From positions 1 to 64,000 of the forward strand of contig NZ_JACJFI010000001.1 in assembly GCF_014164505.1 (NCBI RefSeq): a stretch of DNA of 64,000 nt. The letters run 5' to 3'. A program made the position numbers and the translations under genes. The stretch is from Shewanella sp. SG41-4 (GTDB lineage: Bacteria > Pseudomonadota > Gammaproteobacteria > Enterobacterales > Shewanellaceae). This document shows, one piece after another, positions 1 to 64,000 of the stretch. How positions within the stretch are numbered: position 1 is the stretch's first letter; each line of letters starts with the position of its first letter. Below the pieces are notes generated by a model. It was not told the origin of the DNA. It made no database searches and worked only from the letters and a program-made list of their open reading frames with translations.

Positions 1-303
1 CTGACTAGAACCAATCAACGTCGACTTGATATGAGCAGGCATATCATCTGCACCTTCATAGGTATGCTGGAAGTATGGTGCACCTTCGGGTGCGAGTATA
101 TTAAAATGCCGTTCCAAATCACCACGGACCGTAGGATCCGCATTTTCGTTTATCGCCAGTGATGCAGAAGTATGCTGGATAAACACATGTAATAAGCCAA
201 CATTGATACCTCTTAGCTCAGGCAGCTGCGCTATCACTTCATCGGTAATTAAGTGAAATCCACGTGGTTGAGGGTTAAGAATCATCTCTCGTTGTAACCA
301 CAT
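1..303 (-). CDS. YjbQ/UPF0047 family protein, 3' end outside window
   Basis: The first 101 codons of a gene that runs off the left edge. The start ATG follows an AAGGA ribosome site. The translation carries the conserved YjbQ-family blocks HTSASL, ENADPTVRGDLE and EGADDMPAHIK. Their histidines and acidic residues form the metal/active-site pocket of this small trimeric family. Some members show weak thiamine-phosphate synthase activity, but the physiological role is unsettled. Full-length members have about 140 residues, so roughly a quarter is missing. Family assignment is firm; function is not. Confidence 0.85.
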   Translation of the reverse strand, partial: MWLQREMILNPQPRGFHLITDEVIAQLPELRGINVGLLHVFIQHTSASLAINENADPTVRGDLERHFNILAPEGAPYFQHTYEGADDMPAHIKSTLIGSSQ

Positions 304-853
304 CAAAGTAATCCTTCTTTAAACAACATTCGCAGGCAAACCATTAAGTAACGCCATGCAAAACTAAATACAAAGCATACATCAGAGCAGTGTTAATACT
401 GAAATGACTTTAGGTTATGGTTACATAATTTACTCACCATTTACTGAACAATCACCGAATAACGACTAAACAAATACCGAACAATTAACCATTAACCATT
501 AATATCAATTTTACAGCCCAGAACGTTGTTACACAGGTAGCGGTATTAGAATATCAGAACAAACTGTATTAGGCCTGGAAATTATTGATTTATAAACAAT
601 AGCATAAGTGATTTTTAGTTTTATTTCACGTTCTGATTGATAACAAAATACAGATAAGAAAGGCTTAGGTATATAAAGTCTTAAACGTTCTAAAGTATAT
701 AAATTTATGATTAATGCAGACTAAGCAGGCAATCATTATAAATTGTCACCTAATCACTTTAAAACCAACATTCGTAGGAGCGCCGAGAGAGAATGAGGTA
801 TCCATTATCGCAACGGGTATTGAATTTTAAGGCAGGTTAATTGTTCGCCACAA
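304..853. other. Intergenic stretch, AT-rich
   Basis: About 550 bases between the YjbQ gene and the end of the CsrB-like RNA. It is AT-rich with no open frame that has a ribosome site or a recognisable product. It should hold the minus-strand promoter of the YjbQ gene near its left end. I see no other structure. Confidence 0.5.
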
Positions 854-1271
854 AGCAAAAAGGCACAACCTTAAGTTATAAGGTTGTGCCCATTAACACT
901 TTTGTCAGCATCCGGCTGAAAGTTTGCTCCCTGCACCATCCATGTAAACATGCTTCCTGCAGTCCATTTCCCTGTTCTCATTTCCTTGTCTATTTATATA
1001 ACTCAAACAGACTCATGAGTGTCAATCCTTTGAACAGCCTATCCATTGACTGAGCGGTAAATCTATTCAATCCTTTGAATTATCCTTGCTGCATCCTGCA
1101 GCCTAGTCCCTTTTATCCTTGTGTCGACTATTTACTGTCTTCACCCATCCTTGATTCGGCTATCCATTTGCCGAGCTTATGCCCTAATCCGTGAGCGTGT
1201 CCTAGTATCATCCTTAATATTCTTAAGCATCATTAGTCTTATTTCTCATCCTAAGAAAACCAACTGACGAC
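854..1271 (-). ncRNA. csrB: CsrB/CsrC-type CsrA-sequestering small RNA
   Basis: No protein gene fits here, but the minus strand carries about 20 GGA triplets in roughly 350 nt, many as AAGGAT or AGGAT. Several sit in the loops of short perfect hairpins: stem 906-909/915-918, stem 1065-1070/1075-1080, stem 1088-1092/1098-1102, and stem 1157-1160/1170-1173. This is the hallmark of CsrB/CsrC RNAs, which titrate the translational regulator CsrA. The transcript would end at a GC-rich hairpin plus T run (855-890). The 5' end is set at the GTCGTCAG sequence at 1271, by analogy with E. coli CsrB, and is approximate. Length (about 415 nt) suits the family. A GacA/UvrY-type box lies about 190 bp upstream. 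Confidence 0.85.
855..890 (-). terminator. Rho-independent terminator of the CsrB-like RNA
   Basis: An 11-bp perfect stem (862-872 with 880-890) and a 7-nt loop. On the minus strand it is followed directly by TTTTT and then GCTTTG. There is no T run on the plus side, so it acts for minus-strand transcription. Confidence 0.8.
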
Positions 1272-1452
1272 CCGCTTTCGATAACAACATTCTAACTAAA
1301 ATAAGGATTGAGAAAAGTCTCTCAATACCATTAAAATAAATTTCCCACATGTCACAAAACAGTTAAAACAATGTAATTATATGATTTTAAAATATTAATA
1401 AGAATTTATAACGTTAAACACTGACAACTTAAGATAAGATCCCTTACACACT

Positions 1453-1470
1453 TGTAGGATATTGCTTACA
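1453..1470 (-). promoter_or_regulatory. GacA/UvrY upstream activating box
   Basis: On the minus strand the sequence is TGTAAG, six bases, CCTACA. This matches the GacA consensus TGTAAG-N6-CTTACA with one mismatch. It lies about 180-200 bp upstream of the inferred RNA start, the usual distance for these boxes at csrB/rsmZ-type promoters. Confidence 0.65.
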
Positions 1471-1499
1471 AAAGTGTGAGCAAGTTAATACTTTCGGGC

Positions 1500-1808
1500 T
1501 TATTTTCGCCATAAACGCGTGATCATTTGGCCAAACATGACCCAATCAGCCCACAAGCTGTATAGCGGGTAAGTGAATGTAGCAGGACGATTTTTTTCAA
1601 ATATAAAATGTCCTAACCATGCAAAACCATAACCGACTACCGGTAACCACAATAATTGCCACCAATGCTGGTTAATCAGAGTGCTAACAATAATCACTAA
1701 AATAATACTACTGCCAATATAATGCAGTCTTCGACAAATGGGATTTTGATGTTGCGACAGATAAAATGGATAAAACTCTGCAAACGTAGAATAACGCTTT
1801 GGTTCCAT
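1500..1808 (-). CDS. DUF962/Mpo1-like membrane protein
   Basis: A 102-residue protein of the DUF962 (Mpo1/YGL010w-like) family. The N-terminal block (FYPFYLSQHQNPICRRLHYIG) with its NPxxRxxHxxG pattern is diagnostic. Two hydrophobic segments follow (about residues 31-47 and 51-65), then the WLGHFIFEKNRPATF block carrying the second conserved histidine. The yeast homologue is an Fe(II)-dependent dioxygenase in 2-hydroxy fatty acid degradation; bacterial members are mostly untested. The start follows AAAGGAG. It is a monocistronic gene downstream of a GNAT gene on the same strand. Confidence 0.8.
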   Translation of the reverse strand: MEPKRYSTFAEFYPFYLSQHQNPICRRLHYIGSSIILVIIVSTLINQHWWQLLWLPVVGYGFAWLGHFIFEKNRPATFTYPLYSLWADWVMFGQMITRLWRK

Positions 1809-1907
1809 TACTCACTCCTTTATTAACAACTCGTTAATGATATACCCTGTTAGAATTAGATATTGTAGTTGTTGATTATTGTAGTTCTAGATTCTTAAAA
1901 AGTTAGA

Positions 1908-2537
1908 TTAAACCTTACTGTAGAACAATATCTCACCGTCAACATTACCAATGCTCACTGTGGCAATGCTGGTAAATTCTTGTTTCACAAACGCTTGATG
2001 GTGCAAAGGATTACTCACAAATACCCCAATACCATCAAGCCCAGGTTGTTCATCACACCAACTCAATACCGCTTGAATTAACCTGGCACCATAGCCTTTG
2101 TGTTGTTCATTGGGAGATACCGCAATAAACTGTAAAACGCCACATTTTTGCGAGGGTAGATGTTCTAAAATACAGGTTTCTTTTTGCATTAATCCTTGAG
2201 TTGATTTCCATCCGGTACCCAACATCATTTTAAACCGCCAATGCCAATAGCGCCCCTCCCCTAAAGGCACTTGTTGCGTAATCACACATGCAATTCCAAT
2301 TAAACGGTCGCCGTCAAATAAGCCAATTAACGGTTGCTCTTGTTGCCATAACTCGTTTAACTCTTCACGAATCGCGGCTCGAAGTTTCTGTTCATATTGT
2401 TGATTATCATGCTGACCAAGTACTTCAATAAAATAGGGGTCATCATGATAAGCATTATAAAGAATAGAGGCCGCGACTCGTATGTCTTCCGCCGTCAAAT
2501 ATACTGCACGTAAAGTGTCCAAGGTGTTATTGTCCAT
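1908..2537 (-). CDS. GNAT family N-acetyltransferase
   Basis: A 209-residue protein with one GNAT fold. The acetyl-CoA-binding motif A is visible in the second half: FIAVSPNEQHKGYGARLI, where QHKGYG is the Q/RxxGxG/A loop. It is followed by a helix and the PLHHQAFVKQEF motif B region. The substrate cannot be read from the sequence. The start is supported by AAGGAA ten bases upstream. The flanking genes do not suggest a pathway. Confidence 0.85.
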   Translation of the reverse strand: MDNNTLDTLRAVYLTAEDIRVAASILYNAYHDDPYFIEVLGQHDNQQYEQKLRAAIREELNELWQQEQPLIGLFDGDRLIGIACVITQQVPLGEGRYWHWRFKMMLGTGWKSTQGLMQKETCILEHLPSQKCGVLQFIAVSPNEQHKGYGARLIQAVLSWCDEQPGLDGIGVFVSNPLHHQAFVKQEFTSIATVSIGNVDGEILFYSKV

Positions 2538-2709
2538 TATTATTCCTTGTTAATTAACTCGCTAAACTTAACTTAACAAGTTTGAAACATTCTACAAGTT
2601 TTGTTTACACATTTTGCCTGTTAGCGATTGTGAGTCTCAGTTGTTTGCATTTTATCTCATCAAGACTGATACTAAAATTGTTTCTCTAATCATCACAAGG
2701 AATACGCAA

Positions 2710-2946
2710 ATGGACACAACATCAAATGATCTAAGTCACTTATTTAAGCAGTTAGGCTTGCCTCACGATCAAGAAGGAATCGATGACTTTGTTCTCCAAA
2801 ACAAACTGGAAAAACATACATTAATTATTGATGCCGATTGCTGGAATTCAGGTCAAAAAGCATTTTTAAAAGAGGCATTATTAGAAGACGCCCAATGGTC
2901 AGAAGTCATTGACCAATTTGACGTGATGATGCGAGCTAAGCTTTAA
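2710..2946 (+). CDS. DUF2789 family protein
   Basis: A 78-residue cytoplasmic protein. The frame is open from 2614, but the ATG at 2710 is preceded by AAGGA at the right spacing and begins the conserved part (MDTTSNDLSHLFKQLGLP). The pattern LFxQLGLPxD followed by FLKEALLEDAQWSEVIDQFD is typical of DUF2789, a small helical family in gammaproteobacteria with no known function. It is divergent from the GNAT gene. Confidence 0.75.
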   Translation: MDTTSNDLSHLFKQLGLPHDQEGIDDFVLQNKLEKHTLIIDADCWNSGQKAFLKEALLEDAQWSEVIDQFDVMMRAKL

Positions 2947-2994
2947 TTATCGCTTAAGAGCCTGTAAATAATGTTGGTTAACGTCATTCGGCAA

Positions 2995-3378
2995 TTAGTG
3001 TTGTCTATAGGCGGTGTCACCCCAGCCCACTAAAACGTCATCTCTGAACACAATTGGCGTGCATTCCTCTTTGCTTGTTTTACCATCTCCTTCTGCCCAT
3101 TGGGTACGATAAAACAACACTTTGATGGATTGTTCTGCATTATTTTGAGTCGACTTAGTATAAGCTTCACTAAAATCAGCAGTTCCCATTAAAGTTGTCA
3201 CTTGATCACTGCTCATTCCCATAGACAGTTTGCTCAACAAATCACGATTTTTATCTTGTTGCACTTGCCAATAATCAGCACTTTTACCCGATTCATGGTC
3301 ACCGACACTGATAACACAACCACTTAATCCTAGTGATGTCGCGCCAATTAATGCCGCTGCGATAAGTTTTAATTTCAT
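2995..3378 (-). CDS. DUF3192 lipoprotein
   Basis: A 127-residue exported lipoprotein: a short basic N-terminus, a hydrophobic stretch and the lipobox LSGC with Cys21. The mature part has the DUF3192 features, a GMSSDQVTTLMGTADFSEAY segment resembling the BamE/SmpA fold, and a conserved LFYRTQ...ECTPIVF block. The start follows AAAAAGGA. No function is known for the family. It is convergent with the DUF2789 gene. Confidence 0.8.
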   Translation of the reverse strand: MKLKLIAAALIGATSLGLSGCVISVGDHESGKSADYWQVQQDKNRDLLSKLSMGMSSDQVTTLMGTADFSEAYTKSTQNNAEQSIKVLFYRTQWAEGDGKTSKEECTPIVFRDDVLVGWGDTAYRQH

Positions 3379-3537
3379 GTTGCATCCTTTTTGTTAAAAT
3401 ATAATCCGCATTGTATTTATAGATCCTTTAAGCCAAAATCGTGCCATAAAATAATGCACTGATTTATATAGCTTTATGTTTTAACTCAACAAGAATTAGT
3501 TAATCTCACTATATGGAATTAAGGAATTAAACCAACA

Positions 3538-3903
3538 ATGAGTCCAATTGAACAATTGCTTGCCGCAGCAAAAACGATTGCTAACAATGGGCATTCGCCC
3601 AGCTTGGCCCTGATAAAAAGCCGTTTAGGCAATAGCATCCCAATGCCTACCCTTATCCAAGGTTTACAACAATTTAAGGCATTGCCTAAATCTGAGTGGC
3701 AACATTTACCGGAATTAGCAGACATTCCATCAATAGCCGACGTCCCATCACATGAACAACCCGACCTTGCTCAAGTGATCCAACAAGTTGTCACTCTACA
3801 ACAACACATTAGTCGACTAACTCAACGAGTTACTGAGCTAGAACACCAATTACAAAATCATATGGCTCAAAGCAACATAATCAATAATAAGGCTGACCAA
3901 TAG
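3538..3903 (+). CDS. Small helical protein, possible DNA-binding N-terminus
   Basis: A 121-residue protein. The N-terminal half (about residues 1-60) resembles short winged-helix segments found at the start of KfrA-like proteins: AKTIANNGHSPSLALIKSRLG followed by MPTLIQGLQQFK. The C-terminal part (residues 78-110) is a predicted coiled coil with heptad-spaced hydrophobics. Its stop codon abuts the ATG of the next gene, so the two are almost certainly co-translated. The DNA-binding reading is inference. Confidence 0.6.
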   Translation: MSPIEQLLAAAKTIANNGHSPSLALIKSRLGNSIPMPTLIQGLQQFKALPKSEWQHLPELADIPSIADVPSHEQPDLAQVIQQVVTLQQHISRLTQRVTELEHQLQNHMAQSNIINNKADQ

Positions 3904-4677
3904 ATGTTTGTCACCGAATTACGCTTTGAATGTTTTGCCGATACGACAATTGAGACGGTTGAGAAAGCAATTAACGCTTTTCTTGAAGCCTTACGAGCTA
4001 ATGGACAAATTTTAGGACGTGAATTTGCGGTAGCATTTAATGATGGTGAATTTAGAATTCGTCTGCTGTTACCTGAAAAAACCAGCTTAGCAAACCGTCA
4101 CAGTAGCCCATGGGTAAAAGTGACTTTAGCAGGCTTAACCGCAGCCAAACTATTGGCCCCTAGAGAAAAGTTTATCGGCCAAGACATTAATTCAGAAGCC
4201 AGTAATACTGACACGCCTTCATGGCAACTGCTGTATACCAGTTATGTGCACATGTGTTCGCCACTGCGTAATGGTGACAATCTATTACCGATCCCTCTTT
4301 ATCAACTGCCTGCTACTTTCAATGGCGATCATAAGCGCATCATAAAATGGCAAACAGAATGGCAAGCATGCGATGAACTGCAAATGGCCGCAGCAACTAA
4401 AGCAGAGTTTGCTGCTTTAGATGAGATAACTCAGACAGACAGTGACCTATTTAGACGCGGTTGGGATTTACGTGGCCGGATAGAATATTTAACTCACATC
4501 CCCACTTATTATTACTTATACCGTGTGGGTGGTGAATCATTGCAAGCAGAGCTAACTCGCCCCTGCCCTCGCTGCGGATCACATGACTGGAAGTTAGAAC
4601 AACCGCTTTTAGATATGTTTCATTTTCGCTGTGAGCCATGCCGTATTGTGTCTAACTTGTCTTGGGACCATCAATAA
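3904..4677 (+). CDS. DUF2310 zinc-ribbon protein
   Basis: A 257-residue protein whose last 35 residues hold a zinc ribbon: CPRCG at about residue 221, then CEPC about 20 residues later. The long N-terminal part matches the DUF2310 family, described as possible nucleic-acid-binding proteins. It starts on the base after the stop of the upstream gene. The pairing of a possible winged-helix protein with a zinc-ribbon protein suggests a joint role on nucleic acid, which is untested. Confidence 0.75.
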   Translation: MFVTELRFECFADTTIETVEKAINAFLEALRANGQILGREFAVAFNDGEFRIRLLLPEKTSLANRHSSPWVKVTLAGLTAAKLLAPREKFIGQDINSEASNTDTPSWQLLYTSYVHMCSPLRNGDNLLPIPLYQLPATFNGDHKRIIKWQTEWQACDELQMAAATKAEFAALDEITQTDSDLFRRGWDLRGRIEYLTHIPTYYYLYRVGGESLQAELTRPCPRCGSHDWKLEQPLLDMFHFRCEPCRIVSNLSWDHQ

Positions 4678-4684
4678 TTCCACT

Positions 4685-4720
4685 AACCACATCACTCAAA
4701 TGGCATTGAGAGATGTGGTT
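4685..4720. terminator. Bidirectional hairpin between convergent genes
   Basis: A stem of 9 bp (4685-4693 with 4712-4720) topped by a second 5-bp stem around an ATGGCA loop, lying between the convergent DUF2310 and syd genes. The T runs are weak, so termination strength is uncertain. Confidence 0.5.
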
Positions 4721-4742
4721 CACTGAGATTTCAACGGCATTA

Positions 4743-5393
4743 TTATTTATTACCGCGTAACGAGTTCCACATGGTATTAATGCGTTGCCAAATGCCTGGA
4801 TGATCTACCGTACGAGGTAATTCCTCGACTGGCTTTGATGGCGGTTTGATCATCGGCGATAGGCTTTCTAAAAACGCCGTTAATGATTCGGCTAATTTTG
4901 TGTTCTGTTTTTCACCCGGAATTTCAATCCACACACTGCCATCGTCGTTGTTTACGGTGAGCATTTCGTCGCCATCACCTAACACACCAATAAACCATGT
5001 TGCTGGTTGTTTAAGCTTTTTCTTCATCATCAAATGACCAATTACATTTTGTTGCAAATTTTCAAAGTCATCTTGATTCCATGATTGGAGTAATTCACCG
5101 TCGCCAAATGATGCTGTAAACGGCAATGGCGCTGAAAAATATTGGCCATAGAATGCATGAATATCTTGGTGTAATTGAATATTTAATGCATGCTCCACGT
5201 TACTAAAATCAGCAACATTGTCACGTTTAACCGGTTGCCAAAATACGGTATCATCAGCGTCCGCATTAAATGTACCTTGAATACATATTGAGTCTTCGCC
5301 CAAAGGATAATAGCGCGGAAATTCAGATAGAGTATCTTGATAAGATTTAAGATAATTTTTTATGAAGCAATCTAATGCAGATGAACAAGACAC
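4743..5393 (-). CDS. syd: SecY-interacting protein Syd
   Basis: A 216-residue cytoplasmic protein matching Syd along its length. Recognisable blocks are PRYYPLGEDSICIQG near the N-terminus, LNIQLHQDIHAFYGQYFSAPL in the middle and the FIGVLGDGDEMLTVNNDDG segment. Syd binds SecY at the membrane and disturbs abnormal SecYEG complexes, a quality-control role for the translocon. It stands alone, divergent from queF, which is its common neighbour in gammaproteobacteria. The C-terminal tail is somewhat longer than in E. coli Syd. Confidence 0.9.
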   Translation of the reverse strand: MSCSSALDCFIKNYLKSYQDTLSEFPRYYPLGEDSICIQGTFNADADDTVFWQPVKRDNVADFSNVEHALNIQLHQDIHAFYGQYFSAPLPFTASFGDGELLQSWNQDDFENLQQNVIGHLMMKKKLKQPATWFIGVLGDGDEMLTVNNDDGSVWIEIPGEKQNTKLAESLTAFLESLSPMIKPPSKPVEELPRTVDHPGIWQRINTMWNSLRGNK

Positions 5394-5447
5394 TTAAGCC
5401 ACTCGTAGTTTATAATAAAACCATATTTTGACACGGAAACCGATTAG

Positions 5448-6305
5448 ATGACACACAATCACGACCCTTATAGTGATGCTGCTGCATTAAAAGGCCTAAC
5501 ATTAGGTCAAGCAACTGCTTATAAAGCTGAGTATGACGCGTCACTGCTGCAAGGGGTTCCACGTAAACTTAATCGAGATGCAATTGAATTAAGTGGTGAT
5601 CTCCCATTCCATGGCACTGACATTTGGACAGGCTATGAATTGTCTTGGCTGAATGCTAAAGGCAAGCCTATTGTTGCCTTGTTAGAAGTTCAACTGGATC
5701 TCAACAGCACAAATTTGATTGAGTCTAAATCCTTTAAATTGTACTTAAACAGCTTTAACCAAACTAAGTTTGACAGTGTTGAAGATGTTCAAGATACATT
5801 AAGCCGTGATTTAGCGGCTTGTGCTGAAGGCGAAGTGACAGTGAAGGTTATCGAACCTAAACACTTTAACCTTGAACGCATTGTCGACTTACCAGGCACC
5901 TGCATTGATGATTTAGACATTGAGGTGACCGAGTATGAATTTAATCCAGATCATTTAATCGGTGGTACCGATCCTGACAAAAACGTGGCTGAAACATTGA
6001 ATTCAAATTTATTGAAATCTAATTGTTTAATCACCTCGCAACCTGACTGGGGCAGCGTGATGATCCGTTATCAGGGTCCTAAGATTGATCGTGAAAAACT
6101 GCTGCGCTATTTAATCTCTTTCCGTCAGCATAATGAATTTCACGAACAGTGCGTTGAGCGTATTTTTGTCGATTTAAAAAAATACTGCCAATGTACTAAG
6201 TTAACCGTTTACGCACGTTATACTCGTCGTGGTGGCTTAGACATCAACCCGTACCGCAGTGACTTTGAAAACCCGCCAGAATCAAACCGCCTAGCGAGAC
6301 AATAA
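5448..6305 (+). CDS. queF: NADPH-dependent 7-cyano-7-deazaguanine reductase
   Basis: A 285-residue protein of the long, two-domain (YqfU-type) QueF class, which reduces preQ0 to preQ1 in queuosine synthesis. The nucleophile is Cys193 in [12 protein letters not shown], with Asp200 seven residues later, the same spacing as Cys190/Asp197 of the E. coli enzyme. The NADPH-binding QueF motif [17 protein letters not shown] sits in the N-terminal half. The start ATG overlaps the promoter region shared with syd. A terminator follows at 6362. Confidence 0.95.
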
Positions 6306-6361
6306 TAGCGATTGATTAAGATGTTTAATCATTACGAGTCGTAAGTCTCTAGGATAATAAC

Positions 6362-6393
6362 AAAAAGCCAATCTTAACTAGGTTGGCTTTTTT
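6362..6393. terminator. Rho-independent terminator after queF
   Basis: The stem AGCCAA/TTGGCT (6366-6371 with 6383-6388) is flanked by five A's on the left and six T's on the right, so it can act on both strands. It lies between queF and the convergent LysR gene. Confidence 0.75.
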
Positions 6394-6444
6394 GTTGTTC
6401 ATATTATTCTGCGACTTTCTTATAAATATTTACATAATCAAATA

Positions 6445-7383
6445 TTATGAGGAGGGAACATATGCATCATGCATCAGTTTTTCAATCATTTCCCTTAACC
6501 AAATACACGACTTATCTAATGCGTGTTTTGTCGGCCAAATGCTGTATAAATCTATTGGTCGTGTCTCAAAAGGTAACTCAACCAAGGTTAGTTTAAACAG
6601 TTCCGCATAGCTTTGGGCAAAAGTATAAGGCGCTATGCCTATGGCATTCGACTTACTGATTAACGACAACATGCTCAATACAGACGACTGCTCACTGTAT
6701 AACGTTCGCTGCGGTAATGGGTCATTTGAAATGATATCTGCAACACGCATATTATCGCGATGTAGACGATACATTACGTGCTCGGCGGAAAAAAAATCGT
6801 CGTGGCTAACATGGTTTTTTATCACTGGATGATGTTGACGTACCACACAAACAATCCGCTCCTGGGCGACCTTTTTAAAACTAAACATTTTTAATTTTGG
6901 CGGCATAATATCCAGTAATAAATCCACTTTTTGCATTTGTAAGTCTTGAAACTGCTCCGCCTCGAACACTGGTGAATTACGTAACACGACCCTTACGGAC
7001 AAATTAGCTAAAGCTCTATCTAGATGAGGTTGTATTAAATCAATAACAGCTTCATTAGCATATAGGGTAAATACTCGTGAAGAGGTATAAGGATCAAACT
7101 CGCTGATCCCCATCAATGTTTGTTCAATAGCATCAAGCATAGGTTGCACCGAATTAAAGATATGTAACCCTGTCGCTGTAGGTTCAATACCACGACCAAT
7201 TCGAATAAATAACTCACAATCTAATGCGATTTTAAGACGATTTATCGCATTACTCACCGAAGACTGGGTTAATGCTAGCTGTTCAGCAGCACGAGTAATC
7301 GACGATTGCTGACAAACCACGCAAAACACCCGTAATAAATTTAAATCTAAAGTTGATAATTTATGGCTCAATTCATCATTCAT
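6445..7383 (-). CDS. LysR-family transcriptional regulator
   Basis: A 312-residue LysR regulator when started at the ATG at 7383, which follows GGTAAG; the open frame extends 17 codons further upstream without support. The N-terminal winged helix is clear (residues about 8-66: LNLLRVFCVVCQQSSITRAA then LALTQSSVSNAINRLK). The rest is the effector-binding domain of the NodD/LeuO-like group. It is divergent from the alkyl sulfatase gene across 139 bases, the classic arrangement for a regulator of the adjacent gene. The ligand is unknown; a sulfate ester or fatty alcohol is a guess. Confidence 0.9.
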   Translation of the reverse strand: MNDELSHKLSTLDLNLLRVFCVVCQQSSITRAAEQLALTQSSVSNAINRLKIALDCELFIRIGRGIEPTATGLHIFNSVQPMLDAIEQTLMGISEFDPYTSSRVFTLYANEAVIDLIQPHLDRALANLSVRVVLRNSPVFEAEQFQDLQMQKVDLLLDIMPPKLKMFSFKKVAQERIVCVVRQHHPVIKNHVSHDDFFSAEHVMYRLHRDNMRVADIISNDPLPQRTLYSEQSSVLSMLSLISKSNAIGIAPYTFAQSYAELFKLTLVELPFETRPIDLYSIWPTKHALDKSCIWLREMIEKLMHDAYVPSS

Positions 7384-7426
7384 GTGCTTACCTTTATCAC
7401 CAATACATTTACATTGTGAATATATT

Positions 7427-7448
7427 ATAACCATTTAGCCATAGTTAT
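7427..7448. promoter_or_regulatory. Candidate LysR operator in divergent region
   Basis: ATAAC (7427-7431), 12 bases, GTTAT (7444-7448): an inverted repeat containing a T-N11-A type core, between the LysR gene and the sulfatase gene. It is placed as expected for autoregulation plus activation. It rests on motif and position only. Confidence 0.35.
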
Positions 7449-7522
7449 CTTTTGGTGTTTATTCCTTAAGATAGGTTCATCAAGTTTAAAACCTATATTT
7501 TAATTTAACGAGGAATACCACT

Positions 7523-9514
7523 ATGAACAAATCAATCATCGCACTTTCAATGATAACAACACTTTCGCTGAATGCATTTGCAGCACAACACGAGCACGAT
7601 CATTTAACGGTCGACTATCACGGTAAAGCGGCAACACCTGCAACTATTACTCATAATGCTGCCTTAGCAAAAAGCCTTAATTTTGATGACAAAGTCGCTT
7701 TTGAGCGTTTTAGTAAAAACCAAATTGCTGAGTTCGACCAAGCAACCGCTGACATTTTACGTGCAGAATTTAGCTTTATCAGTGAACAATTTCCTGACTC
7801 GGTTAATCCATCACTTTATCGCCAGGCACAACTCAATATGGTGCCAAACGGTTTATATAAAGTGACTGACGGTATCTACCAAATTCGTGGCACTGACTTA
7901 TCTAATATGACCTTGATTCGTGGTGAAACAGGTTGGATTGTTTATGATGTACTGTTAACAAAAGAAGCCGCAGAGCAATCACTAAAATTTGCTTTTGAAC
8001 ACTTACCAGAAGGCAACAACTTACCCATTGTAGCAATGATTTATTCCCACAGTCATGCAGATCACTTTGGTGGCGCGCGCGGGGTTCAAAACTTATATCC
8101 TGACGTGAAAGTGTACGGTTCAAATAATATTACCACAGAAGTTGTAGATGAAAATGTACTTGCTGGTAACGCGATGAGCCGCCGAGCAAGTTATCAATAT
8201 GGCGCCACATTGGGTAAACACGATCATGGTATTGTTGATGCAGCCTTGGCAAAAGGCTTATCAAAAGGTGAAGTTACTTATGTGAAACCAGACTATGAAC
8301 TCAACCAACAAGACAAATGGGAAACGTTAACGATTGACGGGCTTGAAATGGTATTTATGGATGCATCAGGCACTGAAGCTGCCAGTGAAATGGTGACTTA
8401 TATTCCGTCTATGAAAGCGTTATGGACAGGTGAACTCACCTATGACGGTATGCATAACATTTATACTTTACGCGGTGCCAAAGTACGTGATGCCTTAAAG
8501 TGGTCAAAAGACATCAACCAAATGGTCAATGCATTTGGTCAAGATGTTGAAGTATTATTTGCATCACATTCAGCACCGGTATGGGGTAATGGTGAAATTA
8601 ATCAATATCTTAAAATGCAACGTGACAATTATGGTTTAGTGCATAACCAATCATTACGATTAGCCAACCAAGGCGTTGTGATACAAGATATTGGCGATGC
8701 AATCATGGACACTATTCCGCAACAGGTCAAAGACACCTGGTACACCAATGGTTATCACGGCACATACAGCCACAACGCCAAAGCGGTTTACAACATGTAT
8801 TTGGGTTACTTTGACATGAATCCAGCCAACTTAAATCCACTACCTACTCAACAAGAGGCAAGTAAATTTGTCGAATATATGGGTGGAGCTAATAATATCG
8901 TGAAAAAGGCTAAAGCAGACTTTAGCGAAGGTGATTATCGCTTTGTGGCTACTGCACTCAACAAAGTGGTGATGGCCGACCCAAAGAATCAACCTGCCCG
9001 AGACTTATTGGCTGACACTTATGAACAACTTGGTTATCAAGCAGAAGGTGCAGGATGGAGAAATATATACCTTACGGGAGCGCAAGAGTTACGTATTGGT
9101 ATTCAGCCTGGCGCACCAAAATCAGCGTCACCAGATGTATTGAGCGAAATGGATATGACAACATTGTTTGATTTTCTAGCCGTTAAAGTGGACAGTATTG
9201 CAGCAAATAAATTAGGGGATATTAGTTTAAATGTGGAAACTAAAGCCGCCAAAGGCGAGCCAGCGAACACCGTATTTGTAGAGCTGAGTAATGGTAACTT
9301 AAACAATATTATTGTCGAAAAAGCTAAAGCAGCTGACGCAACTTTAACGATTGCAAAATCCGATGTTGTTGATATTTTATTAGGTCAAACAACGCTAAAG
9401 CAGTTACTTGAGCAAGGTAATGCCACCATGACTGGCGACCAAGATGCCTTTAGTAAAATAGCTTCAACGTTAGTTCAATTTGACGAAAATTTTGAAATCG
9501 TTCCATTACGTTAA
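7523..9514 (+). CDS. Exported alkyl sulfatase, SdsA1-type metallo-beta-lactamase fold
   Basis: A 663-residue protein with a Sec signal peptide cleaved after the AFA at residues 19-21. The metallo-beta-lactamase core carries the dinuclear zinc motif HSHADH (His176, His178, Asp180, His181), with GTEAASEM and SHSAPVWG supplying further ligands and pocket. A helical dimerisation domain follows (about residues 390-540), then a C-terminal SCP2-like domain (about 540-663) that binds the alkyl chain. The order and length match SdsA1-type alkyl sulfatases, which hydrolyse SDS and other primary alkyl sulfates to alcohol and sulfate. Here it would act in the periplasm, probably under the divergent LysR regulator. 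Confidence 0.9.
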   Translation: MNKSIIALSMITTLSLNAFAAQHEHDHLTVDYHGKAATPATITHNAALAKSLNFDDKVAFERFSKNQIAEFDQATADILRAEFSFISEQFPDSVNPSLYRQAQLNMVPNGLYKVTDGIYQIRGTDLSNMTLIRGETGWIVYDVLLTKEAAEQSLKFAFEHLPEGNNLPIVAMIYSHSHADHFGGARGVQNLYPDVKVYGSNNITTEVVDENVLAGNAMSRRASYQYGATLGKHDHGIVDAALAKGLSKGEVTYVKPDYELNQQDKWETLTIDGLEMVFMDASGTEAASEMVTYIPSMKALWTGELTYDGMHNIYTLRGAKVRDALKWSKDINQMVNAFGQDVEVLFASHSAPVWGNGEINQYLKMQRDNYGLVHNQSLRLANQGVVIQDIGDAIMDTIPQQVKDTWYTNGYHGTYSHNAKAVYNMYLGYFDMNPANLNPLPTQQEASKFVEYMGGANNIVKKAKADFSEGDYRFVATALNKVVMADPKNQPARDLLADTYEQLGYQAEGAGWRNIYLTGAQELRIGIQPGAPKSASPDVLSEMDMTTLFDFLAVKVDSIAANKLGDISLNVETKAAKGEPANTVFVELSNGNLNNIIVEKAKAADATLTIAKSDVVDILLGQTTLKQLLEQGNATMTGDQDAFSKIASTLVQFDENFEIVPLR

Positions 9515-9540
9515 TTATTGGAAGCTAGCTCAACTAAACA

Positions 9541-9576
9541 CAATTCAGCCGAAGCTTTGCTTCGGCTGAATTGTTT
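9541..9576. terminator. Strong terminator between sulfatase and pfaE
   Basis: A perfect 15-bp stem (9541-9555 with 9559-9573) with a 3-nt loop, followed by TTT. Convergent genes on both sides make it a likely two-way terminator. Confidence 0.75.
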
Positions 9577-9635
9577 GTACCGACTAAAATTAATTTTTCT
9601 GTTTAACATCTGATTTTAGAAAGTCGTTTTTGGCT

Positions 9636-10577
9636 TTAACAAAGTAATTCTGCCAGCGATAATTGGTAAATATTTAATGAATTATCAATGGGCTCTATTC
9701 TAAGTGAATGTTGTTCATTTACTTGCTTAGTTAAGCCAAAGGTTATTGCAAAACGATATTGCTGATCAAGCCGGCCTAATACTGTTTGCCACGCCATTGT
9801 GGTGGCGATGTCTTCAGCCTCTGTAAAATTAAGCTTAACGTCTTGTTGTAATTCAATGGTTTTATGTGATTTATCAGCGAGCTGCACATTTACATTCCCT
9901 TGCGTTATTAAGCCAAAATCAACAGAAAATGATTTAAGTGACAATGCCAAGCCTAAACCACGGGCTTTAATGTAAGACTCTTTTACCGCCCATAAATCAA
10001 AAAATCGCTGTCGCTGCAATGATGGCGGCAATTGTAATAAAGTGTCGGTTTCAGCTTGGGTAAAGTAGTGATTAAGAATAGGTACAATATCTGTACTGCT
10101 ACGTTCACGCTCAATATCTACCCCAAAACACAGGTCAGCATCAGCGTAATGATCAGCTTTTAACGCATGTCCGCCCATCACTATCCCAATCATTAACCAC
10201 TCACCGCTGTGACTTAAATTAAAATGCAGCCCTGTTTTCGCCAACAAATCTGGTGTTAGTGCCGGTTTACCTTTAGCACCGTAACTAAAACGCCACTCAT
10301 TGGGCTTTAGTTCACTATGCAGTGATAACACAGCCCGAAGCCCTAAGCGTACTTGTAAACCATTATTGCGTGCCGACACGCTCCTATAACGGCTCACCTT
10401 AGCGACCTCGTCATCAGTTAACCAATCTAAGGCTAAACCCGCTTCATAATCAGTAGGTGATAGCGCCCCATTAAGCGGCACAAAATAAACATAGGGCTGA
10501 GAAAGCCCTGTTGTTCGAGTGCCTGATTGAACAGCTAATGGTGTCGTTGATTGAGTTGCTGAGGACATGACCGACAT
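9636..10577 (-). CDS. pfaE: 4'-phosphopantetheinyl transferase for the PUFA synthase
   Basis: A 313-residue Sfp-type phosphopantetheinyl transferase. The magnesium/CoA motif GVDIE has Asp154 and Glu156. The second motif has Trp196, Lys199, Glu200 and Lys204 (WAVKESYIKARG). The GKPAL and FNLSHSG blocks are present too. Shewanella PfaE enzymes have this length and load the tandem ACPs of PfaA. Here it lies 26 kb from pfaR-pfaABCD, on the opposite strand, with an unrelated envelope gene cluster in between. No clear ribosome site is visible before the chosen ATG; a second ATG three codons in is equally possible. Confidence 0.9.
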   Translation of the reverse strand: MSVMSSATQSTTPLAVQSGTRTTGLSQPYVYFVPLNGALSPTDYEAGLALDWLTDDEVAKVSRYRSVSARNNGLQVRLGLRAVLSLHSELKPNEWRFSYGAKGKPALTPDLLAKTGLHFNLSHSGEWLMIGIVMGGHALKADHYADADLCFGVDIERERSSTDIVPILNHYFTQAETDTLLQLPPSLQRQRFFDLWAVKESYIKARGLGLALSLKSFSVDFGLITQGNVNVQLADKSHKTIELQQDVKLNFTEAEDIATTMAWQTVLGRLDQQYRFAITFGLTKQVNEQHSLRIEPIDNSLNIYQLSLAELLC

Positions 10578-10792
10578 TAAAAATACATAACACTCTATTA
10601 AACGATAATACGGCTAAATTACCGTAATAAGACCGATGTCGCGAGAGTTTTGTCAAATAAAACCCATATAGCGAATAGTGCAAATAAGCACGTTTAGCAT
10701 CAAAAAAGTTATTTTCACTTTTACTGTTGATGATTGACGTTAATTCATCAACAATCACCACTATCATCACAACATCGAAAGCTTATACCTTC

Positions 10793-11776
10793 ATGCGCAT
10801 AGTCAGTTTAGTCATCATGCTATTTTTATCGCTACTCAGCTCAAACGCTGCGTTTGCTCAATGGCATCAAAAGAGTTTTGATGTCATGGGTACCCTCGCC
10901 CACGTTGAATTTTGGCTAGACGATGATGCAGCCCAAGCAAAGGCAGATGGCTTAATTGCCGCTGTAGAGCAAGAAATGCAGCGCATTGATCAAACCATGA
11001 GTCCTTACATCGCCACCAGCGAACTCAGTATCATTAATCGCGATGCAGCCACAAAACCCGTCACAATCAGCCCAGAGCTATTTGATTTACTCACCGACGC
11101 GCAAGATATTGCCAAATTAACCGATGGCATGTTTGATATCACCTACGCCTCAGTAGGTTACCAATACGATTATCGTAAACACCAAAAGCCCGACCAAGCG
11201 GCCATTAACACCGCATTAAAAGCAATTAACTACCAAGCAGTAATGCTCGACAAACCCACCTCTTCAGTTCGTTTTGCTAATACCGATGTCAAAATTGATT
11301 TAGGCGGAATAGCTAAAGGGCATGCGGTTAAAAATTGCATTGCGATATTAAAAGACGCAGGCATAGAACATGCACTTATCAGCGCTGGCGGCGACACGAC
11401 ATTACTGGGCGATCGCATCGGACGCCCTTGGTTTGTTGGTATAAAACACCCTCGCGCAGACGACAAAACGGCAGTGCAATTACCATTAAGTGACGAGTCA
11501 ATTTCGACATCGGGCGATTACGAACGTTACTTTATCGAAGACGGCTTGCGCTATCATCATATTATTAATCCCAAAACTGGTGACTCAGCACGCAATGTTG
11601 TCAGCGTGTCAATTATCGGTAAAAATCCAACTTATGTAGATGCCCTGTCCACCGCCATTTTTGTCATGGGATTACAAAAAGGCATGGCGTTAATCAATGA
11701 GTTACCTGAATACGAAGCGATCATAATAGACAATCAACAAACGTTATATGTATCGACGGGGTTACAACAAGACTAA
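10793..11776 (+). CDS. apbE: FAD:protein FMN transferase, exported
   Basis: A 327-residue ApbE-family protein started at the ATG at 10793, where a signal peptide begins and ends at AFAQ. Family motifs are FDVMGTLAHVEFW at the mature N-terminus, TMSPYIATSELSIIN, DLGGIAKGHAVK, ISAGGDTTLLG and the C-terminal ALSTAIFVMG. ApbE moves FMN from FAD onto a Thr/Ser of a target protein in the periplasm. No obvious flavinylation target (S/TGAT-type site) stands next to it. apbE genes are often found with TlpA, DUF4266 and DUF3570 genes, all present 11-12 kb downstream, so it may belong functionally to that cluster. Confidence 0.9.
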   Translation: MRIVSLVIMLFLSLLSSNAAFAQWHQKSFDVMGTLAHVEFWLDDDAAQAKADGLIAAVEQEMQRIDQTMSPYIATSELSIINRDAATKPVTISPELFDLLTDAQDIAKLTDGMFDITYASVGYQYDYRKHQKPDQAAINTALKAINYQAVMLDKPTSSVRFANTDVKIDLGGIAKGHAVKNCIAILKDAGIEHALISAGGDTTLLGDRIGRPWFVGIKHPRADDKTAVQLPLSDESISTSGDYERYFIEDGLRYHHIINPKTGDSARNVVSVSIIGKNPTYVDALSTAIFVMGLQKGMALINELPEYEAIIIDNQQTLYVSTGLQQD

Positions 11777-11872
11777 GTTTTTTGGTAATTAATCATTTGA
11801 TATTGATTATTAGATTCGAGGCCTAGACGACTGGATAAATCACCGTTAAATATATCTAAGGATGGGACTGAA

Positions 11873-12658
11873 ATGAATGTTCAAGAAACATTAGAAGAAA
11901 AAGTTGATCGGTTTAAAGTCTATTATATGGAACTAATCTCAACAGCAGAATGTGAACAAAACCTGACTCACCAGAATGTCCCTTCCAAAATCCTTTGTTG
12001 TTCAATTTTTGATGCTATTTCAAAAAGTGTTTTTCCTGAAATCACTTCTAATAGAGAACGTTACATATCACTTGTAAGACGTTGTGATAGCTGGCCAGAA
12101 AGTAAAAAAGTGAGTTTACTTCATTTGGTAAGATTATTTGAAATCACTAAAAATATTCCGCCAAATACCAACCAACTCGTCGAACTAGCTCAACAAAAAT
12201 TCAATCGTTTATTTCCAATATCTAATAATTTATCGAGTAATCATGTACCTATAAGCTCGGACATTAATCTTGAAGATATACTAACTCTTTGGCCGAAACA
12301 AAATAGTACCCATATAAAAATTGGAGGAGTAAAACCACACCAGTTAATGCATGAAAACTTACTTTGGTTGTACAGAAACTCTGTAGTCCATGAATATAGA
12401 AATCCAGGACAAGGTTTCGAACTTGGTCAGTATGTGCCCGAATATGCTTTTTACCAGGAGCTTTCGACCATTAATTCATTAACAGATAAAGGATTTAATT
12501 TTACGAATCGTTGGGAGCTTGTTTACCCTGTTAATTTCTTTATTAATCTTTGCAAAGAAGCGCTAAACGTTGCTGCATTAAATCATTTAGAAAACCAAAC
12601 ATGCCCTTTCCAAGGATATTCAGAAGGTACGTATTGGTTGCCAAATTTTAACGATTAA
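11873..12658 (+). CDS. Orphan protein with a HEPN-like RNxxxH motif
   Basis: A 261-residue cytoplasmic protein that I do not recognise as a named family. It starts at an ATG preceded by AAGGATGGG. It is more AT-rich than its neighbours, suggesting recent acquisition. Residues 168-173 read RNSVVH, fitting the R-polar-x3-H (RX4-6H) catalytic motif of HEPN RNase-type domains, inside a predicted helix (LLWLYRNSVVHEYR). HEPN proteins are common in toxin and phage-defence systems. No partner antitoxin gene is adjacent. The assignment is a motif-level suggestion only. Confidence 0.55.
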   Translation: MNVQETLEEKVDRFKVYYMELISTAECEQNLTHQNVPSKILCCSIFDAISKSVFPEITSNRERYISLVRRCDSWPESKKVSLLHLVRLFEITKNIPPNTNQLVELAQQKFNRLFPISNNLSSNHVPISSDINLEDILTLWPKQNSTHIKIGGVKPHQLMHENLLWLYRNSVVHEYRNPGQGFELGQYVPEYAFYQELSTINSLTDKGFNFTNRWELVYPVNFFINLCKEALNVAALNHLENQTCPFQGYSEGTYWLPNFND

Positions 12659-12660
12659 AC

Positions 12661-12688
12661 AAAAATGAGCTGGCCAGAAGCCAACTCA
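12661..12688 (-). terminator. Terminator of the minus-strand cytochrome/DUF1501 operon
   Basis: A 9-position stem (12666-12674 with 12680-12688, one mismatch), followed on the minus strand by TTTTTG. It lies just past the stop codon of the DUF1501 gene. Confidence 0.6.
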
Positions 12689-12717
12689 TTCCTAGGAACA
12701 ATATAACGTTAACAACC

Positions 12718-14295
12718 CTACACTATCGGTTGAAACGCGGTTAACGAATCAAGCATGGTTGCATTGCCTAATCCTTGTCCTGGGGCAATTGACGTAAATT
12801 GGCTTTGTTCGCCATGTAGAGCCATATAATTTAGCAATACGGTTTCTACCAACAAGTTAACGTTATTGGCCGACGGGGCTGACGCGGTATCAACGGATGC
12901 ATCACTGCGCATAAAACCAATTTGTTGTTTTCTGGCCATTTGGTCGGCGCTGCCACCCATTAATAGTGGTTTGCCAGACGGATTATAAACCAAAAAGAAT
13001 GACGCGCCTGTTGATGAGTTATCGCCAGTCCATTCGCCTTTACCGCGCCCTTCCATGGAGTCATCGATGCGGCCATTGCTAGCAACTGAGCCATCACTAA
13101 ACACGTATAACATTAACGGCATATTGCGACGTGAAGCATATTCTAAACACGCGCCCATGCAGCGACCAGCTCGTAAATCTCTTAACTCACCTGTGGCGCG
13201 CTCGCCAGTGTGATAGTCAAACCCCCCCATGGTGACCGTGCCCGCACCTGAAAAGCCATTAACCACTAACTTCATGATTGACGCTGTTTTTTGGAACTCA
13301 GACTCTGAGTCAAATTCATTAATCCCAAAAATGCCGCCAGGACCGACAATATCAGGGTCTAACAATGGGTTTAATGTTGATGGGTCGCCAAAACGGTCGG
13401 CAAGATCGGCACTTTTAACATAACCACAATTAACCAAATCTTTAATCACATCACCGCGGGTAACTTGCGTGTTCACTGCCGCCATTTTTTGAGCGCTAAT
13501 ACGTTGAATACTTTCCATTACGGCCACAGCATCTCGTTGCGACAATAAACTGAATAAATCACCTACATCCACTAAACCCGTTACGTCTGAAGGTCGGTCA
13601 ATTTTAGTGGGCCGTTTGCTTAAATCAATAAAGTTGGTGGGCGCCATTGAATTGCCGCCTGAGTCAGAATTACGCGACCCCACTAGCGGCATTAACGAAC
13701 CGTTCGCCCCTGCTGCCGCGATAGCATACATAGGATTGTGTGGATTATTGCCCGTGTCATTGTCTGAGCGATTGGGGATCACAGCACCGTTGATACGCGA
13801 TGCGGTATCAGATGATACTTTCTCTAAAATCCCGCGTAAAAATGCTGAGTCAGAGTGAAACGCCAGCCCTAAATCAGTATTAATAAAATCAGACATCCCC
13901 GCATTAGGGTTTGCAATAGACGGAGCCATATCACCTGGTAAACCCAGTTTGTTATAACCAGCCGTAGATAAGAAATCTTGCTGCCCGCCAGCGCCGCCAA
14001 CCAACACATTAGAGCCCGCAATATTGGCACCACCGGCTAAATCGAAACTAATAAACGGAATTTTGCCCGCCCCTTGTACGCTGATGCCACAAGAGTCTCT
14101 TAATGCTTCAAGATCGGGCGATAACGCCGCATGGGCATTGTTAGGGTTAGCAAATAGGCTAAATAGTGACAAACCAGCAACTGCAGCGCCGCCTTTGTAC
14201 AAGCCTGTCGAAATAAAATCTCGCCTAGTCATCGGCTTACGGTGATCAGCAAACAACAATGGACTGTCTGGATGAAGGTGCTTAGTTCTAGTCAT
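12718..14295 (-). CDS. Tat-exported DUF1501 family protein
   Basis: A 525-residue protein with a twin-arginine signal: TRRDFISTGL at residues 23-32, then a hydrophobic stretch ending near NAHA. The mature part has DUF1501-like features: a Gly-rich segment following the signal (DLAGGANIAGSNVLVGG), GGFDYHTGERATGELRDL and a VFSDGS segment. DUF1501 proteins belong to the alkaline phosphatase/sulfatase-like superfamily and usually travel with cytochrome-like exported proteins, as here. Database names such as 'GspF' for relatives are not supported by this sequence. It is the last gene of a three-gene minus-strand operon; AAGGA precedes the start. Confidence 0.75.
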   Translation of the reverse strand: MTRTKHLHPDSPLLFADHRKPMTRRDFISTGLYKGGAAVAGLSLFSLFANPNNAHAALSPDLEALRDSCGISVQGAGKIPFISFDLAGGANIAGSNVLVGGAGGQQDFLSTAGYNKLGLPGDMAPSIANPNAGMSDFINTDLGLAFHSDSAFLRGILEKVSSDTASRINGAVIPNRSDNDTGNNPHNPMYAIAAAGANGSLMPLVGSRNSDSGGNSMAPTNFIDLSKRPTKIDRPSDVTGLVDVGDLFSLLSQRDAVAVMESIQRISAQKMAAVNTQVTRGDVIKDLVNCGYVKSADLADRFGDPSTLNPLLDPDIVGPGGIFGINEFDSESEFQKTASIMKLVVNGFSGAGTVTMGGFDYHTGERATGELRDLRAGRCMGACLEYASRRNMPLMLYVFSDGSVASNGRIDDSMEGRGKGEWTGDNSSTGASFFLVYNPSGKPLLMGGSADQMARKQQIGFMRSDASVDTASAPSANNVNLLVETVLLNYMALHGEQSQFTSIAPGQGLGNATMLDSLTAFQPIV

Positions 14296-14428
14296 TGTTG
14301 AATCCTTTTTGTGCCCGTATTACGGCTATATCAGTTGCATAAGTTAATCGTGAAAACGTCAATCCAGCAACCGTTTGCCTTGACTGCTGTAAGGTTGATG
14401 GTATCAATCGCTGTAAATATCGTTTCAT
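14288..14428 (-). CDS. 46-residue coupled small ORF
   Basis: A short open frame in the gap between the LamG/haem gene and the DUF1501 gene. It has a strong ribosome site (GGAGG, seven bases before ATG), and its stop overlaps the DUF1501 start as ATGACTAG. The peptide is basic (MKRYLQRLIPSTLQQSRQTV...) with no clear membrane segment. The leader GGAG-CGACAGTATGAA closely resembles the one before the first gene of the operon. It may be a real coupled peptide or a leader that sets DUF1501 translation. Coding status is unproven. Confidence 0.4.
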   Translation of the reverse strand: MKRYLQRLIPSTLQQSRQTVAGLTFSRLTYATDIAVIRAQKGFNND

Positions 14429-14439
14429 ACTGTCGCCTC

Positions 14440-16878
14440 CTATTGCACTAGCATCACGGCACTAGCCAATACGGCTGCGCAACTAGACTTAGCGATAGTA
14501 CGGGTGCGCTCGGCAGTACAAGTGCCACTACAAACCGACAGACTGCTAACCAAGCTATCCAGCTCATTGTAAACTGCACTTTGGCTTGGCTGACTGGCTA
14601 GCGATAACGGCATAAGTTGGTTAATTAACGGGTTCAATAAATTGGCGCGCTCAGTGGTATTTAACGCCACACTAGGTACGGCAGTAAAGTCCACATCTGG
14701 GAACCAATTACTGCGAATCGTGTTGTCTTCAATCGCAGTATCACAATAGGCAATGGCAAGCTGGGTAATGCCCATTTGCTGAGCTGAAATAAAGGTTTCA
14801 ATATTTTCAAGACTCGGTAATTGGCGTTTAACTAATTGATAGGTGTTAAATACTTTAGTCGACTTCTGGTCAACGCCCGTCAGCATACTCATACTGTGAT
14901 TGATTTCAGCAAAATTACGCACACCGACTTGAGCCGATTGAGTGGTTGCAGGCAACTCGGCTGGGGTAACAAATACCCCAGGTAACACCACATTGGTGTG
15001 ATCGCCTAATTGTTCAAAGGTTAAGAAAAACTCATCCAAATTAGCGCCTTTTTCAAGGGCGATAATAGTACCCAACGAAGATATTGAAAACGGCTCTGCA
15101 ATCGCTTGCCCTGCCGATACTGATAAATCGAGATTCGCGTATGACTGGCCTTGAGCACTTTCTTTACCGTTAATACCGATACGTAAGCCTTTTAACGCAA
15201 AGCTGTCTGCTACTGGCGTACCGTCAATGTTGACAATAGCAGCATTACTAAACAAATAGCTGTAGTTATCAAACTGACTGACTTCAAACATGACGTAGGT
15301 ATTGGGAAGATCAATTAAATGACTAATCGAGAACAATAAAAAGAACTTTTCACCGACTCCAACATTATAATTTTGCTGTGCTTGCTCAGGTGCTAGTACC
15401 CGATTATAAATGGCTAATAAGCGAATATCGCCTTGCCATACATGCTGGTTTGACGCTTCTCTACCCAAAATAAGCGCGAAGCTGTCGTCCCAATTAGCCA
15501 GTGGCGCAATGTCTTCATCGACCACATCAATCAATTGACCATTAACGTAAATACTGCGGCCAGTGGTGGCATTGTAAGTCATCACGACGTGCTGCAATGT
15601 GGCTTGTAATACCTCATCCGCATCTGGTGTACTTAATGCTGGCTCGCCATTGGTACTAGATGCCTGAGTGCGCAGCATAAAGTCATAATTATATTGAGTT
15701 TGGCCTAAGGTAAAATTACGTGCGCTATCTCCCGCAGAATAGGTCACTATTCTGGCTGGACCCTCTTGAGTTACATTATTAGGTGTCACCCAAGCCTCAA
15801 CAGAAAACTCACCTGTTGCGGTAATTAAATCATGCAGTTTTTTGCTGTTAGCGGTACTCGCCTGCGCTTTACCGTTAGTAAACGACAAGCCCCAACTGCC
15901 CAACCAATCTACATCACCAGTTAAGGTCAAATTAGCGGCTGGAGATATGCCTGAGGTGTCATAAGCAATGCTGCCCTCACCTGTTTTAAATTGATATAAA
16001 GCAATTACGTCAGTTTCAAAACGGCCACCACTTGAGGCGGTAATGCCATCGGTTAAACGTAATGACTTTGACACCACCATGTCTGGTGAAATCTCATCGA
16101 GTTCAATGCCATCACTGAGCGCCATAATGGCATCGCGCATTTCAATGCTGTCGTCTACACAATTGCTCCAGCAGTTATGAAACTCCGAACCTAAACGCAC
16201 CACAAGCCTTGATTGAGCAGGGTCGTCTAAATTAATCACTCCTTTGGCGGCTTCATAAGCTTGGGTAACATCGGTGCTGGCAAAAAATGGCGACTGTGGA
16301 GATTGCGCACCTTCATTATGGCAAGACACACAATATTGATTCACGATGGGATAAACGTGCTGACTGAATAAGCTGCTGTCGTCAGGAAAGTTTTTACTTG
16401 AACCAGGATCGCGGATAATTGGCGCGGTAAGTTCAATGGTGTTAGCACTGCTAACACGCTCGTCGGCCCATAACTTGACCCATTGAGTCATGGTTTCGCC
16501 ACATGCTGAATCACTGGCTAACCAGCAATTATGCCCACCGGCCACTTTATTGACTAAACGCGACGCCTTAGGATCAGATAAATCTACCAATGGATTGGTG
16601 GCGGCATAAGCATCGTTAACGTTATTACGACTGGCAAAATATGGCGCTTGATTACCTTCGGTATGGCACGCACCGCATTTGTCTTGGGTCGAGATATTAT
16701 CCCACAACGATGCTTTGTATTTTTGAATATCAGCCGTTGCTGCTGCAGGGCCGGTATATACGTCAGATTGCGGAATTTGTTGCGCAGGCGGATTCTTTTC
16801 AACATCCCCGCCACCACAAGCAGAAAGCCCGATGATTAATGAGGCAATAACAAGGCCTTTAGACATTAAATATTTCAC
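14440..16878 (-). CDS. LamG-domain lipoprotein with two haem-c motifs
   Basis: An 812-residue lipoprotein (lipobox LSAC, Cys21). It starts at a GTG two bases after the upstream stop, with GGAGAA before it. Two covalent haem sites are visible: Cys68-x2-Cys71-His72 and Cys183-x2-Cys186-His187, each in a repeated module of about 110 residues that resembles planctomycete-type cytochrome domains. A LamG/concanavalin-like domain follows at about residues 290-510 (FSVEAWVTPNN, RSIYVNGQLID, LLAIYNRVLAPEQAQQNY). The C-terminal 300 residues are unassigned and include a CSGTC pair. It probably sits at the outer membrane or cell surface as an electron-carrying or binding protein. Confidence 0.75.
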   Translation of the reverse strand: MKYLMSKGLVIASLIIGLSACGGGDVEKNPPAQQIPQSDVYTGPAAATADIQKYKASLWDNISTQDKCGACHTEGNQAPYFASRNNVNDAYAATNPLVDLSDPKASRLVNKVAGGHNCWLASDSACGETMTQWVKLWADERVSSANTIELTAPIIRDPGSSKNFPDDSSLFSQHVYPIVNQYCVSCHNEGAQSPQSPFFASTDVTQAYEAAKGVINLDDPAQSRLVVRLGSEFHNCWSNCVDDSIEMRDAIMALSDGIELDEISPDMVVSKSLRLTDGITASSGGRFETDVIALYQFKTGEGSIAYDTSGISPAANLTLTGDVDWLGSWGLSFTNGKAQASTANSKKLHDLITATGEFSVEAWVTPNNVTQEGPARIVTYSAGDSARNFTLGQTQYNYDFMLRTQASSTNGEPALSTPDADEVLQATLQHVVMTYNATTGRSIYVNGQLIDVVDEDIAPLANWDDSFALILGREASNQHVWQGDIRLLAIYNRVLAPEQAQQNYNVGVGEKFFLLFSISHLIDLPNTYVMFEVSQFDNYSYLFSNAAIVNIDGTPVADSFALKGLRIGINGKESAQGQSYANLDLSVSAGQAIAEPFSISSLGTIIALEKGANLDEFFLTFEQLGDHTNVVLPGVFVTPAELPATTQSAQVGVRNFAEINHSMSMLTGVDQKSTKVFNTYQLVKRQLPSLENIETFISAQQMGITQLAIAYCDTAIEDNTIRSNWFPDVDFTAVPSVALNTTERANLLNPLINQLMPLSLASQPSQSAVYNELDSLVSSLSVCSGTCTAERTRTIAKSSCAAVLASAVMLVQ

Positions 16879-16880
16879 GG

Positions 16881-18149
16881 TTATTCTCCCATACAGTAGT
16901 TGCCAACTTCAGCAAACACGCGCTTAAGTTGATATGAGTTCTGTTTAAAAGACGTCGTAGTTGCACTCATTTGTGCAATATCCGCTTGACTTTCTGCGTC
17001 TCGTAAACACACCGTTTTAAACACCTTTTTAACTTGGCATTGGGCAAAGGCATTGCTGTTTGCCAGCTCTTGTCCTAAAGATTTAGCCCCACTACCTTGA
17101 CCTGACAAACTGTTATCCCAACCCAATTTCTGATTAGGTCCTTCGCGCCAGTAATTGTTCCATCTATCGTTTGGCGTGGCATAGCCAAAAGGAAAACTGG
17201 TTGAATTGATATGATACTTACCTTGCACTCGGGTGCCAGTGGCTGGGTCGGTTTGACCGCTGGTGTTGTAAGCTATTGCTCCAGCTTCACCCGTTGGATC
17301 TTGGTCACGGTTAAACTCATATTCATAAAAAGCAAACGCTTGCGCCAGTGGATCCATACCACTGTGACAACTTGAGCAGTTATTGATAAATAAACGGCTG
17401 TCACCACCAGGGCTGCGGCTGACATCTTGGCGAATACGATCGGTTGGGCGGGTGTTGTCTTTTAATGGCTCTAAATCGGTACACAAATGGTTCATTAAGG
17501 TAAAACGAAACATGGCGCGATTAGTGCCTAAATAGAAAAACTCTTTCGCAGCGGCGCGGCTAGTTAACACCCCAGCGGTTGCGTCAGCAGGTAATCCATT
17601 CACACTCGATTGAGTGGTGCGCTCTAAGCCGTCTTTTAAATCAATAAATTGGTCTTCTAACGCTTGATAATGGTCATTATTATTACGATTGTAACCGGGT
17701 AAATTCAAACTGTTTTTACCCACATACACCATGTCTGCTTGCAGAATATCTCTGAAATCAACATCGTCCCTAACCGCACCGATTACCGTGGCAGAATAGT
17801 CATTTAACGGCGCAAAAATGTCTTGATCAATATTGGTCCATGGCGTGGCGAATAATTTCAACGTCGTGGAGTAAAATGCCGGCGTTTCCATTGCTAGGTA
17901 GGCAGCTTCGATGGGTTTACCGTCATCCAGTAATGCTGCCATATTTTGCAATGTGGTTTCAGATGCGGCGACACCGGCTATTCGGTCATGCAATTGTTTT
18001 GCTTGCTCTAAGCTGCCTGCTGCTACGTTGGCCGAGAAAAGGCTAAACACACCAAGTGCTAATACACTCATCAACGTCTTAGAATGCATCTTTTTTCCAT
18101 TATAAGATAATAAGCTGAGGCTTTTTATCGTACGAAGTCGTTGCTTCAT
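16881..18149 (-). CDS. Exported cytochrome-like protein with one haem-c site
   Basis: A 422-residue protein, first gene of the minus-strand operon. One CxxCH site lies at Cys258-Cys261-His262, in CSSCHSGMDPLAQAFAFYEY. This resembles the haem segments of planctomycete-type cytochrome families, where SCHxxMDP is common. There is a choice of start: the ATG at 18149 has an excellent AAGGAGACAGT leader, whereas Met21 begins a better signal peptide (MHSKTLMSVLALGVFSLFSANVAAG). I keep the first because of the ribosome site. Other cysteines near the C-terminus (CQVKKVFKTVC) may form a disulfide. Its operon partners suggest a shared periplasmic or surface complex. Confidence 0.7.
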   Translation of the reverse strand: MKQRLRTIKSLSLLSYNGKKMHSKTLMSVLALGVFSLFSANVAAGSLEQAKQLHDRIAGVAASETTLQNMAALLDDGKPIEAAYLAMETPAFYSTTLKLFATPWTNIDQDIFAPLNDYSATVIGAVRDDVDFRDILQADMVYVGKNSLNLPGYNRNNNDHYQALEDQFIDLKDGLERTTQSSVNGLPADATAGVLTSRAAAKEFFYLGTNRAMFRFTLMNHLCTDLEPLKDNTRPTDRIRQDVSRSPGGDSRLFINNCSSCHSGMDPLAQAFAFYEYEFNRDQDPTGEAGAIAYNTSGQTDPATGTRVQGKYHINSTSFPFGYATPNDRWNNYWREGPNQKLGWDNSLSGQGSGAKSLGQELANSNAFAQCQVKKVFKTVCLRDAESQADIAQMSATTTSFKQNSYQLKRVFAEVGNYCMGE

Positions 18150-18532
18150 ACTGTCTCCTTGTTAGCACTTGTTTGTCTCGCATTAAACTTGCGTTGATAT
18201 ACTGATTTGCTCGTTTACTTTGTCAACATACAGATTTTGTTAACCTCAATGTTGTTGTTTTGTATCTTGGAGCAAATGTTGAACAGTAAATGCATCGAAT
18301 GGTGCTGATTAAATCATTCCACGGCTCACAATAAAAGTTTTTATTTTGTTAATTTTTTTGACACTTACAGCCAATAACTTGACGTCAAAAAATGGACCTA
18401 TACCGTCAAAAAAAAGTATTCCAACTATTTGATAAAAAGTGTTGAAACACAGAGCCTAGAAAGCAATAATGTCACGCGCCATCTGGTTTTGCTATGATAC
18501 TCACAAAAATAATAAATCGTTAAGGAAAACAA
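18150..18532. other. Divergent promoter region of the envelope cluster
   Basis: 383 bases between the two divergent operons. It is AT-rich and contains a direct repeat of CGTCAAAAAA (around 18381 and 18407). A plausible plus-strand promoter is listed separately. The minus-strand promoter was not pinned down. The shared region suggests the two halves may be co-regulated. Confidence 0.5.
18469..18498 (+). promoter_or_regulatory. Candidate sigma-70 promoter of the plus-strand operon
   Basis: An extended -10 element (TGC then TATGAT, 18493-18498) with ATGTCA (18469-18474) as a four-of-six -35, spacer 18. It lies 35 bases before the start of the HzsA-related gene. Read from sequence only. Confidence 0.4.
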
Positions 18533-21190
18533 ATGAGGCCGACTTTGGGCTATAACATTATGATGTTTACGGTAATTACATTGTTATTAGGATGTAACAC
18601 CGAAACAGCGATTAAAGATCAACAGCCTGATCCTGTTCTTGTTGAATATCCTGTAGTTTATATTGAGCGTAATCTAACGGCGGTCGATCAAAACCCTGCA
18701 CAATTTGAACCTCTCAACCCGGCCCTTTTTAATCCTGGTGCCCAGTTACTCATTAAACAAAATGCATTTGCTGACTCCCCTGCAACCAATCTCACAGCAA
18801 CCTTGTTTGGCGCTGAGCAGCTGATTGATATTCGCGATTTGTCAGTATCAGACGATGGTCAACAACTGCTTATGGCCATTCGCGCGCCAGAAATCGAAGG
18901 TGTGGACGACGATGAACAGCCTAAATGGAACATCTGGCGTTATACCGTGGCTAGCCAAACTTTAGAACGGATCATCACGAGTGATATCACGGCAGAGCAA
19001 GGCGATGACTTAATGCCGGCGTTTTTGCCCGACGGCAGAATTATATTTGCCTCAACCAGACAGCGTTTATCTCGAGCCATTTTGCTGGATGAAGGTAAAC
19101 CACAATACACAGCATTAGATGAAAGCCGTGCTAATGAAACCTTTAACATCCATGTGATGGACCCTGACGGCAGCGCCATTCAGCAGTTAACGTTTAATTT
19201 AAGCCACGACTTTTACCCATTGGTACTACAAAGTGGCAAAATTTTATACAGCCGCTGGGATCGAATGGGCGGCGACCACGGAATTAACCTGTACCGTATG
19301 AATCCGGACGGAACAGACAACGAATTAGTATTTGGTTGGCATTCGCATCAATTGCCCCTTGACGGCCAAACCGAATCGATTGATTTTATCAAGCCACAAC
19401 AATTGCCTAGCGGTGAAATATTAATGCTGTTGTCATCACAAGACGACAGCGCGATTCAAAAACGTCCAGTGCTAATTAATATTGACGACTACGTTGACGC
19501 TCAGCAAGCCACTGCCAATTCTGGCGCGCAAGGTGAAGCGATTACCGACGCCGCATTATCAGAATTTAACTTCTCATTTTCTGCCGCATTGTCAGAAAAC
19601 GGTAGAATCAATCATTTATACCCACTACCCGATAACAGCCAGCGCTTTTTAATGAGTTGGGATTTGTGTCGTGTTGTTGTAAATGACATCGTCCGTGCCT
19701 GCGGCCAACTTAGCGCGGAGCAACTTGCTGACGAAAACCTCATTCAAGCCGATCCATTATACGAGTTATGGTTACTCAATAATGCCAACAATACTCAACA
19801 ATTGGTGGCCACCACAACTCAAGGCACAGTGCTAACTGAATCTGTAGTGATGCAACCTAGCGCACAACCAAAAACCTTTATCGCAGACAAAGTGGTAGGC
19901 AACGAACTCGACCCACAGCTAAGTCAACAATTGGCTGGCGCTATCCACATTCGTAGCGTATATGACTTTGATGGCATCGACACCACAGCTAACGCGGGTG
20001 GTATTAGCCGTTTAAGTGATCCTTCACAAACACCTGCGGCTAATTTACCCGCTCGATTTTTGCGAATTGTGCGTGGAGTGCCTATGCCTCCCGATGATGT
20101 GAGAGACATCCTTAATACCGATTTTGGCCGCAGTAATAACCAACTCATGCGCGAAATTGTTGGTTATAGCGCTATTCAACCCGATGGTTCAGTTAAGATA
20201 AAAGTGCCAGCCAATGTCCCGTTAGCCATCAGTGTATTAGACATCAATGGTCAGCGTATTGGCGGACGTCACCGTCAATGGATAACGTTAACGCCGGGTG
20301 AAACCTTGGAGTGTACAGGTTGTCATACCGCTAATAGTCAGCTACCTCATGGTAGATTGGACGCACAAGCAGCCAGCATTAATGTCGGCGCGGTTGGTGG
20401 TTCAGCTTACCCTAATGCCACGAGTAATATCATTCCAGAGCAAGGACAAACCATGGCTGAAGCCGATGAAATGGTGAATGGTCTTGCCGAGCTTAGCGCT
20501 AACATTGAGTACCAAGATATTTGGACAAATCCAGTGTTGTCTGCGGCAAACCCAAGTATTGAATATAGTTACAGTAATTTAGCCACACCTGCGCCAAATG
20601 GCAGTGAGTGCTTTGACAATTGGACTCCCTATTGCCGCATTCAAATCAATTATGTTGAACATATTCAGCCGCTGTGGGACTTAGCCCGACCAGTAATAGA
20701 CGCAACTACTCAAATGCTCGTTGCCGACAACACCTGTATCAGTTGCCATAATATTGTCGATGCAGATGGCGCGGCGCAAGTGCCTGCTGGACAGTTGTCG
20801 TTAATCAATTCGCCGTCAAGCGATCAAGCTGCGCATTTAACTTCTTACCGTGAACTGTTTTTTAACGATGTTGAGCAAGAAGAAGTCGATGGTATTTTAA
20901 TCGACAAATTAGTTGAAGTGCTCGATGCCGATGGCAACGTAGTTTATCAAGTAGACAGTAATGGTGAGCTTATTCTTGACGCTGACGGTAACCCTATTCC
21001 GGTGTTAACCACAGTCAATGTGCCCGCAATTTTATCGACTAATGGCGCGCGTTCAAGTAACACATTTTTTGAGGTGATGAATAACACCACCCATCAAAAT
21101 ATGCTGTCGGCCGATGAGCTCAAATTACTTAACGAATGGTTAGACATTGGCGCGCAATATTACAACACGCCATTTTACTCACAGGACTAA
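18533..21190 (+). CDS. HzsA-related haem-c lipoprotein with beta-propeller
   Basis: An 885-residue lipoprotein (lipobox LLLGC, Cys21). The N-terminal half has WD40-like/TolB-type propeller blades (LMPAFLPDGRIIFASTRQR, FNIHVMDPDGSAIQQLTF, INLYRMNPDGTDNELVFGWH). Two CxxCH sites follow: Cys594-Cys597-His598 (ECTGCHTANSQLPHG) and Cys735-Cys738-His739 (CISCHNIVDADG). This order matches the 'HzsA-related' family, distant relatives of the hydrazine synthase alpha subunit. There is no sign of the other hydrazine synthase subunits, so hydrazine chemistry is not implied. It is probably an outer-membrane-anchored cytochrome heading the plus-strand operon. AAGGAA precedes the start. Confidence 0.75.
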   Translation: MRPTLGYNIMMFTVITLLLGCNTETAIKDQQPDPVLVEYPVVYIERNLTAVDQNPAQFEPLNPALFNPGAQLLIKQNAFADSPATNLTATLFGAEQLIDIRDLSVSDDGQQLLMAIRAPEIEGVDDDEQPKWNIWRYTVASQTLERIITSDITAEQGDDLMPAFLPDGRIIFASTRQRLSRAILLDEGKPQYTALDESRANETFNIHVMDPDGSAIQQLTFNLSHDFYPLVLQSGKILYSRWDRMGGDHGINLYRMNPDGTDNELVFGWHSHQLPLDGQTESIDFIKPQQLPSGEILMLLSSQDDSAIQKRPVLINIDDYVDAQQATANSGAQGEAITDAALSEFNFSFSAALSENGRINHLYPLPDNSQRFLMSWDLCRVVVNDIVRACGQLSAEQLADENLIQADPLYELWLLNNANNTQQLVATTTQGTVLTESVVMQPSAQPKTFIADKVVGNELDPQLSQQLAGAIHIRSVYDFDGIDTTANAGGISRLSDPSQTPAANLPARFLRIVRGVPMPPDDVRDILNTDFGRSNNQLMREIVGYSAIQPDGSVKIKVPANVPLAISVLDINGQRIGGRHRQWITLTPGETLECTGCHTANSQLPHGRLDAQAASINVGAVGGSAYPNATSNIIPEQGQTMAEADEMVNGLAELSANIEYQDIWTNPVLSAANPSIEYSYSNLATPAPNGSECFDNWTPYCRIQINYVEHIQPLWDLARPVIDATTQMLVADNTCISCHNIVDADGAAQVPAGQLSLINSPSSDQAAHLTSYRELFFNDVEQEEVDGILIDKLVEVLDADGNVVYQVDSNGELILDADGNPIPVLTTVNVPAILSTNGARSSNTFFEVMNNTTHQNMLSADELKLLNEWLDIGAQYYNTPFYSQD

Positions 21191-21247
21191 CAAAGCATGC
21201 CACAAGCAAAACCATAGGTTTGCTTCATGACTTTGCGATAGGGAATT

Positions 21248-21988
21248 ATGCAAACATATTTACGAAACACCTTTTTGCTACTGACAATACTGTGTTTAAG
21301 CCCCGTATTACAGGCCGACGACAACCCAAGTTTGCGGATTGATGTGCCCTTTATTGAGCTGCATTCAGGGCCAAGTGATGGCTATCCAGTGGTTTCAGTT
21401 ATCGAGCAAAACGAAATGGTAACGGTGTTGCTTATGCGAACATCTTGGTTAAAAGTACTAAACAAACGTGGAGTTGAAGGCTGGTTTCATGAAGATAACC
21501 TAAAGGGTTTATCGCAAGATGGCCAAGCCATTAACGTGAACTTGATAACAGAACAAGACGTCATCAACCGCCAAATTGAAGCCGGTGTAATGTACGGCGA
21601 TTTGGAAGGTGCCAATTTTTACAATATCTATGCTGGCTATGCATTTACCCCAGTATTTAGCGCTGAAATATCAGCAGGTAAAGCACTAGGTAGCATTTCT
21701 GACAGCGATGTATTTGAAGTAATGCTGTTTAGCCAACTTCTACCCGATTTAATTGTCGTGCCATACATTGGCGTTGGTGCGGGGATCATTAATACCGAAC
21801 CTCATAGTGTGTTAGCCGACACCGAATCGCGTCGTAGCACCTTAATGAGTGCAGCCGCTGGCATAAAATATCACCTTGCACGTAACTTTTTATTACGGGC
21901 CGAATATAAACTCTCGTTAGCCTTAACCGACCGAGATGAAAATGAAGAGATCCAAACATGGAAAATAGGATTCAGCGTATTTTTTTAA
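21248..21988 (+). CDS. SH3-domain outer-membrane beta-barrel protein
   Basis: A 246-residue exported protein with a signal peptide ending near LQADD. A bacterial SH3 domain follows (about residues 28-90: VPFIELHSGPSDGYPVVSVI, TSWLKVLNKRGVEGWFHEDN). Then comes a small beta-barrel (about 110-246) of the OmpW/OprF-like type, ending in the aromatic residue typical for Bam-mediated insertion (FSVFF). The SH3 part could hold peptidoglycan. The 3' end overlaps the next gene by 31 bases, indicating coupling. Confidence 0.75.
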   Translation: MQTYLRNTFLLLTILCLSPVLQADDNPSLRIDVPFIELHSGPSDGYPVVSVIEQNEMVTVLLMRTSWLKVLNKRGVEGWFHEDNLKGLSQDGQAINVNLITEQDVINRQIEAGVMYGDLEGANFYNIYAGYAFTPVFSAEISAGKALGSISDSDVFEVMLFSQLLPDLIVVPYIGVGAGIINTEPHSVLADTESRRSTLMSAAAGIKYHLARNFLLRAEYKLSLALTDRDENEEIQTWKIGFSVFF

Positions 21989-22617
21989 TGCCTTTGTTCA
22001 GCGCTAGTGCTTTAGCGCTGACCGCATTAACACCAAGCTTAGCATTTGCCGCCGACAATGCGCCAAACACAGTAAAAGCCGATGTAGAACGGCGCACGGT
22101 GCTTGACGATGTGCTCGACACCGAAAATTTTGAAGTGGGTATTCAAGGCGGTATTTTGTCGATTGAAGACTTTGAATCTAACCCTTGGATAAGTGCGCAT
22201 TTGGGTTACCACATTAGTGAGCATTTTTATGTCAAAGCGCGTTATGCCCAAGCTAAAGCGGGTGAAACCAGTTTTGAAAAACTGTCTAATGCAGCACCAT
22301 TATTAACTGACGCTGAGCGCGAATTAACTTATTACGGCTTAAACATTGGTTATAACCTGCTACCAGGTGAAATCTTTTTTAGCAAAGACACCGTGTTTAA
22401 CAGTGTCTTTTCGGTTGAGCTGGGCGGTGGCAGTACCGAGTTTGCCGGTGACGAGCAATTTACCGTCAACCTGACTGCAAACTACCGAGTGTTTTTAACC
22501 GACTGGATTGCATGGGATTTAAGCATGAGTGATTACCTGTTTAATACCGAGGTCACTGGTGCATCTAAAACAACCCATAACCTAAATTTTGCAACGGGTG
22601 TGTCGTTCTATTTTTAA
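21958..22617 (+). CDS. Outer-membrane beta-barrel protein
   Basis: A 219-residue protein with a signal peptide (cleavage near AFAADN) and an eight-strand-type barrel with alternating hydrophobic strands. It ends in the terminal signature GVSFYF. It is a likely paralogue of the barrel half of the preceding gene, without the SH3 domain. The ATG at 21958 lies inside the upstream gene; Met11 at 21988 is an alternative start. It could form an outer-membrane channel or anchor for the machine encoded downstream. Confidence 0.7.
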   Translation: MENRIQRIFLMPLFSASALALTALTPSLAFAADNAPNTVKADVERRTVLDDVLDTENFEVGIQGGILSIEDFESNPWISAHLGYHISEHFYVKARYAQAKAGETSFEKLSNAAPLLTDAERELTYYGLNIGYNLLPGEIFFSKDTVFNSVFSVELGGGSTEFAGDEQFTVNLTANYRVFLTDWIAWDLSMSDYLFNTEVTGASKTTHNLNFATGVSFYF

Positions 22618-22694
22618 TCCATCTTGATATCTGTGGTTAGAATAGACCATCGAAAATTCAAGTGGTAGAAGTGAAAAATCAATAAGGAAATACA

Positions 22695-23198
22695 ATGTTG
22701 TTCAGTCGATTAAGTGGTAAATGTCTTATTGCCTTGGGTGCATTACTGTTGTCTATGCAGGCTCAGGCGCTAACGCCTGGCCAAGCAGCCCCTGACTTCA
22801 CCCTAAAAAACCAGCAAGGGACTAACCTTAATTTAGCCGAACAACGTGGCGACATTATCTTGATTAACTTTTGGGCATCTTGGTGCGGACCATGCCGTAA
22901 AGAAATGCCGGTTTTGCAAACATTACAAGACAAGTATCAAGACTTAGGCGTACAGGTATGGGGCATTAATGTTGAACAAGAAAACCAAGCAGGCAAAGAC
23001 TTTTTAGCCGACCTTGATTTACGTTTTCCGATATTTTTCGACCAAACAAACTCTTTGTCTAAGACTTATCAGGTTGAAGCCATGCCAACCACAGTTATTA
23101 TTGATCGCGATGGTAATGTGCGCTTTATATTTCAAGGCTATCAAGACGGCTTTGATAAAAAGTATGCAGCAGCCATTAAACAGCTGATTAGAGAGTAA
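22695..23198 (+). CDS. TlpA-family periplasmic thioredoxin
   Basis: A 167-residue exported thioredoxin-fold protein with a signal peptide ending at AQA. The active site is WCGPC (Cys64/Cys67), and the cis-proline loop AMPTTVIIDRDG lies in the second half. TlpA/ResA proteins keep periplasmic cysteines reduced, often for haem-c attachment. That fits a locus making at least three proteins with CxxCH sites and a Cys-tailed lipoprotein. AAGGAA precedes the start; the DUF4266 gene follows within five bases of its stop. Confidence 0.9.
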   Translation: MLFSRLSGKCLIALGALLLSMQAQALTPGQAAPDFTLKNQQGTNLNLAEQRGDIILINFWASWCGPCRKEMPVLQTLQDKYQDLGVQVWGINVEQENQAGKDFLADLDLRFPIFFDQTNSLSKTYQVEAMPTTVIIDRDGNVRFIFQGYQDGFDKKYAAAIKQLIRE

Positions 23199-23202
23199 AT
23201 TG

Positions 23203-23463
23203 ATGATAAACACCTTATCTCCTCGTATCACTGCTTTATCGCTTAAGTGCATTGCGCTATTAAGCTTAATTAGTTTAAGTGGCTGCACGAGTATGGGCAT
23301 TGAGCCTTGGGTTAAACCTTACGAGCGCCAAAACTTAGCCGATCCGATTATGCGCATGAATCGTCACCCAAGTGCCAGTATGCATGTGGCGCACGTACTT
23401 GAAGGTCGAGAATCTTCTCGTGGCGCAGAAGGAACTGGAGGGGGTGGTTGTGGCTGTAACTAA
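23203..23463 (+). CDS. DUF4266 lipoprotein with Gly-Cys tail
   Basis: An 86-residue lipoprotein (lipobox LSGC, Cys28). The mature part has the conserved PWVKPYERQNLADPIM block of DUF4266 and ends in the unusual tail GTGGGGCGCN. The pair of cysteines in a glycine run suggests metal binding or post-translational modification, but no function is known. I used the ATG at 23203 rather than the in-frame TTG just before it. The 3' end overlaps the start of the DUF3570 gene, whose ribosome site lies inside the glycine codons. Confidence 0.8.
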   Translation: MINTLSPRITALSLKCIALLSLISLSGCTSMGIEPWVKPYERQNLADPIMRMNRHPSASMHVAHVLEGRESSRGAEGTGGGGCGCN

Positions 23464-24604
23464 TTTGATCAATAAAAGCGTTAAGCTATTTGCAGTATTG
23501 TTTATCAGTATTACGTGTCTGTCTGCCCAGGCTGCGGTACTCGATCCTGATCGCGCCGACGTGTTGTATCACAGCTACGAAGGCGGCGGCATGACCATTG
23601 ATGGCCCGTCTGTATTACTCAGAAAAAAGACCTCAGAATCTCTCGCGTTTACGGCATATTATTATTTAGACAGTATTTCATCAGCCTCAGTGGATGTTAT
23701 CAGCACAGCCAGTGCCTACACAGAAAAGCGTAACGAAGGGCAATTTGGGGTTGAATATCTGCATGACAAAACCTTGATGTCCTTTAACCTGCGTCAAAGT
23801 GATGAAGACGATTATTTAGCCCAATCATTTAGTATCAATGTGTCACAAGACACCTTTGGTGATTTAACTAATTTAAATCTGGGTTTGTCTTATGGCGACA
23901 ATGAGATTCGCCGTAATGGTGACGACCAGTTTGAAGAGCAGAGCGAGCAATATCGGATTCGCGCTGGCATCAATCAAGTGTTAACTCGTAACCTCACTGC
24001 GAGTGTTAACGTTGAAGCTATAGCAGACAGCGGCTATTTAAATAACCCATACCGCACAGTGAGATACATAGATAACAGCGTTCCATCAGGTGTGGCTTAT
24101 CAGGCAGAAGTGTACCCAGAAACCCGCAACTCGTTTGCAGCAAAGTTCTCGGCCAGTTACTTTTTACCTTATCGCGCAGCGTTGTTTTTTCATTACCGCC
24201 ACTTTAACGACAGCTGGGAAATTACCGCCAGCGACGTAGAAGTTGGATATCGACATCCCCTTGGCGACAGTCTCGAATTAGAATTTAAAGTGCGTTATTA
24301 CCAGCAAACTCAAGCTGAATTTTACAGTGACCTGTTTCCTTATCGCGACGCGCAAAACTACCTTGCGCGCGACAAAGAACTCAGTGACTTTAGCGACATC
24401 ACTTACGGAATAGGAATTACCTATCAATTACCCGCCTCGGTGTCTTTTGGCGATACACACTCAGAAGCATCGCTACAATGGGATTATATTGACTTTCAAT
24501 ACAATAACTTTAGGGATCCTAACGCAGATGGCGGAGTGGGCAATGAACCGTTTTATGGGTTTTCTGCCAATGTTATTCGTGCTTTTGTCAGCGTGTATTT
24601 TTAA
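23450..24604 (+). CDS. DUF3570 outer-membrane protein
   Basis: A 384-residue protein when started at the GTG at 23450, which follows GGAGGGGG at good spacing; the frame is open further upstream inside the previous gene. A signal peptide ends near AQAAV. The rest is beta-rich with regular amphipathic strands (YRAALFFHYRHFNDSWEITA, SLELEFKVRYYQQTQ) and ends in an aromatic (FVSVYF), so it is an outer-membrane barrel of about 16 strands. DUF3570 and DUF4266 genes are usually neighbours. It may be the barrel that carries or exports the DUF4266 lipoprotein. Confidence 0.8.
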   Translation: MAVTNLINKSVKLFAVLFISITCLSAQAAVLDPDRADVLYHSYEGGGMTIDGPSVLLRKKTSESLAFTAYYYLDSISSASVDVISTASAYTEKRNEGQFGVEYLHDKTLMSFNLRQSDEDDYLAQSFSINVSQDTFGDLTNLNLGLSYGDNEIRRNGDDQFEEQSEQYRIRAGINQVLTRNLTASVNVEAIADSGYLNNPYRTVRYIDNSVPSGVAYQAEVYPETRNSFAAKFSASYFLPYRAALFFHYRHFNDSWEITASDVEVGYRHPLGDSLELEFKVRYYQQTQAEFYSDLFPYRDAQNYLARDKELSDFSDITYGIGITYQLPASVSFGDTHSEASLQWDYIDFQYNNFRDPNADGGVGNEPFYGFSANVIRAFVSVYF

Positions 24605-24658
24605 TTGCTCGCCTTAAATATTGATACTTTTAATAACGTAATTGCCAAGGCCATAACT

Positions 24659-25219
24659 ATGACTACAGACCGTAAATTGTGTACTTTTTTAACACGGTTA
24701 TTTGCTACAACAATGCTTATTGCAGGCTTATTTGCATTACCCGTTCAAGCTGAAGACACTCAGCAGAGCAATGGTGTATTAGCCAGCGAGCTTGAAGACA
24801 TCAAAAGCCAAGTGCTAAAACTCAATCGCGATCTATTTATTTTAGAAGAAGATTTATTGTTTCCTGCCAGCACCCAAATCGCCGTGTTTGTGTCGGTTGA
24901 TGTGGGCCGATTTCTCAAACTCGACAGTGTTGAGTTAAAAATTGACGACAATAATGTTAGCGGTTTTTTATATACCGAACGTCAACGCAAAGCACTTGAA
25001 CAAGGCGGTATTCAGCGTATTTACTTGGGTAATATTAAGATGGGACCTCACCTGTTAACAGCCATATTTACGGGGAAAGATGCAGAAGATCGAACAGTGC
25101 AACGAGCGATTACTCATAATTTTGATAAAACCGATGAAACGGTAATGATAGAACTCAAAGTCGAAGACAGCGAATCAAGCTATCGTGCTGAGATCAAAGT
25201 CGAACAATGGGCCCTGTAG
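24659..25219 (+). CDS. Exported protein of unknown function
   Basis: A 186-residue protein from the ATG at 24659, which has AAGG eight bases upstream. A signal peptide ends at VQAED. A short coiled-coil segment follows (residues about 40-62, LEDIKSQVLKLNRDLFILEEDLL), then a beta-rich domain with VSVDVGRFLKLDSVELKIDD and HLLTAIFTGKD that looks like an immunoglobulin-type fold. No catalytic motif is seen. Relatives may be misnamed as AraC regulators, but there is no helix-turn-helix here. Its stop directly abuts the next start. Confidence 0.65.
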   Translation: MTTDRKLCTFLTRLFATTMLIAGLFALPVQAEDTQQSNGVLASELEDIKSQVLKLNRDLFILEEDLLFPASTQIAVFVSVDVGRFLKLDSVELKIDDNNVSGFLYTERQRKALEQGGIQRIYLGNIKMGPHLLTAIFTGKDAEDRTVQRAITHNFDKTDETVMIELKVEDSESSYRAEIKVEQWAL

Positions 25220-27475
25220 ATGATAATGGCCTTAATCTTCATTCATTCATCCTTGGTGGAATTTGCAAAACGACTTGCCAAGTTCACGCTATCTTTACGC
25301 CATTTATACCGTGGCATAAGCCGAACGGCAGCCATACTTCTTTTATGCAGCGGCCCTTTAATCACGCATGCAGCAGATGACACATCGCCAACAGTAAGCA
25401 AAACAGCATTAGAAGATAAATTTTACCGCCAAGCGTTGTACTTTTATTTTGAAGGTGATTATGGCGCGGCATTAAGACAAATTAGCCTCAACCGCCAACG
25501 TAAAGGTATATATTCTGATCGCAGCAAATTGTTCGAAGCCGGACTACAAGTGTCGATAGGTTTACATGATCAAGCAACTCGAACCTTGGCACAATTTGAA
25601 CAACAGCAAGCGAATACTGCTGACAACACAGCAACAAAAAAGTCGACCAATACAAGCAGCAGCGAGGCGAAATCAACCACATCGCCAACCGAATTATTAT
25701 TGATTGCTTTGCTGCAGCTCAGTGAACAGCAAATTGAACAAGGCGACATTGACACAGCCAAGCTCACTCTAGGCAAAATAACCACATTGCTACCTGATTA
25801 TGTCGAGCAATATCATGTATTAAATCAATTAGCTTATTGGCCAGATACGCCACCGTTAACGGCGCAGGTGCAACAGCATGCAACATCTGAAGAAGACCAA
25901 ACACCCTCGAGTTCATCTGCAGCTTATATTGCTTTGAACCAGGCGTTGTTGCATATGGGGCAACAACAATATACTGCGGCACAACCTATATTGATCGAGC
26001 TTAAAAGCCAACAATGGCAGCCACCCAAGGTTAATTTTTGGCAGCGACTGTTTAACCCTTTTGCTGAGCCCGATATTTTTGACGAAAACGATGAGCTATT
26101 ACCGGAAGTCAAAGACGCTTTGCTGCAACAGCAAGCCGTTAATGATTATGCAAAGTTATTGTTAGCTCAGTTGTATGTCGCCAATAAACAATACGATTTA
26201 GCCTATAACGAACTATTGGACTTCCCAGAACAGAGTTCTTATGCCGAATCCGCTTTGTTTTTATTTGCCTACTCAGCCCAGCAACAACAGCAATATGACA
26301 TGTCATTTAAGTTGCTAACGCTATTGCAGCAACAATATCCCTATTCAAATTTAGCTTGGCAAGCAGCGTTATTAAGCGCGAAACAAGTTAGCGAACAACA
26401 ATCTTTAGCCCAAGGATTAACCTTATATCAGCAAGCTGAGCAGCTGTATTTACAGAAAATTGCCGAGATTAAAGGGTTTGCCGAAGCATTTAGTACCGTT
26501 AACGATGTAACCGATTTTGCCAGTAAGACGCTTGATCAACAAACCCCATCATTAGCACCTAAATCTGACGTGTTAGCACTTATTCTTACTGAACGTTTTA
26601 ACACTGATTCGCCTTGGTTAAAAAAAGCCTTAAATGACCCGCAATTAGCGGCTGATTATCAGACCTTATTAAGCCTTGATTTACTTCGCGACAATGTGCA
26701 AAAACAACAGATCAATAGTGAATGGTTAAAAGACACCTTAGCCCTCAACACCCAACGCCAAGCCAACGTCATTGAACAGCAAAAAAAACTCGCGTATGCA
26801 GAGATGATTAATTCGTTAACCGAGCAACAACAGCGTATTGAAAAAATTATTAACCAAGCTGAAACTGAACAAAATCCACAAGTTTTTGCCGACCAGAGCC
26901 AGCAGCAATGGTTAAATCGCATTGATGCCAGCCAAGCTACATTAACTAAATTGGCAACTCAACGTAATATCGACGATGCACAACAAAGACTTGATAGGGT
27001 TAAAAGGGTATTACAGTGGCAGTTGCAGCAAACATTGCCCCAACGACTTTGGCAGCACAAACAAAGCCTTAAAGAATTAACCAAGCAACTTGACCAGCTT
27101 AAACTACAAGCGAGTCGATTTAGTGCATTGTCGAGTAACACACGCTTGCTGTCTGACTTTGAATTACGTCAACAACAAACACAAACCGACATTGATAGCA
27201 TGAACCTTAATATTACCGGACTGCGTGATAAAACCGGTCGAGATATTCGCGGCAAAATCAGCATTTTTACCCAGCAACAGCAATATACTTTACAGCAACT
27301 GTTGCTCACTACTCGCCACCAAATGGCCGATGTATTAGAGAAAATGTCACAAACTGTCACTGCGCCAATCAGTCCCTTCTCAGTAAATGAATCGGCTGCT
27401 AGCGAATCGGCGGTAAACAAATCGACTGAAAGTGATTCCGCTGCAGATGAGTCGACTGCACAAGGAGCGCGCTAA
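25220..27475 (+). CDS. Large TPR/coiled-coil periplasmic protein
   Basis: A 751-residue, very Gln-rich protein. An N-terminal hydrophobic segment (about residues 36-50) acts as signal or anchor. Helical TPR-like repeats occupy the first half (FYRQALYFYFEGDYGAALRQI; ALFLFAYSAQQQQQYDMSFKLL). Long coiled coils fill about 480-690 (QQQRIEKIINQAETEQ, LKELTKQLDQLKLQA). The C-terminus is a Ser/Glu/Ala low-complexity tail with repeated 'ES' steps. It resembles periplasmic scaffold proteins. It overlaps the next gene by one base (TAATG). The upstream ribosome site is weak, suggesting coupling to the preceding stop. Confidence 0.65.
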   Translation: MIMALIFIHSSLVEFAKRLAKFTLSLRHLYRGISRTAAILLLCSGPLITHAADDTSPTVSKTALEDKFYRQALYFYFEGDYGAALRQISLNRQRKGIYSDRSKLFEAGLQVSIGLHDQATRTLAQFEQQQANTADNTATKKSTNTSSSEAKSTTSPTELLLIALLQLSEQQIEQGDIDTAKLTLGKITTLLPDYVEQYHVLNQLAYWPDTPPLTAQVQQHATSEEDQTPSSSSAAYIALNQALLHMGQQQYTAAQPILIELKSQQWQPPKVNFWQRLFNPFAEPDIFDENDELLPEVKDALLQQQAVNDYAKLLLAQLYVANKQYDLAYNELLDFPEQSSYAESALFLFAYSAQQQQQYDMSFKLLTLLQQQYPYSNLAWQAALLSAKQVSEQQSLAQGLTLYQQAEQLYLQKIAEIKGFAEAFSTVNDVTDFASKTLDQQTPSLAPKSDVLALILTERFNTDSPWLKKALNDPQLAADYQTLLSLDLLRDNVQKQQINSEWLKDTLALNTQRQANVIEQQKKLAYAEMINSLTEQQQRIEKIINQAETEQNPQVFADQSQQQWLNRIDASQATLTKLATQRNIDDAQQRLDRVKRVLQWQLQQTLPQRLWQHKQSLKELTKQLDQLKLQASRFSALSSNTRLLSDFELRQQQTQTDIDSMNLNITGLRDKTGRDIRGKISIFTQQQQYTLQQLLLTTRHQMADVLEKMSQTVTAPISPFSVNESAASESAVNKSTESDSAADESTAQGAR

Positions 27476-30400
27476 TGTCAGCATCGGCTTATTTATCACC
27501 CGGATTAATCCTAATCAGTGGTATTGCCTTATCAGGTTGTTTTAGCAGCGGTCAGGCTGATTACACTCAACAAGCCAAACGCACTAGCCTAGGCGACTTG
27601 GCCAACAAACGCAGCAACGAAACCGTTGCCAGCGTTGAAATGACCCAAACACAACGCAGTGCCAAGTTGGCTAATATTTATCAGCAACTGCTGACTCTTG
27701 AGCCCGATCCTGAAATCCGGACGCACGTTGAATATCGTTTAGTGCAAATTAATACCGAGTCATTTGAAGCCCAGTCTTATGCTGACCTAGATGACGAGTC
27801 GCAATCTGACAGCCTAGTGTTAGCTCAGTTGACTCAAAACGATGCTGGACTGCAAAAACTAGTCAACGAATATCAGCAGTTATTGCAGCGTTATCCGCAG
27901 CGTCCTGAAAATGAGCACATACAATATCAATTAGCTAAAGCGCTCGATTTACAGGGTAAGTTAGATGCGAGTTTGGCTGAGGTAGAATCATTACTTCGGC
28001 ACTATCCGCAAACAGGTTATCTTGCAGAACTTAATTTTAGGCGTGGTGAGATCTATTACAATTTACAGAATTACCCTGCAGCCATTTCAGCATATCAGCA
28101 AGTATTAACCGCTAATGATAATCAAAAATATCAACTGAACAGTCTGTATATGCTCGGTTGGTCTGAGTTTAAACTCAATCGACTCGCCAATGCTGACAAA
28201 GCATTCTTGCAAGTGTTTGAAGCCTTAGTGGCCAGCCAGCAAAGTAATAGTGATGTTGCAAATTTAACTTCCGACAACTTTGCTTTTGAAAAGCTCGGCA
28301 GCCGCGCGCAAAATTTGGCTATTGATACCCAAAGAGTATTGAGTATTTCATTAAGCCAGCAGCTTCAATCTCAATCGTTAGTCTCCTTGGTCAACGCCAA
28401 TCAATCATTGCCGTATATCAACTTATACCAGCATGTATTGTTTGCCAATTTGGCCCAATTTTTACTCGATAAAAAACTCGACCATGATGCAGAGCTAACT
28501 TATCAGGCATATATAGATTTAGCCCCAGACAATATTTGGGCTGCCCGCTACTCACTAGGCTTACTCGACCTTTATCAACGTCAGGGCAAGTTTGCAGCAA
28601 TGCATAAGCTCAAAAATGACTATGTTAATCAATATGGTCTTAGCAGCACTTTTTGGTTAAATGCCAGCACAGCGCAGCAAGCCGAATTATTGCCACAACT
28701 GCTTAGCTTTAGTGACGAGCATAGCCGCCGTTTGTATGCCGATGCGCAAACTCAGCAAGGTGCACAACGAATTAGCGCTTTCGCACAGGCTGCCAGCGCA
28801 TTAAACACCTATTTACAATTGGCCAAATTGCCTCAAGCCAGCAAGTTACTCACTAAAGATATTCTTAATGACGAGTACTTGTTTGCCGACGCCAATTTTG
28901 AAGCAAAACAATATCAGCAAGCGCTTGCCAGTTATTACGCCATTGCCTATGACACCACATCAACGTCGGCAGCCTTGAGCAAGATACAACAGCAATCGGC
29001 TTACGCAACAACCGTCACCATACGGGAAATCATTTCGCAACATGATCAAAGCCAACAAGGTCACAACCAACAAAAACAAAGTGGTCAAAGTGGTCAAAGT
29101 GGTCAAAGTAATACTGATGATTACAATAAATTCATTTCACAACGTAATCAGCTAGATAAAGACTTTATCAATCAGTATCCATCTGACGAGCGTGCCTTAC
29201 AGCTCGCCAGTAACGCCGCCCAATATTCGTTTGATGCTAAAAACTACACTGACCTTAAAGACTTTACTGATTTTGTATTACAAGCCCACGGCATTCACAC
29301 GATCAATAATGCGGCAAGCTCAGTGCAAACCGTTACGCCGTTGTCAGACTCTGCCCGTAAGCAAGTGCAGTTTGTCAGCCAGCTTTATGCCAATAGCTTG
29401 TATCAGCAAGAGCAATACGCACAGGCTGAAGAGGGTTACATTTTAGCGCTGCAATATACAGACAAGAGCACAGACTCATGGTCTGAAATGCGTAATCTGT
29501 TAGCTTCTAGCATTTACTTCCAGGCCCAAGCGGTTAAACAAACACAACCAGAATTAGCCGTAAGCCAGTTATTACGCGTAGCTCAAGCAGTGCCTGAATC
29601 AAAATACGCGGTTAATGCCGAACTCGACGCTGCAAACCTGTTGCTTGAACAACAACGCTGGCAAGAAGCGGTTGACGTACTAAAGCCGTTTCAACAACGT
29701 AATCCCGACCATCAGTTTAGTGCGGCTATTCCGGCAAAATTAGCTCAATCCTATGAAGCACTTGCCCAGTGGGATTTAGCCGCAGAGCAGTTATTGATTA
29801 TCGTAGCCAAAGAAGATTCTGGTGCGCTGAAGCGTGAGGCCTTGTACACGGCAGCAGAGTATTATTTAAAAGCAGACGATAACAGTAACGCACTCAGCAC
29901 CTTTAGAACTTATGCTAAAACCTATCCACAACCGTTTGATGTGGCACAAGAGGTTCGCTTTAAAATGAGTGAGTTTTATCGCCAAAACGGTGAAGCCAAT
30001 AAGCAATATTACTGGTTTAAGCAAATACTTAGCTTCGATCGCAAACAATTACAGCAAGATGCAAATGCTATTCAGGCTCGCCAAATTGAACTCGCCTCTA
30101 TCGCAGCATTTTCCTTGGGTGAAGCTGAACAACGCAGTTTTGCGGCAATTAAACTCAACGCACCTTTGCAAAAAAGCTTAAAGCGCAAACAAGAGGCGAT
30201 GAAAAAAGCCATTGGTTATTATCAACAAGTGCTCGACTTTCAGTTGGCTAAATTCGTTCCCCATGCGACATACAACCTCGCTGAAATGTATCGCCAACTT
30301 GCAGCCGACATGATGAGTTCACAACGTCCAGGCGACTTAGATGAACTGGCTTTAGAAGAGTACGAGATTTTATTAGAAGAACTGGCTTATCCATTTGAAG

Positions 30401-30558
30401 AGAAAGCCATCGAAATCCACATCAGCAATACCCAAAGAGCATGGGATGATATATACGATCAATGGATAGAAAAAAGCTTTAAGCGCTTGGCACAAATGTC
30501 CCCTGCCCTTTATCAAAAACAAGAGTTAACTCATGAGGTCATCGATGCTATCCATTAA
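27475..30558 (+). CDS. TPR-repeat lipoprotein, 1027 residues
   Basis: A lipoprotein (lipobox LSGC, Cys22) built almost wholly of TPR-like helical hairpins. Typical examples are FRRGEIYYNLQNYPAAISAY, YALGLLD-type repeats, LYANSLYQQEQYAQAEEGYI and EALYTAAEYYLKADDNSNAL. It contains a SGQ linker encoded by a 9-bp tandem repeat (29083-29109). Large TPR lipoproteins of this kind form periplasmic or outer-membrane scaffolds, as in gliding and secretion machines with TolQR-type motors. It starts at TAATG with AAGGAG upstream and overlaps the following gene by 26 bases. Confidence 0.75.
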   Translation: MSASAYLSPGLILISGIALSGCFSSGQADYTQQAKRTSLGDLANKRSNETVASVEMTQTQRSAKLANIYQQLLTLEPDPEIRTHVEYRLVQINTESFEAQSYADLDDESQSDSLVLAQLTQNDAGLQKLVNEYQQLLQRYPQRPENEHIQYQLAKALDLQGKLDASLAEVESLLRHYPQTGYLAELNFRRGEIYYNLQNYPAAISAYQQVLTANDNQKYQLNSLYMLGWSEFKLNRLANADKAFLQVFEALVASQQSNSDVANLTSDNFAFEKLGSRAQNLAIDTQRVLSISLSQQLQSQSLVSLVNANQSLPYINLYQHVLFANLAQFLLDKKLDHDAELTYQAYIDLAPDNIWAARYSLGLLDLYQRQGKFAAMHKLKNDYVNQYGLSSTFWLNASTAQQAELLPQLLSFSDEHSRRLYADAQTQQGAQRISAFAQAASALNTYLQLAKLPQASKLLTKDILNDEYLFADANFEAKQYQQALASYYAIAYDTTSTSAALSKIQQQSAYATTVTIREIISQHDQSQQGHNQQKQSGQSGQSGQSNTDDYNKFISQRNQLDKDFINQYPSDERALQLASNAAQYSFDAKNYTDLKDFTDFVLQAHGIHTINNAASSVQTVTPLSDSARKQVQFVSQLYANSLYQQEQYAQAEEGYILALQYTDKSTDSWSEMRNLLASSIYFQAQAVKQTQPELAVSQLLRVAQAVPESKYAVNAELDAANLLLEQQRWQEAVDVLKPFQQRNPDHQFSAAIPAKLAQSYEALAQWDLAAEQLLIIVAKEDSGALKREALYTAAEYYLKADDNSNALSTFRTYAKTYPQPFDVAQEVRFKMSEFYRQNGEANKQYYWFKQILSFDRKQLQQDANAIQARQIELASIAAFSLGEAEQRSFAAIKLNAPLQKSLKRKQEAMKKAIGYYQQVLDFQLAKFVPHATYNLAEMYRQLAADMMSSQRPGDLDELALEEYEILLEELAYPFEEKAIEIHISNTQRAWDDIYDQWIEKSFKRLAQMSPALYQKQELTHEVIDAIH
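29077..29109 (+). repeat. 9-bp in-frame tandem repeat
   Basis: GGTCAAAGT occurs three times in a row (29083-29109) after a partial copy, encoding SGQ repeats in a flexible linker of the large TPR lipoprotein. It is a likely slippage site whose copy number may vary between strains without shifting the frame. Confidence 0.8.
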
Positions 30559-31336
30559 ATCATTATTTACCTCATCGACACCGAAACTGGCACTATTCGC
30601 GCTAGTAAGCCTTATGCTGTTACCCGGTTGTAGTACGTCACCTAGCGGCACTAACGCCAACAAGCAAACCACTACGGACCCAAGCCTAAAGGGCATGGAC
30701 AAAGACATTGTCGACTTAGTTAGCCTCAATACAAAAAGTGTCAATAACAGCACCAGTATCAGTGCAGGCTCAACAGATAACCGTAATGTGTATCTTGAAC
30801 AAGCCTCACAGCGGTTAGCCGATGTGCCCACATCGGTATTAAATCAATATCAGCAAGCCATTAGCCAAATGAAAAACCAGCAATGGCAAGCGGCGAATAG
30901 TTTGTTTGATAAAGTGATTGTTGCAGAGCCTCAATTGTCGGGCGCCTATGTCAATAAAGCCATCATAGCGATAAATCAGCAGCAATTAGATCAAGCCGAT
31001 GCACTGCTCGCAAAAGCGATTGCGGTTAATAACAGCAATCCTTATGCCCACCAAATTAAAGCGAATATAGCAAGGGTACAAGGCCAGTATGCTCAGGCTG
31101 AGCAAGGTTATTTAACGGCGCTAACTCTGTGGCCTCAATACCCACAAGCACAATTAAATTTGGCGATCTTATTAGAGTTATATCGAGGTAAGTTGTTGCA
31201 AGCCCGCCAATACTACCTGGCGTATTTGGCTAACCAGCCAAATGATGAACAAGCCAAACGTTGGCTCGCTGGCGTAGAAATAAAAATTCAACGCGCAGGA
31301 TTAACATTACCCGACAATGCTAATGGAGCAGGCTAA
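30533..31336 (+). CDS. TPR lipoprotein
   Basis: A 267-residue lipoprotein (lipobox LLPGC, Cys33). A low-complexity Ser/Thr/Asn linker follows the anchor. Three or four TPR units occupy about residues 100-250 (AYVNKAIIAINQQQLDQADALL, PYAHQIKANIARVQGQYAQAEQGY, AQLNLAILLELYRGKLLQARQYY). It starts inside the end of the 1027-residue gene and stops one base before the next start. Its arrangement resembles small TPR outer-membrane lipoproteins that cap multiprotein envelope machines. Confidence 0.75.
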   Translation: MRSSMLSIKSLFTSSTPKLALFALVSLMLLPGCSTSPSGTNANKQTTTDPSLKGMDKDIVDLVSLNTKSVNNSTSISAGSTDNRNVYLEQASQRLADVPTSVLNQYQQAISQMKNQQWQAANSLFDKVIVAEPQLSGAYVNKAIIAINQQQLDQADALLAKAIAVNNSNPYAHQIKANIARVQGQYAQAEQGYLTALTLWPQYPQAQLNLAILLELYRGKLLQARQYYLAYLANQPNDEQAKRWLAGVEIKIQRAGLTLPDNANGAG

Positions 31337-31337
31337 G

Positions 31338-31691
31338 ATGACCATGCAAAAAATATTTCAGGCAACGTGTCGTCTTGGTGCATTGCCGTTGTTTTTAGCC
31401 ACTTGTTTACTGAGTGTCTCAGCTCAGGCTACTGCCAATGATGACACTGAAAAGCAACAAGCGGTGAAACCCACAAGCAACAAACCTGTGGTGATCCAAA
31501 GCCAAGTGACAGGCTCACAAGAGCAACCCAAAGTGCTTTATATTATGCCGTGGCAAGGGATCAATAATCCGATAGACATTAACAACGAAGGCATGCGACT
31601 GACGCTGCCTGAGTTTAGGCCTATCAATCCAAAAGTATTTCGACAACAAGTCAGGGATTTTGCTAGTAGCGCACAAGAAAAAGCTCAATAA
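31338..31691 (+). CDS. Small exported protein, unknown
   Basis: A 117-residue protein from the ATG at 31338, which follows GGAGCAGGCTAAG; an earlier in-frame ATG lies inside the previous gene. A signal peptide ends near SAQATA. The mature part is short and mostly polar, with the distinctive VLYIMPWQGINNP and LTLPEFRPINPKVFRQQV segments. I do not recognise a family. It sits between the TPR lipoproteins and the motor genes and is probably a linker subunit of the same complex. Confidence 0.6.
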   Translation: MTMQKIFQATCRLGALPLFLATCLLSVSAQATANDDTEKQQAVKPTSNKPVVIQSQVTGSQEQPKVLYIMPWQGINNPIDINNEGMRLTLPEFRPINPKVFRQQVRDFASSAQEKAQ

Positions 31692-31832
31692 ACACCCTGT
31701 AACAAGCTTTTAAATAAGCCATTAAATAAACAACATGCTAGCCAAAAACTGAGTAATACCTAACAAAAACAATTGAACACCTGTAGCCATTAACGCCAGT
31801 GTTCAATACGACAATAAGAGAAGGAACATCAC

Positions 31833-32486
31833 ATGAGTTTTACCGACCATATCATTGCGTTTTTACAAAATGGCGGCCCATTTATCTACCCTATCGCCTT
31901 AGTGTTAGTGGTCGGTTTGGCCATTACCATTGAGCGCTGGTTATATTTAAGCTCTGCACATCGTAGTAACCAGCACGCTTTTGCGCTGATTAAAAATGCC
32001 ATAAAAACAGGTGACATCAATACTATTAGTCAGCATGCACAAAACCATAAAGCGCCTGTGTTTGACGTGTTGCAGTCTGGTATTGCCCGTATATCAAGTG
32101 CAAGTCGCCGTGAAGACGTAGAATACGCCATGGAAGAAACCGTGATGGAATACATGTTACGCCTTGAAAAGCGTACGCCATTTATAGCAACGCTCGCTAA
32201 CATCGCCACCTTATTGGGTCTATTAGGTACCATTATGGGCTTAATCGCAGCATTCTCGGCAGTGGCTAGCGCCGATCCAGCTGAAAAAGCCAACTTATTG
32301 TCTTCTAGTATTTCGGTTGCGATGAACACCACCGCATTTGGTTTGATTACCGCCATTCCGCTGATTTTATTTCATTCAAGCCTACAAACTAAAACGGCAA
32401 CCATCGTTGACTCTATTGAAATGGCAGGCATTAAACTGCTCAATTCATTGTCATTTAACAAGCAAACGGATAACAACCGAGGCTAA
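31833..32486 (+). CDS. ExbB/TolQ/MotA-type proton-channel protein
   Basis: A 217-residue inner-membrane protein with three membrane segments: about residues 18-35 (YPIALVLVVGLAITIERW), 116-138 (ANIATLLGLLGTIMGLIAAF) and 155-175. The family signature LGLLGTIMGLIAAF and the later NTTAFGLITAIPL block, with its conserved Thr residues facing the proton path, are intact. It forms the pentameric stator with the ExbD proteins encoded next. A ribosome site, AGAAGGA, precedes the ATG. The 141-base gap upstream is the largest inside this plus-strand run, so an internal promoter is possible. Confidence 0.9.
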   Translation: MSFTDHIIAFLQNGGPFIYPIALVLVVGLAITIERWLYLSSAHRSNQHAFALIKNAIKTGDINTISQHAQNHKAPVFDVLQSGIARISSASRREDVEYAMEETVMEYMLRLEKRTPFIATLANIATLLGLLGTIMGLIAAFSAVASADPAEKANLLSSSISVAMNTTAFGLITAIPLILFHSSLQTKTATIVDSIEMAGIKLLNSLSFNKQTDNNRG

Positions 32487-33058
32487 TGAGTATGAGACGC
32501 CGTCGTCGCCCCAATACCCAAGACGCAGAACTGGATATCACCTCATTCATGAATTTGATGATCGTGTTAGTGCCAGTACTTCTGCTGAGTTTGGTGTTCT
32601 CACAAGTGCGTATTTTGAATCTGCAATTACCGGTATTGTCAGAAGCTGAACAAGCACAAGATGATCAAGAGCCCAAAATACTCGAACTAGTGATAACCCC
32701 CGCTCGCTTAGCATTAAACTACCCAGCCGGTATGTCACTTAAACAGTTTGAACTGACTGATAAAGGTTATGATTTCGCCGCGTTGTCTGTGTATCTACAA
32801 GACTTGAAGCTGACGTTCCAGCAACAGGGTATAGAAAAGAATGACATCGTATTATTACTCGACCCTGCGGTTGACTATCAAACCATCGTGTCTGCTATGG
32901 ACACTGTGCGATCATTTAAAGCCGTAGTCGCAGCCAATTTGGTTGATGCCGAACTGTTTCCGATGATCTCATTAGGTGATGCTCCGGCCGCTAATGATGC
33001 CGATGCTGCTCAGCCGATACAAGCCACTATTGGAAAACCAGTAGGAGCTAAGCCATGA
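32486..33058 (+). CDS. ExbD/TolR-type protein lacking the membrane aspartate
   Basis: A 190-residue protein with a basic N-terminus (MRRRRRP), one membrane segment (about residues 18-38) and a periplasmic domain. At the place where ExbD/TolR proteins carry the proton-binding Asp (TPFxD pattern), it has Asn23 in TSFMNLMIVLVPVLLL. It may therefore serve a structural role beside the second ExbD. It overlaps exbB by one base and the next gene by four (ATGATG/TGA), so the three subunits are made together. Confidence 0.85.
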   Translation: MSMRRRRRPNTQDAELDITSFMNLMIVLVPVLLLSLVFSQVRILNLQLPVLSEAEQAQDDQEPKILELVITPARLALNYPAGMSLKQFELTDKGYDFAALSVYLQDLKLTFQQQGIEKNDIVLLLDPAVDYQTIVSAMDTVRSFKAVVAANLVDAELFPMISLGDAPAANDADAAQPIQATIGKPVGAKP

Positions 33059-33588
33059 TGAAGCAATCGGCAAGAAGCCGCAGATTAGCTAAACACCACA
33101 AACGCTTAAAAGCCGGTAGCAAACTCAACTTAGTGGCGTTAATGGATATTTTTACCATTTTGGTGTTTTTCTTAATTGTGAATCAATCTGAAGTGCGCAT
33201 ATTGCAAAATATCGAAAAAATCAGTTTGCCCGTGTCTGTTGCAGATGTGCTCCCAGTTGAAAACCTGGTGATTACTGTGTTTACCGACACGGTATTAGTG
33301 CAAGAGCGCCCTATTTGGCAAAAAAGTGCTGATGGTATTGACTTAACTGAACAACAAAATCCAGAGTTTATTAGCACGTTAACAACAGAGTTGACCTATC
33401 AAGCCAGTAAACGCACCGAGCTTAGCGAAACCGAGCAACAAAATGGCCGTGCAGTAACCATTATTGGCGATGCATCAACACCTTATGTGGTGCTTAAGCA
33501 AATTATGACTGCTTGCGCGGCAACCGGTTACCGGGATATTTCGTTAGCGGTTGAACAACAAGCAAAGCAAACTAATGGTGAGGGCTAA
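33055..33588 (+). CDS. ExbD/TolR-type protein with intact membrane aspartate
   Basis: A 177-residue protein with a basic cytoplasmic start and one membrane segment. It carries Asp31 in NLVALMDIFTILVFFLIV, the expected proton-carrying residue. The periplasmic domain ends with the usual ExbD pattern (VTIIGDASTPYVVLKQIMTACAATGYRDISLAVE). Two unequal ExbD/TolR genes after one ExbB/TolQ gene is also the layout of the AglR-AglQ-AglS gliding motor of Myxococcus. Confidence 0.85.
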   Translation: MMKQSARSRRLAKHHKRLKAGSKLNLVALMDIFTILVFFLIVNQSEVRILQNIEKISLPVSVADVLPVENLVITVFTDTVLVQERPIWQKSADGIDLTEQQNPEFISTLTTELTYQASKRTELSETEQQNGRAVTIIGDASTPYVVLKQIMTACAATGYRDISLAVEQQAKQTNGEG

Positions 33589-33589
33589 T

Positions 33590-34594
33590 ATGACAACAGC
33601 AACCTTACACCATCATGAAACCAATCAGAGTTTTAATGATTTAGGCGACTTATTTAAACCCAGTAAACAAGATAAACTGTTTAAACAGATTTTGTGGTTG
33701 TTGCTGTTAGTTTATCTCGTGTTTGCGGTCGTAGTGCCCATGCTTGAACAAGTTGAACTTCCGCGTGAAGTGAAAGAGCAAGTACCACCGCAATTAGCCA
33801 AAATCATCTTGCAAGAAAAGCAATTACCGCCACCGGCCAAAGCAGAAGAGAGGCCAGAGGTGAAACCGCCTGAGCCAGAACCGCTGCCAAAGCCTGAGCC
33901 TGTACCACCAGAAGAAAAGGCTCCAGAAAAGCCCGTTGAACAAGCTGTAAAACCCAAAGTTGTTCAGCCGATAACACGTGACTCAGCAAAAGAGAAAGCC
34001 AGCACATCAGGCTTAGCCGCCATGAAAGATGAGCTTTTTTCGATGCGTGAAGCATTTGATGTTAAACCTGCCGCACAACGAAAACTTGACCAAACGACTG
34101 CACAAGAAGTCAAAGTTAAACGCGACTTGTTGGCTGGCGCCGCGAATAAGCAAACCGACAGTTTGGCCAAATCGACCATAAGCCAAACCGTTGCAGCAGA
34201 ATCGTTAAGTGGCAACCAAACTCAACAAATACGTTTAGCAAAAGAAGAAGTGTTAGCCAGCCAGGGCGCCTCTGCAGAAAAAGCCAGTCAAGCGAGTAAA
34301 GGTGGACAGCGTTCTGAAGCGGCACTTAGGCGCACATTGGAGGCCAATAAGTCTCGGCTTTATTCGTTGTACAATCGTGCACTTCGAAAAGATCCGTTTT
34401 TAAAAGGCAAAGTGATGTTTGAAATTGTCATTCAACCCAATGGCAATATCAGCAAAGTAACGATTAAATCAAGCGAGCTAAATAACGCCAAGTTAGAGCG
34501 TCAATTAACCTTGGTATTACGCTCTATCAACTTCCCAGCAGAGAAAGTCGCGGTAATGACCACTATCTGGGCTATCGACTTCTTCCCGAGTTGA
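33590..34594 (+). CDS. TonB-like energy transducer, AgmX/PglI C-terminal type
   Basis: A 334-residue protein from the ATG at 33590 (GGTGAGGG upstream); the frame is open earlier inside the previous gene. One membrane segment lies at about residues 33-50 (ILWLLLLVYLVFAVVVPM). A Pro/Glu/Lys-rich stalk follows (about 75-120), then an Ala/Gln/Ser-rich helical part, and a C-terminal domain (about 245-334) with ALRRTLEANKSRLYSLYNRAL and GKVMFEIVIQPNGNISKVTI, the AgmX/PglI-type TonB fold. It would pass the motion of the ExbB/ExbD motor to the TPR and outer-membrane parts. It is the last gene of the run. Confidence 0.85.
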   Translation: MTTATLHHHETNQSFNDLGDLFKPSKQDKLFKQILWLLLLVYLVFAVVVPMLEQVELPREVKEQVPPQLAKIILQEKQLPPPAKAEERPEVKPPEPEPLPKPEPVPPEEKAPEKPVEQAVKPKVVQPITRDSAKEKASTSGLAAMKDELFSMREAFDVKPAAQRKLDQTTAQEVKVKRDLLAGAANKQTDSLAKSTISQTVAAESLSGNQTQQIRLAKEEVLASQGASAEKASQASKGGQRSEAALRRTLEANKSRLYSLYNRALRKDPFLKGKVMFEIVIQPNGNISKVTIKSSELNNAKLERQLTLVLRSINFPAEKVAVMTTIWAIDFFPS

Positions 34595-34624
34595 TTTACT
34601 TTGCAAGTTAAATGAAGAAAGATC

Positions 34625-34663
34625 AAAAAAGCAGGTAATGAGAAAACTCATTACCTGCTTTTT
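34625..34663. terminator. Terminator of the envelope-machine operon
   Basis: A perfect 12-bp stem (34631-34642 with 34647-34658), an AAAA loop, then TTTTT; A's on the left side allow two-way action with the convergent YHYH/small-protein genes. Confidence 0.85.
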
Positions 34664-34695
34664 ATCTATTCTGCGGACATAAGTGTATAAACTGA

Positions 34696-35010
34696 CTAAT
34701 GACCGCCATGCTTATCGAGACTTGCTGATACCGTTATTTCTGCAACATCTTTAGGTGTTACATTTTCAGCGGCAATGATGGGTTGATTTCTCACACACAT
34801 CAATGCCTCGTTAAACACTCTGCAAGTACCTTTCAACAAATCACCATTAACATTGGTGTATGAACATTGTTGCGTTTTAACCGCATCAGCGCAGGCATCC
34901 CAAGGCGCTTTGAAAACATGTTCTTCATGTGCTCATACGGGCAAGCAAGTTAAGCACAATGTTACTAACACGGCTATCGTATTGAGTAATTTCAAGTGAG
35001 CTTTTATCAT
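34696..35010 (-). pseudogene. Small secreted protein gene broken by an in-frame TGA
   Basis: An ATG overlapping the stop of the YHYH gene (ATGA) opens a frame encoding a 25-residue signal peptide (MIKAHLKLLNTIAVLVTLCL...PV). Codon 26 (34933-34935) is TGA. The same frame then continues uninterrupted for 78 codons (AHEEHVFKAPWDACADAVKT...LDKHGGH) to TAG at 34696. The mature part has four cysteines and histidine-rich ends, as in small periplasmic metal-binding proteins. The stop falls at the signal cleavage site, where TGG or a similar codon is expected. A nonsense mutation or a sequencing error is more likely than recoding. Confidence 0.7.
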
Positions 35011-36023
35011 CTTGCAACCTCACCGGCAAAGCAGCCAATAAAGGTATTTTCGCCTGCACCTGCTGCATGGTAGTGATAACCACGATTATCATCACTATGC
35101 CCACGGCATTCATCTAAATCAGTTTCTTCTTCGCCACTTTGGTTAAGCATGCTATGAATTGCAAAACCGTCCATTGCATAAGCAAAAGCACCGCCATGAC
35201 CATCGTTTTCATAATCAATCGCAGGGCAAGTACCATCACCATGATTGGCACCATGATAATGATAACCAGCAACTGGATTAACATGGCCAATGCAGTCGTC
35301 AAATGCAGCGATAGTGTATGCACTTAAAATAGCTTGTGTTGGCGCAGCGGCGGCTAGATTGACACCGTTAAATGCTACCCCAACATCGGTATGTTCAATA
35401 TCTGCAGGGGTATCTCGAAGCACCGGCGTTACCGGAATTAAGTAAGTGCTAGAAACGCCCTCACCTGCAGCCTCGTTGTAATAGCTGATATCACATTGCA
35501 CACAAAAGTTATTGTATTCAGCAGCTACATCAGGTCTTGCTGCTGCCTCACAAGCAAGTTGGGTGTCAGTAATATTAACCAAACCGGTATCTTTGTCGTA
35601 TAACTGCCATTTGCTGTCACCGTAAAACACACTCAGGTTTGACACGAACGAGCCCGTTAAATCATATAACACGCCACCATCAAACCATTTACCAGCATCT
35701 TCTGCGGTTGTTTCTGTGCTTTCTGGACAAAAAGGACCTAGTTCATTTCGATCTGCTGGAAATCCATTTACGGTAACCGAGTAACATATACTTGCATCAC
35801 CATTAGACAAAGTACAATCAACCATTTCAATAGATTCAAGGGAATTTAGAGCAAACAGAGAAGGGTCGACAGCAACAATATTATCTATAACATCTTCAAC
35901 TTCAGTTTCTACCGTATCAATAACCGCGTCAGCTATACTGTCTGTGCTGTCATCACTGCCACCACAACCTGCTAAAAACAATGAACAAGAGACCATTAAG
36001 CCGATAATTGACTTTATTTGCAT
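35007..36023 (-). CDS. YHYH-domain lipoprotein
   Basis: A 338-residue lipoprotein started at the ATG at 36023, giving a lipobox (LFLAGC, Cys20) followed by a Gly/Ser/Asp linker; the frame is open 29 codons further without support. The C-terminal half has two YHYH signatures (VAGYHYHGANHGDGTCP and RGYHYHAAG) and ECRGHSDD, the features of the YHYH protein family. The histidines suggest metal binding. It is coupled by ATGA overlap to the small interrupted gene downstream. Function unknown. Confidence 0.8.
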   Translation of the reverse strand: MQIKSIIGLMVSCSLFLAGCGGSDDSTDSIADAVIDTVETEVEDVIDNIVAVDPSLFALNSLESIEMVDCTLSNGDASICYSVTVNGFPADRNELGPFCPESTETTAEDAGKWFDGGVLYDLTGSFVSNLSVFYGDSKWQLYDKDTGLVNITDTQLACEAAARPDVAAEYNNFCVQCDISYYNEAAGEGVSSTYLIPVTPVLRDTPADIEHTDVGVAFNGVNLAAAAPTQAILSAYTIAAFDDCIGHVNPVAGYHYHGANHGDGTCPAIDYENDGHGGAFAYAMDGFAIHSMLNQSGEEETDLDECRGHSDDNRGYHYHAAGAGENTFIGCFAGEVAR

Positions 36024-36421
36024 TGTGCTACACCCCAATTTTTTATGTTTATAAATACTGGTTATAACTCTACTAAACAACTGTGCACTAACAGTGTAGA
36101 AAATAAGCATTTTTAACGAAACCTCAACATACCATTGAATTAAATTACTTTTTTAACATTCCTTGTTATGCTTTATTCTCTATTTAAATTATTCACATTA
36201 ACGTAACTAACATAAAAAACGTCACATAATCACACATAGCAACATCGCGTTATAACCCTCTTTAATTACACTGCTCACGCTTTTTAGTCTCGGGTGATTG
36301 TATCGAAGTGAAACCTCAGGTAATCTGCTTATTCTTAATACGTATAAATGGATATTTGAACGAGCTTAAGTGAGTTTGAGTGAGCTAAAGTCCCAATAGA
36401 TTATTTGGAATTCCTGTCTAG
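36024..36421. other. Promoter region upstream of pfaR
   Basis: About 400 AT-rich bases between the YHYH gene and pfaR, divergent. It must carry the promoters of both. I see no convincing -35/-10 pair or operator, only a run of GAGTGAGC/GAGTTTGAGT-like direct repeats around 36370-36385. Confidence 0.4.
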
Positions 36422-37303
36422 ATGACAAAAAAGATAATTACACATTTAGAATCTGGTCTATTCAAGGGTAAACCTCGCCAAAAAACGGTCCATCACCGTA
36501 ATGCGACTACGACGCCTGAAATGCGTCAATTTATTCAGCAATCCGATTACAGCGTCAGTCAATTATCTAAAATCCTCAATATCAGCGAAGCCACAGTACG
36601 TAAGTGGCGTAAACGTGACTCAATCGATAACACCCCAAATACCCCGCACAAACTCAACACGACACTATCCCCAATGGAAGAGTACGTGATGCTCGGCTTG
36701 CGTTATCAATTAAAAATGCCTTTAGATAGGCTGCTAAAAGTCACCCAGGAATTTATCAATCCTAATGTTTCTCGCTCCGGTCTTGCCCGCTGCTTAAAGC
36801 GTTTTGGGGTATCTAAACTAGACGAATTTGACAGCCCTTTTGTGCCAGAAAAATTCTTCAATCAGCTGCCTATTACTCAGGGAGCAGATATTCAAACCTA
36901 TACCGTTAACCCACAGACCTTAGCCGATACCTTGGCCCTACCAAGTCCAGATCCGGACAACGTAGTGCAAGTCGTGTCGTTAAGTATTCCGCCTCAATTA
37001 ACAAAACAGCAAGCCTATTCTGTTTTGCTTGGAGTCGATTTTAAGTCTGACTGGGTTTACCTAGATATTTATCAAGACAGCCATACGCAAGCGAGTAATC
37101 GCTATATAACGCATGTCTTAAAACAAGGACCATTTCATTTACGAAAGTTATTGGTTCGAAACTATCACACTTTTCTTGCTCGTTTTCCTGGAGTAAGTCA
37201 ACCAGCCGCAGTATCCACCAGCACCATTGATGCAGCTGGATCCCAACACCAGATAACTGAACCTCAGTTATCAAACGGAGACTCAAATGAGCCAATCCAG
37301 TAA
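36422..37303 (+). CDS. pfaR: PfaR, activator of the pfa genes
   Basis: A 293-residue protein at the expected place, overlapping the pfaA start by 17 bases. Residues about 30-65 form a helix-turn-helix (YSVSQLSKILNISEATVRKW). The following NTTLSPMEEYVMLGLRYQLKMPLDRLL and VSRSGLARCLKRFGV segments resemble the N-terminal domains of IS481/ISL3-type transposases. The C-terminal part (AYSVLLGVDFKSDWVYLDIY) looks like the first strands of an RNase-H-type transposase core without the full DDE set. It thus looks like a domesticated transposase. In other Shewanella PfaR raises EPA output by activating pfa transcription. Confidence 0.85.
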   Translation: MTKKIITHLESGLFKGKPRQKTVHHRNATTTPEMRQFIQQSDYSVSQLSKILNISEATVRKWRKRDSIDNTPNTPHKLNTTLSPMEEYVMLGLRYQLKMPLDRLLKVTQEFINPNVSRSGLARCLKRFGVSKLDEFDSPFVPEKFFNQLPITQGADIQTYTVNPQTLADTLALPSPDPDNVVQVVSLSIPPQLTKQQAYSVLLGVDFKSDWVYLDIYQDSHTQASNRYITHVLKQGPFHLRKLLVRNYHTFLARFPGVSQPAAVSTSTIDAAGSQHQITEPQLSNGDSNEPIQ

Positions 37304-40300
37304 TAAAGACAAGCGTTTAAACAAACGCTTGAAAGACATGCCTGTCGCGATCGTCGGTATGGCGAGTATTTTTGCTAACTCACGTTACCTAAACAAATTT
37401 TGGGATTTAATTAGCGAAAAAATTGATGCGATTATCGACGTCCCAGAAACCCATTGGAATACTGAAGATTACTACAATTCTGATAAATCAATGGCCGATA
37501 AAACTTACTGTAAACGCGGTGGTTTTTTACCTGAAGTCGATTTCAATCCAATGGAATTTGGCTTGCCACCTAATATCCTCGAACTAACAGACACCTCGCA
37601 ACTTTTATCGTTAGTGGTTGCCAAAGAAGTGTTGGCCGATGCAGGTATTGATGCACAGTACGATACCGATCGCATCGGTATTACATTAGGCGTCGGCGGT
37701 GGTCAAAAAATCAATCACAGTCTTAGCGGTCGCTTACAGTACCCAATACTCAAAAAAGTATTTAAAAATAGTGGTCTAAGTGATGCAGACACTGAGATGT
37801 TGATCAAGAAGTTTCAGGATCAATATATTCACTGGGAAGAAAACTCATTTCCAGGCTCGCTTGGCAATGTTATCGCTGGGCGTATTGCTAACCGCTTTGA
37901 TTTAGGCGGCATGAATTGCGTGGTTGACGCGGCTTGTGCAGGTTCTTTAGCTGCAATGCGCATGGCGATTACAGAATTAGTTGAAGGCCGCAGTGACATG
38001 ATGATCACGGGTGGTGTATGTACCGATAACTCGCCTTCGATGTACATGAGCTTTTCAAAAACCCCCGCATTTACTACCAACGACACCATTCAACCTTTTG
38101 ACATTGATTCTAAAGGCATGATGATTGGTGAAGGTATTGGCATGATGGCGCTTAAACGTCTTGATGATGCCGAGCGTGATGGTGACCGAATTTATGCTGT
38201 TATCAAAGGTATTGGCTCATCATCTGATGGTAAGTTTAAAAGTATTTATGCTCCACGCCCAGAAGGCCAAGCTAAAGCATTAAGACGCGCTTATGATGAT
38301 GCTGGTTTTGAACCGCACACTGTTGGCTTAATTGAGGCCCATGGTACTGGTACTGCAGCAGGTGATGTCGCGGAGTTCAATGGCCTTAAATCGGTGTTTG
38401 CCGACGGTAATGACACTCAACAGCACATTGCCCTTGGGTCAGTTAAATCGCAAGTTGGTCACACTAAATCAACCGCAGGAACCGCTGGAGTAATTAAAGC
38501 GGCGCTGGCTTTGCATCATAAAGTGTTGCCGCCGACCATTAACGTCAGTAAACCAAATCCAAAATTAAACATTCAAGACTCGCCATTTTACTTGAACACT
38601 GAAACCCGTCCATGGTTGCCAAGAGCAGACAATACGCCACGCCGAGCGGGTATTAGTGCCTTTGGTTTTGGTGGCACTAACTTCCACATTGTGTTGGAGG
38701 AGTACCGTCAAGAACATGTTCGTGGCGATAAGTATCGTCAACGTTCAGTGCCACAAAGCCTATTGATCCATGCTGAAAACAAAGCCGCATTACAGGCTCA
38801 ATTAACCGCACTGCAAACTGAAATTAATGCTGTTGATACCACACAGCAAAATCGCCAAGAAATTGTATTAGCCGATTTTGGTAAACGTTTTGCCTTGAAT
38901 ACCATCGCCCCTAATGCGGCACGTATAGGCTTAGTAGTTGCTTCATTAGCAGATTTAACCATTCAGCTGACTCAGGCGCTGGCGCAGTTAAGCTCAAATA
39001 CTGCCGACTGCTGGCAATTGCCTTCTGGTACCAGTTATCGCGCAGCAGCATTGATTCATCCTGAAGCTGCAAGCCATAAAGTGGCAGCACTATTTGCTGG
39101 GCAAGGGGCACAATATCTGAACATGGGCGCCGATTTAGCCTGTTTGTATCCAGAAATGCGTCAGCAACTGATGCAAGCTGATAAGGTGTTTGCGCAACAT
39201 AAACAAACACCATTGTCGCAAATTATGTACCCAAACCCTGCTTTTGAAGCCGAAGAGATTGCCGCGCAACAGGCAGCATTAACCAATACCGCCAATGCCC
39301 AGAGCGCTATTGGAGCGGTGAGCATGGGCCAATATGCATTATTGACTCAAGCAGGTTTTAAAGCCGATATGGTTGCCGGCCATAGTTTTGGTGAACTGTC
39401 AGCATTATGTGCGGCAGGGGTCATTAGCCAAGCTGATTATTACCAATTGGCCTTTGCTCGCGGCCAAGCAATGGCAGCTACGCCTAAAGATCAAGACGCT
39501 GGTGTAATGTACGCCATTATTGTCCCCGCTCAATCTGTTGAACACGGTGTTGAAAAGCTTGAACAGTGCATTAGTGCATTTGAGGGCGTCAAGGTTGCTA
39601 ATTACAATGCACCAACCCAACTGGTTATTGCAGGCCCAACAGCGTCATGTACCTTAGCGGCACAAGCAATTACCACTGAACTTGGCTTTAAGGCAATCGC
39701 TCTGCCGGTTTCTGGCGCGTTCCACACTCCATTAGTGGCGCATGCTCAGAAACCGTTTGCTGCGGCAATCAATAAGATTAAATTTGCTAAACCGAAGCTA
39801 AGCCTTTATGCCAATGGCACAGGTAAAGCACATCCTAATGATGCTAAAGCAATCCAAGCTGCATTTAGTGAGCATATGTTGCAATCGGTTCGTTTCAGCG
39901 AACAGTTAAACGCCATGTATGATGCTGGGGCTCGCGTATTTGTTGAGTTTGGTCCTAAGAATATCCTCCACAAGTTGGTTGAAGCGACCTTAGGCAATAA
40001 AGCCGAATCAGTCAGTGTAGTGAGCTTGAACCCAAATCCTAAAGGCAATAGTGACACTCAACTACGCCAAGCGGCCTGTCAACTTGCGGTATTAGGGGTG
40101 GCATTGACCGAGGTTGATCCTTATCAAGCGCCTATCGCTGAACTTGCCAAAGTATCACCGATGAACGTCAAGTTAACCGCAAGTAATTATATTAGTCCGG
40201 CCACTAAAGCCAAAATGCAAAAGTCATTGCAAACCGGCACCGTTACCAGCCTAACAGTGGAAGTGCCTGTCGAGAAAGTTGTGGAAAGAATTGTGGAAAA

Positions 40301-43300
40301 AGAAGTGATTAAAACTGAATACATTGAAGTGCCTGCAACATCAGCTCAGGCACCAGCCTCTGCAGCAGTTACACCTTTAGCGGCAATAGCTCCTGTAGCT
40401 GTTGCTAAGCAAGTTCGCTCAAATGTACCGGCGTCGACCGATAGTATCGGTGCATTTTTTGCTGCGCAGCAACAAACCGCTGAATTACATCAGCAATTTT
40501 TAGCCATACCACAACAATATGGCGATACGTTTGCTCACTTGATGACAGCCCAAGCACAAATGGCGTCATCGGGATTAGCCATTCCAGATAGCTTGCAACG
40601 TTCTATGGAGCTGTTCCACCAGCATCAAGCACAAACATTGCAAAGCCATACGCAATTTTTAACACTGCAAGCACAAACAAGTCATGCTGCATTAGCCATG
40701 TTGCAAGGGCAAACTCCAATGCCTGCAACAGTATCTGCTGCGGCACAGCCTGCATTTGTGCCGCAAAGCCAAGTTGCTCAAGCCCCAATGATAGCTTCGC
40801 CTGTCGTCGCTCCTGTTGCTCCGGCTCTGGCTCCAGTTCAAATGCCTCAAACGGCTCAAGCGGTTCAGTCTCAACCGACAGCCAGTAAACCTGTTCAAGC
40901 TCCTGTGGCTCAGCAAGTTAGCTCTGCCGTGGTTTCTGCACCAACAGCCGGACTAACACAGCAACAAGTGTTAGACACTATGCTCAATGTGGTTGCAGAC
41001 AAAACCGGTTACCCAACAGAAATGCTTGAACTTGGCATGGACATGGAAGCCGATTTAGGTATCGATTCAATCAAGCGTGTAGAAATTCTCGGCACAGTAC
41101 AAGATGAGCTTCCAGGCTTACCTGAACTGAGCCCAGAAGATTTAGCCGAGTGTCGCACACTGGGTGAAATCGTTAGCTACATGCAAACTAAACTGCCTGC
41201 GGCAAACACGGCTACTGTAGCGTCAACAGGATCAACATCGGTAGTTACTGCAGCACCAGCCTCAACGGGCTTAACCGCTGAAAATGTTCAGCGCACCATG
41301 TTAGCTGTGGTTGCCGACAAAACCGGTTACCCAACTGAAATGCTTGAACTTGGCATGGACATGGAAGCTGATTTAGGTATCGATTCAATCAAGCGCGTTG
41401 AGATTTTAGGCACAGTGCAAGATGAGCTTCCAGGTTTACCTGAACTGAGCCCAGAAGATTTAGCTGAGTGTCGCACCCTGGGTGAAATCGTTAGCTACAT
41501 GCAAACCAAATTACCAGCGGCCAACTCGGTTGCTTTAGCGTCAACGGGATCAACATCGGCAAATGCTGCTGCACCGGCAGCAACGGGCTTAACCGCTGAA
41601 AACGTCCAACGCACCATGTTAGCTGTAGTTGCCGACAAAACCGGTTACCCAACTGAAATGCTTGAACTTGGCATGGACATGGAAGCAGACCTTGGTATTG
41701 ATTCAATCAAACGCGTCGAAATTTTAGGTACAGTGCAAGACGAGCTACCAGGTTTACCTGAACTCAATCCAGAAGATTTAGCCGAGTGTCGTACCTTGGG
41801 CGAAATCGTCAGCTACATGCAGACTAAACTGCCTGCAGTCAGCACTGCGGCTCCAGTAGCAACTGCAGCGCCAACAACGGGCTTGAGTGCTGATACAGTA
41901 TTAAGCACCATGATGTCAGTAGTAGCCGACAAAACCGGTTACCCTGCAGAAATGCTTGAACTGAGCATGGACATGGAAGCAGACCTTGGTATCGACTCAA
42001 TCAAACGCGTTGAAATTCTAGGCACAGTGCAAGACGAACTACCCGGTTTACCTGAGCTGAACCCAGAAGATTTAGCCGAGTGTCGTACCTTGGGCGAAAT
42101 CGTCAGCTACATGCAAACCAAATTACCTGCGGCCAGCACAGTGGCTCCAGCATCAATTGTATCTTCATCTGCACCTGCAACAACGGGCTTAAGTGCTGAT
42201 ACAGTTTTAAGCACCATGATGTCAGTGGTAGCCGACAAAACCGGTTACCCTGCTGAAATGCTTGAACTGAGCATGGACATGGAAGCAGACCTTGGTATCG
42301 ACTCAATCAAACGCGTAGAGATTTTAGGTACAGTGCAAGATGAGCTTCCAGGCTTACCTGAGCTGAACCCAGAAGATTTAGCCGAATGTCGCACCCTAGG
42401 TGAAATCGTTAGTTACATGCAAACCAAATTGCCTGCAGCAACCACTATTGCGGCGGTCGCACCAACATCAACTGCAAACAAGGTTGACGTTAACACCGCG
42501 GCATTACCTCCACACAGCGAGGTAGCGCTAAAAAAGTTACCAGCGGCGGATAAACTCGTAGATTGCTTTTCAACAGACTCTTGTATTGTCATCACAGACG
42601 ATGGCCACAATGCAGGTTTACTGGCTGAAAAGCTAAATGCAAAGGGATTAACCGTCGCCGTTATTCGTAACCCACAAACCATTAGCGTGGCACATTCACC
42701 CTTAAGCAGTGATATTAAAAGCTACACCTTGAGCAGCATTGATGATGCCCAAATTGCACAAGTCATTGCCGATATTAAAGCCGATTTGGGCGCTGAACAT
42801 GCCATTGCAGGCTTTATTCATTTACAGCCTCAAGCTACCGCTAACAGCAGCGAATTAATGTCGTGCACTGTTGCAGCAAAAGCCGCTGTCGACAACGCAT
42901 TTTTATGGGCTAAGCATCTTCACGCTGAATTTGCTAAACCGACTCAAGATTCACGCTTATGCTACTTTACCGTGAGCCGTTTAGACGGCGGATTTGGTTA
43001 TCTTGATAATACTCAGCTAGCAACAGCAGAGCTTAATCAAGCAGCCTTATCTGGCCTGAGCAAAACCCTAAGCCATGAATGGCCACAGGTGTTTTGCCGC
43101 GCATTAGACATTGCCAACAATATTGATACTACAAGCTTTGCCGATGCCATCGTTGCTGAGTTATTTGATATCGATGGTGCCAATGCTAGCGCAGATCGCA
43201 TTAATGAAGTGGGGATCAGTAACCAAGGTCGAGTAACCTTAGTTGCCGGCAACGCTAGCGAACAGTTTGCACCAGCAAGCCTAAACAAAAATGACACTAT

Positions 43301-45191
43301 TTTGGTCACCGGCGGTGCAAAAGGCGTAACGTTTGAATGCGCCCTCACCTTAGCCAAACAATGCCAATCACATTTTGTGTTAGCAGGTCGTAGCCAACAT
43401 TTTGGTAGCGACTTACCGGTTTGGGCGCAAGGCAAACAAGCTTCAGAATTAAAAGCCGCAGCCATCGCTTATATTCAATCTCAAGGCAATAAACCAACGC
43501 CAAAACAGATTGATGCTCTAGTGTGGCCAATAAGCAGTAGCCTAGAAATCGATGCTGCGTTAAGCGCTTTCAGTAAAGTTGGTGCCAGTGCTCAGTATGT
43601 CTCGATGGATGTCAGCGACGCCCAAGCAGTAGCTGCCAGTCTTAAAAATCTGACTAATGCCAAGGGTGGCTCATTAACCATTAATGGGGTTATTCACGGT
43701 GCAGGCGTGTTAGCCGATAAGCACATTCAAGATAAAACCTTGGATGAACTTAACCGCGTATACCACACCAAAGTGACTGGCCTTGCTAGCATTATTAATG
43801 CACTAGACCCACAGCAGATTAAGGTGATTGCACTGTTTTCATCGGCAGCCGGTTTTTACGGTAATACCGGACAGAGTGATTACGCTATGTCGAATGAAAT
43901 CCTCAACAAAACTGCACTGAAACTAGCGCACACTTTACCGCAAGCTAAAGTGATGAGTTTTAATTGGGGCCCCTGGGATGGCGGAATGGTCAGCTCAGCA
44001 TTAAAGAAAATGTTTGTTGAACGTGGCGTTTACGTTATTCCGCTACAAGCGGGTGCCGAGCTATTTGCTCACAGTTTATTAAGCCAACAAGGGGCGCAAC
44101 TGCTCATTGGCTCTGATATGCAAGGTTCATCAGAACAGGATAATGCTGCAAAAAAGCTTAATGCGGACGCTTTGCTTATGGCCAAGGGTTCGCTGACATT
44201 TGCTACTAATACACTTGTGACTAAAGCATTTACGGCTAACGCAGTTACGACTGAGGCAGTTACGACTAAGACATCGGCTACTGATAATATCAGTCAGACG
44301 GTGACTCGAGTATTAACCCCGACTGAAATGCCTTTTGTTAGCGACCATTGCATTGCTGGTAATCCGGTATTACCGACGGTATGCGCCATGCAATGGATGC
44401 GTGATGCGGCAGAAACGTTATGTCATGTGCCTGTCAGTATTGCTGAATACAAATTGCTTAAAGGGGTTATTTTTGACACCAATGAGCCACATTTGTTGCA
44501 ACTGGCACTAACGCAAACTGACGCAGGGATGAGCGCGCTGATCTCCTCTCGTTTGTTAAACGATCCAAGCGCCACCATGAAACCGCAATACCAAGCTCAA
44601 TTGGAGATCAATAAGGCGATATTGGCAGCTGAAGTTGCTAAACCGATTATTGGCGACAACAGTTTGGCTCAATGGGCCAACATGACGCCATTGTATTCAG
44701 GCGCTGAACTGTACCAAAACGGAACCTTATTTCATGGCCCACGTTTGCAAGGCATTGCTCAAGTGTTGGCATTTGATGATGCTCAGCTACTGTGCCGAGT
44801 GCAATTGCCGCAGATTAATGTCGCAGACTGCCAAGGTTTTATACCGTCGTCGGTATTAGGTGGTAGCCAAATTTTCGCTGAAGATTTGCTACTACAAGCC
44901 ATGCTGGTATGGGCAAGACTGAAATACGATGCTGCAAGTTTACCGTCAACAACCGGTGAGTGTGTTACTGCTTGGCCATTTGCAAATGGTGATAAAGGTT
45001 ATATTCAACTTGATGTAGTTAAGCACAGCGGCAGAATGCTGGTGGCTAACGTGAGTTTATATCATCAAGACGGCCGCCTGAGTTGCCAAATGCTCAATGC
45101 TAAAGTGACCATTAGTAAAAGTTTGAATGGGGCATTTATTCCACATCAAGCTTGTGCTGAACTTTCTCACCACAGCAAGGACACCGTGTGA
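37287..45191 (+). CDS. pfaA: PUFA synthase subunit PfaA
   Basis: A 2634-residue multidomain protein. Order: ketosynthase (about 15-470, active Cys217 in DAACAGS), malonyl-CoA acyltransferase (about 595-900, Ser700 in GHSFGE), a linker rich in Val/Glu then Ala/Gln/Pro, and five tandem acyl carrier proteins. The ACP phosphopantetheine serines are Ser1261, 1367, 1473, 1571 and 1673 in LGIDSIKR. Then come a ketoreductase (Rossmann loop VTGGAKG at about 2007) and a C-terminal dehydratase-like region (His2354 in SDHCIAGNPVLPT). It builds the EPA chain from malonyl-CoA together with PfaB-D; PfaE activates the ACPs. It overlaps pfaR and pfaB. Confidence 0.98.
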   Translation: MSQSSNKDKRLNKRLKDMPVAIVGMASIFANSRYLNKFWDLISEKIDAIIDVPETHWNTEDYYNSDKSMADKTYCKRGGFLPEVDFNPMEFGLPPNILELTDTSQLLSLVVAKEVLADAGIDAQYDTDRIGITLGVGGGQKINHSLSGRLQYPILKKVFKNSGLSDADTEMLIKKFQDQYIHWEENSFPGSLGNVIAGRIANRFDLGGMNCVVDAACAGSLAAMRMAITELVEGRSDMMITGGVCTDNSPSMYMSFSKTPAFTTNDTIQPFDIDSKGMMIGEGIGMMALKRLDDAERDGDRIYAVIKGIGSSSDGKFKSIYAPRPEGQAKALRRAYDDAGFEPHTVGLIEAHGTGTAAGDVAEFNGLKSVFADGNDTQQHIALGSVKSQVGHTKSTAGTAGVIKAALALHHKVLPPTINVSKPNPKLNIQDSPFYLNTETRPWLPRADNTPRRAGISAFGFGGTNFHIVLEEYRQEHVRGDKYRQRSVPQSLLIHAENKAALQAQLTALQTEINAVDTTQQNRQEIVLADFGKRFALNTIAPNAARIGLVVASLADLTIQLTQALAQLSSNTADCWQLPSGTSYRAAALIHPEAASHKVAALFAGQGAQYLNMGADLACLYPEMRQQLMQADKVFAQHKQTPLSQIMYPNPAFEAEEIAAQQAALTNTANAQSAIGAVSMGQYALLTQAGFKADMVAGHSFGELSALCAAGVISQADYYQLAFARGQAMAATPKDQDAGVMYAIIVPAQSVEHGVEKLEQCISAFEGVKVANYNAPTQLVIAGPTASCTLAAQAITTELGFKAIALPVSGAFHTPLVAHAQKPFAAAINKIKFAKPKLSLYANGTGKAHPNDAKAIQAAFSEHMLQSVRFSEQLNAMYDAGARVFVEFGPKNILHKLVEATLGNKAESVSVVSLNPNPKGNSDTQLRQAACQLAVLGVALTEVDPYQAPIAELAKVSPMNVKLTASNYISPATKAKMQKSLQTGTVTSLTVEVPVEKVVERIVEKEVIKTEYIEVPATSAQAPASAAVTPLAAIAPVAVAKQVRSNVPASTDSIGAFFAAQQQTAELHQQFLAIPQQYGDTFAHLMTAQAQMASSGLAIPDSLQRSMELFHQHQAQTLQSHTQFLTLQAQTSHAALAMLQGQTPMPATVSAAAQPAFVPQSQVAQAPMIASPVVAPVAPALAPVQMPQTAQAVQSQPTASKPVQAPVAQQVSSAVVSAPTAGLTQQQVLDTMLNVVADKTGYPTEMLELGMDMEADLGIDSIKRVEILGTVQDELPGLPELSPEDLAECRTLGEIVSYMQTKLPAANTATVASTGSTSVVTAAPASTGLTAENVQRTMLAVVADKTGYPTEMLELGMDMEADLGIDSIKRVEILGTVQDELPGLPELSPEDLAECRTLGEIVSYMQTKLPAANSVALASTGSTSANAAAPAATGLTAENVQRTMLAVVADKTGYPTEMLELGMDMEADLGIDSIKRVEILGTVQDELPGLPELNPEDLAECRTLGEIVSYMQTKLPAVSTAAPVATAAPTTGLSADTVLSTMMSVVADKTGYPAEMLELSMDMEADLGIDSIKRVEILGTVQDELPGLPELNPEDLAECRTLGEIVSYMQTKLPAASTVAPASIVSSSAPATTGLSADTVLSTMMSVVADKTGYPAEMLELSMDMEADLGIDSIKRVEILGTVQDELPGLPELNPEDLAECRTLGEIVSYMQTKLPAATTIAAVAPTSTANKVDVNTAALPPHSEVALKKLPAADKLVDCFSTDSCIVITDDGHNAGLLAEKLNAKGLTVAVIRNPQTISVAHSPLSSDIKSYTLSSIDDAQIAQVIADIKADLGAEHAIAGFIHLQPQATANSSELMSCTVAAKAAVDNAFLWAKHLHAEFAKPTQDSRLCYFTVSRLDGGFGYLDNTQLATAELNQAALSGLSKTLSHEWPQVFCRALDIANNIDTTSFADAIVAELFDIDGANASADRINEVGISNQGRVTLVAGNASEQFAPASLNKNDTILVTGGAKGVTFECALTLAKQCQSHFVLAGRSQHFGSDLPVWAQGKQASELKAAAIAYIQSQGNKPTPKQIDALVWPISSSLEIDAALSAFSKVGASAQYVSMDVSDAQAVAASLKNLTNAKGGSLTINGVIHGAGVLADKHIQDKTLDELNRVYHTKVTGLASIINALDPQQIKVIALFSSAAGFYGNTGQSDYAMSNEILNKTALKLAHTLPQAKVMSFNWGPWDGGMVSSALKKMFVERGVYVIPLQAGAELFAHSLLSQQGAQLLIGSDMQGSSEQDNAAKKLNADALLMAKGSLTFATNTLVTKAFTANAVTTEAVTTKTSATDNISQTVTRVLTPTEMPFVSDHCIAGNPVLPTVCAMQWMRDAAETLCHVPVSIAEYKLLKGVIFDTNEPHLLQLALTQTDAGMSALISSRLLNDPSATMKPQYQAQLEINKAILAAEVAKPIIGDNSLAQWANMTPLYSGAELYQNGTLFHGPRLQGIAQVLAFDDAQLLCRVQLPQINVADCQGFIPSSVLGGSQIFAEDLLLQAMLVWARLKYDAASLPSTTGECVTAWPFANGDKGYIQLDVVKHSGRMLVANVSLYHQDGRLSCQMLNAKVTISKSLNGAFIPHQACAELSHHSKDTV
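40950..42435 (+). repeat. Five tandem ACP-coding repeats
   Basis: Five units of about 300 bases encoding nearly identical ACP domains separated by Ala/Thr/Ser-rich linkers. Units 2 and 3 share the AENVQRTMLAVV start and LGMDMEAD; units 4 and 5 share ADTVLSTMMSVV and LSMDMEAD. Serine spacings are 106, 106, 98 and 102 residues. The pairing shows recent duplication or gene conversion. Confidence 0.9.
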
Positions 45192-47281
45192 CAGCCTCAG
45201 ATAACATGATGCTAAAACCCATTAGTGAGCGTATTTTGCAGCAACAAACCAAGCCAATGCGCTTGGCTTTGTTGCTCAGCAAACCCAATATAGGCTCGGT
45301 TAATGAGCACAGGGTTGCGATTGATACTCAGCATAGCGACGGTTTTGAACTGGCGTTATTACACAGCATAGAGCGACTATCAGCCACTTTTGATGAAATG
45401 GTCAATATTGCCGATCAGTTGTGGATAATGCCTGGGTTACTTGCCGCGAAACATGGCGTTCATGCGCATGCTTATCTCAATGGTATTGCACTTGGTAGCA
45501 ATCAGGCTGAAGCAATAACACTCGCGCTGAGCCATGCAAAACGTTTACATACTCAACCAGAGATTGTCGCGCTAGATAGCAATGCAAAAAACAATACGGC
45601 TAACAATGCACAAACCGCATTAGCAGCAATGGTTACCCTAGTAGAGTCTATCGCCAGTCGTAACATACCAGCACAAGATAAGGTCAACAGTCAGTATTGG
45701 TTTAGCCCACTTCACCAAAGTCGGGTTGCAGCCTTATGTTACCAAACTGGCGACGATGTTCAGGCAATGATCTTGACCCAAGGACGTGCATTAGTCGCCT
45801 CAAAGCAATTGGTTAATCCCCAACGTTTATGGCTGCCACTTTCAGCGACTTCATTGGCACAATTGCACACTAAGCTAATGGCTTTTTCTGCACAGGTAAA
45901 TTCAGCGACAGACGATTTAAGCTTACTTACACTTATCAAAAGTACATTGGCCGATTATCAAACTGATTCGCCCCTAGCTTTAGTGTTGATGGCGCAGGAT
46001 CGTAGCGGATTAATCGTAGAAGTTAGTGCGATGTTGGCAATGATGTCGACTCACCTTCAGCCAGACGTTAACGATAAGCCGCCGATAGAATATAAAACCC
46101 CTGCTGGCAGTTGCTTCTATTCTGCTCCGCTGGGTGATAATGGCTTGAGTTTTGTCTATCCCGGCGTAGGTACTGTGTATCCAAACATGCTCAGTCAAAT
46201 GGGCTTGGTGTTCCCCAGTGTGTACGCCGAACTCGAAAGCCAAGGTGACATGCCATCGATGTTACAAACAGAGTTTATTTATGCGGCGGATAAAAACCGT
46301 GCCGCACAGATGAGCTTGAGCCAATTAGCCATTGCCGGTGTTGGCGCCAGCTATGTGTTAACCAAGCTGTTGCAGCAAGAATTTGCTATTGAACCTAAAT
46401 TTGCCTTGGGTTATTCCATGGGTGAAGCTGCCATGTGGGCGAGTTTAGATGTATGGCAAGCGCCGCACACTATGATTGAAGCAACCCAAAACAGCAGTAT
46501 CTTTACCCAAGATATTTCAGGTGAGCTTCGCTGCGTTCGTCAACAATGGCAATTAGCCGATAACGAAACCATTGTGTGGAATAGCTTTGTTACTCGAGCC
46601 AGCATTGACGAACTCACGCCTCACTTAGCGGATTACCCGCGCGCTTATGTTGCCATCATTCAAGGCGACACCTGTGTTATCGCAGGTTGTGAATCCAGTT
46701 GTAAAGCGATGTTAAAACAAGCAGGTAAACGCGGTATTGCAGCCAATCGAATTACGGCAATGCATACGCCAGCGGCGCTAAATATTATCGATCAGGTAAG
46801 TCAGTTTTATCAGCAACCGCTGCTGGAAAATTTGCCCAAGCAATTGCAGTTTATCTCGGCTGCACAAATAGCGCCTGTCACACTAGACTCAAACGCTATA
46901 GCAAAATCGATTGCTGATACTTTTTGTCATCAGTTGGATTTTACTCAGTTAATCCACAATGCTCGAGAGCAAGGCTGTCGATTATTTGTTGAGGTCGGAG
47001 CCGATAGACAAGCAACCACCTTAATTGACAAAATTAATGCTCAGAGTAGTAATACATCCCCAGCAATGGCGATTGCAGTTAACGCCAAGGGCGGCGACGA
47101 TGTCAGCAGTTTACTCAAGTGTCTGGGACAATTAATGGCTCATCGTGTGCCGATGTCATTAACGCCCTTTTTTCGCAGCCTTGATGATGCGATTAATTTA
47201 TTATCTCAGCAGACGGCAATAGCCGGCGGCTCACCACTGGCTCATTCCAGTGAAACATTACTAGAAGGAGAACCTCATTGA
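45188..47281 (+). CDS. pfaB: PUFA synthase acyltransferase PfaB
   Basis: A 697-residue protein starting at a GTG that overlaps the pfaA stop by four bases. The C-terminal half is an acyltransferase domain with Ser410 in LGYSMGEAAMWA, followed by the RITAMHTPAAL histidine motif. The N-terminal part is a ketosynthase-like remnant without the catalytic cysteine. PfaB influences which final product (EPA or DHA) is made, and the gene type here fits EPA producers. It overlaps pfaC by four bases. Confidence 0.95.
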   Translation: MTASDNMMLKPISERILQQQTKPMRLALLLSKPNIGSVNEHRVAIDTQHSDGFELALLHSIERLSATFDEMVNIADQLWIMPGLLAAKHGVHAHAYLNGIALGSNQAEAITLALSHAKRLHTQPEIVALDSNAKNNTANNAQTALAAMVTLVESIASRNIPAQDKVNSQYWFSPLHQSRVAALCYQTGDDVQAMILTQGRALVASKQLVNPQRLWLPLSATSLAQLHTKLMAFSAQVNSATDDLSLLTLIKSTLADYQTDSPLALVLMAQDRSGLIVEVSAMLAMMSTHLQPDVNDKPPIEYKTPAGSCFYSAPLGDNGLSFVYPGVGTVYPNMLSQMGLVFPSVYAELESQGDMPSMLQTEFIYAADKNRAAQMSLSQLAIAGVGASYVLTKLLQQEFAIEPKFALGYSMGEAAMWASLDVWQAPHTMIEATQNSSIFTQDISGELRCVRQQWQLADNETIVWNSFVTRASIDELTPHLADYPRAYVAIIQGDTCVIAGCESSCKAMLKQAGKRGIAANRITAMHTPAALNIIDQVSQFYQQPLLENLPKQLQFISAAQIAPVTLDSNAIAKSIADTFCHQLDFTQLIHNAREQGCRLFVEVGADRQATTLIDKINAQSSNTSPAMAIAVNAKGGDDVSSLLKCLGQLMAHRVPMSLTPFFRSLDDAINLLSQQTAIAGGSPLAHSSETLLEGEPH

Positions 47282-50200
47282 GTTCTCAAGCTACCCCCAA
47301 AATTGCCATTGTCGGTTTAGCCAATCAATATCCCGACGCGAATACTCCCGCTAAATTTTGGCAAAACTTATTAGACAAAAAAGATTCGCGCAGCCAAATC
47401 AGTGCCAGTAAGCTCAATGCTTCACCGAACGACTACTTAGGTGTACAAGGTGAGTCGGACCGTTTTTATTGTGATAAAGGCGGCTATATTCAGGACTTTC
47501 AATTTAACCCTCAGGGTTATCGAATTGAGCCCGACGAATTTAATGGTTTGGATGACAGTTTCTTATGGGCAACCGACACCGCGAGAAATGCATTAACTGA
47601 CGCGGGTATAGACCTTAACAATAACGTGCTGCAACGCACTGGTATTGTCATGGGCACTTTATCGTTCCCAACGGCCAAGTCTAACGAGCTATTTGTACCG
47701 CTTTATCACCGCGCGGTTGAAAAAGCCTTACAGACCAAACTCCAACAGCCAAACTTTAATCTGCAATCGTTTAATCAAACGTCGAAAAATAATACTATTG
47801 CCAATGACAATAACAATGTAGCGCCTAAAACGGTTAACCTACGAAATGGTGCCATTGCCCATAACGCCTCAAAAATCGTTGCCGATGCATTAGGTTTAGG
47901 TGGTACGCAACTGAGTTTAGATGCCGCCTGTGCAAGTTCGGTTTACGCATTAAAATTGGCCTGCGACTACTTGCATACCGGCAAAGCAGACATGATGCTG
48001 GCTGGCGCAGTGTCGGGAGCCGATCCGTTTTTTATCAATATGGGCTTTTCGATATTTCATGCCTATCCCGACCACGGTATTTCCGCCCCATTTGATAGTA
48101 ACAGTAAAGGTTTGTTCGCTGGTGAAGGTGCTGGGGTATTAGTGCTCAAACGCCTTGAAGATGCCGAGCGGGATGGCGACCATATTTACGCTTTAGTCAG
48201 TGGCATCGGCTTGTCGAACGATGGTAAAGGCCAGTTTGTGTTAAGCCCAAACAGCAAAGGCCAAGTGCAAGCATTCGAGCGCGCTTATCGCGATGCAGCA
48301 GCAATCGATCCAAGTATCACCCCAGCCAGCATTGAAGTGATTGAATGTCATGCTACGGGGACACCATTAGGCGACAAAGTTGAATTAACCTCGATGGAGC
48401 GTTTTTTTGAAGACAAACTTCAAGGAAGCGCTACACCATTAATTGGTTCAGCAAAATCCAATTTAGGCCATTTACTCACCGCTGCAGGCATGCCAGGGAT
48501 CATGAAAATGATTTTTGCTATGCGCCAAGGCGTGTTGCCACCGAGTATTAATATTAGTACTCCTATTACCTCGCCCAACGGCTTATTTGGCCAAGCGACT
48601 TTGCCAAATGATGTGCTGCCGTGGCCCGATAAAGTCGGCAATAAAGCCCGCCATGCTGGCGTATCAGTATTTGGTTTTGGCGGGTGTAACGCTCATTTAT
48701 TGATTGAGTCATATCAAGCTAAAGCTGTCACTGACAGCACTCTGAATAATAGCACTAGAACTCGTCAGTCAACGTTAGTTGATGCAGAAACGCCGATGCA
48801 CATTACCGGCATGGCTGCGCATTTTGGTCAATGCAGTAGTATTGATGCACTGGCGAGTAAAATCATCGCCAAACAAGCCATCTTTAGCCCGCTACCCCGT
48901 AAGCGCTGGAGAGGTTTAGACAAACATCCTGAACTATTAGCCCAATATGGCATCACAGAAGTACCACAAGGCGCGTATATCGATCAGTTCGATTTTGATT
49001 TCTTGCGCTTTAAAGTGCCACCCAATGAAGATGATCGCTTAATATCGCAACAACTACTGTTGATTAAAGTCGCCGATGAAGCTATCGCCGATGCCAAGCT
49101 AACACCAGGTAGTAAAGTCGCCGTGTTAGTCGCCATGGAAACCGAACTTGAACTTCATCAATTCCGTGGTCGAGTTAACTTACACAGTCAAATAGCTCAA
49201 AGCCTTAACGCTCAAGGTATTCAATTATCTACAGCGGAATATGACAGTCTTGAAACCATTGCGATGGACAGTGTGCTCGACGCCGCTAAACTTAACCAGT
49301 ACACCAGCTTTATTGGTAATATTATGGCGTCGCGCATAGCCTCATTATGGGATTTCAACGGCCCGGCATTTACCATTTCTGCGGGCGAACAGTCAGTTAA
49401 CCGCTGTATTGATGTTGCGCAAAACTTATTTGCGTTAGGCTCGTTACAAGAGCCATTAGATGCAATTATTATTGCCGCTGTAGACCTGTCTGGCAGCATT
49501 GAAAATATGCAGCTTAATACCGCAAAGCTTAACGCCAAGGGCTTGCGTTCCACAGATTGGTTAGTGGGTGAAGGGGCTGGCGCACTAGTATTACAACAAA
49601 CCAATGCTACACACACTCAGCTTCACAGCTACGCCAGTATCGACAGTGTCAAATTTAAGCCATTGTCACAATTACCAACACAATTACCAACGACACTATC
49701 GGCTGATATTATTGAGTTAAACCAATCACCAGAATGTATATTATCGACTCAAGGCAAGCAGTTTGCCCAAGGATTAGCGAATGCAACAACAGCCGCCAGT
49801 TCAGCACCATTATTGAGTAAAGCCCATGATATTCTCGGCCATACATTTGCCGCTTCTGGGATGGCCAGTTTGCTGCACGGTTTAGTGCAAACTCGTCACA
49901 TCGACAAACCGTCTATCAATGCCCGGGTATTCACCAGCAGCGATAATCAATACTCACAAGTCGACGTATCTGTTTCTGCGGCGCAACAACACGCATTACA
50001 CACTCGACTTGGTCATAATTTAACTCAACAATTGGCTACGGGCAGTAAGTTAAGTTTAATTAAACAAGTCAGTTTAGGTGGTCGCGATATCTACCAACAC
50101 ATTATCGACAGCCCCCTTGATGCGCTCGACAGTATTATTAATCAATGTGCTGATATCGCCCCTACGGTGGTCAACACCATTGATAGTAAGCCGCAAACTA

Positions 50201-53184
50201 TTCGAGATAATAGCCTTCTTAGCGTCAATAATAGCGAGAATATCGCCGAGCCTCTTATGTCAGAAAATATACCTGAAAACACAACGCCAAAGCAGCCAAT
50301 GGTTGCCAGTATGACAAACCATACGATTCCACCAGCACATTTAACTGCTTTTCAGCAAAATCAGTGGTTAGCACAACAAGCGCATTTAGCTTATTTAGCC
50401 AGCCGAGATGCAGGCTTGAAAGTGGCAGACAGTTTATTACGGTCCCAATTAGCCGGTTTGATCCATCAGCCAACAGCGACTCAAGTCACGTCATCAGCCG
50501 CTAATCCTTATGCAGTTAATACTGCTATGCAGACTGCGGTTAATACTGGAGTGAATACTGCAACAATTAGCCCTGCAACATTCATTCAACCTAATCATGC
50601 TTGTGTGCCGGCCTACACTGCGCCTATTCCAGCGGATAAACCGTGTATTTGGAATTATGCTGATTTAGTTGAGTATGCAGAAGGCGATATCGCCAAGGTA
50701 TTTGGCCCAGATTACGCCATTATCGACAGTTACTCGCGCCGAGTTCGCCTACCGACTACTGATTATTTATTGGTATCACGCGTCACTAAACTCGATGCCA
50801 CCATGAATCAATACAAACCTTGTTCAATGACCACAGAATACGACATCCCCGTCGATGCGCCGTATTTAGTGGATGGTCAAATTCCTTGGGCTGTAGCAGT
50901 AGAGTCAGGTCAATGTGACTTAATGTTGATCAGTTATTTAGGCATTGATTTTGAAAACAAGGGCGAGCGGGTTTATCGCTTATTAGATTGCACATTGACC
51001 TTCTTAGAAGATTTACCTCGTGGCGGCAACACTCTACGTTACGACATTAAAATCAATAACTTTGCCAGCAATGGCGACACGTTATTATTCTTTTTCTCTT
51101 ACGAATGTTTCGTAGGCGACAAGATGATCCTAAAAATGGATGGCGGTTGTGCAGGCTTCTTTACTGACAAAGAACTGGCCGATGGTAAAGGGGTTATTCA
51201 AACTGAAGATGAAATTAAACGTCGTCAACAAGTGATCAATAATCCAAATAAGCCGACATTCACCCCATTACTACACTGCAGTCAAACTGCCTTTGATTAT
51301 GGCCAGATTCATCATTTACTGACTGGTGATATTGGCAGCTGTTTTGGTGGCGAACATGTCGCGCACCAGTTACAAACTGGGATGCAAAAATCGCTTTGTT
51401 TTGCCTCAGAAAAATTCTTAATGATTGAACGTGTGAGTCAATTACAAACACAAGGTGGCGCGTGGGGCTTAGGCTTACTCGAAGGTCATAAACACATTGC
51501 GCCTGACCATTGGTATTTCCCTTGTCATTTCCAAGGCGACCAAGTGATGGCTGGCTCGTTAATGGCTGAAGGTTGTGGCCAACTATTACAGTTCTTCATG
51601 ATCCACATCGGCATGCATACTCTAGTAGAAAATGGTCGATTCCAACCATTGGAAAATGCTTCGCAAAAAGTTCGCTGTCGTGGCCAAGTATTACCGCAAA
51701 CGGCTGAGCTGACTTATCGCATGGAAGTGACTGAAATCGGTATTCACCCTCGCCCATACGCTAAAGCCAATATTGATATTTTACTCAATGGTAAAGTCGT
51801 GGTCGATTTCCAAAACTTGGGTGTGATGATTAAAGAAGATGCCGAATGTACTCGTTATCCGCTTATCTCGTTAGACGCTAGCCCTGCAGTTGATTCAAAC
51901 GCTAGCAGTAAAGTGATTGCTAACAAAGCGCCATTAATGGCGCAAATTCCAGATTTAAACGCCCCGACTAACAAAGGCGTTATTCCACTAAAACACGTTG
52001 AAGCGCCCATTGTAAGCGCCGATTCAAAGTACGCTAATCGCGTGCCTGATACCGTGCCATTTACCCCATACCATATGTTTGAGTTTGCTACTGGCGATAT
52101 CGAAAAATGCTTTGGGCCTGACTTTAGTATTTACCGCGGACTTATCCCACCGCGCACACCTTGTGGCGACTTACAGTTAACCACTCGCGTGGTTGAAATT
52201 AACGGTAAGCGCGGCGAACTGAAAAAACCATCATCGTGTATCGCAGAATACGAAGTGCCGGCAGATGCTTGGTACTTTGCTAAAAATAGCCATCAAGCGG
52301 TAATGCCTTATTCGGTGTTAATGGAAATTTCATTACAACCCAATGGCTTTATTTCTGGCTACATGGGCACCACCTTAGGCTTCCCGGGGCAAGAGCTATT
52401 TTTCCGTAACTTAGACGGTGGCGGTAAATTATTACGTCATGTGGATTTACGCGGTAAAACTATCGTCAATGATTCAAAATTATTATCAACCGTAATCGCC
52501 GGTAGTAACATTATTCAAAGCTTCACTTTTGAGTTAAGTGTCGATAATGAGCCGTTTTACACGGGTAGCGCAGTATTTGGTTACTTTAAAGGTGATGCGC
52601 TTAAAAATCAGCTCGGCATCGATAACGGTAAAATCACTCAACCATGGCATGTTGATAATAACGTTGCGGCTGACATTAGCGTTAATTTACTGGATAAGCA
52701 GTCACGGGTGTTTACTCCGCCAACGAGTCAACCGCATTATTGTTTAGCGGGCGGTCAGCTTAACTTTATCGACAAAGCAGAAATTGTTGAAACGGGTGGA
52801 AAATACGGTAAGGGTTACCTTGCTGCGTCACGCACTATTGATCCAAGTGATTGGTTCTTCCAATTCCACTTCCATCAAGATCCAGTTATGCCAGGTTCAT
52901 TAGGTGTTGAAGCCGTGATCGAGTTGATGCAAACTTACGCCATCAGTACAGACTTAGGTAAAGGTTTCACTAATCCAAAATTCGGCCAAATATTGTCGGA
53001 TATTAAATGGAAATATCGCGGTCAAATTAACCCACTGAACAAACAAATGTCACTTGATGTACATATCAGTGCAGTAAAAGATGAAGACGGTAAACGCATC
53101 ATAATTGGTGATGCTAATTTAAGTAAAGATGGCCTGCGAATTTACGAAGTCAAAGATATCGCCATCTGTATTGAAGAAGCTTAG
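47278..53184 (+). CDS. pfaC: PUFA synthase subunit PfaC
   Basis: A 1968-residue protein starting at TTG, with AAGGAG nine bases upstream. Domains: ketosynthase (about 5-480, Cys218 in DAACASS); a second ketosynthase-like chain-length factor (about 500-960) where the cysteine is replaced in SAGEQS (Glu704/Gln705); a Ser/Thr/Ala-rich linker (about 980-1130); and two FabA-type dehydratases with His1417 (PCHFQGDQVMAGS) and His1864 (FHFHQDPVMPGS). The dehydratases set the cis double bonds. The chain-length factor pairs with the active ketosynthase. It overlaps pfaB. Confidence 0.98.
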   Translation: MSSQATPKIAIVGLANQYPDANTPAKFWQNLLDKKDSRSQISASKLNASPNDYLGVQGESDRFYCDKGGYIQDFQFNPQGYRIEPDEFNGLDDSFLWATDTARNALTDAGIDLNNNVLQRTGIVMGTLSFPTAKSNELFVPLYHRAVEKALQTKLQQPNFNLQSFNQTSKNNTIANDNNNVAPKTVNLRNGAIAHNASKIVADALGLGGTQLSLDAACASSVYALKLACDYLHTGKADMMLAGAVSGADPFFINMGFSIFHAYPDHGISAPFDSNSKGLFAGEGAGVLVLKRLEDAERDGDHIYALVSGIGLSNDGKGQFVLSPNSKGQVQAFERAYRDAAAIDPSITPASIEVIECHATGTPLGDKVELTSMERFFEDKLQGSATPLIGSAKSNLGHLLTAAGMPGIMKMIFAMRQGVLPPSINISTPITSPNGLFGQATLPNDVLPWPDKVGNKARHAGVSVFGFGGCNAHLLIESYQAKAVTDSTLNNSTRTRQSTLVDAETPMHITGMAAHFGQCSSIDALASKIIAKQAIFSPLPRKRWRGLDKHPELLAQYGITEVPQGAYIDQFDFDFLRFKVPPNEDDRLISQQLLLIKVADEAIADAKLTPGSKVAVLVAMETELELHQFRGRVNLHSQIAQSLNAQGIQLSTAEYDSLETIAMDSVLDAAKLNQYTSFIGNIMASRIASLWDFNGPAFTISAGEQSVNRCIDVAQNLFALGSLQEPLDAIIIAAVDLSGSIENMQLNTAKLNAKGLRSTDWLVGEGAGALVLQQTNATHTQLHSYASIDSVKFKPLSQLPTQLPTTLSADIIELNQSPECILSTQGKQFAQGLANATTAASSAPLLSKAHDILGHTFAASGMASLLHGLVQTRHIDKPSINARVFTSSDNQYSQVDVSVSAAQQHALHTRLGHNLTQQLATGSKLSLIKQVSLGGRDIYQHIIDSPLDALDSIINQCADIAPTVVNTIDSKPQTIRDNSLLSVNNSENIAEPLMSENIPENTTPKQPMVASMTNHTIPPAHLTAFQQNQWLAQQAHLAYLASRDAGLKVADSLLRSQLAGLIHQPTATQVTSSAANPYAVNTAMQTAVNTGVNTATISPATFIQPNHACVPAYTAPIPADKPCIWNYADLVEYAEGDIAKVFGPDYAIIDSYSRRVRLPTTDYLLVSRVTKLDATMNQYKPCSMTTEYDIPVDAPYLVDGQIPWAVAVESGQCDLMLISYLGIDFENKGERVYRLLDCTLTFLEDLPRGGNTLRYDIKINNFASNGDTLLFFFSYECFVGDKMILKMDGGCAGFFTDKELADGKGVIQTEDEIKRRQQVINNPNKPTFTPLLHCSQTAFDYGQIHHLLTGDIGSCFGGEHVAHQLQTGMQKSLCFASEKFLMIERVSQLQTQGGAWGLGLLEGHKHIAPDHWYFPCHFQGDQVMAGSLMAEGCGQLLQFFMIHIGMHTLVENGRFQPLENASQKVRCRGQVLPQTAELTYRMEVTEIGIHPRPYAKANIDILLNGKVVVDFQNLGVMIKEDAECTRYPLISLDASPAVDSNASSKVIANKAPLMAQIPDLNAPTNKGVIPLKHVEAPIVSADSKYANRVPDTVPFTPYHMFEFATGDIEKCFGPDFSIYRGLIPPRTPCGDLQLTTRVVEINGKRGELKKPSSCIAEYEVPADAWYFAKNSHQAVMPYSVLMEISLQPNGFISGYMGTTLGFPGQELFFRNLDGGGKLLRHVDLRGKTIVNDSKLLSTVIAGSNIIQSFTFELSVDNEPFYTGSAVFGYFKGDALKNQLGIDNGKITQPWHVDNNVAADISVNLLDKQSRVFTPPTSQPHYCLAGGQLNFIDKAEIVETGGKYGKGYLAASRTIDPSDWFFQFHFHQDPVMPGSLGVEAVIELMQTYAISTDLGKGFTNPKFGQILSDIKWKYRGQINPLNKQMSLDVHISAVKDEDGKRIIIGDANLSKDGLRIYEVKDIAICIEEA

Positions 53185-53204
53185 GTCAAAAAGGAATAAT
53201 AATA

Positions 53205-54833
53205 ATGACAACACAAGTGCATAACGAAAAGCTTTCTCCTTGGCCATGGCAAGTTAGCCAGCAACATGTCAGTTTTGACCCTGCAGGGATGAACAACAAG
53301 CTCAAAGATTTGTCGCAAGCGTGTTATGTGGTTAACGACACCCAACAAGGCTTAGGGGTTGCTCAGCAAGCTCAAGTGGTGACCGATGCTATTACAGCAG
53401 CAAATGCTCTGCCGGTCAGCGCATTTGCACCTGCCCTTGGCACCCAAAGCTTAGGCGACAGTAATTTCCGCCGCGTGCACGGGGTTAAATTTGCTTATTA
53501 TGCTGGCGCGATGGCCAATGGTATTTCTTCTGAAGAACTGGTTATTGCATTAGGTCAGGCGGGTATTTTATGCTCGTTTGGCGCAGCAGGATTAATTCCG
53601 TCACGGGTTGAACAAGCGATAAACCGCATTCAGGCCGCGCTGCCAAATGGTCCTTATGCGTTTAATTTAATCCACAGCCCAAGTGAACCAGCGCTAGAGC
53701 GTGGCAGTGTCGAGCTGTTTTTAAAGCACAAAGTGCGCACTGTTGAGGCCTCTGCTTTTTTAGGCTTAACACCACAAATTGTCTATTACCGCGCAGCGGG
53801 ATTAAGCCGTGACGCACACGGTGAAATTCAAATCGACAATAAAGTGATTGCAAAAATCAGCCGTACTGAAGTCGCCATTAAGTTTATGCAACCCGCGCCA
53901 GTTAAAATACTGCAACAGTTGTTTGATGAAGGACTTATTAGCGCAGAACAAATGGAGCTGGCTCAATTAGTGCCCATGGCTGATGATATTACCGCTGAAG
54001 CAGATTCAGGCGGTCACACAGACAATCGCCCATTAGTCACTTTACTGCCGACCATTTTAGCGTTAAAAGATGAAGTGCAAGCACAATACAACTATAAAAT
54101 CCCTATTCGGGTTGGTGCCGGTGGCGGTGTTGGCACGCCCGACGCGGCACTGGCGACATTTCATATGGGTGCAGCCTACATTGTTACTGGTTCAATTAAC
54201 CAAGCCTGTGTAGAAGCTGGAGCCAGCGTGCATACACGTAAATTGCTCGCCACTACAGAAATGGCCGATGTGACCATGGCGCCAGCCGCCGATATGTTCG
54301 AAATGGGTGTTAAGCTGCAAGTGGTAAAGCGCGGTACTTTATTCCCAATGCGGGCCAACAAGTTATACGAAATTTATACCCGTTATGATTCGATTGAAGC
54401 CATTCCAAGCGACGAGCGCGAGAAGCTTGAAAAACAAGTATTCCGCTCAAGCCTTGATGATATTTGGGCTGGCACGGTAGCGCATTTTAATGAGCGCGAC
54501 CCAAAGCAAATAGAGCGCGCTAAAGATAATCCTAAACGTAAAATGGCGCTGATTTTTCGTTGGTACTTAGGTCTGTCTAGCCGTTGGTCAAACACTGGCG
54601 AAACTGGACGTGAAATGGATTATCAAATCTGGGCAGGTCCGGCACTGGGCGCGTTTAATGCGTGGGCCAAAGGCAGTTATTTAGATGACTACACCCAACG
54701 TCATGCAGTAGACTTAGCCAAACACTTAATGCATGGCGCAGCTTATTTGGCCCGAGTTAATTTATTAACAGCACAAGGTGTTAGCCTTCCGGTAGCATTA
54801 CAACGCTGGCGCCCAGTTGATCAAGTAAAGTGA
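53205..54833 (+). CDS. pfaD: PUFA synthase enoyl reductase PfaD
   Basis: A 542-residue FMN-dependent enoyl reductase of the nitropropane-dioxygenase-like TIM-barrel class. The FMN phosphate loop is GAGGGVGTPDAALATF, and DITAEADSGGHTDNRPL holds the active-site histidine region. The N-terminal extension and C-terminal part (MDYQIWAGPALGAFNAW) are the ones specific to PfaD. It saturates alternate double bonds during chain extension. It starts 20 bases after pfaC with AAGGAA. Confidence 0.97.
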   Translation: MTTQVHNEKLSPWPWQVSQQHVSFDPAGMNNKLKDLSQACYVVNDTQQGLGVAQQAQVVTDAITAANALPVSAFAPALGTQSLGDSNFRRVHGVKFAYYAGAMANGISSEELVIALGQAGILCSFGAAGLIPSRVEQAINRIQAALPNGPYAFNLIHSPSEPALERGSVELFLKHKVRTVEASAFLGLTPQIVYYRAAGLSRDAHGEIQIDNKVIAKISRTEVAIKFMQPAPVKILQQLFDEGLISAEQMELAQLVPMADDITAEADSGGHTDNRPLVTLLPTILALKDEVQAQYNYKIPIRVGAGGGVGTPDAALATFHMGAAYIVTGSINQACVEAGASVHTRKLLATTEMADVTMAPAADMFEMGVKLQVVKRGTLFPMRANKLYEIYTRYDSIEAIPSDEREKLEKQVFRSSLDDIWAGTVAHFNERDPKQIERAKDNPKRKMALIFRWYLGLSSRWSNTGETGREMDYQIWAGPALGAFNAWAKGSYLDDYTQRHAVDLAKHLMHGAAYLARVNLLTAQGVSLPVALQRWRPVDQVK

Positions 54834-54852
54834 TCGACCAAGTGAATAGATT

Positions 54853-54874
54853 GATCTCGCTTTATTGCGAGATC
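54853..54874 (+). other. Hairpin between pfaD and the small downstream gene
   Basis: GATCTCGC (54853-54860), TTTATT loop, GCGAGATC (54867-54874): a perfect 8-bp stem without a T run. It is probably a processing or stability element rather than a full terminator, since the next gene follows closely with its own ribosome site (GATAGGA). Confidence 0.6.
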
Positions 54875-54896
54875 AGCGAGAAAGATAGGAACCGAC

Positions 54897-55154
54897 ATGA
54901 GCGATACACAGAAACTCGATTTTTCGGCAGTTAACGACCCAACATTGGCATCGTTTAATCAGCAAAAGAATCTGATTAAACGCATGCTAAAGGGCAATAG
55001 CGCCACTTGCAATGACTGCAATAAACCGTTGACACTGCAATTGCCTCCCAACACTCCAAAGGCAGCAAAAAGCGCTAAAGCCCCAGGGATTTATTGCGCT
55101 AAAGGTTGCACTGATATCGAGCTAGACATGGAAGCCGTTGCGTTGATGAAATAG
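54897..55154 (+). CDS. Small cysteine-pair protein at the end of the pfa operon
   Basis: An 85-residue protein with two cysteine pairs: CNDC at about residue 38 and CAKGC at about 68. They are separated by a Pro/Ala/Lys linker and followed by an acidic helix. The spacing suggests a small zinc-binding knuckle. I recall an uncharacterised homologue at this position in other Shewanella, but its link to EPA synthesis is only positional. A strong terminator follows. Confidence 0.7.
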   Translation: MSDTQKLDFSAVNDPTLASFNQQKNLIKRMLKGNSATCNDCNKPLTLQLPPNTPKAAKSAKAPGIYCAKGCTDIELDMEAVALMK

Positions 55155-55187
55155 CATTAATTAAGCGTGCAAATTTGATGTCCTCAT

Positions 55188-55223
55188 AAAAAATGACCCT
55201 CTTTAATAAGAGGGTCATTTTTT
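55188..55223. terminator. Terminator of the pfa operon
   Basis: A stem of TGACCCTCTT with AAGAGGGTCA around a TAAT loop, flanked by six A's on the left and six T's on the right. It acts both ways for the convergent FAH-family gene. Confidence 0.85.
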
Positions 55224-55251
55224 CGAGTGTTCTTTATTTCTCGGCCTAACG

Positions 55252-55944
55252 TTATTTTGCCTGCCATTGCTTAACTATTTCTGGGTTACCACAAAGCTGT
55301 TCAATCGGTTTATCTCCCAACAACGCAGCTTCAAATACAGTAAATGGCACATTAGCCCATAAGCTAAGCTCAAATTGGGTATTAGCTGACACTGTGCCTA
55401 CGCCTTTGGGTGTGCCTGTCATCACAATGTCACCATCATTTAAGGTCATAAACTCACTAACAGCATTAAAAATAGCGTGTGGCTGGTACATCATTAATTG
55501 CTGATGACCTAATTGTGTCACGACATTATCAATGCTTAATTGAAAGCACCAATCTTTGATGTCTGGTGTTATTGCAATAAATTCACTGAAAAGAGCCGAC
55601 CCATCAAATGCTTTAGAACGCTCCCACGGTAAACCTTGTTTTTTTAGCTTAGTCTGTAACTCACGCTTAGTCATATCAAGTCCAACGCCAACGGCACTGA
55701 ACTGACCATCACTCACCATGAAGCACAACTCTGCTTCATAATGCAAAGGTTCACCTAACTGACTACGTAAAGTGATGGATATGGCTGAATTAGGCTTAAG
55801 AAATACCACCATCTCGTCAGGTATCTCATTACCAAGTTCGTTAATATGCTCAGCATAATTACGTCCAATACAAATAATTTTTGATGGGATTATGCTACTT
55901 ACTTGGCCATCTGACTGCGTTAGTGATACTGATTGTAGACCCAC
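55252..55944 (-). CDS. Fumarylacetoacetate hydrolase family protein
   Basis: A 230-residue FAH-fold protein. Motifs: ICIGRNYAEHINELGNE (the family YxxH loop), VVFLKPNSAI, the metal-ligand block LHYEAELCFMV with its Glu residues, and VMTGTPKGVG near the C-terminus. Close relatives cleave acylpyruvates or act as oxaloacetate tautomerase/decarboxylase. The first catalytic Glu pair is present, so it is probably active, but the substrate is not determined. Confidence 0.85.
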   Translation of the reverse strand: MGLQSVSLTQSDGQVSSIIPSKIICIGRNYAEHINELGNEIPDEMVVFLKPNSAISITLRSQLGEPLHYEAELCFMVSDGQFSAVGVGLDMTKRELQTKLKKQGLPWERSKAFDGSALFSEFIAITPDIKDWCFQLSIDNVVTQLGHQQLMMYQPHAIFNAVSEFMTLNDGDIVMTGTPKGVGTVSANTQFELSLWANVPFTVFEAALLGDKPIEQLCGNPEIVKQWQAK

Positions 55945-56317
55945 ATTAACCTCGAATAATTGAAAGCAGTGATAAGCGTAACTCTTCTAACGATAAAGCT
56001 AAATATGTCAAAATAGAACAACTGCTCTTTTTAAATAATAGCCAAAGCATTATCGCTTGCCTATTAAATTGTTAATAGCTGAACGATATTGCCGACTAGT
56101 CTTATCCAACCAGCATATATTCTCGATACTTATTTAGATTAAAAAAGAAAAATATAACTTTAAAAACAAAGGTATATTTCTATTTTCACACAATTCCATT
56201 TACATTATTTTAACAACCAACTACTCTAGAGTTTGTCACTATTGGACAAAAATCATGCTTGATTAAGTATTAATACAGTAAGAATGACGTCAGAAAAATA
56301 ACAATATGAGAGACTAA
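55945..56317. other. Promoter region of the chemoreceptor gene
   Basis: About 370 AT-rich bases between divergent genes. No convincing regulatory site was identified. A purine stretch (TATGAGAGAC) immediately before the ATG at 56318 is the only candidate ribosome site. Confidence 0.4.
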
Positions 56318-58354
56318 ATGACAATATTCGAATTGACAATCAAACAAAAAATAGCATTAGGATTTGCCTCAATTGGCTTATTACTGCTTGCTGGAAGTAG
56401 CTTTTTCTATCATTCCTTGAGTAAAATTCAAACAGCCAATGTTAATATAGAAACGCTAGCAGTACCTGTACAAAATCAGTCAAATGCCTTGCAAATTACT
56501 TTATTAAAAATGGCTAAAACCGGCAGTTTAGCCTATTCACAAATCGATAATAACAATATTGACCTCAGCTATAAGCAGTTCAAGCAGTTACAACTAGAGT
56601 TCAGAGAGGTATTGACGACATTATCAAAAAAAGTAGCTGATCAGCCCACAATGCTACAGTCATTAACTCAAGCTCAAAAATCATACCAGCAGTACGAACA
56701 GCAATCGCACATCATGTTCGGCGCTAAACTTGAAATTGGACAAAACCGCGACAACTTCACTGCATTAAAAAAACAATTTGATGATGTTCGAATTAATGCC
56801 AGTAATAATATGATTGATGTAGAACTGATAGAAGCCCCTTCAGGCGAGCAGCAGTTGTTAAACGAAGTCATTGGCGGCGGAGTACGCATCGACGACATGC
56901 TGTTTACTCTGGGCAATACCATGACAGAACTTGGCCGATTAATCTCTGTTGATGCCGTTAATATTCATAAACAAGATGTGGCCATGTTATTAGGTAATAT
57001 TACGGTTAATGGCAACTACTTAACCCAACAAGCAGAGCCTTTGGGTGCAACTGCGCTATTTGTAGATTTTGACACCAACTTGCAAGCAATTAAAAACTTC
57101 ACCGATAACCCCGGTAGCTTGTATCTCGCGCAACAAAATGTCGTCAATCAGCAGCGCTTAGCTGAAAATAGTAACCAGCAAGCTAACACCTTTTTTGATG
57201 CCACCAACACTCAGTTAGATCAATTGGTCAAACTTGCCAATGAAAGATTCCACCAGTTACAAATGGTGGCAATAGATGAAGTGAGTACCGCACAAACATT
57301 CGCTATCGCAATGGCGTTGGTGTTTGTGTTAATGGCTATCTTTATCTATTACTTCACATCAAAAGCCATGTTAGGCCCTCTGCAAGCTATTAATCGGGCA
57401 TTATCACGTATTGCCAGTGGCGATTTATCTCGACGATTGACCAAACGAAATAATGATGAATTTGGCGAGTTGATGGATAACATCAACAAACTGTCTGACG
57501 ACCTAACTAATTTATTGCAAGCCATTAGTCGTGATGCACACTTACTTGATGAATCAGCGATTAGATCGCAAGCACAAAGCGAGACAATATCCCGTTCAGC
57601 TTCCGCACAAATCAACAACATTAGCCAAGCTAAACAGCTTGCAGAGCAGATACATCAAAGCTCAAATCAGGTCAATGAACAAGCCACTGAGTCAGAACAA
57701 CATGTCAAATTAGCTTCTTCTCAAGGGATACAAATAAAAACCATCGCCGATGATAATCGTATCCGTATTGAAACCTTATCAACCAGCTTGCACGACTCGG
57801 TTAAGATCATGGCAAAGCTTAGTCAGCACAGTGACAATATTGGAGGGATTTTGACTACTATTAGCGCTATTGCAGACCAAACTAATTTATTAGCCTTAAA
57901 TGCCGCTATTGAAGCTGCAAGGGCCGGTGAGCATGGTCGTGGCTTTGCCGTTGTTGCTGATGAGGTTCGGTCATTAGCCTCTAGAACTCAGTTATCAACT
58001 GCCGAAATTCAAACTATGATAAATGCCTTACAACAAGAAACCACTTACGCCGTTACAGCTATCTCAAAAGGGCAAACACAAGCGAGTGAATGTGTGGAGC
58101 AAAGCCAGTCGTTACATGATGCAATAGAGCAAATTGAGAAAGCACTTAGTACCATTAATGGCATGAGCCAATGTATTACTCATGCTGCCAATGAACAAGT
58201 AAATCATAGCCAACAAATAGAGCAAACGATGACTCAAACAGCAGATTCTGCAGAACAAAATGCCCAAGAGTCAGCTTCAATGACACAGCAAAGTCAGCAA
58301 TTAAATCAATTAGCTCATTCGCTTACCGCCTCTGTTGAACGCTTTACACTCTGA
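56318..58354 (+). CDS. Methyl-accepting chemotaxis protein
   Basis: A 678-residue chemoreceptor. TM1 covers about residues 12-32 and TM2 about 327-347, with a periplasmic helical sensor of about 290 residues between them. A HAMP domain (about 348-405, [20 protein letters not shown]) leads to the signalling domain, whose hairpin tip [32 protein letters not shown] lies near 515-550 (given here as a landmark: [14 protein letters not shown]). There is no C-terminal NWETF tether. The ligand is unknown. A bidirectional terminator follows. Confidence 0.9.
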
Positions 58355-58391
58355 TCCGTAGCGTAATAAAATCTGCAGTACGAGACCCAAT

Positions 58392-58429
58392 AAAAAAGGC
58401 CAGAAATCGCAATGATTTCTGGCTTTTTT
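58392..58429. terminator. Bidirectional terminator between chemoreceptor genes
   Basis: A 10-bp stem GCCAGAAATC/GATTTCTGGC, with six A's before and six T's after, between convergent genes. Confidence 0.8.
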
Positions 58430-58459
58430 GACGCTATAAATGATTCTGTGGCGTATAGT

Positions 58460-60043
58460 CTATTTCTTACCTAATGTACCTACAGCAAAACGCCTGATAA
58501 TAGATCGAACCATCAACACTGACTGACCCAACTCACTGCTGTTATGTAACGATTTCTCTGATGAGGCTTTAGTAATCTCAGCAGAATCCGCAATATCAAT
58601 AATTTGTTGATTAATATGTTCTGCTACAGCACTCTGCTGCTCAACCGCTGCGGACATATCTAAAGTAAGTTGAGTGATTTGCTCAACTGATTGGTTAATA
58701 GACGCTAATGCATTACGTGTTTTATCTACAATTTCAACGCCTTTAGTAGCAGCTTGTTCGCCTCTAACCGACACTTCAACAGCATTACTCGCTCGCTTAG
58801 TTAATACACTTACTATGCTGTGAATTCTATCGGTAGATTCACGGGTTTTCAGTGCAAGGGAACGCACTTCGTCAGCAACCACGCTAAATCCACGACCTTG
58901 CTCTCCGGCCCTTGCTGCTTCAATAGCGGCATTTAAGGCTAATAAATTGGTTTGGTCTGCAATACTCGATATCAAACTAGCCGCTTGACCAATTTCATTA
59001 GTTGATTCAGATAACTCTCGTACTGTTTTAGCAATATCTGCTACAGATAGATTTAATTCATCAATAGACTGCTTAGCCTGATTAGCCAGCAAAGCTCCAG
59101 CATTCACATTGTCTGACGCTTCTTTTGCGCTATAAGCATTTCGCTCAACGTTAGAAGACACTTCTTGGATAGCAGTAGACATTTGGGTAATTGCCGAGGC
59201 AATTTGTTGTGTTGATCCACTTTGTAAGCTCACCGCTTTAGCCGTAGATTCTGCCTCAAGCTGAGTGTGTTCGACAATGCCATCTAATGATTTTGCAGCA
59301 TCTTCAATCCTTGTCATTGCAGTACGGCAACGCGCAACTTCGCAACCTAGCGCTAGTTTTGCCTGCGCTTTTGCGCCAAAGTCAGCAAAATAGGTTTCTG
59401 CCACTATGAGATCTGTGAACGAATTAGGATTAAGTTGGACAACTTAAAACCAGTCTTGTTGCTGCTTATAGCCCAACCATGCCGTTGACAATATAAGGGT
59501 ACATAAGCCCATTGCACCAGGGAGCACGCCCCAAAATTCAGTTAATGCGATGGACAAAATAAACATCGGTAACCATGCAGGTAACAGTTTAATCACTTGA
59601 TGTTTTATTATTGCATGAAGTGGTCTTGGTGACTTGTTAGCTTTTATTCTGGCATAAGCCGCTTCTGCACGAGCTATCTCGGATGGTAGTGCTGTCACCC
59701 TAACCGACTCGTAACCAGCGACTTTATTGTTTTCGAATACTGGAGTAACAAATGCGCTAACCCAATAATAGTCACCATTTTTACGACGGTTTTTAACCAG
59801 TCCCATCCACACTTTGCCGCTTGAAATACAGGCCCACATATCCTTAAACACTTCACTTGGCATATCTGGATGACGCACAAGATTATGTGGTTTACCAATT
59901 AATTCATTTTTTTCAAAACCACTGACCTCAACAAAAGCATCATTACAATAAGTAATATGGCCGCGTAGATCGGTTCCTGAAATTAAACGAAGATCATCAT
60001 CGAAGTGGTATTGATTGAGGGTAACGGGTTGATTATTTCGCAT
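58460..60043 (-). pseudogene. Aer-like PAS chemoreceptor interrupted by an in-frame TAA
   Basis: Read as one frame it encodes about 527 residues. It has a PAS domain with the Aer-type FAD pocket (DLRGHITYCNDAFVEVSGF...NLVRHPDMP), a two-helix membrane anchor (LLPAWLPMFILSIALTEFWG and LCTLILSTAWLG), then a full methyl-accepting signalling domain ([20 protein letters not shown]). A TAA at 59444-59446 follows DWF. The frame continues after it without a shift ([19 protein letters not shown]). The missing codon is probably GAA, CAA or AAA. The two halves are both well conserved, so the change is recent or a base error. Relatives sense redox state or oxygen through FAD. The start at 60043 follows AAGGA. 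Confidence 0.75.
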
Positions 60044-60577
60044 AAATACTAACATCCTTGTTTTTGTATTGTGGATAATGAAATCCATTAATACTATCTA
60101 TTACACTGAAGGTCCATAGACTACAGTGCCATTTATATGGGGTAAAAAAGTATGAAACCACTGTAGAAATTGAGTCAAAATTCTATTTACTATAAGTCAT
60201 TATAGTTTGATATGTATTCTAGAATTGTCAATTAAATAATTAATTGACACAGTAACTTACCGTATAGGTGGTGATAAAAATAAGTTTATAACAAGATTTT
60301 TTTAACTTTATTTGAAAAAATAATTTTGAAGGTAAGCAGCTAAGATAAAACGTTTTTATAAATTTATTCCATCAGCTATCCAGAGGTAGGATTAGATAGG
60401 ATAAGGATGAATAACTCATTAACGACATATCTTGGCTATAGACTTAATCCGTGGGGCAAAATTACCCCACAAATTAATTTAGCTCAAATGATCTAAGTAA
60501 TATTGTTTAAGCGCTAACAAAACTCAATTCGAGTATTCAGCAGAACAATGACTAAATACGTCAATGCAAAAAGTATA
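60044..60577. other. Intergenic stretch upstream of the aer-like gene
   Basis: About 530 bases, very AT-rich. The left part holds the aer-like promoter. A perfect 6-bp GC stem (GTGGGG at 60451-60456 with CCCCAC at 60465-60470) lies in the 3' region of the rimB-rimK operon but has no T run on either side. Nothing else seen. Confidence 0.45.
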
Positions 60578-61591
60578 TTAAGCGTACTCTTGCATAAAAT
60601 CATCAAGATTATCGTTGATAATTTCTATCTCATCGCCGCTAAATTGCGCGATATGAAATAAGGCTTCACCTTCATTGGTAACAGGAATATTACTGTTACC
60701 AATGATAATCCCGTCTGTCGGCGCCAGCAATGGCAACGGTTCACCGCCCAAAGGGTTAACGATGTTGGCTAACACCTGCCCTTTAGAGACGCGTTCACCC
60801 AATTTAAGCTTAATATTAACCAATCCGTCAGACTCACTGCGAACCCAATAACTGCGGCTTGCATTAACACTGGTAGTTTTAGTTTTAATTTTGCCTTTAG
60901 TCATAGTTAAGTAGCGCATCACATTGATAACGCCATTAACACCAGATTTAATCGACATATCACTAAAGCGTAATGCTTCACCGGCCTCGTATAAAATACA
61001 AGGAATGTTCAGGCTGTTGGCATAACCACGCATTGAACCTTCACGGGCTTTTGATGACATTATCACCGGTGCACCAAAGGCATTTGCCATGTCGAGCATC
61101 ACTTCATCGTCGGTATCACAACGGATCTGCGGTAAGTTATCACGATGGATAGCACCGGTATGTAAATCGACTATATGCGTTGCACGTTTAACTAAAACAC
61201 TACTGAATAAATGCGCTAAACGACTTGCTAGCGCACCTTTAGCTGAGCCCGGAAAACAGCGGTTTAAATCGCGGCGATCCGGTAAGTAACGAGATTGTTG
61301 AATAAAACCAAATACGTTAACTATTGGAACAATTAACAAGGTTCCCGTTAAGGTTTTAGCATTAACACGACCGAGCAAACGTCGACATATTTCAATGCCA
61401 TTTAACTCATCACCATGAATCGCTGCGCAAACCATTAAAACAGGTCCGGCTTTAGTGCCATGAAACACTTCAACGTGCAAATCCATCGGCGTATCATTAT
61501 ACAGTTTTGCTGCGGGCAATTTGACACTTTGTTGAGTGCCTGCCGCTACGCTAACATCACCGATAACAAACGGTTCGTGCTTTCTTGCCAT
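60578..61591 (-). CDS. Succinylglutamate desuccinylase/aspartoacylase family protein
   Basis: A 337-residue zinc carboxypeptidase-like enzyme. Zinc ligands are visible as HGDELNG (HxxE) near residue 58 and the histidine of DLHTGAIH. The RDLNRCFPG loop and YEAGEA catalytic Glu segment are present. The C-terminal 90 residues form a beta-rich lid (GLVNIKLKLGERVSKGQVLA). It overlaps rimK by one base (TAATG), the third gene of a rimB-rimK-aspA set. The context suggests it trims or processes glutamyl or N-acyl-amino-acid products linked to RimK activity; this is inference. Confidence 0.85.
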   Translation of the reverse strand: MARKHEPFVIGDVSVAAGTQQSVKLPAAKLYNDTPMDLHVEVFHGTKAGPVLMVCAAIHGDELNGIEICRRLLGRVNAKTLTGTLLIVPIVNVFGFIQQSRYLPDRRDLNRCFPGSAKGALASRLAHLFSSVLVKRATHIVDLHTGAIHRDNLPQIRCDTDDEVMLDMANAFGAPVIMSSKAREGSMRGYANSLNIPCILYEAGEALRFSDMSIKSGVNGVINVMRYLTMTKGKIKTKTTSVNASRSYWVRSESDGLVNIKLKLGERVSKGQVLANIVNPLGGEPLPLLAPTDGIIIGNSNIPVTNEGEALFHIAQFSGDEIEIINDNLDDFMQEYA

Positions 61592-62496
61592 TAACCAACC
61601 CCTTTCGTTTTCGAACTAGTAGATTTAACGTTTTTCTCTATAAACTGAATTATTTTTTCAGCAACATCAATACCAGTGGCTTTTTCGATGCCTTCAAGAC
61701 CCGGAGATGAGTTTACTTCCATCACTAATGGACCATGTTTAGAACGTAAAATATCTACACCAGCTACATTTAGACCCATTGTTTTAGCGGCACGTAAGGC
61801 AGTTGAACGCTCTTCAGGAGTTAATTTAACAATGCTAGCAGAACCACCACGGTGTAAATTAGAACGAAACTCGCCTGGTAAGGCTTGGCGTTTCATCGCG
61901 GCAATCACTTTGTCACCAATAACGAAACAACGAATATCAGCACCACCCGCTTCAGCGATATATTCTTGTACCATGATGTTAGCTTTTAGACCCATAAATG
62001 CTTCAATAACCGATTCAGCCGCTTTACGCGTTTCAGCTAAGACAACACCAATACCTTGAGTACCCTCAAGTAATTTAATGACACAAGGGGCGCCACCAAC
62101 CATGTCCAATAAATCAGGAATATCAGCAGGCTTACTAGCAAAACCAGTAACCGGTAAACCGATATTCTTACGTGACAAGAGTTGCAGAGAACGTAATTTA
62201 TCGCGTGAGCGAGTAATGGCAACAGATTCGTTTAACGGGTGAGTGCCCATCATCTCAAACTGACGTAGTACCGCTGTTCCATAAAAGGTTACAGATGCGC
62301 CAATACGCGGAATAACCGCATCAAACTTTGGTAATTCTTGACCACGAACATGAATACTAGGTGCATTCATGTTGATGTTCATATAACACTTTAATGGGTC
62401 GACGATTTTTACGACATGACCGCGGGCTTCAGCGGCTTCTTTTAATCGACTGGTCGAATATAAATTCTTATTTCTCGACATTATTGCAATATGCAT
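61591..62496 (-). CDS. rimK: Ribosomal protein S6 modification ligase RimK
   Basis: A 301-residue ATP-grasp ligase matching RimK in full. Landmarks: [18 protein letters not shown] start, [21 protein letters not shown], the glycine-rich ATP loop [21 protein letters not shown], the substrate/ATP residues DIRCFVIG and MKRQA, and the magnesium-binding [12 protein letters not shown]. RimK adds glutamate residues to the C-terminus of ribosomal protein S6 and can make poly-glutamate. It starts four bases after the rimB stop with AGGAG. Confidence 0.95.
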
Positions 62497-62499
62497 TTG

Positions 62500-62931
62500 T
62501 TATTCTCCTGCTAAAAATGATTCTGCTGAATTAACCAAAAAACGCCCTGCTAATGCGCGGCGTCCCAATAACATTCTAAATTTCATGTGATCTCTATTGG
62601 TTAACGTCAGTTCGATGTCAAAAAGTTGGTCACCGATAAGGATCGGTGTTTTTATCACGTAGCGCTTAGTCACATGACCACCAGAATCACTTACATCTCG
62701 GCGATCAAATACAAGGAATTCACACACTACTTCACGATCTGAGTCTTGCTCTGGATGAAGCCAGACTCTTACCCACTTTTGATTTTCTTTTTGAAACGGT
62801 TTGATTTTGAACGCATGTAAACAAGACGTTTTTGCGCCAGTATCCACTTTGATTTTGACTCTTTCGTTGCCAATATCAGGAAAAGTGCCCCATTCACGCC
62901 AACCCACAATACCGAGGGAATGTTCAGTCAT
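62500..62931 (-). CDS. rimB: RimB/ATP-dependent zinc protease-like (retropepsin fold)
   Basis: A 143-residue protein of the Zn_protease (PF05618-type) family, first of the rim operon. The retropepsin-like motif KVDTGAKTSCLHAF holds the catalytic Asp, and LGRRALAGRFLVN is the second family block. I chose the ATG at 62931 (AAAGGA six bases upstream) over an in-frame TTG two codons earlier. In Pseudomonas the homologous RimB works with RimK in controlling S6 glutamylation. Confidence 0.85.
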   Translation of the reverse strand: MTEHSLGIVGWREWGTFPDIGNERVKIKVDTGAKTSCLHAFKIKPFQKENQKWVRVWLHPEQDSDREVVCEFLVFDRRDVSDSGGHVTKRYVIKTPILIGDQLFDIELTLTNRDHMKFRMLLGRRALAGRFLVNSAESFLAGE

Positions 62932-62937
62932 GGTCAA

Positions 62938-63400
62938 TCCTTTCTTATAGAGGAATTATTCATTCCAAAGTGTAATTTTTAATAAAATCAATATTTGAGC
63001 AGACTCCACAATTAGTTTAATTGATTGCACTGCTCAACTTATATTATTTTTGCTAACAAAGGTTAGCCGACAAGGTTTTCTGTCAAAAAAGTATCCTTCG
63101 CAACAATTTTAACACCAACACTTTATTTATATCAAATTAACATTAATAACATACCGAAAAAAAATCTTAATGTCAGTAAGTTACAACAATAATACGGCAA
63201 TATTTAAAGCGCTAAAAAATCATGTTTTCCATAAAATTTGATACAAAAAACACATAATTAACATAAAAATGTTCAAATAACGTACATTATATTAATGGCT
63301 TAAATCAATCTAAGCTGTTTGACTCTGAGTTGAGATTGTTTAACATGATAGCCAAATTATAACATTATTATCTGCATCGCTATTGTAAAAAGGTATGGTC
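62938..63400. other. Divergent promoter region
   Basis: About 460 AT-rich bases between the rim operon and the DUF2461 gene. It holds promoters for both directions. No specific operator or RNA could be supported. Confidence 0.45.
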
Positions 63401-64000
63401 ATGTTCAGTCAATGTAGTTTTGATTTTTTAAACAGTCTAGCAGTTAACAACGACAGAGAATGGTTTAAAACCAACCAACAGCAATATGAAGACCAAGTCA
63501 GGACGCCCGCTTTACAATTTATTGAAGCCATGCAAGGGCCCATTTTAGCGATGTCGCCACGATTTATCGCAGTGGCTAAAAAAGTGGGTGGTAGCCTAAT
63601 GCGTCCGCAACGCGACAGTCGCTTTAGCAAAGATAAAACGCCTTATAAAACCAATGTAGGTATTCAGTTTAGGCATTTTCAAGCTAAAGATGTTCACGCT
63701 CCTGGTTTTTATGTCCACATAGCCAATGATGAATGCTTCATCGCAGCTGGCATTTGGCACCCTGAGTCAAAAGTGCTTAATGCCATTCGTCATTGTATTG
63801 ATGAAAACCCCAATGCTTACCAGAAGGCATTAGAGCAACTCATGCAAGCGGGGTTTGAATTGACAGGAGATAGGTTAACTCGACCACCACGCGGATTTGA
63901 TAAACACCATCCTATGATTAACGAGCTGAAGCGAAAAGACTTTATTGCCATCAAACCCATTAGCATGCAGCAAATATGTCAGGCTGATTTTGTGGAGTTT
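63401..64000 (+). CDS. DUF2461 family protein, 3' end outside window
   Basis: The first 200 codons of a gene that leaves the right edge. The start ATG at 63401 is eight bases after AAAAAGG; the ATG two codons earlier would sit too close to that site. Family blocks are clear: FDFLNSLAVNNDREWFKTNQ, the RDSRFSKDKTPYKTNVGIQF core and the GFYVHIA...FIAAGIW segment. DUF2461 proteins average about 220 residues, so little is missing. The function is unknown. Confidence 0.85.
   Translation, partial: MFSQCSFDFLNSLAVNNDREWFKTNQQQYEDQVRTPALQFIEAMQGPILAMSPRFIAVAKKVGGSLMRPQRDSRFSKDKTPYKTNVGIQFRHFQAKDVHAPGFYVHIANDECFIAAGIWHPESKVLNAIRHCIDENPNAYQKALEQLMQAGFELTGDRLTRPPRGFDKHHPMINELKRKDFIAIKPISMQQICQADFVEF

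Follow-up and report, generated by a model that had tools for sequence, protein, structure and literature searches.

The 64,000-nucleotide window of Shewanella sp. SG41-4 DNA analyzed here contains a block of 18 genes, as read from its open reading frames, at positions 12718-34594. Three of them lie on the minus strand (12718-14295, 14440-16878 and 16881-18149) and 15 on the plus strand, in a run that spans 18533 to 34594. The first-pass annotation had placed two divergent runs at the same coordinates, which we find as well, but its count of 15 genes has to be raised to 18, the gene of the DUF4266 lipoprotein (23203-23463) included. The gene of an ApbE flavin transferase, which lies outside this interval, is an additional member of the block. 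The features are the following:

10727-11776, plus strand: ApbE-type FAD:protein FMN transferase (Pfam ApbE, 1.6e-81), outside 12718-34594 but part of the block
12718-14295, minus strand: Tat-exported protein of no known family (TRRDF motif)
14440-16878, minus strand: LamG-domain dihaem lipoprotein (Laminin_G_3, 7.1e-22; lipobox)
16881-18149, minus strand: monohaem protein, weakly PSD2/PSCyt3-like (one CxxCH)
18533-21190, plus strand: HzsA homologue, a lipoprotein with a beta-propeller, an HZS_alpha middle domain (1.8e-16) and two CxxCH
21248-21988, plus strand: SH3-domain outer-membrane barrel (SH3_3 and OMP_b-brl)
21958-22617, plus strand: outer-membrane barrel of the OMP_myx_plus family (TIGR04565, 162.2 bits, cut-off 60)
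22695-23198, plus strand: TlpA/ResA-like periplasmic thioredoxin (AhpC-TSA and Redoxin; ResA-like)
23203-23463, plus strand: DUF4266 small lipoprotein with a C-terminal CxC (PF14086, 1.1e-20)
23450-24604, plus strand: DUF3570 outer-membrane barrel, predicted ApbE substrate (PF12094, 2.7e-41)
24605-25219, plus strand: g24605, an exported protein that serves as core-complex marker, of no known family (profile A4)
25220-27475, plus strand: TPR-like periplasmic protein, GltC-like by position only (weak TPR-type match; clear TPR in a homologue)
27475-30558, plus strand: large TPR lipoprotein, GltD-like by position only (TPR matches; lipobox)
30533-31336, plus strand: TPR lipoprotein, GltE-like (TPR; GltE matched weakly, 3.7e-06, alongside other TPR models)
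31317-31691, plus strand: small exported protein with a conserved QEQPKVLYIVPWQ-type motif (alignment A10)
31833-32486, plus strand: ExbB/TolQ-type proton channel, AglR-like (MotA_ExbB, 1.1e-28; tolQ, 4.2e-19)
32486-33058, plus strand: ExbD-type protein in which Asn replaces the usual membrane Asp (ExbD, 4.4e-10)
33055-33588, plus strand: ExbD-type protein with the membrane Asp kept (ExbD, 3.2e-11)
33551-34594, plus strand: TonB-like transducer with an AgmX/PglI tail, GltG-like (NF033768, 62.1 bits, cut-off 40)

From the DUF4266 gene to the TonB-like gene, adjoining stops and starts overlap or abut with the sole exception of a 141-base gap upstream of exbB, which bears out the tight packing first described for most of the plus-strand run. 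The earlier claim that the products carry export or membrane signals likewise holds: a hydrophobic stretch lies within the first 85 residues of all 18, as judged by a plain hydropathy scan rather than a signal-peptide predictor. A lipobox pattern is present in the LamG, HzsA-like, DUF4266 and 1027-residue TPR proteins and, read by eye as LPGC, in the 267-residue TPR protein; the product of 12718-14295 carries a twin-arginine motif. Pfam or NCBIfam matches to HZS_alpha, DUF4266, DUF3570, ExbB, ExbD (twice) and the AgmX-type tail confirm the family assignments made from the sequence at first sight.

Haem-binding motifs are found in three products, with two CxxCH in the LamG protein, one in the product of 16881-18149 and two in the HzsA-like protein. 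They are conserved in 72 of 73 LamG homologues and in all 73 homologues of the monohaem protein. The description of these cytochromes as planctomycete-type stands on weak ground, as the monohaem protein matches PSD2 (E 0.012) and PSCyt3 (E 0.096) below the Pfam cut-offs, and the Tat protein, which is 58-84 % identical to three homologues, matches no Pfam or NCBIfam family. In the HzsA-like protein, a propeller, the HZS_alpha middle domain and CxxCH motifs follow one another as they do in hydrazine synthase alpha (5c2v). Its profile matches 5c2v_A at 3.7e-15 in collinear stretches, the homology extending over the propeller, the middle domain and the C-terminal haem domain, and 5c2v_A is also the best hit of a fold search (2.3e-23), followed by TolB (4.8e-11), albeit with low TM-scores (0.30/0.34 against 5c2v_A). 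Unlike hydrazine synthase alpha, the block protein is a lipoprotein, and it is a distant relative, scoring 44.6 bits against 800 bits for the NCBIfam hydrazine synthase alpha equivalog; no block product matches the beta or gamma partner subunits in Pfam. According to PMC12758564, the alpha subunit has over 600 fold matches, and no other function is confirmed for any of the top ones.

The redox content of the block extends beyond cytochromes, to which the first-pass annotation had confined it. TlpA, DUF4266, DUF3570 and ApbE constitute a flavinylation module reported in 2021 (eLife 2021, PMC8238504), in which DUF3570 of Chlorobium is a covalently flavinylated ApbE substrate, and Pfam matches place all four in the block. 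DUF4266 ends in GGCGCN (the CxC) in 74 of 74 aligned rows, and two Dxx..A[ST] sites are present in 74 of 75 DUF3570 rows, the remaining row being a gap (the DUF3570 start, 23450, was chosen by alignment; the longest reading frame starts at 23372). At site 1, the rows inspected show SGAS for Alteromonas, Glaciecola and two from Hahella, SAAS for Marinobacter and SSAS for Shewanella, and site 2 is mostly ATAS or STAS. The Shewanella motifs, SSAS and STAS, differ from the published [ST]GA[ST] (PMC8238504). We infer that flavin is attached to the block DUF3570. Its predicted structure is a barrel of 16 long strands (mean pLDDT 88), in which the flavin loop (residues 78-90), itself of low confidence, would lie opposite the termini by strand count, on the same side as loops 196-224 and 287-313, which contain invariant residues. 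The block differs from the 2021 module in several ways: its DUF3570 belongs to a distant subfamily (126.8 bits, compared to 600.8 for that of a second, motor-free TlpA-DUF4266-DUF3570-ApbE-like cluster, L106, in the same genome) with a changed motif, it adjoins a motor and cytochromes, and DsbD is absent from the block, with one DsbD encoded elsewhere in the genome. The ApbE gene is 11.7 kb from that of DUF3570, and between them lie other genes of the block and one additional reading frame.

The genes at 24605-34594 resemble the core complex of the Agl-Glt machinery, a set of seven genes reported in 2011, with no function given in the available text (Luciano 2011, PMC3169522), and present in bacteria without known gliding. 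As in that complex (PMC3169522; Wartel 2013, PMC3858216), an ExbB-ExbD-ExbD motor, a GltG-like AgmX/PglI transducer and three TPR proteins are encoded in a single gene run in Gammaproteobacteria. The AgmX/PglI tail is matched, and the GltG model in part, by 24 of 24 members of the transducer family, although the partial GltG match of the window protein is far under the cut-off (35.8 of 650 bits). All 23 members of the large TPR family match the YbgF model; the GltC model is matched by one of them and by none of 18 members of the other TPR family. TPR matches are promiscuous, and these comparisons are with models. The two ExbD proteins are unequal: the first (32486-33058) has a membrane Asn in 72 of 73 rows and Ser in one, whereas the second (33055-33588) has Asp in all 72. 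The core complex also has one gene without a Myxococcales homologue (PMC3169522), for which g24605, with no Pfam family above cut-off and no PDB match, or the gene at 31317-31691 could be candidates. The motor half, which had been taken as undescribed, fits the seven-gene complex of 2011. What sets it apart is its union here with flavin and haem proteins of the outer membrane: the consulted portions of PMC3169522 and PMC3858216 name no redox partner, and the word cytochrome does not occur in the former. A TolQ-like channel, a YbgF-like TPR protein and a propeller that is TolB-like by fold are also reminiscent of Tol-Pal, from which the block differs by its haem and flavin parts, its AgmX/PglI-type transducer and the lack of a Pal match.

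The gene order was examined for 12 genes (LamG and monohaem, divergent; HzsA-like, TlpA, DUF4266, DUF3570, g24605, large TPR, ExbB, ExbD, ExbD, TonB) and is kept in 65 of 80 loci, collected via one gene and coming, where the order is kept, from several families. The run from the HzsA-like to the large TPR gene is kept in 72 and that from the large TPR to the TonB gene in 71. In an independent sample of 276 evenly drawn Gammaproteobacteria genomes, not chosen by block genes, the motor-half marker g24605 (detected with profile A4) occurs in 62, HZS_alpha in 43 and DUF3570 in 73. Both g24605 and HZS_alpha are present in 40 genomes of 26 families (Fisher p 1.2e-28, counting related genomes as independent). 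The two halves might have occurred independently in most genomes, an outcome that the first-pass annotation had held to speak against a single system, but 40 of the 43 HZS_alpha genomes also hold g24605; conversely, 22 of the 62 g24605 genomes lack HZS_alpha. The Tat gene follows the pair, being found in 35 of the 40 genomes that hold both markers (G076, represented by a 97-residue fragment, included), two of 22 with g24605 only and none of three with HZS_alpha only. An ApbE orthologue (290 bits or more) is present in 27 of the 40 and absent from 13, and present in four of the 22; its position varies, yet it lies within 25 kb of the g24605, HzsA-like or Tat gene in 24 of 31 cases.

The markers are within 30 kb of each other in 30 of the 40 genomes and on different contigs in 10. 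In some genomes a distance of 7-29 kb separates them, frequently with opposite orientation, or they lie on other contigs, with the content kept, and loci L057 and L101 have monohaem, LamG, Tat, ApbE and motor genes in one run. The boundary between the halves is not always where it was first drawn: four Hahella and Oleiphilus loci (L050, L069, L084 and L092) have no ExbB-to-TonB genes downstream of the TPR genes in the stretch examined. Mean correlations of pairwise distances over the 65 loci (0.93 between the halves, 0.93 within the redox half and 0.95 within the motor half) can be the outcome of vertical descent alone. A search of 65 divergent promoter regions gave no shared regulator site. 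Considering (i) the order conserved in 65 of 80 loci and (ii) the linkage in the independent sample, the block is not a product of chance, and the coherence first claimed for the gene set, as one conserved unit, is well supported.

Across homologues of the block, the residues of the flavin sites and of the motor are conserved, as are the haem motifs; the barrel fold is predicted. We regard it as probable, if modestly so, that an Agl-Glt-type core motor is dedicated to an outer-membrane redox assembly. Protons would pass through an ExbB channel that holds the unequal ExbD pair (one Asp, one Asn) and drive the motion of a GltG-like rod spanning the periplasm, which would be relayed by the TPR lipoproteins to the outer membrane. 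The core of the assembly would be the 16-strand DUF3570 barrel with two covalent FMN groups set by ApbE, and its partners two small barrels, the two-haem HzsA-type propeller lipoprotein, the LamG dihaem lipoprotein and the monohaem protein. The thiol carriers TlpA and DUF4266 (via its CxC) would pass electrons to the flavins, and the strokes of the motor would load, open or shift the assembly such that electrons, or a substrate needing reduction or oxidation, cross the outer membrane. In this scheme we infer the contact between motor and redox part, the action of the motor on the redox part, the direction of electron flow and the substrate. A moving surface structure and a large substrate, both proposed by the first-pass annotation, are conjectural.

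The same genes may instead encode two machines with a niche or regulon in common but no mechanical coupling: a flavin/haem electron transfer system and a general-purpose core complex that places, for example, a polysaccharide or adhesin, both being needed in one habitat such as particles. This is possible, though we doubt it. It agrees with the marker pairs split between contigs, with the motor-free cluster L106, and with 17 of 20 core-complex stretches (16-20 kb read each) having no HzsA-like or other cytochrome, DUF3570, DUF4266, Tat or ApbE genes, which shows that the motor can do without the redox part. It is harder to square with the gene order kept across several families and with the tree of the large TPR protein, where 29 DUF3570-linked rows (28 have a visible HzsA-like gene; L042 is interrupted by a contig end) are set apart by a single branch (SH-aLRT 99), that is, a distinct motor branch accompanies the redox genes. 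In this tree, several branches of which are long, seven rows labeled redox-linked sit among stand-alone rows and the label needs four changes. Furthermore, G288, G282 and G139 carry a stand-alone copy beside the redox-linked one, so the linked copy is not just a general motor.

Import of a ligand (iron, haem or a metal chelate) through the DUF3570 barrel in a TonB-like manner, with flavin and haem reducing the ligand at the surface, appears unlikely. In its favor, a VIT1 iron transporter accompanies DUF3570 in 25 clusters (PMC8238504). The solved barrels nearest to the DUF3570 model include siderophore receptors, FadL and AlgE, but at low scores (TM about 0.45). Barrels of TonB-dependent receptors have 22 strands, compared to the 16 predicted here, no TonB-dependent receptor or plug domain is matched by the 18 products in Pfam, and no Fur-like site at 80 % or more is present in the 65 divergent promoter regions. 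A Myxococcus-like machine for surface motility, to which the AgmX/PglI and GltG matches of the transducer and an ExbB-ExbD-ExbD set as in AglRQS might point, is highly improbable: core genes are insufficient for motility according to the 2011 paper (PMC3169522), no NCBIfam match bears the name GltA, GltB, GltF, GltH, GltI or GltK (not all of which may have a model there), and GltJ matches over the transducer only.

The statement that no described system has this part list holds for the union, as far as the literature searched goes, and not for the parts, as the core complex dates from 2011 and the flavin module from 2021. The block unites both with the HzsA homologue, the dihaem LamG lipoprotein, the monohaem protein and the Tat-exported protein, a combination of which that literature contains no description. 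Returning to a motor dedicated to a redox assembly, we suggest tentatively that it may be an envelope machine of a new class, with a proton motor that mechanically gates or moves an outer-membrane electron conduit of covalent barrel flavins and haem lipoproteins, which would be the original cargo of one branch of Agl-Glt core motors.

One branch of the core complex, to which no function was given in 2011 (as far as the available text of PMC3169522 goes), is now tied to specific flavin and haem proteins. Many marine bacteria carry this block, which joins a gliding-related proton motor to predicted flavin/haem outer-membrane proteins and is a clue to the role of the ancestral form of Agl-Glt-type motors. 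Provided that the redox assembly is what the motor acts on, proton-driven motion and the transfer of electrons across the outer membrane would be coupled, and of such a coupling we know no earlier case. It would also give a setting to the DUF3570 subfamily of the block, to HzsA-type proteins from beyond anammox and to the Tat protein, which is strongly conserved and belongs to no family.

The interval 12718-34594 reads as 18 genes, of which three are minus-strand and 15 plus-strand, where the first-pass annotation had counted fifteen. Pfam and NCBIfam recover HZS_alpha, LamG, the SH3 and OMP barrels, a TlpA-like thioredoxin, DUF4266, DUF3570, TPR proteins, ExbB and two ExbD proteins, and place an AgmX/PglI domain in the tail of the TonB-like protein. 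All 18 products carry a hydrophobic stretch near the N-terminus. The block comprises a redox half (the HzsA-like to DUF3570 genes and the LamG and monohaem genes) and a motor half, with the following landmarks:

10727-11776: ApbE gene, just outside the 12718-34594 interval (1.6e-81)
12718-14295: Tat-exported protein
18533-21190, plus strand: HzsA-like protein, marked by the HZS_alpha domain
24605-25219, plus strand: g24605, exported marker protein of the motor half
27475-30558, plus strand: large TPR protein
31317-31691: small exported protein
32486-33058, plus strand: first ExbD

Genes named by eye for polyunsaturated fatty acid synthesis flank the block (pfaE-like, 9636-10577; pfaR/pfaABCD-like, 36422-54833); a PfaR match lies downstream of the block in three of the 80 loci compared (L022-L024). 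Together with the nearest relatives of g24605, these neighbours of the block (G000, contig C111) suggest Shewanella as the source. A 261-residue ORF of no family found (11873-12658) lies between the ApbE and Tat genes and is unmatched at the locus of genome G016, where these two genes are adjacent. Downstream, a YHYH-domain lipoprotein (35007-36110) is matched in two of the 80 loci, and three consecutive genes at 60578-62937 resemble, by eye, an aspartoacylase, a RimK-like ligase and a small protease.

Loci were collected with a three-row alignment of g24605 against named genomes, and the best 80 of 149 relatives were kept. These span Shewanella, Colwellia, Thalassotalea, Ferrimonas, Marinobacter, Hahella, Alteromonas, Glaciecola, Pseudoalteromonas, Oleiphilus, Kangiellaceae and others. 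Endozoicomonas sp. G2_1 (G016, locus L041) has the same gene order, ApbE included, at identities of about 31 to 84%. Gene order was scored on 12 genes, without the SH3-OMP, OMP, two TPR and 31317 genes and without the Tat gene, which mostly lies beyond the DNA stretches covered. Among these best 80 of 149 loci, the HzsA-like, TlpA, DUF4266, DUF3570, g24605 and large TPR genes form one plus-strand run in 72, and the large TPR, ExbB, ExbD, ExbD and TonB genes form one run in 71. In 65 loci both runs occur and the LamG and monohaem genes diverge upstream of them. Five of the 15 deviating loci (L042, L043, L068, L077, L100) have a contig end inside the block, and L096 ends soon past its 31317-like gene, with LamG and monohaem unmatched. 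The ExbB-to-TonB genes were not found behind the TPR genes of L050, L069, L084 and L092 (Hahella, Oleiphilus). L066 and L090 carry ApbE after TonB and are without DUF3570; L098 has the LamG and monohaem genes, with HzsA-like and DUF3570 unmatched; and in L057 and L101 a single run takes in the monohaem, LamG, Tat, ApbE and motor genes, and the HzsA-like gene diverges from it.

Because the 80 loci had been picked via one gene, co-occurrence was assessed in a separate, evenly drawn sample of 276 Gammaproteobacteria (of 300 sought), of which 62 match the g24605 profile, 73 DUF3570 and 43 HZS_alpha. Both g24605 and HZS_alpha are found in 40 genomes, HZS_alpha alone in three, g24605 alone in 22 and neither in 211 (Fisher p 1.2e-28, a value that takes no account of species relatedness and so overstates independence). 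The number of families is safer to rely on: the 40 genomes represent 26 families, and g24605 only and HZS_alpha only occur in 13 and two further families, respectively. The cytochrome and motor halves, which the first-pass annotation had joined in one complex, are thus not independent in most genomes, as 40 of the 43 HZS_alpha genomes also hold g24605. The two markers lie within 30 kb of each other in 30 of the 40 genomes and on separate contigs in the other 10. The Tat protein follows the pair, being present in 35 of the 40 genomes with both markers, two of the 22 with g24605 only and none of the three with HZS_alpha only; leaving G105 aside, 27 of 36 genomes have its gene within 30 kb of the g24605 or HzsA-like one. 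Orthologous ApbE (at least 290 bits), searched in 62 of the 65 marker genomes with the three HZS_alpha-only genomes left out, occurs in 27 of 40 genomes with both markers and four of 22 with g24605 only, and within 25 kb of the g24605, HzsA-like or Tat gene in 24 of 31, at varying positions. A phylum-wide search returned 12 positive genomes of 299, all of the same class.

We also read 20 stretches around other g24605 or HZS_alpha matches. Seventeen hold core genes, with the HzsA-like, LamG, monohaem, DUF3570, DUF4266, Tat and ApbE profiles unmatched there; one or two core members were missed in L118, L119, L120, L129 and L132, and L136, which begins at a contig end, shows g24605 and TPR genes only. 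HZS_alpha is absent from L128 (G034), where the core is joined to SH3, OMP, TlpA and DUF3570 genes. L133 and L134, from two of the three genomes with HZS_alpha and no g24605, are HZS_alpha loci without a motor; their proteins are distant relatives, as they score only 62 and 85 bits against the HzsA-like profile. No shared cargo was seen in 12 neighbourhoods of stand-alone core copies, several of whose neighbours look housekeeping-like by eye. TlpA-like matches occur in three stand-alone stretches (L132, 136 bits; L127 and L131, weak). In L132 (G202:C26) the TlpA-like gene adjoins g24605 in a core complex without other redox genes, and the thiol link is perhaps older than the cytochrome link.

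Such stand-alone cores speak for the alternative of two machines with no more than a niche in common, which we consider plausible but less likely. In a tree of the large TPR protein with 53 rows (taken from 34 of the 80 loci, a further 18 loci and the window; quick method, rooted for drawing only), the 29 DUF3570-linked rows lie on one side of a branch with SH-aLRT 99. The HzsA-like gene is visible in 28 of them, and the contig of the remaining one, L042, starts downstream of its place. Seven other redox-labelled rows (L057, L066, L090, L098, L100, L101, L128) group among the stand-alone ones. The redox label changes four times on this tree, in which several branches are long, versus 14.6 times in shuffles. 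Pairwise distances over 65 loci correlate between the halves with a mean of 0.93 (0.87 to 0.97), and within the redox and motor halves with means of 0.93 and 0.95; for far pairs the values are 0.91 (HzsA-like/large TPR), 0.79 (HzsA-like/LamG), 0.84 (large TPR/ExbB) and 0.78 (LamG/large TPR). Correlations of this size can also be obtained from vertical descent.

The motor half fits the Agl-Glt core complex as described in PMC3169522, where gltC, D, E and G stand with aglR, Q and S and one added gene in one region, of unknown function, in Gammaproteobacteria, Geobacter and Fibrobacter. In PMC3858216 this core is called a stand-alone machinery, with a basal machine for transport as its possible nature. 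By place only, the TPR proteins are assigned to GltC, GltD and GltE. The transducer has a hydrophobic N-terminal stretch and a proline-rich stretch ahead of its AgmX/PglI tail. The membrane Asp of ExbD and TolR carries the proton. In the first ExbD, Asn replaces this residue in 72 of 73 rows, and the second ExbD keeps it in 72 of 72; the channel would therefore hold an unequal pair. The 31317-31691 product has a conserved QPKVLYIVPWQ-type motif and is present in stand-alone core complexes too. A different energiser system, with two adjacent ExbB-type genes, lies at L020 (G000:C139) of the same genome. A gliding machine was rejected, as group A genes are unmatched in the NCBIfam scans apart from GltJ over the transducer, and so was plain TonB uptake, as a receptor was not found in the block.

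On the redox side, PMC8238504 describes DUF3570 of Chlorobium as an ApbE substrate that carries covalent flavin, and TlpA, DUF4266, DUF3570 and ApbE as one module. In the block, two tandem Dxx..A[ST] sites are present in 74 of 75 DUF3570 rows, the window included, the remaining row having a gap there. Site 1 reads SGAS in Alteromonas, Glaciecola and two Hahella rows, SAAS in Marinobacter rows and SSAS in Shewanella. All 74 DUF4266 rows end in GGCGCN. The predicted DUF3570 structure (21 rows, mean pLDDT 88, pTM 0.80) has 16 long strands arranged as a barrel, and its C-terminal residue is Phe; its like folds among solved structures are transport barrels (TM about 0.45). Both predicted flavin sites lie at or near loop 78-90, modelled with low confidence; counting strands places this loop, like the long loops 196-224 and 287-313, on the far side from the termini. 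Termini of outer-membrane barrels are usually periplasmic; if so here, the flavins would sit at the outer mouth or in the lumen. By sequence, a solved relative was found neither for DUF3570 at E 0.1 nor for g24605 at 1 or the transducer at 0.01.

The HzsA-like protein is homologous to hydrazine synthase alpha along three collinear stretches (profile 3.7e-15), and a fold search with its model (mean pLDDT 75, pTM 0.50) returns the same protein first (2.3e-23, TM 0.30/0.34), followed by TolB (4.8e-11). Both CxxCH motifs are kept in 73 of 74 homologues. Anammox-like chemistry was rejected, the homology being distant and the partner subunits unmatched. The genome of the window holds a second TlpA-DUF4266-DUF3570 cluster, with a canonical TGAS site in DUF3570 and, by eye, an ApbE-like gene (L106:204-3211, G000:C199), with no motor in the 3.7 kb covered. 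Cytochrome maturation as the task of TlpA and DUF4266 was set aside, since in these 3.7 kb the pair stands with DUF3570 and the ApbE-like gene among ORFs that are CxxCH-free by eye. The Tat-exported protein, of no family, has invariant or nearly invariant stretches NNPHNPMY, DYHTG and WTGDNS and, as a guess, could be an enzyme that holds a metal site.

A common regulator was set aside: when seven consensus sites were compared with 65 divergent promoter regions, the best matches were of about the same quality as in a single shuffled copy of each region (regions matching at 80% or more, real versus shuffled: FNR 23 versus 20, ArcA 3 versus 4, Fur 0 versus 0), and shuffled sequence held more promoter-like and terminator-like sites than the real sequence did. 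According to PMC8233155, the TonB-like gene of a Marinobacter atlanticus ExbB-ExbD-ExbD-TonB operon is lower in a rubredoxin mutant whose current is unchanged; these electrode data were set aside, as the operon could not be identified with the block.

We found no description, in the literature searched, of a union of motor, flavinylation module and haem proteins. The block is a real unit in which two modules already known are combined with several haem proteins, and we lean towards reading it as a proton-driven motor that is dedicated to a flavin/haem assembly in the outer membrane. In such an assembly electrons may pass via a thiol chain (a DsbD gene is present elsewhere in the genome, outside the block) to TlpA, DUF4266, FMN and the haems, or may flow in reverse.
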